IMG/VR virus record: IMGVR_UViG_3300046001_010285
Coordinates: 1-41,583 of that record
Reading direction: 5' to 3' (one strand)
DNA from: a virus
Length of the DNA: 41,583 bases
Both the position numbers and the translations under genes were made by a program. Position 1 is the first letter of the stretch; each line of letters opens with the position of its first letter. The notes beneath the pieces were generated by a model. That model was not told the origin of the DNA. It made no database searches and worked only from the letters and a program-made list of their open reading frames with translations. Below, in pieces: positions 1-41,583 of this stretch.

Positions 1-99
1 GTTCCAATGTGGGTAAATTGCGTTGTCGCCGCTGAACTGACCGCCTTTGTTCGACTCTGCGGCTTGGAGTCGTGCGCGGATTTCTGCTAATGAGGCCAT
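1..99 (-). CDS. 32: ssDNA-binding protein gp32 (5' end only, partial)
   Basis: Only the first 33 codons are in the window; the gene runs off the left edge. The translation begins MASLAEIRARLQAAESNKGG and continues to a GDNAIYPHWN segment. From memory this matches the N-terminus of gp32-type single-stranded DNA-binding proteins of marine T4-like phages, where it precedes the OB-fold core. gp32 coats ssDNA during phage replication, recombination and repair. The start is the ATG at 99, preceded by a strong AAGGAG ribosome site about ten bases upstream. A late promoter and a structured leader lie upstream (see the entries at 179 and 121). The OB fold and zinc site that would confirm the call lie outside the window, so this rests on the N-terminal signature and the leader architecture. 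Confidence 0.7.
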   Translation of the reverse strand, partial: MASLAEIRARLQAAESNKGGQFSGDNAIYPHWN

Positions 100-120
100 A
101 ATGTTTTCTCCTTATAAAAT

Positions 121-174
121 GCCTAAATGTGCCTAAAAATTTGCCTAATGTACAAAGCACCTGTGCATTGTACA
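121..174 (-). promoter_or_regulatory. Structured gp32 leader: inverted repeat plus three TTAGGC repeats
   Basis: Bases 149-160 and 163-174 form an inverted repeat (arms of 12 with one mismatch, 2-base spacer). On the minus strand it falls at the predicted 5' end of the gp32 message. Between it and the ribosome site the mRNA carries three TTAGGC copies (plus-strand GCCTAA at 121, 131 and 143) in AT-rich sequence. T4 gp32 represses its own translation by binding a leader with a 5' pseudoknot followed by weakly structured repeats. The layout here is similar, but the autoregulatory role is inferred. Confidence 0.5.
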
Positions 175-178
175 ACTT

Positions 179-186
179 TATTTATA
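179..186 (-). promoter_or_regulatory. Late promoter box TATAAATA upstream of gp32
   Basis: The minus strand reads TATAAATA, the exact T4 late consensus, in the gap between the terminator at 200-224 and the gp32 start. With T4 spacing, transcription would begin near 173 and give a leader of about 74 bases. This is the only long leader among the late boxes in this window. Confidence 0.65.
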
Positions 187-199
187 CAGTAGTCAACAA

Positions 200-224
200 A
201 GAAGGCACAAAATCTGTGCCTTCT
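200..224 (-). terminator. Rho-independent terminator after the gene ending at 243
   Basis: A perfect 10-bp stem (AGAAGGCACA / TGTGCCTTCT) encloses a 5-base loop. On the minus strand the stem is followed by TTTGTTG, a short U-rich tail. It separates the terL transcription unit from gp32. Confidence 0.75.
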
Positions 225-242
225 GGATAAAAATTATTGTGT

Positions 243-1781
243 TTAGTGACCTAATGCCAGTCTTTTGATTTTGTCAAGTTCACTTTCGAACTGCACTTTT
301 GGTATCGGTGTTGTTTTTGCTGGGATCTTTGGTGGTTGTGGTGCTGCTTTAGCGGCTAATTGATCTGCTGTTGGTTTGGTTGCTTGTGCTGCTGGTGAAA
401 CGTAGGCAGGGTTCATCTTTGCGCCAATTTCTTTTGGATCAGTGATGTCATCAGTTTCCACCATTGGTGGAGGAGGTGTAGTTGGTGCCTGACCTGCTGG
501 TTGTGCTGGAGGGCCAGCCGGTGCTGCTGGTTCTTCAGCTGGTGGTGTTTCACCAGTAGGTGCAGTGGAAATTTCTGGAACTTCCATGCCAAGTTCTTCC
601 ATGCGTTTGGCAATCAACTCTCTTGCGTCTGCGTCAGGATCTGCTAATGCCAATGTGTCAAGACGATCAAATAAAATGTCATCTCCAAAAATATCGTATA
701 GTTGTTCTGTTGCATTGGTTGCATCTGGACCAACAGGTAATTCGTTTGCCATTAAATCTGTGAGTTTACGTAGTTTCTCTGGAGTGTCCGGAACTGACCA
801 TGTGCCTTCTAATAATCTATTAGACCAAATTTCAAATTCACTTGCCTCTTTCATTTGTGTGTTCCTTAATTTTGCCAACAAAGGTAATGCTGATTCTATG
901 CGTTGGTCCAGTGTTTGCTCAATAAACATAGTGCGGAGATCTTCAACCATGATGTCAGTGTCATCAATGTTGCTTGGATTCCATGATTCAAAGTATCTAT
1001 CGTATCCCCTTGAATTGCCCAAACTTTTTAATGTGTGTTTTGCCTGTTCATAGTATTGGTTGGCTGTTTCTACAATGTTCTGTGTTGATCCTTCAAATAC
1101 TCTGCCATGATGTGCTCTACGGAATCTGCTGAGTGTGTTGATTTCTGTGACCATTTCACAAATGTGTTGGCCTCTATGATCATAGGGACGACCGCCTTGG
1201 CGTACATGCTCTAGCATTGCTCTTGCACCGCTGAGATTTTTAAATGGAAGTTTGAATCTTTCACCGTCAGTGGTTTCAACAAAAATCTTATCAATATGCC
1301 TGAATCTTGCATCACCTTCTTCTAAGCGGCGGCTGTGTTGTATAAACAATCTTGCTCCAGAATCAGGTTTACTCCAACTCTGTGTTCTATTGCCTACTAG
1401 ACTTTCCATTACACTTTCGCGAATTTGATTCATACCTTTTAGTACAAATTTCATTCTGTTGATGTTTTCTAGATTGAAACTCAAACGATTACGCATGGCA
1501 AACTTACGCAGTTGTTCTAAAAAGTTAAACCAACCTTCTTTGTCGTCAGGTTCCATGCTGCGTCCAACATTGTCGCCAAAAAACACTGTCATCTCGCCAT
1601 CTTCACCAAATAAAATTTGCACAGTGCCGTAGTTCTTGCCGTCACGGCTCTTGTAATCAAATTTAATCAAGTCAGCATCATCTGGATCCAGTATTGAGGC
1701 GCCGCCGCTGTTGAACTGCTCAGGCTCAAAGTCCTTGCTTACCAATAGGTTGTAAAGTTGTTGATTTGCGGTGTTTTTCAT
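243..1781 (-). CDS. Conserved hypothetical protein of marine T4-like phages
   Basis: A 512-residue acidic protein with no catalytic motif I recognise. Residues roughly 1-400 look globular and helical. A segment near 350-400 (PVGPDATNATEQLYDIFGDD, then LFDRLDTLALADPDADAR) is one I recall from proteins of unknown function in marine T4-like phages. Residues about 405-490 form a low-complexity Pro/Ala/Thr linker ahead of a short charged tail. It follows terL directly: the terL stop lies inside the late box just upstream, and the start ATG at 1781 has no Shine-Dalgarno. The gene ends at a strong terminator. It could be a virion or head-assembly protein given its neighbours, but nothing in the sequence proves this. 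Confidence 0.8.
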   Translation of the reverse strand: MKNTANQQLYNLLVSKDFEPEQFNSGGASILDPDDADLIKFDYKSRDGKNYGTVQILFGEDGEMTVFFGDNVGRSMEPDDKEGWFNFLEQLRKFAMRNRLSFNLENINRMKFVLKGMNQIRESVMESLVGNRTQSWSKPDSGARLFIQHSRRLEEGDARFRHIDKIFVETTDGERFKLPFKNLSGARAMLEHVRQGGRPYDHRGQHICEMVTEINTLSRFRRAHHGRVFEGSTQNIVETANQYYEQAKHTLKSLGNSRGYDRYFESWNPSNIDDTDIMVEDLRTMFIEQTLDQRIESALPLLAKLRNTQMKEASEFEIWSNRLLEGTWSVPDTPEKLRKLTDLMANELPVGPDATNATEQLYDIFGDDILFDRLDTLALADPDADARELIAKRMEELGMEVPEISTAPTGETPPAEEPAAPAGPPAQPAGQAPTTPPPPMVETDDITDPKEIGAKMNPAYVSPAAQATKPTADQLAAKAAPQPPKIPAKTTPIPKVQFESELDKIKRLALGH

Positions 1782-1788
1782 AACTGTG

Positions 1789-1795
1789 TATTTAG
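1789..1795 (-). promoter_or_regulatory. Late-type box CTAAATA overlapping the terL stop codon
   Basis: The minus strand reads CTAAATACA. Its TAA (1794-1792) is the terL stop codon. The box ends 7 bases before the ATG at 1781, which has no Shine-Dalgarno. T4 spacing puts +1 at about 1783, so the message would be nearly leaderless. Confidence 0.5.
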
Positions 1796-3360
1796 CGGCT
1801 TATACTTATAAAAGGCATGGGCTCGATCACTGCTTCCCCGTGATCGCGCATCTGTGTATGCAGTTCCCCATGATAGCTTTGTAAAAGTTGCATCATGCGT
1901 ACTACCAACAGTGTAGCCATTACTAGATCGTCAGTTTCGCCTAGTTTTGCTTTATAAGCAGGTCCAGTGGCCACAAAAGTCTTAAGCTCACTGATCAAAC
2001 TAGCACTTCTAATGCTCATTCTACGTGATTCAATTAAATTTTTTAGTTTGGCACAGGCTGCAAGTTTGGCTTTGTTAGTAGTGTTAAAGCCTTTGCGATG
2101 CCTACGCCCGCCAGCTGGTGCGTGTGGATCGCTTAGAAAATAGCCCTTGATGTTCTCTTCTCCAAATTCAGCTATACTGATCAGTGCTGCTTCGCCCACT
2201 GTGTTGTTTTCTACGCTGTAGTATATTGCGTTTTCATCTCTAACATGATCATAGATCTGTTGTACTATATCAGCTAACAAACGTATTTGGGCTGGTATGT
2301 CAGTTCTGTTGTGCCGCCATTCTCCTACCTGTTCAGTGGAGTTGGCTTCAAAAATTTCTATAGCAGCAGGATCTCCCCCGGTGCCCAGACTAGGATCAAG
2401 AGCCACCACATACATCTTGCCCTTTTCTGGTTTTTTAAACCAACGTACTTGACCTGTTTTATAAATTGGTACTGATCCTTCTAAGTCAATCAATGTTGTA
2501 GGCGCTATTAATGTTTCATCATTGATAATAAATTCACATTCCATTTCACGCCTAAAACGATCCTCACCTAGAGCCGCTCGCTGTTGTTGAGCCCATGTAT
2601 CATCACGATCTGGATGTTCTTGCCAGCGAGCTCTAAATGCTTTGAAACCATTTTGGCCTACATCAGTTGGATTGCCAAACGCATCCTCGCACTTGTTTGC
2701 ACCTTTCCATAACAAAGCAAACTGGTCTTCATCGCTGTTTGGCGTGCTGGTTATAATTGCTTTACCACCAGTGGCCAAGGTAGGACTGATAGAAGTCCAA
2801 AACTCTGTGGCAATGGTTGGTCTTACAAATGCAAATTCGTCAGCGTACAAAAGTGAAATACTCATACCACGACCTGTGTTTTCAGTAGTGGTTTGACTTA
2901 CTATTCGACTGCCGTTATCAAATTCTATACTGCCTTTGTTGTAACTAACAGCACCTGCTCTAATATGATTTGGTACGTTTTCATATCCATATCTTACACG
3001 CTGCATGATTTCTTGTGCGCCAAGATATTTGTGCGCTGCCACCAACACAGTTGAATCTGGTATAAACATTGCATACCACAACAAATATCCAGCTGCAATA
3101 GTACTTTTGCCTGTTTGTCTAGGCAGCATTGAAATACTGAATCTGTAGTTGTGATAAGTGCTGATTAAACGTTTTTGATATTCAAAGGTCTGCATTTGTA
3201 TGCGACCTCGCACAGGATGTTGAATAAAGAAAAAGTTATCAAGAAAATACAAAGGACCATTATCAGGATCAGCGCACTTGGCAAACTCCTCAAGTTGTTG
3301 ATCGCTGTAGATACTGGGTTTGTAGGCTGGTTTAACCAGCGCAATATCAACTGTGCTCAT
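1792..3360 (-). CDS. 17: Terminase large subunit (gp17, packaging ATPase-nuclease)
   Basis: The 522-residue motor pumps DNA into the prohead and cuts the concatemer. The N-terminal ATPase has an adenine/Walker A motif LPRQTGKST at 79-87, a Walker B strand SISLLYADEF ending in catalytic Glu175, and the coupling motif ITSTPN at 203-208. The C-terminal RNase H-like nuclease has its first acidic residue at Asp322 (VVALDPSLGTGGD) and a later acidic pair in GETDDLVMA near 477-478. Domain order and motifs match T4 gp17, but the protein is shorter than the 610 residues of T4 gp17. In T4, gp16 and gp17 are adjacent; here about 6 kb of small virion genes lie between them. The ATG at 3360 is preceded by a TAAATA box rather than a Shine-Dalgarno. 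Confidence 0.96.
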   Translation of the reverse strand: MSTVDIALVKPAYKPSIYSDQQLEEFAKCADPDNGPLYFLDNFFFIQHPVRGRIQMQTFEYQKRLISTYHNYRFSISMLPRQTGKSTIAAGYLLWYAMFIPDSTVLVAAHKYLGAQEIMQRVRYGYENVPNHIRAGAVSYNKGSIEFDNGSRIVSQTTTENTGRGMSISLLYADEFAFVRPTIATEFWTSISPTLATGGKAIITSTPNSDEDQFALLWKGANKCEDAFGNPTDVGQNGFKAFRARWQEHPDRDDTWAQQQRAALGEDRFRREMECEFIINDETLIAPTTLIDLEGSVPIYKTGQVRWFKKPEKGKMYVVALDPSLGTGGDPAAIEIFEANSTEQVGEWRHNRTDIPAQIRLLADIVQQIYDHVRDENAIYYSVENNTVGEAALISIAEFGEENIKGYFLSDPHAPAGGRRHRKGFNTTNKAKLAACAKLKNLIESRRMSIRSASLISELKTFVATGPAYKAKLGETDDLVMATLLVVRMMQLLQSYHGELHTQMRDHGEAVIEPMPFISISR

Positions 3361-3365
3361 AAAAG

Positions 3366-3372
3366 TATTTAA
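3366..3372 (-). promoter_or_regulatory. Late-type box TTAAATA upstream of terL
   Basis: The minus strand reads TTAAATACTTTT directly before the terL ATG. With T4 late-promoter spacing, +1 falls at 3360, the A of the start codon. No Shine-Dalgarno is present. Confidence 0.45.
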
Positions 3373-3408
3373 TGAACATCAGCTGGCATCAAGATCTTTG
3401 ATTATGGG

Positions 3409-3846
3409 TTAATTACACCAGCTCTGTTTGGCTTCGCCGTAGTACTCTCTAGCGAATCCATTTGCAATAAGTTGAGCACGTAAGCTCTGGCCATCCAAGA
3501 TCATGTCGCCTAGCACACGACCACCAAACTTGTCCCATTCGTAGAGTATAACCTGACGCTTCAACGATTTGGCAACGGCATTCTTGGTAAATGCTGAGGC
3601 AGCTTCGCCGCGTTGTGCTTCACTGGCACATTGCGCTCTGTGTCCTTTTTCTGGAGTATCAACTCCAAAGATACGCACAGCCAGTTCAGGCTTGAGCGGA
3701 GCAGGTAGGAATGGTGCTGAAATTACCACAGTATCACCATCGTTAACACGTATTACCTGTGCGTCATAGGTCACACCGGGCTTTTGTTTGGGTTGTGCAA
3801 CGGCCAGCATGGGCACAACAAGTAAGAGTAAGAAGAGTTTTTTCAT
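3409..3846 (-). CDS. Secreted thermonuclease-like (SNase-fold) protein
   Basis: A 145-residue protein with a classic signal peptide (MKK, a Leu/Val-rich core at 4-15, and likely cleavage after the AVA at 15-17) followed by a staphylococcal-nuclease domain. Visible family residues are NDGDTV at 35-40, VRIFGVDTPE with Arg58 and Glu66 (counterparts of SNase Arg35 and Glu43), and DKFGGRVLGD with Arg110 (counterpart of Arg87). All catalytic positions are therefore intact. SNases hydrolyse DNA and RNA using calcium. Export would place it in the periplasm or medium, so it may scavenge nucleotides or attack competing DNA rather than serve packaging. Two cysteines (73 and 144) could form a disulfide after export. 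The start lacks a Shine-Dalgarno. It lies between terL and virion genes. Confidence 0.9.
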   Translation of the reverse strand: MKKLFLLLLVVPMLAVAQPKQKPGVTYDAQVIRVNDGDTVVISAPFLPAPLKPELAVRIFGVDTPEKGHRAQCASEAQRGEAASAFTKNAVAKSLKRQVILYEWDKFGGRVLGDMILDGQSLRAQLIANGFAREYYGEAKQSWCN

Positions 3847-3854
3847 TTGTTTTT

Positions 3855-4463
3855 TTAAGCTACTTGATATGTGCCAGAAAGATCAAAATGTGCGCCCGAT
3901 TGCCAGGCACCTGTGGCCGGAGTGTTGAATTTCCAAACTAGATCAGTGACGCTACCAGAATAATACAGTTTCATCACTGTGGTGCTGTCTGTGGCATCCG
4001 TGATGCCGGCGATGTGATACAGGGCCGGGGAGCCTGCGCCTGCTGTTTGATGCAAAGTGCCGCCAGCCAGTCTGAATGTGTTTGCGGCTGGTGCGGGCAA
4101 GGTGATCTGATAACCAGTGCTGCCAAAGTTGGTGACTCCTGTGAAATCAAAATACACATGTATGAACATCAAGGGACCCATACGCACATAAGATGCTGTG
4201 GCTGTGCCGCCGGCAAATGTGCCGGATCCATCAGTGAACTGGGGATTGAATACTGTGCTGCTGGTAACGCCAGATCCGTATGCTACCAAATTCAAGTTGC
4301 CGTTGGTGTTGCCTACATAAAGATTTTGCGTGAGTTGGTCTACCACAAGTTCGCTGGGTCGAGCTACGCCGTTGTATTCGCCAACAGTTTCTTGTGCGTT
4401 GTCTTTCATCACGGCACGACTGATGCCTGTTATGTTGTCGTATGGTGGTGGCGGGTTTGCCAT
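3855..4463 (-). CDS. Probable virion structural protein
   Basis: A 202-residue protein rich in Gly, Thr, Ser and Ala. The N-terminus (MANPPPPYDNITGISRAV, then MKDNAQETVGEYNGVARPSE and ELVVDQLTQNLYVGN) resembles a module I recall in marine T4-like phage structural proteins. The ELVVD…LYVGN pattern is common at the base of fibre-type proteins. The remainder is beta-rich (SYVRMGPLMFIHVYFDF, then LPAPAANTFRLAGG) and could be a decoration or receptor-contact domain. It overlaps the upstream gene at 4463. A weak AAGGAT ribosome site precedes the start. The exact role is unknown. Confidence 0.65.
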   Translation of the reverse strand: MANPPPPYDNITGISRAVMKDNAQETVGEYNGVARPSELVVDQLTQNLYVGNTNGNLNLVAYGSGVTSSTVFNPQFTDGSGTFAGGTATASYVRMGPLMFIHVYFDFTGVTNFGSTGYQITLPAPAANTFRLAGGTLHQTAGAGSPALYHIAGITDATDSTTVMKLYYSGSVTDLVWKFNTPATGAWQSGAHFDLSGTYQVA

Positions 4464-4849
4464 TATCTTGGGTATCCTTGAAAGGGTCTGATCGGACTTT
4501 GAGTTGTCACAAAGTCAGGTTCTGCACTGTCAGGGGTGCTGACCAACTTTTTCCCGCCCTGGGTATCAGTCATAGACAGTGCTGTATCAATCACATCCTC
4601 AATGCCAGAATTCATGCCTGATATCACGGCATACTTGCCAAATGCAGCTTCAGCTGACCATTCTGGCATGAATGGATTCACATCATCTTTACGATAATCG
4701 CTGCGAGCACGAGCAATGGCAACTCCTGTGCGATAGGTACGATAAGGATCACTGGAACTAACACCGGGCAACGAATATGTATATCGCATGGGCTCAGCAG
4801 TTTCGGCTGGTAGCTCACGCTGTTCTTTGATGAACTCTCGGGCTCGCAT
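4463..4849 (-). CDS. Putative capsid-targeted internal head protein (A)
   Basis: A 128-residue protein beginning MRAREFIKE, with the ending SPIRPFQGYPR. The start fits the T4 capsid-targeting signal of internal proteins (MKTYQEFIAE type), which the gp21 protease cleaves after the pattern [I/L/V]-x-E; here the cut would follow Glu9. The upstream neighbour has the same layout (MRAKEFVFE… SPIKPFGGY), so the two look like diverged tandem paralogues. The middle has a YRTYRTGVAIARARSD segment I recall from small proteins of marine T4-like phages. The start and the upstream stop overlap as TGATG, indicating translational coupling. No enzymatic motif is seen. Confidence 0.7.
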   Translation of the reverse strand: MRAREFIKEQRELPAETAEPMRYTYSLPGVSSSDPYRTYRTGVAIARARSDYRKDDVNPFMPEWSAEAAFGKYAVISGMNSGIEDVIDTALSMTDTQGGKKLVSTPDSAEPDFVTTQSPIRPFQGYPR

Positions 4850-5214
4850 CAGTAGCCCCCAAACGGTTTGATAGGGCTATCAACGTGTGTGGATTTGACT
4901 TCTTCTGACTCTAGGTCGCCATTGTTCAAGTCTGTGTACACTGCTCCTGCTGCTCGGAAAGCCTGTTTGAGCATGTCTTGTTCAATTTCTGTGTATGGAT
5001 AAGCGCCTCGTCGTTTGCCTATCCAGGATTTGGCATCCATGTCAATTTCGCTGCCATCACCGTTGGCCATGGCCACAGCCATCATCACACGATTCAGTGT
5101 GTAATCACTATTGGTTTGTTCTCCGTCGCTGAACAAAACTAGACCTTTGGTGGCTGACTGCCTACGATGTCCAATTTTGCCATCACGTTCAAAAACAAAT
5201 TCTTTGGCTCTCAT
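4849..5214 (-). CDS. Putative capsid-targeted internal head protein (B)
   Basis: A 121-residue protein starting MRAKEFVFE and ending SPIKPFGGY, sharing both tags with the gene at 4463-4849. The core (SDYTLNRVMMAVAMANGDG, MDAKSWIGKRRGAYPYTEIE, QDMLKQAFRAAGA) is familiar from short proteins of marine T4-like phages and has no known activity. VFE at residues 7-9 fits a gp21-type prohead protease site. If that is right, the protein enters the prohead core and is trimmed during maturation. The start lies ten bases after the previous stop and has no clear Shine-Dalgarno, so translation may depend on coupling. Confidence 0.7.
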   Translation of the reverse strand: MRAKEFVFERDGKIGHRRQSATKGLVLFSDGEQTNSDYTLNRVMMAVAMANGDGSEIDMDAKSWIGKRRGAYPYTEIEQDMLKQAFRAAGAVYTDLNNGDLESEEVKSTHVDSPIKPFGGY

Positions 5215-5223
5215 GTCAATGCA

Positions 5224-5559
5224 TCAAAAACTACCAGTGCCGCGTGACCCTGCCTGTGCCGAACTAGCTGTGCCTAGTTCCTGCGCAGTGAAATTGGCAC
5301 CCGCAATGGTTAGCTTGTTGCCTACACCAACATAGATATCTTGACGTGAGTTGGCTGGTACACTCACTGCATTGCTGTAGATGTTGCCTGCGGAAAAACT
5401 GCTTTCAGCGTTGGCAACCACTCCATTGCCAGGTTGAACATAGGTCAACTGCACTGCTTCTACTTGAAAAGTCACAGCAGTGTTGCCAGTAGAAATTCTT
5501 GCTTTGTCAGTGTACCAGGCTTGATCAGAAACACTGGTGTAAACATTTGCTTGTGCCAT
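5224..5559 (-). CDS. Small probable virion protein, unknown function
   Basis: A 111-residue protein rich in Ala, Ser, Val and Gly, with predicted beta character throughout (AVTFQVEAVQLTYVQPGNG, then IYVGVGNKLTIAGANFTAQE) and a flexible Ser/Gly tail. It has no signal peptide, membrane segment or catalytic motif. Its composition and setting between head-associated genes suit a decoration or fibre-type protein, but I do not recognise the family. Its ATG overlaps the TAA of the upstream 56-residue gene by one base (TAATG). Confidence 0.55.
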   Translation of the reverse strand: MAQANVYTSVSDQAWYTDKARISTGNTAVTFQVEAVQLTYVQPGNGVVANAESSFSAGNIYSNAVSVPANSRQDIYVGVGNKLTIAGANFTAQELGTASSAQAGSRGTGSF

Positions 5560-5729
5560 TAGTTGTTTTCCTTGTTAGGCTGAGGTGGCACGTAAGGCTG
5601 ATACAGATTGCGTGTCTGATCCAGTACTCCAGGGATATCTACCGGAGTCTGTTTCACTGTGGCTGGTGCCGGACTGTGCGGATTTTGCTGCACAGGAAAA
5701 TCTTGATTGTTGTAGGGTCGGTATACCAT
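5559..5729 (-). CDS. Small proline-rich protein (56 residues)
   Basis: A short frame with a strong ribosome site (AGGAGAATATC before the ATG at 5729). It fills the gap between two clearly real genes and ends in a TAATG overlap with the next start. The product begins MVYRPYNNQDFPVQQNPHSP and is rich in Pro, Gln and Asn, with no hydrophobic core, so it is probably disordered. The spacing, the overlap and the best Shine-Dalgarno in the cluster are the reasons for calling it. Function is unknown. Confidence 0.6.
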   Translation of the reverse strand: MVYRPYNNQDFPVQQNPHSPAPATVKQTPVDIPGVLDQTRNLYQPYVPPQPNKENN

Positions 5730-5739
5730 GATATTCTCC

Positions 5740-6423
5740 TTACCAGGCGCGGCAACTCCAGTACCGTGCTTTCCAGCGCGGTCCAGGATTGTCGCAGTTG
5801 TGTCGAGCTCTAAAACTTTTGCGTCGTGCAGGGTTGCTTTTTTTGATTTTCATGGTCTTGTCACCAAAATTGACTTTGACCACGTTGCCCTTGGGACCGC
5901 GCACATATACCTTGGATTTCTTTACATCACCTGCCATGGGCTTGCCCAAGGAAACTTCGCGTCCTTGATACTTGGCTTCGTTGCTTTGAGTGCTTTTCCA
6001 ATCATCAAAGCTGGTGCCAGGCGGTACTTTGAGAAATTTTTTATCTAGTGAAAACTTGTCAAGATCCGACATTGAACCACGAGAAATAGGAGTGCCTGCA
6101 TGTCCTTGCTGTGCTCTAAGTCTGCCTTGTTCCAAATCTTGTGTGGTTGCTGTGGCTGGTTTGACTCCGGCCTGGATATCGTCAAGATCAGCAAATGCAG
6201 CCTGCGCTCGCTGACTCAGCGTTGATTGCTCCAACAAACCGTAGCCCTCAAGCACAGACATGGTTTTGTCATCAGCATGCAATACGATACCATCTTCGGT
6301 TTCTTCTAACACGTATGTTTCCAGCAAGAATTCTTCGCGGATGTTGATTGCAAAATCATCACCCGCTACTGGATTGTAGAAACTGTGTTCGCTTTCAGCT
6401 AGATATTCTTGGAACGATTTCAT
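5740..6423 (-). CDS. Putative capsid-targeted virion protein with conserved basic C-terminus
   Basis: A 227-residue protein starting MKSFQEYLAESE, very close to the T4 internal-protein targeting signal MKTYQEFIAE, with a gp21-type LAE site at 8-10. Further [L/I/V]xE sites follow near residues 30-70. The last 55 residues (KVYVRGPKGNVVKVNFGD, then NPARRKSFRARHNC and WKARYWSCRAW) form a basic, Trp- and Cys-containing domain. I recall this domain as strongly conserved in marine T4-like phages, sometimes at the end of head-associated proteins. Two cysteines and several Arg/Lys suggest nucleic-acid or metal contact, but no activity is known. The start has only a weak ribosome site; a TATAAATG sequence (6439-6432) is just upstream. 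Confidence 0.7.
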   Translation of the reverse strand: MKSFQEYLAESEHSFYNPVAGDDFAINIREEFLLETYVLEETEDGIVLHADDKTMSVLEGYGLLEQSTLSQRAQAAFADLDDIQAGVKPATATTQDLEQGRLRAQQGHAGTPISRGSMSDLDKFSLDKKFLKVPPGTSFDDWKSTQSNEAKYQGREVSLGKPMAGDVKKSKVYVRGPKGNVVKVNFGDKTMKIKKSNPARRKSFRARHNCDNPGPRWKARYWSCRAW

Positions 6424-6430
6424 ATCAGTC

Positions 6431-8824
6431 TCATTTATATTGCCACAAACGTTTCATTTCAGCCAAACTTTCACTGAATTCATCTCGTAGAGCGTCATCG
6501 TTGTAGACACCATAGCCATCAGTCTTTGATTCATCATTGAAACGCCAGACCATGACATTCTCACCGTCTATATAGCCACGCACTTCCATGCCATCATCGC
6601 TTTCAACTTCGTTGTCAAAGTGATCTGCTTCAAACTGACCAAAGAAATCATCGCTGCTGGGATAGAATTCTCCATCGTCGGCTTGCAGATCTTCCTTGAC
6701 AGATTGCTTGGCATCATGTGCTGCCTGCTTCATGGGCTCGGTCTTGTTGCCATCATTGTCAAGATCAATATAGTCAGGCTTGGCTGCTTCTTTGGTAATC
6801 GCAGATTGATCGTCCTTGCCAAATCCAATAGTCACGTTACGTGGTCCACCAACACGATCGTCTGGAGAATGAATTGGCAAAGGAAGTTTGGATTGATCCG
6901 GTGCTTCAGGTTTTTTGGGTGGAGGGAAAGTTGCGCTCACTCTACCTGTTGCAGGATCCTTTTTGATGTCAGGACCGGTTGAGTCCATTTCTCCTTCCAT
7001 GGCAGGTTTTGTGGGATTCTTAATAAAATCTTTCAAGCCCTGCATCACACTCTTGTTGGTATTGTTAGTAGGATTGAGCTTTTCTTGTGGGCTCAGTGCG
7101 TCCTGTCCAATAGGGTAAGGGTTTGCAGTTTCCTTGATACCAGCACTGGCACGCATGCGACGCAGTTCGTCCTCGTCTGCACTGTGTACTGCTGTGACAG
7201 GCACTGTGGTTTGACCATCGCCGGCCACATCAGTCTTGGGCTTGTTGAGACCGCCTGAATACTGTAGAGCATCCATGCTGGTTTCTGTGTTGGTGGGCCA
7301 GTCTGGCTTGTTTTCGTCTACCATTTCTGAGTTACCGCAACCACACGGACTTGATCCGCAACCGCAGCCAGAATCTTGACCGCCTACGCCGGCCATTTTT
7401 AACAGTGCTGCTAATTTCATGGCATCTTCGTCAGTGGCTGTCACAGTTAGACTGCGTCCAGGACCACCGTTGCTGTCACTGTTCATGTTCATGCTGAGGT
7501 TCATGCTCTCAGCAATCATGGTCTCTAGCTGACGATTCCAGTTGTCATAGATACCTTTGCCAAATTGGAATCCACCCTTGCCGGCTTTGCCGCTGGTGGG
7601 AGCTGTGGCCACACTACCTGCTGTGGTAGTTTCTTCCACTTCTTCTTTCTTTTTGCCTTTCTTTTCAGGCAGACCTTTGTGCTTGGTCTTGGCAAAATCT
7701 TCAACGTCGCCTTTCTTCATGGTCTTTGCTACTTTTTTCAACTCTTTGCTTGCGCCAGGAATCTTTTCGCCTTTTTGCATGGCATGTGCCATGCCCATGA
7801 AACGTTGTTGTCGTCTGCTCAGCGACTTTTCATCAAGCTTTTCCATGTCGTCACTGTCATGACGCTCTTGATCCATGTAGTCGTTGCTGGTATTGATGAA
7901 CTCTAGAGCCTTGGTAATCTTGCTCTGTACCCACTCTGGCAGATCTTGATCATCGTCAAGGATGCTGGACAGTTCCTGCGCTGCCTTGGTCAAGGTGTGC
8001 AGTTGGTCCTTGGCCATGTCGCCTTCTTGATCGTATTCGCCTTGATCCATGACATCATCAGCACCTTCATTCTTGGGTTTTTTGTACACATCAACCGGAC
8101 CATGCTTGCTACCTTTCTTGGGCAAATGCACTTCATCTGGTGGCGAAGGCAATTGGTCACCTTCGTCCATCTTGTGCTTGATGCTTTTGCCTTTGAATGA
8201 CTTGGGAGGCTTGCCCACACCCATGGCCTTTGCCAAGGGATCATCATCATACTTTTTCACAGCACCGGTTTCGTCACTGCCTTTCTTGGGGCGGCCTCGA
8301 CCGCGCTTGGCTTCAGGCTGCTTGGCTGATTTTTCATCACCTTCTTCGTCGGTGTCAAACTTGCGACCATAACCGCCTGCACCGGCTTTGTGAACAACAC
8401 CGCGTGCGGTTTTTTCTACAGCTTCGTTTTTGGATTTGCCTGGATGCTTTTTGCCACCCATTTCGTCCTTGCCAAGGCGACCAGCAATCACATCACCTCT
8501 TGTGATTTTGTCGTAGGGTTTGGCATTGTTGGCCAGATTGCCATCATTGCCTTCTTCGCTCAATGCGCCTCTGATGTCACCTTTGGCCAATTTCTTTAGT
8601 GGACCGCCAATGTCTTTGGCAATCTTTTGACCAACAGTCTTTGGTTCAGCACGACGTGTTGACAAGTTCTTTTCGGCTTGATCAGCACGTTGTTGTATGC
8701 CCATTGAGCGAACCTTTGCATCCATTTCTAATTCTTGCGGATGTGGTTTTCTGTCTTCGTTGAGCTGCTGTGGATTATCAGAAATTGCAGCTAGTTTTTT
8801 GTTGAGATCGTAAAAAAATGACAT
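6431..8824 (-). CDS. Large charged DNA-binding-like internal head protein
   Basis: A 797-residue, highly charged and mostly disordered protein. An AT-hook-like KRGRGRPKK lies at 173-181. DLPEWVQSKITKALEFI at 294-310 is a segment I recall from marine T4-like phages. Residues 335-387 (LSRRQQRFMGMAHAMQKG, then DVEDFAKTKHKGLP) resemble DUF3008-type small proteins. A cysteine cluster (487, 489, 494, 496) and an acidic DLDNDGN motif near 690 follow. LNE at 21-23, LSE at 88-90 and other [L/I]xE sites could be prohead-protease cuts that split it into peptides. The AT-hook and basic blocks suggest it contacts packaged DNA or the scaffold core. An AGAGGAT ribosome site precedes the ATG. Nothing enzymatic is seen. 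Confidence 0.7.
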   Translation of the reverse strand: MSFFYDLNKKLAAISDNPQQLNEDRKPHPQELEMDAKVRSMGIQQRADQAEKNLSTRRAEPKTVGQKIAKDIGGPLKKLAKGDIRGALSEEGNDGNLANNAKPYDKITRGDVIAGRLGKDEMGGKKHPGKSKNEAVEKTARGVVHKAGAGGYGRKFDTDEEGDEKSAKQPEAKRGRGRPKKGSDETGAVKKYDDDPLAKAMGVGKPPKSFKGKSIKHKMDEGDQLPSPPDEVHLPKKGSKHGPVDVYKKPKNEGADDVMDQGEYDQEGDMAKDQLHTLTKAAQELSSILDDDQDLPEWVQSKITKALEFINTSNDYMDQERHDSDDMEKLDEKSLSRRQQRFMGMAHAMQKGEKIPGASKELKKVAKTMKKGDVEDFAKTKHKGLPEKKGKKKEEVEETTTAGSVATAPTSGKAGKGGFQFGKGIYDNWNRQLETMIAESMNLSMNMNSDSNGGPGRSLTVTATDEDAMKLAALLKMAGVGGQDSGCGCGSSPCGCGNSEMVDENKPDWPTNTETSMDALQYSGGLNKPKTDVAGDGQTTVPVTAVHSADEDELRRMRASAGIKETANPYPIGQDALSPQEKLNPTNNTNKSVMQGLKDFIKNPTKPAMEGEMDSTGPDIKKDPATGRVSATFPPPKKPEAPDQSKLPLPIHSPDDRVGGPRNVTIGFGKDDQSAITKEAAKPDYIDLDNDGNKTEPMKQAAHDAKQSVKEDLQADDGEFYPSSDDFFGQFEADHFDNEVESDDGMEVRGYIDGENVMVWRFNDESKTDGYGVYNDDALRDEFSESLAEMKRLWQYK

Positions 8825-8825
8825 G

Positions 8826-9434
8826 TTATCCTCTTGGGTTAGCGCCAGTGGCAGGCTTGGGTGGTCGTTTGATTGTGGTCATGGGACTCTTGGTACCCAG
8901 TGGCAAATCATTTGTGGTCTTGGCTGGCGGTGTCTTTCCACCTGCCACAGTGAAGTCACTGCGATAGGCATTTTTCAACACAGCATGGTCATAGGGTCCG
9001 GTTGCATAATCTTTCTTGAGTGCTCGCTGTTCGCTGTCTGGGGCAGGATATTCTGTATCCTTCAAGAGATCTTTGTTTTCATCGTCAATCTTGTCTGACT
9101 CGTCGCGCAGACTATCTTCGTAACCAACAGTGTTCATCACGATGCGATTGGGATCAAAGCCCATGATCTGAGCAATCTGTTTGATCTGGGGTTCAATGGC
9201 AGGATATCTAAACTCCACATCAACGATGCTCATGCTTTCGTTGGGGAAAGCTGGAAAGTCTGGATTGACTTTTCGCACTGGTGTGGTCTTGGCATCTGAC
9301 ATTTTGATCACGTCAAACTGCGCCAACTTTTCTTTTAGTTCACGTACAAATCCAGCAGGTACATCACCTACCATTTTGATACGATAACTGTAAGTACGTT
9401 CAGATTCAGCAAGGTATTTGGCAAATGTTTTCAT
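8826..9434 (-). CDS. Putative capsid-targeted internal protein
   Basis: A 202-residue protein starting MKTFAKYLAESE. This is the closest match in the window to the T4 capsid-targeting peptide MKTYQEFIAE, with a gp21-type cut after LAE at residue 10. Residues about 15-95 look like a small alpha/beta fold (YSYRIKMVGDVPAGFVRELK, then SMSIVDVEFRYPAIEPQI). I recall similar segments in proteins of unknown function from marine T4-like phages. The rest is a charged, Pro/Thr-rich tail. It has its own late box, whose TAA is the gp16 stop, and an AGGA ribosome site. The function inside the capsid is unknown. Confidence 0.7.
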   Translation of the reverse strand: MKTFAKYLAESERTYSYRIKMVGDVPAGFVRELKEKLAQFDVIKMSDAKTTPVRKVNPDFPAFPNESMSIVDVEFRYPAIEPQIKQIAQIMGFDPNRIVMNTVGYEDSLRDESDKIDDENKDLLKDTEYPAPDSEQRALKKDYATGPYDHAVLKNAYRSDFTVAGGKTPPAKTTNDLPLGTKSPMTTIKRPPKPATGANPRG

Positions 9435-9451
9435 ATCAGTGTCCTATTCCT

Positions 9452-9458
9452 TATTTAT
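9452..9458 (-). promoter_or_regulatory. Late-type box ATAAATA overlapping the gp16 stop codon
   Basis: The minus strand reads GAATAAATAAGG, with the gp16 stop TAA (9457-9455) inside the box. Predicted +1 is near 9446, leaving a 12-base leader that contains AGGA before the ATG at 9434. Confidence 0.5.
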
Positions 9459-9955
9459 TCTTTTTCAGCTTTTTGATCTTTACGGCCCAGGATTCGCTCC
9501 AAGAGATCGTTGCGGCTCAACACCACGCCGTTGCCTTGCTGTACAGGCGATACTGCGCCAGCGTCGCCGCGAGCGGCCTGTTGATCCAAACGCATTTTCT
9601 TCAACTGGAGATCAATCATCTTGAGTTTTTTGTCTAGCTTGGCTGTCTTGGCTGTGATGGCATGCCCCAGCATGTTGCTGGCCACACCAAATATCTCGCT
9701 GGCAAACCTTGAATCCACCTGCATGCCCAGATCCATGAGATCTTTGTAGCTGGCTTCAGCCATGATGGCCAAATTATCCATTTCTTGATCTGTGGCCTCT
9801 AGCCCGCGCACGCCAGGCAGCGCAGCATCAATCTTGTCAATGGTGGCATCAATTTCCTTCAGAGTCACACGGTTTTCTGCCAAGTCGGGTATGGCAGCAT
9901 CAATTTCTTCAGGGCTGGGAGGTAAGTCAAACAACTGTTCAAGTTTACGGGTCAT
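9455..9955 (-). CDS. 16: Terminase small subunit (gp16)
   Basis: A 166-residue, mostly helical protein. Its length matches T4 gp16 (164). It has the expected layout: an acidic N-terminus, a central pair of long helices forming a coiled-coil hairpin (residues about 55-125, with GLEATDQEMDNLAIMAEASY and AKLDKKLKMIDLQLKKMRLD), and a short charged tail. Small terminase binds the packaging site, assembles as a ring and stimulates gp17 ATPase. The call rests on size, the helical pattern and a location between gp4 and other packaging genes, not on a catalytic motif. The ATG at 9955 follows a CTAAATA box by four bases with no Shine-Dalgarno. Confidence 0.8.
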   Translation of the reverse strand: MTRKLEQLFDLPPSPEEIDAAIPDLAENRVTLKEIDATIDKIDAALPGVRGLEATDQEMDNLAIMAEASYKDLMDLGMQVDSRFASEIFGVASNMLGHAITAKTAKLDKKLKMIDLQLKKMRLDQQAARGDAGAVSPVQQGNGVVLSRNDLLERILGRKDQKAEKE

Positions 9956-9959
9956 GCCG

Positions 9960-9966
9960 TATTTAG
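9960..9966 (-). promoter_or_regulatory. Late-type box CTAAATA directly before gp16
   Basis: The minus strand reads CTAAATACGGC followed by the gp16 ATG. With T4 spacing, +1 falls at about 9954-9955, on the start codon itself. No ribosome site is present. Confidence 0.5.
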
Positions 9967-9969
9967 CGG

Positions 9970-10401
9970 CTATTTGCGCCCGTTTCTAAACATGTCGTCT
10001 TCGGTGATGACTCTAAAATGTAGGCCTTGACTGCGGCACCACTTGGTAGCAGCGTCCCATTTGGCATAGTTCACGGCCACTGCGGCACGATCACGCACAC
10101 TCTGTTTGCTTTCAATCACACTTTGTTTTTTGGGTTTGATTTCTATCACTTCGGCTCGCACAGTGTTGTCTTTGTTGCGATACATGATGAGAAAGTCAGG
10201 CACGTAGATGGTCTGTTTGCCAGTGAGTGGATTGCGATAGGGAATGTGTATGCTCTCGCTGGCCCACTGCAACACATGGTCATTGAGATCGCAAAATCTC
10301 ATGAAGCTGAATTCCCAGCCCGAACGGTAACGTGGAGTGTTCTTACCTACGTATTTGTTGGGGTTGACAATTTGATAGCTGCCCTGTGCCCACTTGCTCA
10401 T
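9970..10401 (-). CDS. 4: Head completion protein gp4
   Basis: A 143-residue protein matching the gp4 (gp50/65-type) head-completion family. It has the YRSGWEFSFMRFCDLND motif at about 25-41, then IPYRNPLTGKQTIYVPDF (53-70), then EVIEIKPKKQ near 85-95. The spaced Glu…PDF…E-x-K pattern is that of a TnsA/restriction-endonuclease-like nuclease fold, so the catalytic-type acidic residues and Lys are retained. In T4, gp4 acts after packaging to finish the DNA-filled head before tail attachment; whether it cuts DNA is not settled. The start overlaps the stop of the upstream gene (ATGA), indicating coupling. Confidence 0.88.
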   Translation of the reverse strand: MSKWAQGSYQIVNPNKYVGKNTPRYRSGWEFSFMRFCDLNDHVLQWASESIHIPYRNPLTGKQTIYVPDFLIMYRNKDNTVRAEVIEIKPKKQSVIESKQSVRDRAAVAVNYAKWDAATKWCRSQGLHFRVITEDDMFRNGRK

Positions 10402-10760
10402 TGCAGTACCAATTGCTGTGCGTAGAAGTTAGGCTGCACTGCAACTTGTACGCCCAACAAGGTGGCACGATTTCTGATGAGATTGAGATAGTACGCTAGG
10501 TTAGCAGTGAGATTGATGCCAGTGCCGTTGTTTTCAAACTCTTGCAGCAACACCAAGGGTGCAATGCGAGTGTCCTTGGCCACCTGAAACAGACTCACTG
10601 TGAAATTGCCGGCAGTGATGTCATTGTCAATCTGGCTTCTAAAATAACTGTATACTAGATCATATTCATTGGCTGGAATTGACAGTTCGTTACGATAGAA
10701 CGTGTCAAACACTCTCACGGTTTGATCAATGTTGCGGTTGATTTCGTTGATACTTGCCAT
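10398..10760 (-). CDS. Conserved small protein of marine T4-like phages
   Basis: A 120-residue, mostly helical protein. It contains YDLVYSYFRSQIDND, TVSLFQVAKDTRIAPLVLLQ and NLAYYLNLIRNRATLLGV. I recall this pattern from a small protein of cyanophages and other marine T4-like phages that is usually listed as structural or hypothetical. It lies between a tube-fold protein and gp4, and its stop overlaps the gp4 start. The start ATG at 10760 has no clear Shine-Dalgarno and lies five bases after the preceding stop. A virion role is likely from context only. Confidence 0.75.
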   Translation of the reverse strand: MASINEINRNIDQTVRVFDTFYRNELSIPANEYDLVYSYFRSQIDNDITAGNFTVSLFQVAKDTRIAPLVLLQEFENNGTGINLTANLAYYLNLIRNRATLLGVQVAVQPNFYAQQLVLQ

Positions 10761-10765
10761 GTCTA

Positions 10766-11896
10766 TCAGTTGGTTGGCGGATTGGTGGCTGTGGGGAATA
10801 CCCGACCACCGTTGTTTCTAATGCCTTGCGACACTGCTTGTGTGCCCAAGCCCAAACTTTCACTGGTAGCAATGCTGGCCAAATCAGCACCTTTGAAAGT
10901 GTTGTAAGTGGTGCCGGCCTTGAGCGCAGCACCAATCAAGCCAGCCGGACCACCCTGCTGTAGATCTTCCAAGATACCGCCACCAGCATCCAACAAACCG
11001 CCTTGACCAAAAACGTTGCGTTGTGCGCCTGGTGTGGCCAATGGACTCAGTGTGGTGTCGTAGTGCGCGGGATCTGCGAAACCCTGTACATTGATACTGG
11101 GACGACTGGTGCCCACTACTGTGTTGTAGTATTTCACTGTCTCATAGGCAATGGTCATGGTGTTTTGCATGGTACCACTGCTTTCGTAATAATTGTATGT
11201 GTCATGCCCAAATCGTGTGATTATGGGATTTATCAAGATATATGTGGCTGCTTTTTTTTGATCCAACCCATAAATTCTTATGTCTTTGAAAAACGGAGGT
11301 TTGCCTGATCCGCCTGGAGTCTGGCCATCGTTGAACGCTTCGCCAATGAAACCCCAATCATAGTTGGTCTGTGTGTGGTCGTATAGATTGCGCGGCCAAT
11401 TGCCTGACCCTCTTACCTGCACCTGATTGTTGCCTGGACTGCCGTTTATAGCCGGAGCGTTGGTATAGGGCTGCGTTGCGTCTTTGTAGTAGTATGAGTA
11501 ATAATTGTACCACAGCAATCTACTGTTGTCGCCAGCGTCGTCGTGAAAAGTTATGGATATTGGTTCGTATTGAATCTGTGTCTGCACCAGTCTTTTGCGG
11601 TTGTACTGATTCAGTGTTTCGTGTTTGATATTGTACTGAGGCAGTGTGATTGATTTGACAATATAACTTAGATTGTAAATGTCACGTGTGGCAAATATAC
11701 TGTTGAGTGCAGGAATTTCTGTGTTGATGGTAAAACTCACATGATACAAAAATTTGTATCTGGGCTTTAATTCAAATCCGTTGGTGGTAAAGGTCTTACT
11801 TGCGTGAGTATAATCGCGCAAGTAAGACGTTCCAAATAAGCCTTGTGTTATTCCTTCGCCAAGGCCTTGAAAAGGATTTTGGCCAAAAAAAGGCAC
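10766..11896 (-). CDS. Tail tube-fold protein (gp19/gp54-like)
   Basis: A 376-residue protein with a GTG start at 11896, four bases past the gp19 stop. Residues 40-130 (RYKFLYHVSFTIN, VKSITLPQYNIKHETLNQYN, then QYEPISITFHDDAGDNSRLL) follow the tube-protein pattern: a strand pair, a 'V.S..LP…' loop and an 'I.F.DD' strand, as in contractile tail tube and tube-initiator proteins. The C-terminal 90 residues are Gly-rich and flexible. In T4, gp54 has this fold and starts tube assembly on the baseplate; a gene just after gp19 could be that initiator or a tail-end tube protein. The fold is fairly sure, the exact T4 counterpart is not. An alternative is a gp48-like tube cap. Confidence 0.65.
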   Translation of the reverse strand: MPFFGQNPFQGLGEGITQGLFGTSYLRDYTHASKTFTTNGFELKPRYKFLYHVSFTINTEIPALNSIFATRDIYNLSYIVKSITLPQYNIKHETLNQYNRKRLVQTQIQYEPISITFHDDAGDNSRLLWYNYYSYYYKDATQPYTNAPAINGSPGNNQVQVRGSGNWPRNLYDHTQTNYDWGFIGEAFNDGQTPGGSGKPPFFKDIRIYGLDQKKAATYILINPIITRFGHDTYNYYESSGTMQNTMTIAYETVKYYNTVVGTSRPSINVQGFADPAHYDTTLSPLATPGAQRNVFGQGGLLDAGGGILEDLQQGGPAGLIGAALKAGTTYNTFKGADLASIATSESLGLGTQAVSQGIRNNGGRVFPTATNPPTN

Positions 11897-11899
11897 AGA

Positions 11900-12562
11900 T
11901 TAGACGCTGTTGGATGAAGCAACGCCAGTCACAACTGATCCAAGTGCTCGTCCAATATTTAGACCAATACCAACACCACTGGTCTGAAGAGCAGCCGCTT
12001 GGCTCTGTGCTGCGTTGTCGTAAGCAATGGATAATTCAATAGTCACTGCTTCGTTGCTGCCGTAGTTCATGTCACCGTAGTTGGCGCCCTTGAGATAGCA
12101 ACCATACAGTTCCCATGCTTCTAATACCACAGGAGCTGCTGTGCCGTTGCCGCCGTCCAGGACTTCAATCACTGTTTTGAATTTGTAATCAATACCAGCA
12201 GCAGCCGAAGCCATTTCCAAGAAATCCATCTGCTTCTGAAGCTGTTGTCCCACCAACTTGGATACCGAAGCAGTGGCATCATCTCTGATGCTGCAGGTGA
12301 TGTCTGCCCAGGTGGGCTTGCCTGCCAATTTCAAAGTGCTGTTGTAAATGGGCAGCGCAATCTCTTCAAAAGTGAGATTGGGTCTAGTGATATTGATCAC
12401 TTGTTTGGTGAGTTCGCTTGTGGGCGAAGTTGTTCCAAAGTTTTCAAAAAACACTCTAAAGCGGTACTTTAGTTTGGGCATCAACAGGCCCTGGCTGCCG
12501 TTGCTTTGATCGCCCGCGGCTGCTATGGGTACTGTCATTCTTTGTAATGATGAAACTGCCAT
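11900..12562 (-). CDS. 19: Tail tube protein gp19
   Basis: The 220-residue major tube subunit stacks in hexameric rings inside the sheath. The sequence has the tube-fold order: KYRFRVFFENFG (32-43), then NITRPNLTFEEIALPIYNST (57-76), then the KPTWADITCSIRDD segment (82-95), then VLEAWELYGCYLKGANYGDM (about 146-165) and AVTIELSIAYDNAAQ near 170-185. These match T4-family gp19, though it is longer than the 163-residue T4 protein. It lies directly after gp18 as in T4 and has its own late box plus an AGGAG ribosome site, suiting a highly expressed virion protein. Confidence 0.92.
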   Translation of the reverse strand: MAVSSLQRMTVPIAAAGDQSNGSQGLLMPKLKYRFRVFFENFGTTSPTSELTKQVINITRPNLTFEEIALPIYNSTLKLAGKPTWADITCSIRDDATASVSKLVGQQLQKQMDFLEMASAAAGIDYKFKTVIEVLDGGNGTAAPVVLEAWELYGCYLKGANYGDMNYGSNEAVTIELSIAYDNAAQSQAAALQTSGVGIGLNIGRALGSVVTGVASSNSV

Positions 12563-12580
12563 TTTGTTCTCCTATACTTT

Positions 12581-12587
12581 TATTTAC
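12581..12587 (-). promoter_or_regulatory. Late-type box GTAAATA upstream of gp19
   Basis: The minus strand reads GGTAAATAAAAG. Predicted +1 is near 12575, giving a 13-base leader with AGGAG before the ATG at 12562. Confidence 0.55.
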
Positions 12588-12591
12588 CTAT

Positions 12592-12619
12592 AATGGTGAC
12601 CAATTTTTTGGCCACCATT
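12592..12619. terminator. Hairpin between gp18 and gp19
   Basis: The arms AATGGTGACC (12592-12601) and GGCCACCATT (12610-12619) pair over ten positions with one wobble and an 8-base loop of AATTTTTT. Bases after the stem are T-rich on the plus strand (TTTTTAGG), not on the minus strand. It therefore looks like a plus-strand terminator or an RNA-processing/stability hairpin for the gp18-gp19 message. Confidence 0.45.
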
Positions 12620-12636
12620 TTTTAGGCTGTTCCTCA

Positions 12637-15600
12637 TCAATTACCTGCTGCTATTTCGCCTGTGTTCTTGATACGCAGCGGAATGTAAATGAATTCCACA
12701 GCTTTCACAGGCTCAATAGCTATGTCAACCCAAAGTTCGTTGCGATCAATTCTGGCCGGAGTGTTGTTGCTTTGATCGCACACCACCAGATAATCATACA
12801 AGGCTCGTTTGGCCACCAGGTCAATCATCAAGCTGTCAATCACGTTGGAAATCTCATTGCGTGTGAGCTCGTCATTGGGTTCAAACAAGAACTGCTTGCC
12901 AATTTCTTCCAGTCTACCACGCAAGAATGCCACCAAACGTGCCACGTTGATTCTATCCAATGCTGTTGTAGCTGTAGCTGTGGTTTTGTTACCAAAGTTA
13001 ACAATGCCCACACCCGGGATAAACGTGATTGGGTTGATGTTGCGCTCATACAGGATGTCGCGCACAGCTTGGCTCACACCAATCTGCTGGAACTCACCAG
13101 TTGTAGCATCAATATAGCCAATGGCACTGGCATTGTCAACCACACCACGACGTGTACCAGCTGGTGCTAACCATGGGTAACTTACAGCATCGCTGCGCAG
13201 TATGGTTCTCACCATCATGTGGCTGGGCGGTGCTACCACAGTGTTACCTGACAGATCATTGGTCTGACAGCTGGGATAGAACGCTGCGGCATAGTTGCTG
13301 ACAGCATTGTTGCCATCTTCGGTCAGTAGACCCAGCCCATTGTTGTTGGTTGCCCACTCTACCAGGCTGTTGCCTGTGGAGTCTAGACGCATGGGTGTGT
13401 CTGCCACAACAAACAGAGTATTGTTGCGTTCATTGCTTAGTGCAATCATGTTCTGTGTCAATTCAGGATAGGCCGGTGTGGCTATCAAGTTGAATTGATT
13501 TTGTTCTTCTCTTGCAGCAATGCTGGTGTCAATACCTGCTTTCAAGGCCTCAACGATCAATTGACGTTGCGCTTGACGTCCACTCCACATGGCACCATTG
13601 TCTTTGTTGCCACTGGCCGTGAGCCAGGTAGTAGACACAGCTGGATAGGTCTGATCCGGAATCCAGCTTGGAATGTCTGGGAAGTTTTGCTCGTCAAGAT
13701 AGGTTGTAAACTCTTTGACGTTGTACCCGCTGCGGCGTGTGTTAAACAACAACATGCCCTGAGGATACAATGCTGGATCAGGTGCGTCAAGGTCAAGATA
13801 ATCACTCACCAACAGGCTTTCAATTGTTGGGAATGGGTCAGCCACTGGATCTGTGTTTCCATTGGGTGCCCAACGAGCATCAGCAAACAAAATGCCATTG
13901 GATGTTACTTGATCAGTAGTGTCAATTTCTACCCATTGCTGCACACTGTCAACACTTTCCCAACGATAAAGCTTGGGATAGTTTTCCAAATCACTGGTAT
14001 CAACCCAGAGATCACCCAACTGTAACGGACTTTCAGCTGCGTCGTTCTGTGTCAGCGGAGCGGATGCACTGATAATTGGTCCACTGGCATTGGTCAGGCT
14101 TAGATCGTATCCACGTACATCATTGGTGACATTTTGGTATCCTTGCCAAGTCCCGTTGTCTTGGATCATGATATCAACATCGCTCACTGTGCTGTAATAC
14201 CACAAGCGACCGTTGTCAGGATCTTGATCAGGGGCAGTCAAGCTAGCAGTGTACTCAAACAGAGGTGTTGTCACAAAGTTACTGAGAATATAAACAGCCA
14301 CACCGTTGCTGACTGCGTCGCGTACTTTGGGGGTGTTGGCATCAAAACCAGCTGCCTCCACTGCTGATGTTTGTTCAAGAGCAATGGTACCGCCTGCTGA
14401 ATGTATAAACACCAAGTTACCTGCTGAATTCAATGTGCATGACACATTGGCAACATTGGCTGCACTAACACCAGAAATAAATTGCGATACTCCCACAGGT
14501 CCAGATCCACCAATGGTCACTGTGGCAGTATTGGCGTCAGTGGTGCCTGGAATGGTAGCTGTGAGTGTGAATGTGTCGCCACCAGTGAATGGTGTACCAG
14601 AACTCACCACTGTGGTTCCTGTGACTTCTGTGGCGCCGCTGGCAAAACGTTCGTACACTGTGTATTCAAAAGTGGTCAGCGGAACCAAAGCCGGAGATGC
14701 GATACCAGTTAGAGCAATGTAAGTTGTACCTGCTGGGATGTTGCGACCGCCACCCGAAGGATCAAGTCCAAACAGAGCCGTGCCATCATCTATATATTCT
14801 GGGCAAGGTTGTGCCACAAATGTAGCCAATGCAGAATCATACTTCTTGATACTGACATTCATGCCATTGTTGGCAGCACTGACGTTTTGCCAAACAGACC
14901 CAGTGGGGCGGCCACCTTGAACATCTGTGGTTCTCCAGCGTGGGGCTTGATAGCTATAGGCCGACAGGTATTCTGGTGCAGGATAAGCGTTGGTAGAAAT
15001 TCCCAGGGCTGTGAGCAATGCAGCTCCACTGTTGGGACCTTGTTCAATTTCAATAAAACCATTGTTGGTCAATGTACTGCCATCGCTGCCAGCTGTACTG
15101 TCAGCAAAAATATACAGCTTGCCGCTGATTTCTGCTGCTGTGACACCTGTGATAGCAGCACTGTTGATGTTGTTGGCTAGGCCTGCAATGTTGTTGTCAG
15201 GTGCTGTAGGCACTGCTACCAGACTGCCATTGATGTAAAGGTTGGCGTTGGCTGTGAGTGTGGTTGGTGCATTTTCGCTGACCACTGTGGCCCAGCTTGA
15301 TTTCCACTCATCGCTGCCGATCAATACCCAGGTGTTTTCATAGTTTTTGTAGTAACCAAAAATCAATGCATCTGAATCGGTCATGGTCACAGCATAATCA
15401 CCAATGCTGCCCACTGTGGTCAGCGGAGTATTCTGTTCGGCCGCTGTGCCGCCGGTACCTGTTACATCAGCACCATCAGTTATGATCAAAGGTACTTTGT
15501 TGGTAAATGTATTGGTGGTTTGATTCCACTCAAAAATACCCCAGGTAGTGGCGGTGGTGTCAAACCAGTATGTGCCATCATTGGGCTCGCCACGTGGACG

Positions 15601-15972
15601 ACTCAAGCTGGCCGTGAGCTCAGTGAGATCAATGTTCGCACGTTGCACATAAGCACGATTGGTAACTCCCAACGCACTGTACGCTGCCAACAAACCATAC
15701 TCATTGAGTTCATATCCATTGATGGGAGTGCCTGCTGTGGTGTTGTAGAAAAATGGTACACCAAAGGTGGCAGCTAGATCTCGTTGGCTTGTGATCAAAT
15801 AAGTTTTGTTTGCGTTGACAGCCAATGTACCAGCAGCAACAGTGATGCCATCAGCACTGACTTTGTCTTGGGCTGTGGCAACCAAGAAATAAGGGACTGT
15901 GTTTACGGCTGAGGGAATGTATTGACTCTCGTCAATTACTGTTACCTCTACGCCAGGCGATATTAAGGCCAT
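12637..15972 (-). CDS. 18: Contractile tail sheath protein gp18 (enlarged)
   Basis: A 1111-residue sheath subunit; T4 gp18 has 659. The N-terminus SPGVEVTVIDESQYIPSAV is the standard sheath start. The C-terminal sheath domain is clear from about residue 790: ERNNTLFVVADTP, HMMVRTILRSDAVSYPWLAP, the GGRV-type GTRRGVVDN, YERNINPITFIPGVGIVNFG, INVARLVAFLRGRLEEIGKQ, and the closing strand VEFIYIPLRI. Between them lie several hundred extra residues with repeated Trp/Tyr motifs (YWFDTTATTWGIFEWNQ, RLWYYSTVSD, GDLWVDTSDLENYPKLYRWE), probably surface-exposed beta domains. The sheath contracts to drive the tube through the envelope. AAAGGAAATC is its ribosome site. Confidence 0.95.
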   Translation of the reverse strand: MALISPGVEVTVIDESQYIPSAVNTVPYFLVATAQDKVSADGITVAAGTLAVNANKTYLITSQRDLAATFGVPFFYNTTAGTPINGYELNEYGLLAAYSALGVTNRAYVQRANIDLTELTASLSRPRGEPNDGTYWFDTTATTWGIFEWNQTTNTFTNKVPLIITDGADVTGTGGTAAEQNTPLTTVGSIGDYAVTMTDSDALIFGYYKNYENTWVLIGSDEWKSSWATVVSENAPTTLTANANLYINGSLVAVPTAPDNNIAGLANNINSAAITGVTAAEISGKLYIFADSTAGSDGSTLTNNGFIEIEQGPNSGAALLTALGISTNAYPAPEYLSAYSYQAPRWRTTDVQGGRPTGSVWQNVSAANNGMNVSIKKYDSALATFVAQPCPEYIDDGTALFGLDPSGGGRNIPAGTTYIALTGIASPALVPLTTFEYTVYERFASGATEVTGTTVVSSGTPFTGGDTFTLTATIPGTTDANTATVTIGGSGPVGVSQFISGVSAANVANVSCTLNSAGNLVFIHSAGGTIALEQTSAVEAAGFDANTPKVRDAVSNGVAVYILSNFVTTPLFEYTASLTAPDQDPDNGRLWYYSTVSDVDIMIQDNGTWQGYQNVTNDVRGYDLSLTNASGPIISASAPLTQNDAAESPLQLGDLWVDTSDLENYPKLYRWESVDSVQQWVEIDTTDQVTSNGILFADARWAPNGNTDPVADPFPTIESLLVSDYLDLDAPDPALYPQGMLLFNTRRSGYNVKEFTTYLDEQNFPDIPSWIPDQTYPAVSTTWLTASGNKDNGAMWSGRQAQRQLIVEALKAGIDTSIAAREEQNQFNLIATPAYPELTQNMIALSNERNNTLFVVADTPMRLDSTGNSLVEWATNNNGLGLLTEDGNNAVSNYAAAFYPSCQTNDLSGNTVVAPPSHMMVRTILRSDAVSYPWLAPAGTRRGVVDNASAIGYIDATTGEFQQIGVSQAVRDILYERNINPITFIPGVGIVNFGNKTTATATTALDRINVARLVAFLRGRLEEIGKQFLFEPNDELTRNEISNVIDSLMIDLVAKRALYDYLVVCDQSNNTPARIDRNELWVDIAIEPVKAVEFIYIPLRIKNTGEIAAGN

Positions 15973-15997
15973 AGTGATTTCCTTTGCAAGTTATCTA

Positions 15998-16005
15998 TAT
16001 TTATT
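15998..16005 (-). promoter_or_regulatory. Late-type box AATAAATA upstream of gp18
   Basis: The minus strand reads CAATAAATATAG. Predicted +1 near 15992 leaves a 20-base leader with AAAGGAA before the gp18 ATG. It forms a divergent pair with the plus-strand box at 16056. Confidence 0.5.
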
Positions 16006-16055
16006 GAGTTGGGTCAAAAAACCTGCTCTAGCCAACCCTTTGGCAAAGGTTCTAC

Positions 16056-16063
16056 TATAAATA
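16056..16063 (+). promoter_or_regulatory. Late promoter box TATAAATA before the HNH-like gene
   Basis: A perfect T4 late consensus four bases before the ATG at 16068. T4 spacing puts +1 at about 16069, so the message would start at the start codon. No ribosome site is visible. Confidence 0.6.
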
Positions 16064-16067
16064 TGGC

Positions 16068-16415
16068 ATGAAACGTCCTGTCTGTCAGGCCTGTACCCAA
16101 AGACCCTGTGCAATCAACTATTATCGCGACGGGGTCGCGCACTATCGCACCAGGTGCGAAAGTTGTTTGAGGAAAAATCGCGGACTCAAAAAACGATCTC
16201 CGCTGTGGGAATCAGCAGGTTACAAGAAAAAATTGATATGTGATCGCTGCGGGTTCAAGGCCAAATACAGCGCTCAAATCATGGTGTATCACATGGACGG
16301 CAAGCTTTCAAACTGCGACATAAAAAATCTTCGCAGCATTTGTCAAAACTGCGCTGTGGAAGTGGTCAGGAGTGACTTGCCGTGGCGTCGCGGTGATCTT
16401 GAACCAGATCTGTGA
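16068..16415 (+). CDS. HNH-like zinc-finger protein
   Basis: A 115-residue basic protein with two zinc-binding clusters: Cys6, 9, 30 and 33, and Cys58, 61, 92 and 95. The second cluster frames a VYHMDGKLSNCDIKNLRSIC segment (73-92), which follows the HNH endonuclease signature (His75, Asp77, Asn82, Asn87, Leu88, then C-x2-C). The last histidine usually found after CxxC is replaced by Ala96, so catalysis is uncertain. Small HNH proteins in T4-like phages can be homing nucleases or may act in packaging; neither is proven here. It is a lone plus-strand gene between minus-strand blocks, and its 3' end overlaps the convergent dNMP kinase gene by 50 bases. Confidence 0.75.
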   Translation: MKRPVCQACTQRPCAINYYRDGVAHYRTRCESCLRKNRGLKKRSPLWESAGYKKKLICDRCGFKAKYSAQIMVYHMDGKLSNCDIKNLRSICQNCAVEVVRSDLPWRRGDLEPDL

Positions 16416-17022
16416 TCTGCTGGTACAGAGCATCAACACTGCTGTTGTTGTCCAGCACAGCGTCAAAGTCAGTGCCAACCCAGGCGTATTCACTGGCATG
16501 AATTCCGGCTTTTTCCAAGGCATGCCTGCCCAATGCCCAGCCAATTTTGTTAGGGCCAGCGTTGAATCGCAGTGCATCGTTGTACCACACCGGTTCAGAT
16601 CCACGCACTACTCTCACAATTTTGCCCCCAGAGTTTCTTATGGCAGCAATTTCATTGGGAAATCTGCAGTCTGAAATAACCACATCATCATTGCTGTTGC
16701 GTAGCTTGTTTTCTAGGCTAGCTATCCAAATATCATCGTGAAAATGTGCGCGGCAGAGATCAGTGCCCCAGTGTTGCAGTACCCAACGCGGTGTGATTTC
16801 GCGTCCTAGTCGTTGGCTCCACCAGGCATCAGGCTGTTCGCGCCACTCACGACTGCTGCGTGTGCGTCCTTCCAGCATGTCTCTGTCCCAGCCAAACACA
16901 GCACTCACTGCATCTTTCAATGTGGCAGCAAAGCTTTCCCTACGAAAACAATGCGTGTTGACCAAGTAATCTGCCACAGTGTCTTTGCCACTGCCTATAA
17001 ATCCACATACTCCTATGATCAT
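16366..17022 (-). CDS. 1: Deoxynucleoside monophosphate kinase (T4 gp1-like)
   Basis: A 218-residue P-loop kinase. The N-terminus MIIGVCGFIGSGKDTVADYL carries the GFIGSGKDT ATP loop (7-15). The ISDCRFPNEIAAIR segment near 117-130 corresponds to the 'VPDTRQDHE' region of T4 gp1, which contacts the nucleotide. The RVVRGSEP stretch and the size also fit the dNMP kinase family. The enzyme phosphorylates dNMPs from degraded host DNA to dNDPs, feeding phage DNA synthesis. The ATG at 17022 has a GAGGAA ribosome site. Its 3' end runs antisense to the end of the HNH-like gene, so transcription of the two may interfere. Confidence 0.88.
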   Translation of the reverse strand: MIIGVCGFIGSGKDTVADYLVNTHCFRRESFAATLKDAVSAVFGWDRDMLEGRTRSSREWREQPDAWWSQRLGREITPRWVLQHWGTDLCRAHFHDDIWIASLENKLRNSNDDVVISDCRFPNEIAAIRNSGGKIVRVVRGSEPVWYNDALRFNAGPNKIGWALGRHALEKAGIHASEYAWVGTDFDAVLDNNSSVDALYQQITDLVQDHRDATASHS

Positions 17023-17029
17023 GGTTTCC

Positions 17030-18073
17030 TCATTTGTCCACAGTTGGTACTATTTGTTCAGGTGTTGCGTCAATGCCAAATTGCTTGATCAAGTTTTCTA
17101 GCAGAGCTTCATTGGCTCGAGCCTGGGTCAAAGCACATTGATAGTTATGTTCAATTTTTTGCATCACAACATGTGTGTCTGGGATCTCCTGCATCCATTG
17201 TTGTGTGTTTCTCACTATGCTATCCAAGCGTAGTTCGCTGTCAAGCACCAGATCATAGGGTTCAACAAGATGCTCGTCAAATGTTTCGTAACCTCTGCCA
17301 CGTAAGCTGGCCAAAATGCCAGGCTGGGCTGCCATGATCCATGGCACTTTATTAAACAGAGTGATATAAGTTTTTTCAGTGCTGAAGTGAACCGAAGGCA
17401 ATGCAGGAATGATGTTACCAAATATAGATTCACTGATCACTCTAAATTTGGTGTTGGAAAACAGTCGAGCATCGTAGGGAATACCACAATAGTGATACAT
17501 AGTACCGTATCTTTTGACTTCAATGCTGTCTGGATTGCGATGCCAGGACTGCAATTTTGATGCTAGATTCACATCAGCTATTTCTGGCAGCAGCTTGGCT
17601 AATTCATCAACTTGATCTGGCGCTGACCAAAAACTCCAACAACAACGATCTAAAAGATCTGCTTGTTCAAATTTCCAAAGCAATCTTGCTCGATGCTGAC
17701 GATCAGGCTTGCCAGTCAAAAACAAAAAACGATCAGCCGTACTGTTCCAGTTGTTGTTGACTCCACTGCTTTTCTTGTTGAATATTTCATTGTAACAACG
17801 CCACAGGTGAAAATTTATCAGTTCCACACAGTCGGCTCTGATTCCTGACAGATCCTGAAATGCTACATCAGTGTTCAAGATCAAAACTGTAGACACACCC
17901 ATGCCCCTGACACTGTCTAAAATCCAATTTAGACCGTCCTTTTTGTCAGGTATAGTGAAATAATCAGTGGCCAACAACAAAACCGCTACCTGCGCCTGGT
18001 TTTCGCGTATGAGAGTGACCAACTCCTCTAGGTACTGATCTATGGCATTAGGAAAGGCACCTTCCACAGACAT
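17030..18073 (-). CDS. Conserved phage protein with glycosyltransferase-like C-terminal motif
   Basis: I start this at the ATG at 18073 (MSVEGAFPNAIDQYLEEL, 347 residues). The longer open frame to 18202 only shadows the end of the exonuclease gene. The N-terminal part (QVAVLLLATDYFTIPDKKDG, then MGVSTVLILNTDVAFQDL) looks like a Rossmann-type alpha/beta fold. The second half has FLTGKPDRQHRARLLWKFEQ, then FRVISESIFGN, FSTEKTYITLFNKVPWIMAA and LRGRGYETFDE followed by EPYD. This 'E-K-T…P…G…TF' pattern recalls the donor-site region of fucosyltransferase- or exostosin-like glycosyltransferases in viruses. A sugar-transfer role is therefore plausible but unproven. It follows the exonuclease with a 14-base gap. 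Confidence 0.65.
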   Translation of the reverse strand: MSVEGAFPNAIDQYLEELVTLIRENQAQVAVLLLATDYFTIPDKKDGLNWILDSVRGMGVSTVLILNTDVAFQDLSGIRADCVELINFHLWRCYNEIFNKKSSGVNNNWNSTADRFLFLTGKPDRQHRARLLWKFEQADLLDRCCWSFWSAPDQVDELAKLLPEIADVNLASKLQSWHRNPDSIEVKRYGTMYHYCGIPYDARLFSNTKFRVISESIFGNIIPALPSVHFSTEKTYITLFNKVPWIMAAQPGILASLRGRGYETFDEHLVEPYDLVLDSELRLDSIVRNTQQWMQEIPDTHVVMQKIEHNYQCALTQARANEALLENLIKQFGIDATPEQIVPTVDK

Positions 18074-18087
18074 TGATACAAACTTTT

Positions 18088-18609
18088 TCAAGCCAGTTCC
18101 TTGACTTTGAGATATTGCAAAGTTGTCTGTAACAGACCAATCTGTCTGCGACAGTCTTCCAAGGCATGGTGACTGGTGGGCGGTTTCTCTAAGCCGGGCC
18201 ACAACGAAAAAACAGTGCGACTGTCACGTACAGCAAAATACTTCCAGGGAATGGGTTTGTTGTAGCTTTTGTATGCATGTTCCAAGATGTTCATGTCGTA
18301 TGTTGGACCCTGTGCCCAGATTCGCTTGCTGTGCCAAATCAGGCGGCCCAATTCATCCAACGCCCGATCAAGAGGCACTCGATTATCTTCAGCAAAAGCT
18401 TCGTTTTTGGCTGCTGCTGGCTGAGTAGCCCACCATTCAAGAGTGCCCTGTTCTATTCTACGATCAGGTTGGCTGTCAAGATCAATCCTTGCATAGTAAT
18501 GCTGCGGATACCAACCGGACCCAAATGGATCAAATGCCTGCGCAGCAATGGTTAGAATGGTAGTGTCAGGACCGGTGGCCAGTCCCTCAAGATCAATCAT
18601 CAGGTCCAT
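18088..18609 (-). CDS. DEDDh 3'-5' exonuclease (DexA/Rv2179c-like)
   Basis: A 173-residue exonuclease of the RNase H-like DEDDh type. Motif I is IDLEG with Asp6 and Glu8, motif II is AQGPTYDMNILEHAY with Asp105, and motif III is HHALEDC with His147 and Asp152. This order and spacing, including the RDSRTVFSL stretch (128-136), match the family containing T4 DexA and Rv2179c-type exoribonucleases. DexA removes nucleotides from DNA 3' ends. All catalytic residues are present. An extended -10 box (TGCTATAAT) lies so close upstream that the first ATG (18609) would be at the transcript's 5' end; ATG 18600 is an alternative start that still keeps motif I. Confidence 0.88.
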   Translation of the reverse strand: MDLMIDLEGLATGPDTTILTIAAQAFDPFGSGWYPQHYYARIDLDSQPDRRIEQGTLEWWATQPAAAKNEAFAEDNRVPLDRALDELGRLIWHSKRIWAQGPTYDMNILEHAYKSYNKPIPWKYFAVRDSRTVFSLWPGLEKPPTSHHALEDCRRQIGLLQTTLQYLKVKELA

Positions 18610-18614
18610 GCTGT

Positions 18615-18623
18615 ATTATAGCA
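18615..18623 (-). promoter_or_regulatory. Extended -10 promoter TGCTATAAT before the exonuclease
   Basis: The minus strand reads TGCTATAAT, an extended -10 with no good -35 at 17 bp. It probably serves host RNA polymerase early or in mid-infection. Predicted +1 is at about 18608. Confidence 0.5.
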
Positions 18624-18650
18624 TGGAAAATTATTGAATTGTGATACTAG

Positions 18651-19415
18651 TTATCCAATGACCCAGGTCAAAGGCTGACTACCGTCAACGTAGTTGACCA
18701 GTTGCAGAATAAGTGACTCCATGTCGGCCTTGGCTTCGGCCTTCATGGCTTGCCCGTTCAGTGTAGTTCCGCCCTGTGGTCCTGCTATGGTTCCAAACTT
18801 TTCTCTGGCCTCACCTATGATCATTTTGCAGTTGGCCAGCATGTAGTCTTTGATCCACTGACTTATCTGTAGATCCTGTAGCAGTACCACTTCGGGTTTG
18901 AGCTGCCATACCCACAGCAAAACATTTTCGCCGGTGCCTTTGGGATCGCGAATGATTTGAAGCTTTTTGGTAACCTGATTCCAGGTGTAGTTTACAAAAC
19001 CACCAAACATTCTGGCAGCCAATTCCACATACTGTGTGTAGAAATCATAAGTGGCCAGGCCGCCTGCGGTATTGAAGTTCATGAGATACACGTTGATGGA
19101 TGCCTGGGCAAACGGATCAAAGTTGCTGGCAAACGGGCCTGTGGCAGTGCCAAAAGTGCGTCGGAAAATCTGACGCACACTCACAACTTCTTGGGGCAAT
19201 GTGTAGATGTTTACGTCCTGAATCAGCTCCATGAAGATATAGGCTTCTTCATAAGCATTGTTAGCACGTTGCCGATAGGTTCCTATGGTTTTTTGATAGG
19301 CTGCTTCATAATGTGCTGGATCCAACTCAATATCTACGATTTCGTCAGCCAGTTGCAGTCGCACATACTCAATGAGATTTTGTTTGAGCGTGGGTAATGT
19401 AATTTCTGTGTCCAT
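18651..19415 (-). CDS. 13: Neck protein gp13
   Basis: The 254-residue neck component binds the portal/head-neck junction and prepares the filled head for tail joining. It has the family pattern: a helical N-terminus (LIEYVRLQLADEIVDIELDP, 14-33, like the 'RQLG…VNVEL' start of T4 gp13), AYQKTIGTYRQRANNAYEEA (about 39-58) and DVNIYTLPQEVVSVRQIFRR (about 68-87). A C-terminal helical block follows (WIKDYMLANCKMIIGEAREK, then FGTIAGPQGGTTLNG). Its size is close to the 309 residues of T4 gp13. It carries its own late box and a CGGAG ribosome site. Its partner gp14 lies 3 kb away on the opposite strand, unlike the adjacent arrangement in T4. Confidence 0.85.
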   Translation of the reverse strand: MDTEITLPTLKQNLIEYVRLQLADEIVDIELDPAHYEAAYQKTIGTYRQRANNAYEEAYIFMELIQDVNIYTLPQEVVSVRQIFRRTFGTATGPFASNFDPFAQASINVYLMNFNTAGGLATYDFYTQYVELAARMFGGFVNYTWNQVTKKLQIIRDPKGTGENVLLWVWQLKPEVVLLQDLQISQWIKDYMLANCKMIIGEAREKFGTIAGPQGGTTLNGQAMKAEAKADMESLILQLVNYVDGSQPLTWVIG

Positions 19416-19433
19416 GGGAAACTCCGTTCCCTA

Positions 19434-19440
19434 TATTTAC
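19434..19440 (-). promoter_or_regulatory. Late-type box GTAAATA overlapping the SGNH hydrolase stop
   Basis: The minus strand reads GGTAAATATAGG. The TAA at 19439-19437 is the stop codon of the SGNH gene. Predicted +1 near 19428 leaves a 13-base leader with CGGAG before the gp13 ATG. Confidence 0.55.
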
Positions 19441-20072
19441 CGCGTAGACTCAATCCAGCCATGCAGGCGGCTAGCAATCATGTCATGCCCCAGTTGATTG
19501 GGATGTGCGCCATCTGCACCAATGTAAGGATTGTTTTTGGTATTGACCAAATGTTCACCGTTGTGTTCAAAGAGTCCAAACCAGTTGGCTGCGGTTTCCT
19601 GTCCTTTGGCCCAGATTCTGTCAAGATCAACCCCGGGCAGCCAAGTGTGATACTGTACCCAGCCCGAAAAATAAAAGTCCCTGATTCCCATGCCAGCACA
19701 CCAGTGCTGCAAAGCACTCACTGTGGAACTGCTGCGCACGACTTCATGCCCGGGCTCATGAAAATGCAAGTACAGTTCTTTGAGCTTGGTGTCAGCATTG
19801 GCCCAACTGAAAAATCTGGGAAAATGTGCGGTGCGGGCCGGATTGGTCAAAAAGAATATTGCAGTGGTATTACCTAGGTCATCATGGTGTTGTGAAACAA
19901 AAGTCTGAAATTGATACAAAAGATCCTCGTTGCTGGCACCACCTGATCCGTAGTTGCAAAACTCATCAACTTGCATGAGTTCGGCCAGCGTTTCGCCGTA
20001 ACGGCGACCGCTGCCAATGCCGGCGCCTTCTGGCCAACTGTCGCCAAACGTGGCCAAGATTTTTTTGCTCAT
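19437..20072 (-). CDS. SGNH/GDSL-type hydrolase
   Basis: A 211-residue SGNH-fold protein. Block I is ATFGDSWPEG with nucleophile Ser12. Block II is YGSGGASN with the oxyanion Gly around 44-45. An Asn in LTNPAR (77) fits block III, and block V is DGAHPNQLGH with Asp187 and His190. The catalytic Ser-Asp/His set is therefore complete. SGNH enzymes remove acyl groups, often acetyl, from sugars, lipids or proteins. There is no signal peptide, so it probably acts in the cytoplasm or is built into virions. It overlaps the radical SAM gene by four bases (ATGA), so the two are co-translated; a shared modification pathway is an inference. Confidence 0.85.
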   Translation of the reverse strand: MSKKILATFGDSWPEGAGIGSGRRYGETLAELMQVDEFCNYGSGGASNEDLLYQFQTFVSQHHDDLGNTTAIFFLTNPARTAHFPRFFSWANADTKLKELYLHFHEPGHEVVRSSSTVSALQHWCAGMGIRDFYFSGWVQYHTWLPGVDLDRIWAKGQETAANWFGLFEHNGEHLVNTKNNPYIGADGAHPNQLGHDMIASRLHGWIESTR

Positions 20073-21034
20073 TGAAAACCTGATGTGCTGTTGGGTTTTT
20101 TGCTCACTGCTCGTATTGTGGTATTGGCTGAGTAGTTACTGGGACAGAATTTACACTGCGGAATGGGGTCATCAATTGTGGCAAGAAACTGTTGGCCACG
20201 ATCTGCAAACTGCGACACTTCCAAGGGACGATAGCTGTTGAGCAGTTCACGATCTTGATCAGATATGTCTAGATTGAATTGCTTATCAAATTCCGGAAAC
20301 AGCGCCACTGGCCCGCATTTGTACAGAGCCCCACCTATGAAATGATAACATTTGTATCTTACAAATCCGCAATTGTCGTGTGCCAGCTTGACATCACTGT
20401 TGTGCAGTGTATGTCGGCCTGATTCATTGAAAGTAATGGCTGCTGTGTAAAAACTATCATAATCCCAGACTGGGATACGCACATTGTTCTTGTCAATAAA
20501 TGCTTGTGCAGCCCCCATGGTCACACTGTTGTTGTGGTTTTCTGCGTCGTGCTTTTTGACCATGCGTATGGGCGGTTGCAGAAATTTATGTATTTCTTCA
20601 TACAAGCGATCTCTATCCGCTTCATTGTGCATGCTGATACCAATCCAATTGCGCACCCAAGGCAGACGTGGATCAATACCACTCTGCAACAAAACTTCAT
20701 ATAGCCCAGGCACTTTGTTGATTCGAGTGCCATTGGTCTGTATCTGTACTGCTTTGTTCCACAGTTGATTGATGCCTTTGACCCAATCCAACAATGAGGG
20801 ATTCAGCAGTGGCTCCCCGCCCAGGATGGTAACTTTTTGAAATCTTACATGTTTGGCCCATTCGGCGTAGACCGCAGCATGGTCTTGCCACAGCTGGTGT
20901 CCGCGGAAATGATAGTTGTTGAATCTATTGCAGTTATGGCAATTGAGATTGCAAACATTGGTAATGTAAAACTCAACATAGCCAATCAGCGTTCTAGGAT
21001 CTTCAGGATAATCGTCAACTATGGTATATGCCAT
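20069..21034 (-). CDS. Radical SAM enzyme
   Basis: A 321-residue radical SAM protein. ITNVCNLNCHNCNRF carries the CxxxCxxC cluster motif (Cys28, 32 and 35), and ILGGEPLLNP near 70-80 is the GGEP SAM-binding motif. QIQTNGT near 100 is the next conserved strand. The C-terminal half has additional cysteines (CGFVRYKC, then YKCGPVALF) and a closing CKFC pair (294 and 297) that could hold an auxiliary iron-sulfur cluster, as in SPASM/twitch-type enzymes. Such enzymes modify peptides, sugars or nucleic acids by radical chemistry; the substrate is unknown. It is coupled to the SGNH hydrolase and lies eight bases from the gene upstream. The ribosome site is weak. Confidence 0.9.
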   Translation of the reverse strand: MAYTIVDDYPEDPRTLIGYVEFYITNVCNLNCHNCNRFNNYHFRGHQLWQDHAAVYAEWAKHVRFQKVTILGGEPLLNPSLLDWVKGINQLWNKAVQIQTNGTRINKVPGLYEVLLQSGIDPRLPWVRNWIGISMHNEADRDRLYEEIHKFLQPPIRMVKKHDAENHNNSVTMGAAQAFIDKNNVRIPVWDYDSFYTAAITFNESGRHTLHNSDVKLAHDNCGFVRYKCYHFIGGALYKCGPVALFPEFDKQFNLDISDQDRELLNSYRPLEVSQFADRGQQFLATIDDPIPQCKFCPSNYSANTTIRAVSKKPNSTSGFQ

Positions 21035-21041
21035 GTGCTGG

Positions 21042-22178
21042 TCACCAACTCTTGAGTATCACAATGTGTTCGTTGCCGCGTCCGTTGAACGCTGTTTCTG
21101 TGGTTTTGATGTCTTTGTAGGTTTTTCTTGCAGCAGGTTTACCTCCGGCCATCAACTCCTTTAAAACTTCGGCGGGTTTGCGCAGAGTCTTTTGCATGCT
21201 TTCAGCAGTGCTGTAACCTATCACGGTGTTGTTCTTGAGCGTGAATTGTCCCACGTGTGAATCTGCAACCAGGTGAATCAGTTTGCGTGTCTTGGTATTG
21301 TATAACCATGCTTCACTTTTGTCCACCAACTGGCTTGCGGCCAAGCTCTTGAGTTTGAGTTCTGCAAATTCAGCTAGATATTTAAACTTGCTGGCTCGCT
21401 TTTCTGGACTCACAGGTTTTGCCTTGCGTGGCTTGCGTTCAACCTTTTTGATCTGTACATAGGCACCGCAGTCATTGATCACTGTGTCGCAAAATTTTAC
21501 TACGTTGCGCAGTTGAATTTTGGTCAGGTGTTGATAGGCTTCAACCAACTGAGCATCCGTACCATCAATCACAGCCGTAAACTCAGCCAATCTCTGTTTC
21601 CATGCCTGTGCTATTTCATTGACCATTTGCGGTGCTACATTCATGCCACGCATGGTAGCTATGGGTTTGAAGTCAGCTGACATCTTGGCACCGGCTGCAA
21701 TAAAGTCATCAAACATGCCATCTATCTCACCTGCACACTCACTGACCTTTTCACGCAGTCGATCCTGTATGGTGGCTTTTGGTACTGCTGGCGCTGGCTC
21801 ATCAATTTCTGGCTGTGCGTTGGTCTGTTCTTGTGCCAACATTGCTGAGATCATTCGATCCAAACTTGACCGCTCATCGGCCGTGAGCTCAAGACCAACT
21901 GTGTTCATACGACACAGCCAGGCCGCTGTGCAACGTATGGCGCTGTCGGGCACTCTGCGCAGTCGTTTTATGTCAGGTTTCCTGCCTTGAGATTCCAGCC
22001 AGGCCACTAGCATGTCTCGAGCTTCTTTTTTGCCAAAGAAATAGTTGTACCAAGTAAACGCTCGGGTCAGCGAACTGGTACGATTTTCGACATCAGGCTG
22101 CTTGCGCCAATCTGGTTCTGGGCCGGTGTATTTGGTGTCCGGGCTTTTGGGATTGATCAGCTTTACTGCTGTTTTCAT
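21042..22178 (-). CDS. Conserved hypothetical protein (378 residues)
   Basis: The start is set at the ATG at 22178 (MKTAVKLINPKSPD), which has a GGAG ribosome site and lies downstream of a strong sigma70-type promoter. The upstream in-frame ATG at 22250 would lie before that promoter. The protein is basic and helical, with a Lys/Arg-rich middle (KKVERKPRKAKPVSPEKRAS) and a C-terminal domain (WLYNTKTRKLIHLVADSHVG, then LKNNTVIGYSTAES). I recall similar proteins in marine T4-like phages, with no assigned function. The YNTKTRKL…Y…A pattern suggests a small beta domain, perhaps nucleic-acid binding. It leads a unit that continues into the radical SAM and SGNH genes. Confidence 0.7.
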   Translation of the reverse strand: MKTAVKLINPKSPDTKYTGPEPDWRKQPDVENRTSSLTRAFTWYNYFFGKKEARDMLVAWLESQGRKPDIKRLRRVPDSAIRCTAAWLCRMNTVGLELTADERSSLDRMISAMLAQEQTNAQPEIDEPAPAVPKATIQDRLREKVSECAGEIDGMFDDFIAAGAKMSADFKPIATMRGMNVAPQMVNEIAQAWKQRLAEFTAVIDGTDAQLVEAYQHLTKIQLRNVVKFCDTVINDCGAYVQIKKVERKPRKAKPVSPEKRASKFKYLAEFAELKLKSLAASQLVDKSEAWLYNTKTRKLIHLVADSHVGQFTLKNNTVIGYSTAESMQKTLRKPAEVLKELMAGGKPAARKTYKDIKTTETAFNGRGNEHIVILKSW

Positions 22179-22202
22179 GGCATTCTCCAGGGTCAACACA
22201 GT

Positions 22203-22231
22203 ATTATAACACTCTATCAAGTTTTGGTCAA
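22203..22231 (-). promoter_or_regulatory. Sigma70-type promoter, TTGACC-17-TATAAT
   Basis: On the minus strand, TTGACC (22231-22226) and TATAAT (22208-22203) are separated by exactly 17 bp. It would start transcription near 22196, 18 bases before the ATG at 22178. It is the best host-type promoter in the window and probably acts early. Confidence 0.85.
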
Positions 22232-22240
22232 GCACGGGCG

Positions 22241-22247
22241 GTAAATA
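22241..22247 (+). promoter_or_regulatory. Late-type box GTAAATA before gp14
   Basis: Plus-strand GGTAAATACA lies seven bases before the gp14 ATG at 22255. T4 spacing gives +1 near 22253. No ribosome site is present. It is divergent from the sigma70-type promoter at 22203. Confidence 0.55.
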
Positions 22248-22254
22248 CAAAACT

Positions 22255-23550
22255 ATGCCCAGACTCAGCCTTTACCGCCCAAATCGCACTCGTGATTACC
22301 AATTTTTAGATAGAACTGTGTCCGAAATGTACACAGTGGGCGGCCTTGACATATTTGTACACAAGTACATGGGCCCAATCACTGGTCCCACCGAGGGGAC
22401 CAATGATGCCACTATCCCTATTTACGACAACGAAAATCCCCTGAACATTCAAGACCTATTGTTGCTGGAAAACCGGGACAGAGTATATGATCCAGATATC
22501 TATGTCATGAGAGGTGTGTACAATCAACAAGACATTGATTTTGACCTTACTCAGTTTGGGCTGTTTTTGCAGAACGACACCCTGTTTATCACGTTTCACT
22601 ACAATGACATGATAGACACGTTTGGGCGCAAACTCATGAACGGCGATGTGCTTGAGATACCCAATCTCAAAGATTACAATCCACTCAATCCCAATCGTTT
22701 GCCGTTGCCAAAATATTACGTGATCCAAGACGCGGCTTTTGCCAGCGAAGGATTCAGTCAGACCTGGTTGCCGCATGTGTGGCGTGTCAAAGCCACGCCC
22801 ATGACCAACAGCCAAGAATTCAAGGATATTCTAAACAAACCTCAGGTCACAGAAAATATCTGGGACAATGGAAATTTCTATCCCGTGGGCTCCGTTGTAA
22901 ACTACAACGGTGGTTATTATCAAGCCATTCAAAACACTCCCAGTGGCATAGACATTACCAATGCACAGTATTGGATGGCATACACGCCGCCTACCGAGGC
23001 CGAGACCATGACCACTCGGCCCAAGGATCAAGAAATCAATGATGCGATACTGACTCAGGCCGAAATTGAAGTACCATTGAGCGGATATGACACAGCTCTG
23101 TTCTACATTGAACCAACCTTGAACGGGGAGCCAGCCAATCCTGATGGACTCACTGCTGACGATACTGCTGTGACTGTGGATGGTACCCAAGGCGGCATGA
23201 ACATCACTCCCAGTGGTCCAGGTTACACTCGAGGCTATCTCACTGGCGACAACGTTCCCAATGGATATCCTGTCACCAGCGGTGTGGCGTTTCCGGTCAG
23301 TCCTGTGGTAGGCGACTACTGCTTGCGCCTAGATTATTTTCCAAATAGACTGTTTAGATACGATGGCATTCGTTGGGTCAAGATTGAAGATGGTGTGCGA
23401 ACCAGTCTCAACAACGGACCAGAAAACAAAACTTTGCGCAGTGGCTTTGTCAACAACACCGACACTGTCAACACCACTGATCGTGGAGCTATACCCAGTA
23501 GACAGAGTCTCAGTGATATACTGCGTCCTCAAGCAGACAACGGCGGTTAA
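22255..23550 (+). CDS. 14: Neck protein gp14 (with extra C-terminal modules)
   Basis: A 431-residue protein; T4 gp14 has 256. Residues 1-190 follow the neck family: LDIFVHKYMG (31-40), NIQDLLLLENRDRVYDPDIY (64-83), VMRGVYNQQDIDFDLTQFGL (84-103, equivalent to the MRGVE-type segment of T4 gp14), then TLFITFHYNDMID and GDVLEIPNLKDYNPLNPNRL. An added segment at 201-243 (NGNFYPVGSVVNYNGGYYQA, then a YW pair) resembles a small carbohydrate-binding fold. A later FPNRLFRYDGIRWVKIED motif near 363-380 is a W-rich module I know from marine T4-like phages. gp14 joins gp13 to form the neck. It is translated without a visible ribosome site. Confidence 0.82.
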   Translation: MPRLSLYRPNRTRDYQFLDRTVSEMYTVGGLDIFVHKYMGPITGPTEGTNDATIPIYDNENPLNIQDLLLLENRDRVYDPDIYVMRGVYNQQDIDFDLTQFGLFLQNDTLFITFHYNDMIDTFGRKLMNGDVLEIPNLKDYNPLNPNRLPLPKYYVIQDAAFASEGFSQTWLPHVWRVKATPMTNSQEFKDILNKPQVTENIWDNGNFYPVGSVVNYNGGYYQAIQNTPSGIDITNAQYWMAYTPPTEAETMTTRPKDQEINDAILTQAEIEVPLSGYDTALFYIEPTLNGEPANPDGLTADDTAVTVDGTQGGMNITPSGPGYTRGYLTGDNVPNGYPVTSGVAFPVSPVVGDYCLRLDYFPNRLFRYDGIRWVKIEDGVRTSLNNGPENKTLRSGFVNNTDTVNTTDRGAIPSRQSLSDILRPQADNGG

Positions 23551-23553
23551 TTT

Positions 23554-24972
23554 ATGCAACAATTTTTTTACGATGATCAAATACGCAGATTCCTTCTGCA
23601 ATTTGCTAGAATCTGCAGCAACTTTCAAGTTGAATACGGTCGCGAAGAAAATAGTGATCAGGCTGCACTGTTGCGAGTTCCAGTACGATACGGCGATGCT
23701 ACACGCAATGCACAGACCATAATTCAGGAAAATTCGGCCAACAACTTGCCATCAAGCCCATTGATGACATTTTATGTTCACAACCTTGAATATGACCGGC
23801 CCCGCATGCAAGAGCCGTATTTTGTCAGCAAAACAAATGTGCGTCAAAGAACCTATGATGAACAAACAGATTCATATGAACGCACACAGGGCAATGCATT
23901 TACCATAGAACGGTTGATGCCGGTACCTTACAGTCTTGGTATCACCCTGGATATTTGGACTTCAAACACCAATCAAAAATTGCAACTATTGGAACAGTTA
24001 TTGATACTGTTCAATCCCAGTCTAGAAGTTCAAAGCACTGACAACTTTATTGACTGGACCAGTCTCAGCTTGGTTTATCTTGACAGTGTGAACTGGAGCA
24101 GTCGCACCATTCCCACCGGCACCAATGATACCATAGACATCGCTACTCTCAAGTTCAGTTTGCCCATTTGGATCAGTCCACCAGCCAAACTCAAGAAGTT
24201 TGGAGTAATTGAACGTGTGATAGCCAGCATGTATGACGTACAGGGCGACATCAACAATGCCATTCTCAACAGTGATTTGCTGCTGGGCACTAGACAGATT
24301 ATCACTCCCTACAACTACGCAGTTGTGGTAATAGGAAATCGCATACAGATAGCACGACCAGCACAGGCTTTTGCTGAAGAGCCTGCCAACGACAGTATTG
24401 ACCCCACTGTAATAGTGAGTGACAGCAATCTTCTTTGGCCTGCTGTGATTGACCTGTACGGCACATTGCGTCCAGGTGTAAGCCAAATTCGTCTAACACA
24501 GGCCGACGGCACCGAAGTAATAGGAACTGTGACACTGGATCCCTTGGACGATCGCTTTCTGCTGTATGATGTTGACGTTGACACTATACCACAAAATACA
24601 TTACCGCCTGTGGATGCAGTGATAAATCCCTTAGTCAGCGCACCAAGATTTGGCTTGCCTAATCCTGCAGACGGCCAACGATATCTCTTGACCGAAGACA
24701 CTGGCTTTCCTGGGCAAGGCAGTAACATTGCTGCCACTGCCTGGATCGGGGATGGGCAGCGATCGGACATACCCTTGGTGGCACGTGCCAACGACATCAT
24801 TGAATATCGCGGCAATCGTTGGCAAGTGGTGTTTCCTGCAGCACAGGTCACCACAGGTGGTCAGTATGTGACCAATTTGACAACTGCAATTCAATACGAA
24901 TGGAACGGTGAAAATTGGATAAAAAGTTACCAAGGGGTATACGAAGGGGGTCTCTGGACTCTAGTGCTTTAA
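23554..24972 (+). CDS. 15: Tail terminator / sheath stabiliser gp15
   Basis: A 472-residue protein; T4 gp15 has 272. The start matches gp15 closely (MQQFFYDDQIRRFLLQFARI against the FYNSSFRRYATLMGDL pattern of T4). Next come LLRVPVRYGDATR (about 40-52), MTFYVHNLEYDRPRM (about 70-85), PVPYSLGITLDIWTSNTNQK, and LQLLEQLLILFNPSL (about 145-159). It caps the contracted-tail end and joins the tail to the neck. The extra C-terminal 200 residues end in a W-rich module (ANDIIEYRGNRWQVVFPA, then AIQYEWNGENWIKSYQG) that I recall from marine T4-like gp15 proteins. It follows gp14 by three bases. Confidence 0.88.
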   Translation: MQQFFYDDQIRRFLLQFARICSNFQVEYGREENSDQAALLRVPVRYGDATRNAQTIIQENSANNLPSSPLMTFYVHNLEYDRPRMQEPYFVSKTNVRQRTYDEQTDSYERTQGNAFTIERLMPVPYSLGITLDIWTSNTNQKLQLLEQLLILFNPSLEVQSTDNFIDWTSLSLVYLDSVNWSSRTIPTGTNDTIDIATLKFSLPIWISPPAKLKKFGVIERVIASMYDVQGDINNAILNSDLLLGTRQIITPYNYAVVVIGNRIQIARPAQAFAEEPANDSIDPTVIVSDSNLLWPAVIDLYGTLRPGVSQIRLTQADGTEVIGTVTLDPLDDRFLLYDVDVDTIPQNTLPPVDAVINPLVSAPRFGLPNPADGQRYLLTEDTGFPGQGSNIAATAWIGDGQRSDIPLVARANDIIEYRGNRWQVVFPAAQVTTGGQYVTNLTTAIQYEWNGENWIKSYQGVYEGGLWTLVL

Positions 24973-25400
24973 AAGCAGTAGGCGTCTGGTTCAGATCAAA
25001 CAGCACTGGTAGATATCTCTATCTGCTGCGCAACGATGTCAAACACCCTGGAAACTGGGGGCTGCCCGGCGGCAAATTAGAATCTGGAGAAACCTTGCTC
25101 AGCGGCATGGAACGCGAATGCATTGAAGAACTGGGTTACTTTCCCCAATATCAACGACTGGTGCCACTGGAAAAATTCACTTCAGCTGACAGAACTTTTG
25201 AATATCACACCTGGGTATGCAGCGTGGATCAAGAATTTGTACCGACGCTCAATCACGAACATCTCGGCTACGCTTGGATCAACGCAGGCATATTTCCCCG
25301 ACCCATGCATCCTGGTCTTTGGAACACTGTAAACATTGACGCTGTAAAAGACAAAATCCTGCGATTGGAGCAGGATTTTGCTATAATCACCCCAACCTAA
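24915..25400 (+). CDS. Nudix hydrolase
   Basis: A Nudix enzyme of up to 161 residues. The Nudix box GKLESGE-x7-REcIEELGY (residues 53-75) is complete, with the catalytic Glu pair at 71-72. The preceding LYLLRNDVKHPGNWGLPGG fits GDP-mannose/NTP-type Nudix enzymes. Such enzymes hydrolyse nucleoside diphosphates linked to another group, for example oxidised nucleotides or sugar nucleotides. The start is uncertain: the open frame begins with TTG 24915 inside gp15. A CTG at 24954, just after a GGGGG run, would give a protein starting at LDSSALKAVG. Either way the gene overlaps the end of gp15 and is probably co-translated. It ends inside a hairpin terminator. Confidence 0.85.
   Translation: MDKKLPRGIRRGSLDSSALKAVGVWFRSNSTGRYLYLLRNDVKHPGNWGLPGGKLESGETLLSGMERECIEELGYFPQYQRLVPLEKFTSADRTFEYHTWVCSVDQEFVPTLNHEHLGYAWINAGIFPRPMHPGLWNTVNIDAVKDKILRLEQDFAIITPT
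25353..25379. terminator. Bidirectional hairpin terminator at the convergent junction
   Basis: AAAATCCTGC (25353-25362) pairs perfectly with GCAGGATTTT (25370-25379) around a 7-base loop. The A and T ends give U-rich tails on either strand. It lies in the last codons of the Nudix gene, where the gp14-gp15-Nudix unit meets the minus-strand fibre unit. Confidence 0.7.
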
Positions 25401-25403
25401 TTT

Positions 25404-28400
25404 TTAGGCCTGGCTTTCCTGGAAGCTGATCTGCACTTCGCCCACAGGGTTACTGACTGTGTTTAGTGATTGAACAGTCACTGCCAAAACTTCTGGACCA
25501 TTGGGATATGTGCCTGTACCTGGAATAGCCGAAGTTCCCAGCTGTTTGACTTGACCCAGATCCAACACACCCTGGTTCACCGAACTTACCGGAATAGCAA
25601 ACAAACGTTCACCACCCTGAATGTCCACAGTCACCGCTTGTACAGTCAAGTTCAGATCGTTCAGCGGCGTTGCGCCGCCGATCAAGTTTCCTGTAACTCT
25701 CAGTGTGTCGCCCACTGCATAACCACTGCCTGCCACCTGTACAGTGATTGCTGTGGTTGTAACACTGTATGAAGTTCCTGAGCTTGTTAACTGCACAGTG
25801 ACGTTAGCACCAGTACCGCTTGAACTCACCACAGTGGGACTGATACCGCTAAAAGTTTGAGTTCTGCTGAATGTTACTTTGACACCTGATCTACTAAAAC
25901 CACCAATGGTGTTCAAAGGTGCGTCAGTTACACCGCCTGACGTTATGTCTGTGTATCTTGGCGAAGTACTGAACTGTGTGAAGCTGGGCTGAAAGCCGCC
26001 GCCTGCGTTGTTGATACCTACCCAGGTGGTATTGGCACTGTCAATATTGGTGGGATTGATAATGCCTTCCACAAGATATCGACCAGTAGTAACTTGAATA
26101 TTCAAACCTGTCAGTGCCAGAGCAGATCTGTTCACAAGATCGCGTTGTCCTAGATTACCAATAATACCGTTGCTGACACTGGGCGCCAATCTCATGGCAA
26201 ATACCAACAGTTTTGTACCAATTGTGTTAGGTAAACCAAAGTTGGTACGGTTAAAAGTGAATTGGAAGCCTTCGTCACCGTCGAAGTCACCATCCATGAT
26301 AATTGCACTACCCCAGTGGTTCACCAGGGGTGTACAGGTATTACTGATAATCAGCACACCGGTGTTTTCATCATGGCTGGTAGCAGCACTGCTGGTAAAG
26401 CTTCGGTTGGCTCCCTCAATCCATTGAGTGAATGTAGCGCCGCGTGTGCATCCCTGTAACACATTGCCTTCTTTGTTGGTGTATTTGATGATTTCACTGT
26501 CAATCATCACAAACACCGGATAAGGAACACTAGCGTCTGGATAGTCTGTTGCATCCAGCAAAGTGATTTGTGTCGCACTTGGGTCAATAGCACTGGCCAA
26601 AGCACTGACCGGCGTTTCATTAATAGCTTCATATCTTGCTGGCAGGTTACCAGTACGCATGAATGCTTCGATGTTGACGTTGTTGTTGATTCTACGATGT
26701 GCCCAGGCAAATCTACCATCTTGTCCACGGATCATCCAGATCACACTACCAGCACCGTACCAGCTGTATTCCAAGGCATACATCTGCATCTTGGTAGCAT
26801 CATATGTAAATGCACTGGGGCCAGTGCCGTCTATGGTATCAATGTTGAAATCTGGCTGTCTCACACGAATTTCTGTACGCAATGCCATTTTCACGCGAGT
26901 TTGATTTTCCACTCCACGGAAGGGAGGAACCACTGTGAGTCTGTTGTTGTCAATGATGCTGGTCACTGCATAGGTCATGCCACGAATCACAACAATGTCA
27001 CCATTGTTGAGCTGATCTTGGAATCTACAGGTACCATCACCAGTGACCAAGTTGCTGCTGATACCAATGCTGACCAGACCTGCCAATTGACTGGTACAAC
27101 TGCGTTGAACCACGCAGCAATTCTGTCCGTCATGTTCCCAGAACATGCCGTTTTGATCATCGTACATGCCGGTTCTCACCGCTGCACCGTGCCAGCTAGT
27201 GATGCTGACTCTGGGCTGCTGTCCCAGTATAGGAGTCACACTGCCCAATACTGCTTGTGCTTCTACCTTGAACGCGATATCGCTCACGATTTCAGTCACA
27301 ACATAACCATCAAAATCGTAGCCCGAAGTTGTGACATTTTGAATCCAGCATGTAGCACCAGGATTGAGACCATGTGGCAGATCCACTGTGACAGTAATAT
27401 TGCTGTTGATAGCAGTGCCGTCAGCCACAATGTCGGCGATGTCATATGTGGGCTGAAGTGTGGTACCAGTGGAGAAGAAGATGCCTTTACCAGACTGATA
27501 ACGGAAATATTTTTTGGTTTGTCGCTGTGCGCTGGCACCACGAGTTGGCGATCCAGAACTAATTACCACGCCGCCATCAAATGGTCTTGGCAAGAAAGTG
27601 GCATTGCTTCGCACATATAGCTGCCCATCAAGACTGCCCGAAACCGCGGCTCCGGTCTTGGCCTGATAGGTAAAGGTTGTGGTTGTGGGCACACTGAGAA
27701 TTAGGAAGCTGCCTTCGCCATATGCTTGGTTGGTGCCTGAAGTCAAGTTCACCAAAATTGGAGTTCCTGGCACCATGCCATGTGCATATCGTGTGGTGAT
27801 TGTTATGGTACTAGGGTTAGCGCCGTCACTCACAATGCTAACAATGTCAAAGTTTGCACCTGTGTAAGGGAAAGCCTGACGCACCACTGAAGCATAGTTG
27901 TTGATGGGGAAGCCCGGAACCAGTGCAGGACTGCGTCGTGGATAATAGAAAAAGTTATTGGTGTTGTCTTGGAACACAAGATTGATACCGTCAACGTTGG
28001 TGTTTTCTGTGTTTTGACTACTGATAAATTCACCTGCGTCAATGGGAGTATCACTTTGATTTACTCCAACCTGCGGTATGTTGTTGTCACCAGTGGCATA
28101 GAAAATGCCGGTCATGCGTACCATGAAGCTGCCTGCACCTGCACCAGTGAGTGCAGTGGTGCTGAACTGACCACGAGAGATAGTCTGTGATCCGTTGATA
28201 GCAGTGCTGACTGCTGTGTGTTGTACAAGTTCAACGTTGCTGCTGACTTTTTGCATCACACTGCCAACTCCGTATTGTGCTGCAGGCGGAATGTTGTACC
28301 AACCACGTGTGAGCTGCACCTGTGTTGCGCTGGTTACTTCGTCAATTCTGGCTACCTCAATACGATCAACGTTGGTGACACTGGCGCCAATCAGCAGATT

Positions 28401-29396
28401 GGCGTTGCCTGCGTTTGTGTTGTTGGTTTGTCGTGTCACTGTGAGAATGTTGGCGGTAACACCAGTCACAGCACATGCTTCAAACACATTGGCTGTTTCA
28501 GTAGCAATCAAGATATAGGAACCGTCCACAATGTTGGCAGCGGCTGCATTGGCCACGTTGATTGTGGTTGTAAGGGGACTGGTTACGTTGGCCACTGCCA
28601 CAGTGGTGCCGCCAGCACCGCTCAAGGGGCAGCGCAGCAACAACACATTGTCGCCAACAGTGAATCCAGTTGTACTGCCAACGTTGAATGTTCGTTCCGC
28701 TGAACTTTGTACATTGCTGGTCACATAGGTTGTGTTGAAAGCTAGAGTGTTGCCTTGAGTCTGGCTAATCAGCAAGGCATAATCATTGGTTACCCATTGC
28801 GGACTCAAAACGCTTGTGGGTGTAACAGTTGAAGTAGGATTGCTCAGGCGCAATGCTGTATCAGTGTTAGATGTAATCAAATCATCGCCGGCCAAAAGAC
28901 TGGCATAGCCGTTGACGTTGTATACCAAGTCGCCGCCAATGTCTTCGTAAAATCCCGGAATATAGTTGTTGGTGCTGACGTTTTCCCACTTGGTTTTCTG
29001 CAAGCCGTATTCAAAGTCAGCGTCAATCAGAGATTCAGGGTTTGAAACACGGCTTCGGCCGATTGCATCTACACCAAAATTCCAGGGCACTACCTTGAGA
29101 TTTTGATCCTCATAGTAAATGGCCAGTTCGTCTGTGCTACTCATGGTCACTGTACTGGCGTTCAGTGTCAGTGTGGTTGTTCCCGCATAGGCAGTGGGAA
29201 AATCAGCATCAGTGCCCGGAGTCCAGACCGCAGTACCCCCTAGAGTATTGTCTGCAAAGTTGAAAATTGGCAGATTGTCGGTGGTGTTATAAATGGCCAG
29301 GAAATCTTCAATAGGAACATTGTTGGGTACTTTGATTGTGCCTAGCCCGGCTGTGCCTGGTGTAAACACATAATTGTAAATTCTTGATCTTGCCAT
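25404..29396 (-). CDS. Large tail fibre/baseplate-associated structural protein
   Basis: A 1330-residue beta-rich protein, low in Cys and rich in Thr, Val, Asn and Gly. The N-terminal 180 residues (RIYNYVFTPGTAGLGTIKVP, LAIYYEDQNLKVVPWNFGVD, then LIDADFEYGLQKTKWENVS) carry the DADFEYGLQ-x-TKWE motif, which I recall in large structural proteins of marine T4-like phages. A series of Ig- or beta-sandwich-like segments follows (ITITTRYAHGMVPGTPILVN, ITVTVDLPHGLNPGATCWIQ), with a repeated PHG-type motif. It is not a recognisable copy of a T4 wedge or fibre gene, although gp10-like or fibre-connector roles are possible. A GGAG ribosome site precedes the ATG. It is the last gene of the minus-strand fibre unit. 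Confidence 0.75.
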   Translation of the reverse strand: MARSRIYNYVFTPGTAGLGTIKVPNNVPIEDFLAIYNTTDNLPIFNFADNTLGGTAVWTPGTDADFPTAYAGTTTLTLNASTVTMSSTDELAIYYEDQNLKVVPWNFGVDAIGRSRVSNPESLIDADFEYGLQKTKWENVSTNNYIPGFYEDIGGDLVYNVNGYASLLAGDDLITSNTDTALRLSNPTSTVTPTSVLSPQWVTNDYALLISQTQGNTLAFNTTYVTSNVQSSAERTFNVGSTTGFTVGDNVLLLRCPLSGAGGTTVAVANVTSPLTTTINVANAAAANIVDGSYILIATETANVFEACAVTGVTANILTVTRQTNNTNAGNANLLIGASVTNVDRIEVARIDEVTSATQVQLTRGWYNIPPAAQYGVGSVMQKVSSNVELVQHTAVSTAINGSQTISRGQFSTTALTGAGAGSFMVRMTGIFYATGDNNIPQVGVNQSDTPIDAGEFISSQNTENTNVDGINLVFQDNTNNFFYYPRRSPALVPGFPINNYASVVRQAFPYTGANFDIVSIVSDGANPSTITITTRYAHGMVPGTPILVNLTSGTNQAYGEGSFLILSVPTTTTFTYQAKTGAAVSGSLDGQLYVRSNATFLPRPFDGGVVISSGSPTRGASAQRQTKKYFRYQSGKGIFFSTGTTLQPTYDIADIVADGTAINSNITVTVDLPHGLNPGATCWIQNVTTSGYDFDGYVVTEIVSDIAFKVEAQAVLGSVTPILGQQPRVSITSWHGAAVRTGMYDDQNGMFWEHDGQNCCVVQRSCTSQLAGLVSIGISSNLVTGDGTCRFQDQLNNGDIVVIRGMTYAVTSIIDNNRLTVVPPFRGVENQTRVKMALRTEIRVRQPDFNIDTIDGTGPSAFTYDATKMQMYALEYSWYGAGSVIWMIRGQDGRFAWAHRRINNNVNIEAFMRTGNLPARYEAINETPVSALASAIDPSATQITLLDATDYPDASVPYPVFVMIDSEIIKYTNKEGNVLQGCTRGATFTQWIEGANRSFTSSAATSHDENTGVLIISNTCTPLVNHWGSAIIMDGDFDGDEGFQFTFNRTNFGLPNTIGTKLLVFAMRLAPSVSNGIIGNLGQRDLVNRSALALTGLNIQVTTGRYLVEGIINPTNIDSANTTWVGINNAGGGFQPSFTQFSTSPRYTDITSGGVTDAPLNTIGGFSRSGVKVTFSRTQTFSGISPTVVSSSGTGANVTVQLTSSGTSYSVTTTAITVQVAGSGYAVGDTLRVTGNLIGGATPLNDLNLTVQAVTVDIQGGERLFAIPVSSVNQGVLDLGQVKQLGTSAIPGTGTYPNGPEVLAVTVQSLNTVSNPVGEVQISFQESQA

Positions 29397-29400
29397 TTGT

Positions 29401-29793
29401 TTAAACTCCGAATATGATCTGTAATGCAGTCAACCGCGACTGGGTATTTTGACCCAGTTTGTCATAAGTGATAGCGCCATTCTGTATTTTGGCTGTGCTC
29501 ACGGTGTTGTCACTGGGCGTGCCAGTATATAGTGTGTCTCCAAATATCAAGCCAAAGAATGGTGTGTTGAGAGCCGGGGCAACTGCAAAACTTATAGTGC
29601 TGGCCGTTATACTGAAATCTACTCCAGGGTTGAGCACCACATTGTTGAGACTCACCAGCATGGCAAATGACGATGGGGGACTGGCACTTTGCCCGCCCAC
29701 TGTAATGGGAAAGCTCTGAGTGCTGCCGTCAAATGTGAGATTGTCCAGTTTGCGATACTGTCCAATCTGTGGGGTATTACCTACATAAGCCAT
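29401..29793 (-). CDS. Small fibre-associated structural protein
   Basis: A 130-residue protein of a type I recall from marine phage tail regions: MAYVGNTPQIGQYRKLDNLT, then FPITVGGQ, then the MLVSLNNVVLNPGVDFSI pattern shared with fibre N-terminal domains. It ends SDNTVSTAKIQNGAITYDKL, a trimeric-fibre-type 'T.KI.NGAIT..KL' segment. It probably forms a connector or short fibre with its neighbours. An AAGGA ribosome site is present, and the downstream 1330-residue gene starts four bases after its stop. Confidence 0.72.
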   Translation of the reverse strand: MAYVGNTPQIGQYRKLDNLTFDGSTQSFPITVGGQSASPPSSFAMLVSLNNVVLNPGVDFSITASTISFAVAPALNTPFFGLIFGDTLYTGTPSDNTVSTAKIQNGAITYDKLGQNTQSRLTALQIIFGV

Positions 29794-29802
29794 TGTGAAT
29801 CC

Positions 29803-32800
29803 TTATAATCTACCAACTACTATCTCTATTGTGCCGCGTTCATCTAGAAAATCTTCCAGGGCCTTGCCTATCACTGTGCCCATCATGGGCGCTGCTGATG
29901 CCTGCGCATACCCGTTGGCGCAGCTCACCATGAGATCGCCTTTGTGAACTGGACCTACTACATTGGTTGGAACTCGTCCCACAAGAGCAACCACTGCTGT
30001 GTGATCGCCCTCAAGTCCGCTGTTCATGACGTGCGCAGGATTGGTTGAAATCACACCGGCCACTCTTGGATCACTGGATTGACGACTCATTGTGACTTCT
30101 TTGTCTCCACCAAACACAACCACTGTGCCCGGCGCATAGTCTGCGTCTGCTAGATAGGTTTCGGCCAAGTCAGCGTACAGCGCCGATGTGGCTCGTGCAA
30201 AAATAGTGTTGAAACCAGCGCCAGCGGCACCAATGTTACCCACAGCATTGCCGTTGGCGTTGATAATGTTACCCAGTCTTACTGTGCCTGTGGCAACGTC
30301 TACGTTGGCTGCTGTAACATTGCCGGTCACTGACAACAGTCCTGAAACTATGGTTTGACCTGTGCCGTTTGGTATCAGTCTGATGTTGCCATTAGAAGAT
30401 GTTAGAATACCAAGTTCGCCAGAAGTTTCAACTATGTTACCAGTCACCAACAGGTTACCACCTGTGACATTGCCTGTGGCTGAAACCAATCCACCTGTGA
30501 TTATGTTTCCGCCTGTGACATTGGCTGTGCTTTGAATAGCACCAGTGGCAGTGATCAATCCACCTGTGATTATGTTTCCGCCAGTGATGTTGGCGGTGGC
30601 TTGTATGGTACCAGTGGCAGTGATCAAACCACCTGTGATCAAATTACCTGCTGTGATGTTGGCTGTGCTTTGGATGGTTCCTGTTGCGGTTATCAACCCG
30701 CCTGTGATCAAGTTACCGCCAGTGACGTTACCAGTTGTGGAAAATGCCGCACTAGCAATAATATTACCACCAGTGATATTGGCTGTGGTAGTGATACCAC
30801 TGGTTGAATTCAAATCTGTCAACACATTGCCACTTAGGCTTAGTGTACCAGTTTGCACATTAGCTGCAATTACATTAGTCGTAGCGCTGACTGTGGCACC
30901 TTGAACCAAGTTAGTTGTAATCAAGTTGCCGCCTGATACATTAGCAGTTGATTGAATTACACCAGTGGCTGTAATTAACCCTCCAGTAATCACGTTGCCA
31001 CCTGTGATGTTTCCAGTGGCTGTGATTAGTCCTGCAGTGGATATATTACCGCCAGTGACATTAGCAGTGCTCTGTATAGCACCTGTGGCTGTGATCAGCC
31101 CAGCAGTGATGATGTTGCCACCGGTTATGTTGGCAGTGCTTTGTATTGTGCCTGTGGCTGTGATTAAACCAGGCGTGGTTATGTTGCCGCCTGTGACGTT
31201 GGCTGTGGCCGACATCAATCCAAGACTTACTAAATTGCCGCCCTGAACGTTGCCAACAAATGTTGCTTGTAGATTTCCGGTTACATTTCCAGTAAAATTA
31301 AACTGGTTCGTAGCTGCTGTCCAGGTTGGACCTGCAGGAAATGCATTGCTGCTGTAATATACTCCGTTGGTATCCACACCCAACCATATGGCTTGGTCAT
31401 TGCCATTGATGGGATCAACATTGGCTATGTTGGAAGTATAATAAAGCTGGGCGAAATCTTCGCTAGATAGGCTAGCGCCTCTAGTGGCTGCTGCCACAAG
31501 ATTGAGATTGGTGGCATTGAGACTTTGAACCTGTGCGTAAGGCTCTGATGCCACAGTCCTTGTGTTTATTCTTAGATTGGCAAGATTCAGTTCAAAGCCG
31601 TTTACATTGCCAGTGGCCGATACCACACCTGGAGTAGTGACATTACCGCCACTAACGTTGCCGGTGGCTGATATATTACCACCAGTGATGTTACCTGCCA
31701 CGCTCAGCGCAGATCCACCAGTGTTTGCTACAGTCACAGTGGTTCCGGTGGCAAATGTTGCTGTACCAATGCCTGCGGCTGCAACAGGGCCAATATTGAT
31801 ATTGGTCGTTGATCCTGCTGCGCCGTTTTCACCAAATGATATGGTCTTGGTGTTGCCGCTGCTGGTGGCACCGTTGCCAATAAACAGTGTTTGTGAAGCA
31901 GTTGATTGACCTAGCACAATGGGGCCAGTACCGGCGGTCCCTCCTATCCTTACATCGCCGGTTGATTGAGTGCCTTGTATGGTAACTGTGTAAATGGTCC
32001 CACCAAAGCTGCTAGTTCGAGTTGAGGATAGTGTTGTTGCACCAACTGATGATGCAAGAATTGTTCCCGTGGCGCTGAGGTTGCCTGTGAGTGTGTTGCC
32101 GCTGGTGGCGATATTGCCACCTTCAACGTTGCCAGTAACAAACGCACCGCCGCCGGTTATGATGTTGCCACCTGACACGTTGGCACTAGACGCTATGTTG
32201 CCAGTAGCTGATATCAATCCGCCAGTTATAATGTTTCCGCCAGTGATGTTGCCGGTGGCACTGGCAGTGCCGGTGGATGTTAAATTTCCAGCTACAGCTA
32301 ACCCGCCTGCAGAAAATAAACCAATAGTGACAGCGTTGACATTGGCTAAAATGTTGCCGTTGTTGGAGGGGATGATTACTGTGCTATTACCATTGAGAAT
32401 ACCACTGCTGGCAGTGGAGATGCCTGTGAGCTGACTACCATTTCCAACAAAAAATGTTGCTTCAACGTTGCCGGTGGCAGTGACATTGCTGAGTATTAGA
32501 TCCGTGTATTTAAAACTGGGATCAGCGGTATCAACCACTGTGGTAGGCTGCACTGTCAGGTTGGTAAACAGTTTGTATTTGCCGTCAGTGACATCTCTAA
32601 AATAACCAGTGTATCTTTGTGTGCCGTCGTTGTAACTGGCAATCACACCCATGTCAAAGCTGTCACCTGCATTGGTATTGGCCAAAAAGATAAAGGGATC
32701 TGCTACTGCCAAGCTGTCTGTGGCAGTGGTGGTAAAGTTACCGTTGACTGTGAAGTCACCAATACACACCAAATCGCCACCAACATTGAGGTTGCCTGCA

Positions 32801-33372
32801 ATACCCACACCGCCTGTTGTGACAATAGCACCACTGCCAATGTTGGCACTGTTGGTGGTATTGGCCACCGTGAGACGTCCACTTTGAAACACGTTTCCGG
32901 TCAACCCAATGCCGCCTTGTACTGTCAGTGCACCTGTGCTGTTGCTCACAGTTTGAATATTGTTGCTAAAAATTGCGCGATTGGCGCCGGCCACTGTGAC
33001 TGCAAACGTTACAGCATTGGCCCAATACAGTCCGGTATTGTTGGCAGCCACAGAATATACACTGGGCAATCCCACAGTGCCAGCCTGAAACACGCTGGTT
33101 GACAAGTTGAGACTGTTGAGCGCACCTGCTCGGTAAGTTACTACAACATTGTTGGCACCAGCTCCGGGTGCTGTTGTAAACAACAACTGTAGGTTTTGAG
33201 CATTATAGTCAACAAAAGGTTTTTGTGCTACACTGCCCACAATAATATCTAGATCGCTGGCACTGGCCACTGACCGATCTAGGAAAAATTCAATGGTACT
33301 ACCGTCGCCGTTGAAAAACTGAGTACTGGTGTTTAACAGTTGCGATTGTGGATCTAGACCTAGATAACTCAT
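29803..33372 (-). CDS. Repetitive tail fibre protein with C-terminal G2-type domain
   Basis: A 1189-residue fibre. The N-terminus (SYLGLDPQSQLLNTSTQFFN, then FFLDRSVASASDLDIIVG) is an attachment domain shared with other marine phage fibres. From about residue 130 it becomes a Gly/Asn/Thr/Ala repeat of the SATGNITGGNIITGGLI type (17-residue period), predicted to form a trimeric beta structure. The last 127 residues (DLAETYLADADYAPGTVVVF, GGDKEVTMS…DPRVAGVIST, VPTNVVGPVHKGDLMV) resemble the peptidase_G2-like autocleavage/intramolecular-chaperone domain seen at fibre ends of marine phages. It probably shares host recognition with the larger fibre upstream. The start overlaps the upstream stop by one base. 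Confidence 0.82.
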   Translation of the reverse strand: MSYLGLDPQSQLLNTSTQFFNGDGSTIEFFLDRSVASASDLDIIVGSVAQKPFVDYNAQNLQLLFTTAPGAGANNVVVTYRAGALNSLNLSTSVFQAGTVGLPSVYSVAANNTGLYWANAVTFAVTVAGANRAIFSNNIQTVSNSTGALTVQGGIGLTGNVFQSGRLTVANTTNSANIGSGAIVTTGGVGIAGNLNVGGDLVCIGDFTVNGNFTTTATDSLAVADPFIFLANTNAGDSFDMGVIASYNDGTQRYTGYFRDVTDGKYKLFTNLTVQPTTVVDTADPSFKYTDLILSNVTATGNVEATFFVGNGSQLTGISTASSGILNGNSTVIIPSNNGNILANVNAVTIGLFSAGGLAVAGNLTSTGTASATGNITGGNIITGGLISATGNIASSANVSGGNIITGGGAFVTGNVEGGNIATSGNTLTGNLSATGTILASSVGATTLSSTRTSSFGGTIYTVTIQGTQSTGDVRIGGTAGTGPIVLGQSTASQTLFIGNGATSSGNTKTISFGENGAAGSTTNINIGPVAAAGIGTATFATGTTVTVANTGGSALSVAGNITGGNISATGNVSGGNVTTPGVVSATGNVNGFELNLANLRINTRTVASEPYAQVQSLNATNLNLVAAATRGASLSSEDFAQLYYTSNIANVDPINGNDQAIWLGVDTNGVYYSSNAFPAGPTWTAATNQFNFTGNVTGNLQATFVGNVQGGNLVSLGLMSATANVTGGNITTPGLITATGTIQSTANITGGNIITAGLITATGAIQSTANVTGGNISTAGLITATGNITGGNVITGGLITATGVIQSTANVSGGNLITTNLVQGATVSATTNVIAANVQTGTLSLSGNVLTDLNSTSGITTTANITGGNIIASAAFSTTGNVTGGNLITGGLITATGTIQSTANITAGNLITGGLITATGTIQATANITGGNIITGGLITATGAIQSTANVTGGNIITGGLVSATGNVTGGNLLVTGNIVETSGELGILTSSNGNIRLIPNGTGQTIVSGLLSVTGNVTAANVDVATGTVRLGNIINANGNAVGNIGAAGAGFNTIFARATSALYADLAETYLADADYAPGTVVVFGGDKEVTMSRQSSDPRVAGVISTNPAHVMNSGLEGDHTAVVALVGRVPTNVVGPVHKGDLMVSCANGYAQASAAPMMGTVIGKALEDFLDERGTIEIVVGRL

Positions 33373-33707
33373 TATGTGATTTCCATGATACTCATTACAG
33401 CATCAACGCTGCTGGATGCACTGCTTTGAACAAACATACTGTCCCCAGTTTCAAGCACAATTTTTTGATCGCCACCGCCCACAACCAAGCTGGATCCTGC
33501 GCTGATAGGAGCGTTGACCACCAAATATGTATTTGCTACAGCCACATCCTGAATATAGACATTTGCAGTGATCGCACTGCCAGTTCGGTTTGTGACCGCA
33601 AACCCTACCACAATCGTAGTGGTATTTGCTGCCACTGTGTAGCCACCTACATCTGTGGGAGTTGTGCCTATTGAACTGCTGAGTTTTCTTTTGAATGTAT
33701 TTGCCAT
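33372..33707 (-). CDS. Small tail fibre-associated virion protein
   Basis: A 111-residue beta-rich protein: MANTFKRKLSSSIGTTPTDV, TTIVVGFAVTNRTGSAITAN, then VGGGDQKIVLETGDSMFVQS, ending VDAVMSIMEIT. I recognise it as a common small protein in the tail-fibre region of marine T4-like phages, where it probably forms a short trimeric or ring structure on the fibre or baseplate. Its function has not been shown. An AGGG ribosome site lies before the ATG. It is wedged between two giant fibre genes with minimal spacing, so the three are surely one transcript. Confidence 0.78.
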   Translation of the reverse strand: MANTFKRKLSSSIGTTPTDVGGYTVAANTTTIVVGFAVTNRTGSAITANVYIQDVAVANTYLVVNAPISAGSSLVVGGGDQKIVLETGDSMFVQSSASSSVDAVMSIMEIT

Positions 33708-33710
33708 GTT

Positions 33711-36700
33711 TTACCCTAATGCTATGGCCAACGCTGTTGCGTCAGCTTGCGTTGCCACTGGTTCGCTGCCAATATTTAGCGCCAAATTTGCGGTGATTGT
33801 GTTGGCGGTAATCGCACCAGTGACGTTCAAATTGTTGTTTAGAGCCACCGTGTTTGCAGTAACCACGTTGGCTGTGACATTGCCACCAGTCACTAGACTA
33901 CCGCCCTGTATGGTTTGACTCATCACAATGTTGCCCAGTGCGGTCATTTCCTGTGTCATCAACACATTGCCGGTCAAGCTCAAAATGCCACCTGGTGGAT
34001 TGACTGTGTTGGTATTGACCTGTGTGCTGATATTGGCATTTGGGGCAAACACTGTGCCCACGGCACTGACATTTCCGCCCACGATGTTGCCAGTAGCAGT
34101 AACTATGCCGCCTGTGACAATGTTGCCACCAGTGATATTGGCCAAACTTTGAATAGTGCCTATTGCGGTGATCAAACCACCAGTGGTGATATTAGCGCCT
34201 GTGACATTGCCAGAAGCTGTGACTATGCCAGCAGTTGTGATGTTACCGCCAGTGACATTGCCTGTGGCAGTAACCAGACCTGCTGTTATCAAGTTCCCGC
34301 CCGCAACATTGCCCGTAGCTGTGACCAAACCTGCTGTGGTGACATTGCCACCAGTGACGTTGCCTGTGGCAGTAACCAAGCCAACAGTGGTTATATTACC
34401 ACCTGTGACATTGCTGGTAGCTGTAACAATGCCAGCAGCGATCACGTTACCGCCAACCACATTGCCTGTGGCTGTTACTACACCTTGTGTGATAATATTG
34501 CCCGTAGCTGACACTATTCCTGCGGTTAATAGATTACCGCCAGTGACATTGCCAGTTACCTGTGCCAGTCCTGCAACATTTAGATTACCAGAGCCTTGCG
34601 CTGAAATGTTGCCCTGTACCAACAATGCATTGGCCGCGTAGTCAAATACTATGCCTGCGCTGGCACCAATTACACCGTTTTGATTGAATAGAACCTGAGT
34701 GTTACTGCCTGGTGTTGTTACGTTGCCTGCTAGGTTACCAACAAAATTTACAGCAATCACATTGCCTGCAGCAGTGATGTTGCCAGCTGCTGACATCTGT
34801 CCTGTTGATGTAACAAATGCGCCCACAACATTGGCACCGTTTACGTTGCCGGATGTTGAAATTAGGCCCGTAGATACAATGTTACCACCAACTACGTTGG
34901 CACTAGTTGTCACAAAACCTGCTGTGACTAGGTTGCCGCCAGTTATATTACCTGTGGCACTGATAGTAGTAGATGCAGTCAGCGAACCTGTGCTTACCAA
35001 TCCGGTGGTAGTGATGTTACCACCTCCAACATTACCTGTGGCAATGACCTCGCCTGCTGTGACAATATTTCCGCCCACTACGTTGGCAGTAGCAGTAACT
35101 ATGCCTGCAGTGACAATATTTCCGCCCACTACGTTGGCAGTAGCAGTTACGATACCTGCTGTGGTAATGTTTCCGCCTGTGACATTGCCTGAGGCACTCA
35201 CAGTAGTTGCGGCTACCAGCGTGGTGTTAACATTACCGCTGTCAACATTTCCTGTGGCACTGACAAATGTTGCATTTACATTGGCAGTTGTGACATTGCC
35301 TGTGACACTGACCAAGTTAGCATAGGCGTTGGTAACATTGAGATTTAGACTGTCAATGTTGCCAGTGGCACTGACAAATCCAGTATTGACATTGCCCGCC
35401 ACAAGATTTCCAGTGGCACTTAGTGTTGTAGCAGCAACAACATTAGCGCCGGTGATGTTACCGCTGTTAGTGACTGTGAATTCTGTGGCAGATATGGTAT
35501 CATTGGCAGTGATAGTTCCAACTGCACTGATTACACCTGAGGCACGTATGTTGCCAGCGTTGATGTTGGCTGTGAGATTAAGGTTGCCTAGTATATTACC
35601 AGTTAGGCTCAAATTACCAGTGGCAATATTTCCTGTGGTAAGATTACCTGTCACAGTAATCAATCCTGGTGTGCTGATGTTGCCTGCTGTTAGATTGCCA
35701 GTGGCAGAAACTTCTCCTCCAGTTACTACGTTTCCAGCAGTAACATTGCCTGTGGATGAAACTAGGCCCAGAGTTATGATATTTCCACCAGACACATTGC
35801 CTGTGGCAGAAATCACACCTGGTGTTTCAATATTGCCTGCTCTAGCATTGCCCACTACGTTGGCTGATTGCACAAACAGATTACCGGCCTGCAGTGTGCC
35901 AAACTGATTGACTGTGACTATTTCATTGGCTATTGTGACGTTGGCAGCGGCAATAATGTTGCCGGATGAATTTTGCCAACCAATAAACGCAGAGCCCTCT
36001 GCGCCCTTGTAATACCAAAGTTGCTCACCACGATCTCGTCCGTCATCTGTGGTAAGCGGAGCATTGTTTGCGCCACGACCAAGGCCAAGTATGGGATCTT
36101 CAACATTGAGGTCAGTGACGTTGATATAGACTAGATTGCCTTGTATAACAGCATCGCCACCAATGATAACATTGCCAGTGGTTGATAGTTGTGCTGCGCT
36201 AACAATACCCACGGTTATGATATTGCCACCAACCACATTGCCCACTGCGCTGATCAAACCGCCGGTGTTGACATTGGCTGCTGTGATGTTGCCAGTGGCA
36301 CTGATTGCAGCACCTGTGATATCTTTGGTGTCAGCATTGACAATTACCTCGGTGTCTTGAGCCAGTACGTTACCAACCAACTGTCCATCAAAGAATGCTG
36401 CTGTGACAACATTGGTTGCATTTATATTGTTGGCGTTGACGTTGGCTGTGGTCTGCACATTGCCCAAAAGACTCACAATATTGCCAGTGTACGTGGGCAG
36501 ATAAGCTGCCACATTGGCATTGGCGTAGCTGACAATGTCGCCGTTGCCACTCAGGTTGAACACATTGCCATTGGGTAATGTGAAAATAAACGCAGAGCTG
36601 TTGGCGCTGAGGTTGGCATTGTTCAAGAACAAGCTGGCATTGCTGAGATAAAGATCTTTGAATGCTGCTGTGGGGCTACCAAGATTGTAGCTTATATTTG

Positions 36701-39700
36701 CTGCCGGCAAAATGTTGCCTGGCACTGTGGTATTTCCTGAATTAGCAAATGTCCACGTTCTTGCATTGGCATTGACTACCACATTGCCCACAAGGTTTTG
36801 TACCAAAAGATTGGCAGTGTTGGCAGTGGCATCTGTTGGAATGCGCACTAGAGCATTGCCAGTGGTGTTGTTTGGTGCAATTACGATGTTGCTGTCAGTT
36901 GCTCCCGACTGCAAGAAAATGTTTCCGCCAAGAAAATCAATGTTTCCTGTGACATCTGTCAGTGCAATACCGTTGCCCACAAAGTAGTTTGCAGTGATAT
37001 TACCTGTGACAGAGATGTTGCCAGACTGTATTAGACCAGTGTTGTTGATATTGCCAGTGGCTAGATTTCCAAAGCTAGCAGTAGCAGCAAACATAGCATT
37101 GTCAACTGCATCAACCATGACTGTGCTGTCATCTGCAAACACGCTGCCTTTTAGATCACCAACAAATGCTGTAGCTGTCACTGTTTGAGCAACAGATACA
37201 TTATTTGCGGCCAGACTCTCAGTGACAGTAACGTTATTGGCATTGACATTGGCTGTGGATGTTATGTTGCCGGTGGCAGTGATCAAGCCTGATGTACCAA
37301 TGTTGCCACCCGTGATATTGGCAGTTGCAGTGACCTGTCCCGCGGTTACAATGTTGCCGCCTGTGATGTTGGCAGTGGCAGTGACTATGCCGCCTGTGGT
37401 AAGATTGCCACCAATCACGTTGGCCACAGCAGATACATTGTTAGCTGTGGCATTGCCCACTACATTGCTTGACTGAGCAAATATATTGCCAGCCTGGAAC
37501 GTTCCAAAACTGTTGACTGTGACTATTTCGTTAGCAATGGTGACATTGCTGGCTGCTATCAAATTACCGCTGCTGTTTTGCCAACCAATAAAGGCAGATC
37601 CTTCCGCAGTGGTGTAATACCACAATTGTTCACCGCGATCCTTGCCGTCATTGAGCACCAAAGGTGCATTGTTGGCACCACGTCCTAGAGAAATAATTGG
37701 ATCCTCAACGTTGAGTTCGGTGATGTTTATGTAGGTGGTGTTACCATTTACAACCAAATTCTGTCCAACAATGACGTTGCCAGTTGTTTCAAGATTTCCT
37801 AGATTGACATTGCCTGTGACGCTGATCACGTTGCCAATGAACCGATCAGCATAGACATTGCCAACGGCACTGATCAATCCACCGGTGTTGATATTGGCAG
37901 CGGTTAGATTTCCTGTGGCCGAGATCAAGCCACCGGTATTGATATTGGCCGCTGCCAAATTACCTGTGGCAGTGATTACACCACCAGTGATCAAATTACC
38001 ACCAGTGATGTTGGCAGTGGCTGTGATCAACCCTGCTGTGGCGATATTGCCACCCGTGATGTTGCTGGTAGCACTGATCAAACCGCCGGTGTTGATATTG
38101 GCTGCTGCCAAATTGCCTGTGGCAGTGATTGTGGCATTGGCTGTGATATTGTTGGCCAGCACATCTCCCACTGCTGTGATGCTGCCTAGAGATCTTAGAT
38201 TTCCACCGTTGATGTTGGCAGTTGATGTGATGTTGCCTGTGGCTGTGATCAAACCGGCTGTGATCAAGTTGCCACCAGTGATGTTACCTGTGGCAGTGAT
38301 CTGTTGAGCAGCCTGAATGTTGCCACTGGCAGTGAAAGTTATGGCGCTGACTACATTGGCACCGGTGATGTTGCCTGTGCCGGGTGCACCGGCCACGGTG
38401 ATAGCCTGTCCAACAATGAGATTGCTGGTAATGTTGGCGTTGGCGCCAAGATCAAGATTGCCAGTGATATTGGCAGCACCGTTCAGGAACAAAGCATTGG
38501 TAGTCTGATTGAATGTGAATGCTGGACTGGCACCTACGTTGCCATCCAAGTTGTACAGTAGTTGAGTATTAGACCCAGGAACTGCTAGGTTACCAGTGAT
38601 ATTACCTACCAAGTTACCAATAAAAAAGCCGCCGCCGCTGACCACAATGTTGCCAGTGCTGGTAATAATACCAGCATTGACAATGTTGCCAGAGTTGATG
38701 TTGCCTGTCACACTGGCTGAGTTCGCTCGTACCACGTTGGCATTGACATTGCTGCTGTTGACGTTGCCTGTGGCACTGACAGTGGTTGCGGCCACCAATG
38801 TGGTGTTGACATTGCCACTGTCAACGTTGCCTGTGGCACTGACAAAAGTTGCATTGACATTGCTGCTGTTGATGTTGCCTGTGGCACTGACAAAAGTTGC
38901 ATTAACGTTGCTGCTGTTTATGTTGCCTGTGGCACTGACAGTGGTTGCAGACACCAATGTGGTATTGACATTGCCACTATTGACATTGCCTGTGACACTG
39001 GCAAAAGCTGCATTGAGATTGCTGCTGTTGACGTTTCCTGTGGCGCTGACAGTGGTAGCTGCCACCAGTGTGGTATTGACATTGCCGCTGTTGACATTAC
39101 CAACAATGCTGGCAAATTGAGCATTTACATTAGCAGCGTTGACGTTGCCCGTGACATTTAATGTGCTGGTAACATTGCCTGAGAGACTCAAAGTCTGTGC
39201 TTCAATGTTGCCAGCCACAAAATTGCCATAGCTGTTGACTGTGACAATTTCGTTGACAATGGAAACATCAAGCGCAGCAAACAGTTTTTGTGTGGAATTG
39301 TCTAGACCAATAAATGCAGACTTCTCACTGGTGGTATAGTACCAAAGTTGTTCACCGCGGTCTAGTCCATCGTTGTTGGCCAAAGGTGTGTTGTTTGGAC
39401 CGCGACCAAGACTGATTATGGGATCTTGAACGTTGAGTTCAGTGATGTTGATGTAAATTATGTTGCCGTTGACAGCAAGATTGCCACCAATCACTGCGTT
39501 GCCAGTGATGTTTAGGGCACCACCATTGACCAGGCCTGTGGTATTGAGATTGGCTGCTGTGGCATTGCCTGCAGCACTGAGTATACCACCTGTGGTGATA
39601 TTGCCACCCACAATGTTGCCACTCACAGTGAGATTGCTGATGCTGCTGTTGCCGCTTACAACAAACTGGCCACCTGCTGGGTTGGTAATAACCACTGCTG

Positions 39701-40292
39701 TGGCATTGCTTGTGATTGTTGCTCCGCCAAAATCTACACCATTAGCGGATGTCCATAATTTGTTCCAGCGATTACCCGCAGTGCCTAGACCATAAACATT
39801 GTTGCCCCAGGGGTTGACATTGGCCTGCCAAGTTGCTGCGGTATTGCTAATGGTCATGACATTTTCAGTGCCGCTGACCTGCAAACGTATGTTGCCGTTG
39901 GCAACAGGGATGCCCAACACAGTTGAACCGTTGGCAATGCTTTGAGCTACGTCAACAAAGATACCAGTGAGTCCACGCCCGTTGCCTACATAGAATTCTG
40001 AGTAAACTGTGCCAAATGTGCGATTAGCTGCACCTATGTCGTAAACCCCGTTGGCAGCAGGCATAATGGCGCTGTTGGCCTGGATATTGCCAATTCCGTT
40101 GGCTGCCAAAACCAAGTTGTTGTTGACGCCAGTTACAGTGATTGTATTACCGGTGATCCGGACGTTGCTGCCTACCGGTCCGGCTGTGTAGATTTCTGTA
40201 AAATTTTCGTTTACAGCCTGGAACGCATTGCGTAACGGCTCGCCAGTCCCGTCATTGGGCTCAGTACCAATGTTGATTATTTGCTGTGACAT
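33711..40292 (-). CDS. Giant repetitive tail fibre protein (2193 residues)
   Basis: The N-terminal 120 residues (IINIGTEPNDGTGEPLRNAF, then NENFTEIYTAGPVGSNVRIT) form a fibre attachment domain I recall from marine T4-like phages. The rest is built of 16- and 17-residue repeats (VSATGNINSSNVNATF and TATANVVGGNIVTAGIV types). Three copies of an inserted globular module, each about 78 residues, lie near 273-350, 847-925 and 1381-1460 (INITELNVQDPIISLGRG, DRGEQLWYYTTSEKSAFIG, then ANEIVTVNSFG). Two PGSNTQ…DGNVGASPAFTF modules lie near 570-605 and 1860-1895. The C-terminus is short and lacks a chaperone domain, so maturation may rely on a neighbour. A late box precedes the gene. It is the main candidate host-range protein. 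Confidence 0.85.
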   Translation of the reverse strand: MSQQIINIGTEPNDGTGEPLRNAFQAVNENFTEIYTAGPVGSNVRITGNTITVTGVNNNLVLAANGIGNIQANSAIMPAANGVYDIGAANRTFGTVYSEFYVGNGRGLTGIFVDVAQSIANGSTVLGIPVANGNIRLQVSGTENVMTISNTAATWQANVNPWGNNVYGLGTAGNRWNKLWTSANGVDFGGATITSNATAVVITNPAGGQFVVSGNSSISNLTVSGNIVGGNITTGGILSAAGNATAANLNTTGLVNGGALNITGNAVIGGNLAVNGNIIYINITELNVQDPIISLGRGPNNTPLANNDGLDRGEQLWYYTTSEKSAFIGLDNSTQKLFAALDVSIVNEIVTVNSYGNFVAGNIEAQTLSLSGNVTSTLNVTGNVNAANVNAQFASIVGNVNSGNVNTTLVAATTVSATGNVNSSNLNAAFASVTGNVNSGNVNTTLVSATTVSATGNINSSNVNATFVSATGNINSSNVNATFVSATGNVDSGNVNTTLVAATTVSATGNVNSSNVNANVVRANSASVTGNINSGNIVNAGIITSTGNIVVSGGGFFIGNLVGNITGNLAVPGSNTQLLYNLDGNVGASPAFTFNQTTNALFLNGAANITGNLDLGANANITSNLIVGQAITVAGAPGTGNITGANVVSAITFTASGNIQAAQQITATGNITGGNLITAGLITATGNITSTANINGGNLRSLGSITAVGDVLANNITANATITATGNLAAANINTGGLISATSNITGGNIATAGLITATANITGGNLITGGVITATGNLAAANINTGGLISATGNLTAANINTGGLISAVGNVYADRFIGNVISVTGNVNLGNLETTGNVIVGQNLVVNGNTTYINITELNVEDPIISLGRGANNAPLVLNDGKDRGEQLWYYTTAEGSAFIGWQNSSGNLIAASNVTIANEIVTVNSFGTFQAGNIFAQSSNVVGNATANNVSAVANVIGGNLTTGGIVTATANITGGNIVTAGQVTATANITGGNIGTSGLITATGNITSTANVNANNVTVTESLAANNVSVAQTVTATAFVGDLKGSVFADDSTVMVDAVDNAMFAATASFGNLATGNINNTGLIQSGNISVTGNITANYFVGNGIALTDVTGNIDFLGGNIFLQSGATDSNIVIAPNNTTGNALVRIPTDATANTANLLVQNLVGNVVVNANARTWTFANSGNTTVPGNILPAANISYNLGSPTAAFKDLYLSNASLFLNNANLSANSSAFIFTLPNGNVFNLSGNGDIVSYANANVAAYLPTYTGNIVSLLGNVQTTANVNANNINATNVVTAAFFDGQLVGNVLAQDTEVIVNADTKDITGAAISATGNITAANVNTGGLISAVGNVVGGNIITVGIVSAAQLSTTGNVIIGGDAVIQGNLVYINVTDLNVEDPILGLGRGANNAPLTTDDGRDRGEQLWYYKGAEGSAFIGWQNSSGNIIAAANVTIANEIVTVNQFGTLQAGNLFVQSANVVGNARAGNIETPGVISATGNVSGGNIITLGLVSSTGNVTAGNVVTGGEVSATGNLTAGNISTPGLITVTGNLTTGNIATGNLSLTGNILGNLNLTANINAGNIRASGVISAVGTITANDTISATEFTVTNSGNITGANVVAATTLSATGNLVAGNVNTGFVSATGNIDSLNLNVTNAYANLVSVTGNVTTANVNATFVSATGNVDSGNVNTTLVAATTVSASGNVTGGNITTAGIVTATANVVGGNIVTAGIVTATANVVGGNIVTAGEVIATGNVGGGNITTTGLVSTGSLTASTTISATGNITGGNLVTAGFVTTSANVVGGNIVSTGLISTSGNVNGANVVGAFVTSTGQMSAAGNITAAGNVIAVNFVGNLAGNVTTPGSNTQVLFNQNGVIGASAGIVFDYAANALLVQGNISAQGSGNLNVAGLAQVTGNVTGGNLLTAGIVSATGNIITQGVVTATGNVVGGNVIAAGIVTATSNVTGGNITTVGLVTATGNVTGGNVTTAGLVTATGNVAGGNLITAGLVTATGNVTGGNITTAGIVTASGNVTGANITTGGLITAIGTIQSLANITGGNIVTGGIVTATGNIVGGNVSAVGTVFAPNANISTQVNTNTVNPPGGILSLTGNVLMTQEMTALGNIVMSQTIQGGSLVTGGNVTANVVTANTVALNNNLNVTGAITANTITANLALNIGSEPVATQADATALAIALG
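35905..36150 (-). repeat. Module copy 3 of the YINxTxLN…GEQLWYY domain
   Basis: The third in-frame copy of the globular module inside the giant fibre. It encodes VYINVTDLNVEDPILGLGRG, then DRGEQLWYYKGAEGSAFIG. It differs from copies 1 and 2 (about 39240-39475 and 37515-37755) mainly in the loop after LWYY. Confidence 0.75.
37515..37755 (-). repeat. Module copy 2 of the YINxTxLN…GEQLWYY domain
   Basis: The second in-frame copy: TYINITELNVEDPIISLGRG, then DRGEQLWYYTTAEGSAFIG. It is closer in protein sequence to copy 3 than to copy 1. Confidence 0.75.
39240..39475 (-). repeat. Module copy 1 of the YINxTxLN…GEQLWYY domain
   Basis: The first in-frame copy: IYINITELNVQDPIISLGRG, then DRGEQLWYYTTSEKSAFIG, and the most diverged end (LDNSTQKLFAALDVSIVNE). 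Confidence 0.75.
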
Positions 40293-40315
40293 AGGTGTTC
40301 ATGGTCCTCTTTCTA

Positions 40316-40322
40316 TATTTAC
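40316..40322 (-). promoter_or_regulatory. Late-type box GTAAATA upstream of the giant fibre gene
   Basis: The minus strand reads GGTAAATATAG. Predicted +1 near 40310 leaves an 18-base leader carrying AGAGGA before the ATG at 40292. Confidence 0.55.
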
Positions 40323-40366
40323 CAAAACACCAAGATTACTTTTTTGTGGGTTTTTAACTGCGTGGT

Positions 40367-40582
40367 TTATTCTGGTATAATTGGATTGCCGTTGGCGTCA
40401 CACTGAGCATAGGTCATGCTGCCATTCTCGTTATGAATCACCGCAGTAATAGCAAAGCAGTTTTGGATGCTGTCAATGTATTCTTGCATGATTTGTTGTT
40501 GTAAACTTTTGGCATCTTCCCAGGTATCTGCTTCCTGGGGTAATCCAGTGATTTGGCTAGTTACTTGATATTTAATGCTCAT
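40367..40582 (-). CDS. Small hypothetical protein
   Basis: A 71-residue protein: IKYQVTSQITGLPQEADTWE, AKSLQQQIMQEYIDSIQNCF, then NGSMTYAQCDANGNPIIPE. It has a beta-alpha-beta look with no known motif. A strong AAGGAG ribosome site precedes the ATG at 40582, and it fills the space between the adhesin and the giant fibre. I do not recognise the family. It may be a small regulatory or virion-associated protein. Confidence 0.65.
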   Translation of the reverse strand: MSIKYQVTSQITGLPQEADTWEDAKSLQQQIMQEYIDSIQNCFAITAVIHNENGSMTYAQCDANGNPIIPE

Positions 40583-40627
40583 GAAATCTCCTTACCATTT
40601 TCCTATTGGACACATGACTAATGCTAG

Positions 40628-41583
40628 TTATGATGTAGCTCCATATCTGGTTCCGCTACCACTAATGGTCGCAGTGAACCCATTTAGAGATATAGCTCTA
40701 CCACCTACGCCACCTGCTGTTGTTGGGCCTGGCGTAGTTCCTCCTGAGCCGCCTGCGGTTCCCCAGCCGCCACCGCCGCCGCCACCGTAACTGATTCCGC
40801 CGACTAGTGGAGCATTGCTTCCGTTGTTGTTAGCACTACCACCTGCACCACCCCCACCTCCCTGGCTACCACCGGGATCAGAAACATCAGCGCCGCCACC
40901 ACCACCACCGGCACCACCTCCTTGACCACCGGCAGGAGCAGAAAAAGGTCTAGCTGCACCAGCACCACCAGTGCCGGGTAGAATACGACCGCCGCCACCA
41001 CCACTATCCGATGTTAAACTTGCACCTGAAATGGATTGTCCTCCCCGAATTCCGTTGCTACCTGCACTACCGGGGCCGCCCCCAGCACCACCACCAGATC
41101 GTGCACCATTAAGGTTACAAGCACCACCAGCACCACCACCAGCACCACCACCACCACCGCCATATGCAGCACCACCACCACCTCCGCCACCTGCAATATA
41201 ACCGTTGTTGGCTATACTACAGTTGACTCCTAAACTAATGGCGTTGCCCCCTGCACTGCCGGCAGTAGGAGATGCTGATGTAAGGTATGCTGCGCCGCCA
41301 GTGCCGCCCATCCCTAAAATAAAACCCTGATTTACCAAGGTGATTCCGCCAGGCCAAGACCCATCTATGGTCATGCCAGGTGTTGCAGTTGAAGTGGAAT
41401 ATACATAAACATTTTCTGCAACAGTAATCGTTGCGGTTGATGTGCCATTCCATCCATTGGCCAGTGCCCAGGTGCGTAAATTTAGATTTGTTTGATTGGA
41501 ACTTATAGTGCCTGCAAATGCGTTGGATTTGCCATAGCCATTGCTCATTGAGATAGCACCGGAAGGCACAGCGAATAAAGTTC
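40628..41583 (-). CDS. Glycine-rich tail adhesin (5' end beyond the window)
   Basis: The open frame continues to the right edge without a stop, so the gene probably begins outside. The GTG at 41569 is only the first start codon inside the window, and the upstream codons read TLFAVPSGAISM, as in longer family members. Residues 1-90 (PSGAISMSNGYGKSNAFAG, then LNLRTWALANGWNGTSTATI) form a head domain. The remaining 200 residues are polyglycine sheets (GGGGGGAAYGGGGGGAGGG type) with short variable loops. This architecture resembles the gp38-type adhesins of T-even phages and Gly_rich families, which bind host surface receptors. It is a probable receptor-binding tip and is transcribed ahead of the fibre genes. 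Confidence 0.75.
   Translation of the reverse strand, partial: TLFAVPSGAISMSNGYGKSNAFAGTISSNQTNLNLRTWALANGWNGTSTATITVAENVYVYSTSTATPGMTIDGSWPGGITLVNQGFILGMGGTGGAAYLTSASPTAGSAGGNAISLGVNCSIANNGYIAGGGGGGGAAYGGGGGGAGGGAGGACNLNGARSGGGAGGGPGSAGSNGIRGGQSISGASLTSDSGGGGGRILPGTGGAGAARPFSAPAGGQGGGAGGGGGGADVSDPGGSQGGGGGAGGSANNNGSNAPLVGGISYGGGGGGGWGTAGGSGGTTPGPTTAGGVGGRAISLNGFTATISGSGTRYGATS

Follow-up and report, generated by a model that had tools for sequence, protein, structure and literature searches.

T4-type late promoter boxes beside start codons predict a class of leaderless late mRNAs in a clade of T4-like viruses and in pelagiphages

The DNA analyzed here, referred to below as the window, is a 41.6-kb virus record (41,583 nt) in which PHROG and Pfam searches place a structural region of the T4 superfamily, with assigned genes for TerL, head closure, gp13, gp15, sheath, tube and a dNMP kinase. 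The first 25 kb of the window had no megablast match in the phage collection, and no bacterial genome contig was found that encodes a relative of the window TerL. Five genes are the main subject of this report. Three are on the minus strand, namely a gene for a 512-aa protein matching a virion structural PHROG (243-1781), the large terminase gene terL (1792-3360) and a 166-aa gene (9455-9955). The other two, an HNH-like gene of 115 aa (16068-16415) and a gp14-like virion structural gene (22255-23550), are on the plus strand. The names given to them in an earlier sequence-only reading are not equally secure. The terL identity is firm (PF03237, 4e-17), and the HNH-like gene has only a weak match (PHROG HNH endonuclease, 2e-4). 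The gene at 9955 was called gp16 by position only, and its sole match is the uncharacterised phrog_16202. The name gp14 for the gene at 22255 rests on its place upstream of the adjoining gp15 gene, which is itself firm (PF16724); its own match is phrog_11591 (virion structural).

Each of the five genes has a TAAATA box very near its ATG and no Shine-Dalgarno (SD) site before its start codon, exactly as that reading had described. With spacing counted as the nucleotides between the last A of TAAATA and the ATG, the boxes are located at 1789-1794(-), 7 nt from the ATG of gene 243-1781; at 3366-3371(-), 5 nt from terL; at 9960-9965(-), 4 nt from gene 9455-9955; at 16058-16063(+), 4 nt from the HNH-like gene, where the full octamer TATAAATA occupies 16056-16063; and at 22242-22247(+), 7 nt from the gp14-like gene. 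Five other late boxes, said to be farther off and to have ribosome sites, are indeed 17-25 nt from their ATGs with an SD in each case, all on the minus strand. These precede the tail sheath gene 12637-15972 (15998-16003, 25 nt), the tail tube gene 11900-12562 (12581-12586, 18 nt), the gp13 gene 18651-19415 (19434-19439, 18 nt), gene 8826-9434 (9452-9457, 17 nt) and the giant gene 33711-40292 (40316-40321, 23 nt). The 95-nt intergenic region 15972-16068 has both classes back to back on opposite strands, a far box with an SD leading to the sheath gene and a close box leading to the HNH-like gene.

TAAATA is AT-rich and contains a stop codon, and its total in the window is near chance (17 versus 12.8 expected), all of which would be in keeping with chance, base composition or the TAA of a preceding gene as the source of these boxes. 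However, it is the placement of TAAATA in the window, not its total count, that makes it special. An ATG opening an open reading frame (ORF) of at least 60 codons follows 4-7 nt after five of the 17 TAAATA sites, compared to five of 247 sites for the 14 other hexamers with an identical composition (binomial P = 3e-5), and hexamers of the same letters, including TAATAA (0/10), have no such effect. The core TAAATA is common to all 17 sites and the full TATAAATA octamer is present at only two of them.

The same placement is found on a larger scale in a clade set of 1.07 Mb, consisting of the window and pieces of five long relatives (G001, G002, G003, G004 and G006), in which each distance runs from TAAATA to an ATG that begins an ORF of 60 or more codons and expectations were taken from permuted hexamers. 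The distances are bimodal: 98 boxes are 4-8 nt from the ATG versus about 11 expected, six fall in a gap at 9-13 nt, and 87 are at 14-24 nt versus about 25 expected. Other terL loci contribute 120 boxes at 4-8 nt versus about 12 expected. Some of the counted genes are orthologues of one another, and so these counts overstate independence. Start codons at the close boxes are AUG rather than GUG, as allowing GTG raises the 98 ATG sites only to 102 (TTG was not counted). As in the window, conservation in the clade is confined to the TAAATA core and does not extend to the two leading letters of TATAAATA.

An unbiased hexamer scan at fixed distances returned SD words first, followed by TATAAT at 6 nt and TAAATA at 5, 4 and 7 nt; the peak is thus recovered without reference to a motif. 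The close peak is absent from T4, PA5oct, Phosso, Vibrio phage 2.275.O, S-PM2, phiM12 and Cr30, even though these carry gp55, and the excess at 4-5 nt in P-SSM2 is small (4 versus 1.0 expected) and does not have the pyrimidine signature described below. T4, PA5oct and S-PM2 are AT-rich, whereas the clade with the strong peak has 46% GC. Together with the orthologue-defined starts considered next, the spacing counts and the motif-blind scan refute chance or base composition at the clade level, and the suggestion that boxes might be equally common at random positions fails strongly against the same-composition hexamers, the clade counts and those starts. Chance or composition can hardly be credited as the explanation.

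The relationship between the boxes and SD sites was analyzed with starts that were accepted only where at least two other genomes back the same ATG by protein alignment, a procedure that is blind to the motif; an SD was defined as a four-letter purine word at -18 to -5. With these starts, an SD is present in one of the 43 genes with TAAATA at 4-8 nt, in 33 of the 35 genes with TAAATA at 14-30 nt and in 109 of the 215 boxless genes (Fisher tests on SD presence: close versus far, 2e-18; close versus boxless, 1e-10). The mutual exclusion of close boxes and SD sites, which the sequence-only reading had proposed computing, is therefore nearly complete (1/43 versus 33/35). A general scarcity of SD sites is ruled out as its cause because 94% of the far-box genes carry one. 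Weaker 5' structure in the close class was considered as well, and the mean minimum free energy of the first 40 nt (-2.5 versus -2.6 in the far class) does not separate the classes. About half of the boxless genes have no SD, implying that SD-less genes are tolerated by other routes in these phages.

Such an exclusion would also be expected if TAAATA beside the ATG were an A/U-rich translation initiation element that replaces the SD, with the promoters located farther upstream, and the existence of further SD-less genes fits that proposal. However, TAAATA also occurs at 14-30 nt together with an SD, where it looks like a promoter, and the bases between the close boxes and the ATG have a pattern that has no translational reason. 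The base before the ATG is a pyrimidine in 95% of the close-box genes versus 51% of the boxless genes; it is C or T in 77% of the 4-nt class and 94% of the 5-nt class. At offset 4 of the 7-nt class, 83% of the cases have an A, followed by two pyrimidines, and at offset 5 of the 8-nt class nine of nine have a purine. Held-out loci of the 7-nt class have A, C and T before the ATG at frequencies of 0.89, 0.78 and 0.86, numbers that overstate independence because some of the sequences are mutually orthologous. The 6-nt TAAATA class, which would leave a leader of 1 or 2 nt, is rare. Two further observations speak against a translation signal, namely that the sigma70 -10 word has a close class at its own spacing, and that 13 close boxes follow terminators that would end upstream transcripts; both are described below. 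We consider this alternative unlikely.

Read as the pyrimidine-purine step of a transcription start, this pattern allows the 5' ends to be predicted. The T4 late box is numbered -13 to -6 in a review (PMC2988020). An octamer ending at -6 puts +1 five bases past the box, the first base being counted as 0, which at a 5-nt spacing is the A of the ATG. From the sequence signature, we would place +1 four or five bases past the box. The start previously predicted for terL from T4 spacing, at 3360, stands, and the other four (1783, 9954, 16069 and 22253) are corrected to 1784, 9955, 16068 and 22252. Consequently, the window leaders are best predicted to be 3, 0, 0, 0 and 3 nt for starts at 1784, 3360, 9955, 16068 and 22252, respectively; the predicted +1 is the A of the ATG for terL, gene 9455-9955 and the HNH-like gene, and the two short leaders would be GTT (gene 243-1781) and ACT (gp14-like gene). 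In general, the leaders look to be either 0 or 3 nt, the latter with the consensus ACU. At loci L002-L142, ACT is found just before ATGs whose boxes are 7-8 nt away, corresponding to a leader of one codon and not of 1 or 2 nt.

The close boxes are conserved among orthologues. Among TerL homologues with 71-81% identity, a comparable box in many cases precedes the terL ATG by 3-7 nt with no SD, orthologues of gene 243-1781 in all five long relatives of the clade set keep the box at 5-7 nt, and in the same five relatives the box is at 4 nt for gene 9455-9955 and at 4-5 nt for the HNH-like gene. A close box is kept even among orthologues with 50-60% identity. The gp14 gene differs, as its box is still 7 nt away in G004 and G006 and is 17-18 nt away with an SD in G001 and G002; the gene thus appears to have changed its box class together with gaining an SD. 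An intrinsic terminator is located 6-26 nt upstream of 13 of the 211 close boxes, compared to 0.5% at random positions. Read-through apart, transcription of a gene with a terminator just upstream could begin only in the box region, and almost no space, if any, is then left for a leader. The position of the boxes, the pyrimidine-purine signature, the upstream terminators and the conservation among orthologues all argue against starts well upstream of the close-box ATGs.

Orthologues also bear on whether the boxes could be late promoters whose genes have their true starts downstream, with SD sites and ordinary leaders. The start codons are predictions, and terL has an in-frame ATG at codon 56 with a weak SD-like word. 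However, the orthologues agree on the ATG at the box, and the first 13 codons of close-box genes have a coding signature, with a per-site change at third positions 2.6 times that at first and second positions. In addition, no SD-led start is present within 60 codons in any of the remaining four window genes, and the depositors of a cultured phage (HTVC008M, see below) annotated the same ATGs. Downstream starts are, we think, very improbable.

Early genes also appear to be in a close-promoter class. TATAAT, the sigma70 -10 word, has one peak 6 nt before the ATG, which is its canonical spacing to +1, and a second near 30 nt; several of the 6-nt cases have a TTGAC-like -35 element. At orthologue-defined starts, an SD accompanies TATAAT in none of seven genes at 5-7 nt and in eight of eight at 20-35 nt. 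The leaderless habit would then not be specific to gp55. In the window, an exonuclease-like gene (18088-18609, minus strand) has TATAAT 5 nt before its ATG (region 18609-18620) and may thus be read as an early mRNA of the leaderless kind. In PA5oct, the exonuclease gene is preceded by TTGACA and by TATAAT, the latter 7 nt from its ATG.

A second group with close boxes is found among the pelagiphages. HTVC008M (NC_020484), a cultured T4-like phage of Pelagibacter, has 12 boxes at 4-5 nt versus 1.1 expected, and four metagenomic relative groups have 12, 15, 33 and 10 boxes at exactly 5 nt versus 0.5, 0.3, 0.8 and 0.7 expected. In HTVC008M, the depositors set the starts of the genes for tape measure, DNA end protector, head closure, tail tube cap and baseplate wedge at ATGs that a box precedes by exactly 5 nt. 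The genes for the end protector and for head closure are divergent, and the 26-nt gap between them holds both boxes. SD-led late genes with boxes 18-21 nt away are present as well. In HTVC008M and loci L254-L333, where many late genes have boxes exactly 5 nt before them, the extended consensus is TAAATAGTNNT-ATG, and the ACT one-codon leader appears again in the pelagiphage 8-nt class. Late-promoter prediction has been unsuccessful in pelagimyophages (Zaragoza-Solas et al. 2020, PMC7029224), and boxes so near start codons may explain why such searches failed.

Sigma factors of the gp55 family read late boxes of the TAAATA type. A gp55 homologue (phrog_234) was found in five of six long relatives (G001, G003, G004, G005 and G006) and in HTVC008M, each with an E value of 2e-23 or better; none was found in G002, possibly a fragment, or in the window, which is itself a fragment. 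Activation by the gp45 sliding clamp is a biochemical trait of T4-type late promoters; the gp45 PHROG had no match in the long relatives, a search that is uninformative about whether gp45 is absent. The boxes precede homologues of T4 late genes, including terL, portal, gp14, gp25, sheath, tube and gp13.

Taking all of this together, we propose, with a probability of about 0.87, that the close TAAATA boxes are gp55-type late promoters yielding leaderless mRNAs (0 or 3 nt) beside an SD-led far set. A promoter of this type would start transcription either with the A of the AUG itself or one codon earlier, so that a box 4-5 nt from the ATG would give a leader of 0 nt and a box 7-8 nt away a leader of 3 nt, typically as ACU-AUG. 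The resulting SD-less mRNAs would be translated from the 5'-terminal AUG like other leaderless mRNAs, presumably by 70S ribosomes as a review considers probable (PMC9031893). The second promoter set, 14-30 nt upstream, would produce ordinary SD-led mRNAs, such as those for sheath and tube. The earlier idea of two classes of late mRNA, one of them leaderless, is thus supported by the bimodal spacing and the SD exclusion, with the leaders themselves predicted from sequence.

T4 is a textbook case of late transcription, and the mRNAs made from its late promoters are assumed to be SD-led. Like the T4 late promoters (PMC2988020), the boxes described here have a TAAATA core before T4-late-gene homologues and a predicted +1 five bases past the box. 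Unlike in T4, where boxes of the late region are mostly 14-28 nt before SD-led ATGs, there is an additional SD-less class at 4-8 nt, and the first two letters of the T4 octamer TATAAATA are not conserved. The close class also resembles cellular leaderless genes, whose promoter element is located some 10 nt ahead of the start codon, which have no SD and whose mRNA begins at or near the AUG; the same method of inference is accepted there. By the TA-led criterion of PMC3160421, which looks for a -10 element at roughly 10 nt from the start codon, both TATAAT (at 6 nt) and TAAATA (at 4-8 nt) are suitably placed, in numbers far above expectation. Cellular leaderless genes depend on the housekeeping sigma, whereas the present class consists mainly of phage late promoters, has predicted leaders of 0 or 3 nt and stands beside an SD-led class. 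Single leaderless mRNAs of phages, such as that of lambda cI, are cited in PMC9031893. The late mRNAs would be like cI in starting at their own AUG and unlike it in forming a class over terminase, portal and baseplate genes in two T4-like phage groups, cI being one repressor gene. The proposal combines T4-type late promoters with leaderless mRNAs, each known by itself, in a new way; no earlier report of leaderless T4-type late mRNAs was found in the open-access literature.

In view of a predicted leaderless late class, present in metagenomic relatives as well as in a cultured SAR11 phage, late promoters need to be sought differently. Two classes in one genome would provide a natural system for studying competition between SD-led and leaderless mRNAs during takeover of the ribosome pool, and the apparent 0-or-3-nt rule bears on the acceptance of a 5'-terminal AUG by the 70S ribosome. 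A wider view, which we offer tentatively and do not favor at present, is that at least two T4-superfamily groups (the window clade and the pelagimyophages) rebuilt their late programme on leaderless mRNAs with a leader of exactly zero nt or one codon. A shift of the promoter by 10-15 bp would then switch a gene between SD-dependent and 5'-AUG-dependent translation, and late proteins would be sorted by route, possibly with the help of changed ribosomes late in infection.

The close-box genes include terL, portal, the gp25 wedge, gp14 and the HNH-like gene; the far-box genes include sheath, tube, scaffold, fibres, gp13 and a gp6-like wedge; and the major capsid gene is downstream of the scaffold gene and has a strong SD (AAAGGAG). 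Protein amounts might be affected by such a division, and sorting by copy number, with leaderless genes encoding low-copy proteins, was considered. The terL, portal, gp14 and gp25 genes versus sheath, tube and major capsid fit this sorting, gp13 and the gp6-like wedge do not, and it is a tendency only. Ribosomal protein bS21 contacts the anti-SD region, and a phage-encoded bS21 was considered as the cause of the trait. This protein is encoded in G004, G006, G002 and HTVC008M (at L338, L337, L339 and L334, respectively) but also in PA5oct, Phosso and the Vibrio phage, and it was not found in G001 or G003; its presence has no correlation to the trait, and we rejected it.

Pseudomonas phage PA5oct (Arenbergviridae) is among the closest named relatives found for the window, with a TerL that is 53% identical, a similar order of structural genes and gp55, and it does not have the close-box class (four boxes at 4-8 nt versus about seven expected). 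Its annotated terL start is inside a terminator-like inverted repeat (NC_071039, 128846-128891). Homology to the window TerL begins at 128891, and the annotated start is therefore probably wrong. In the window, the ORF at 21042-22250(-) opens with TTG inside the divergent gp14 box region, and its true start probably lies further inside the ORF. The full octamer TATAAATA also occurs as a late box at 179-186(-), after a terminator-like repeat; it would have a leader of about 75 nt to an SD-led ATG at 99, the gene of which runs off the window.
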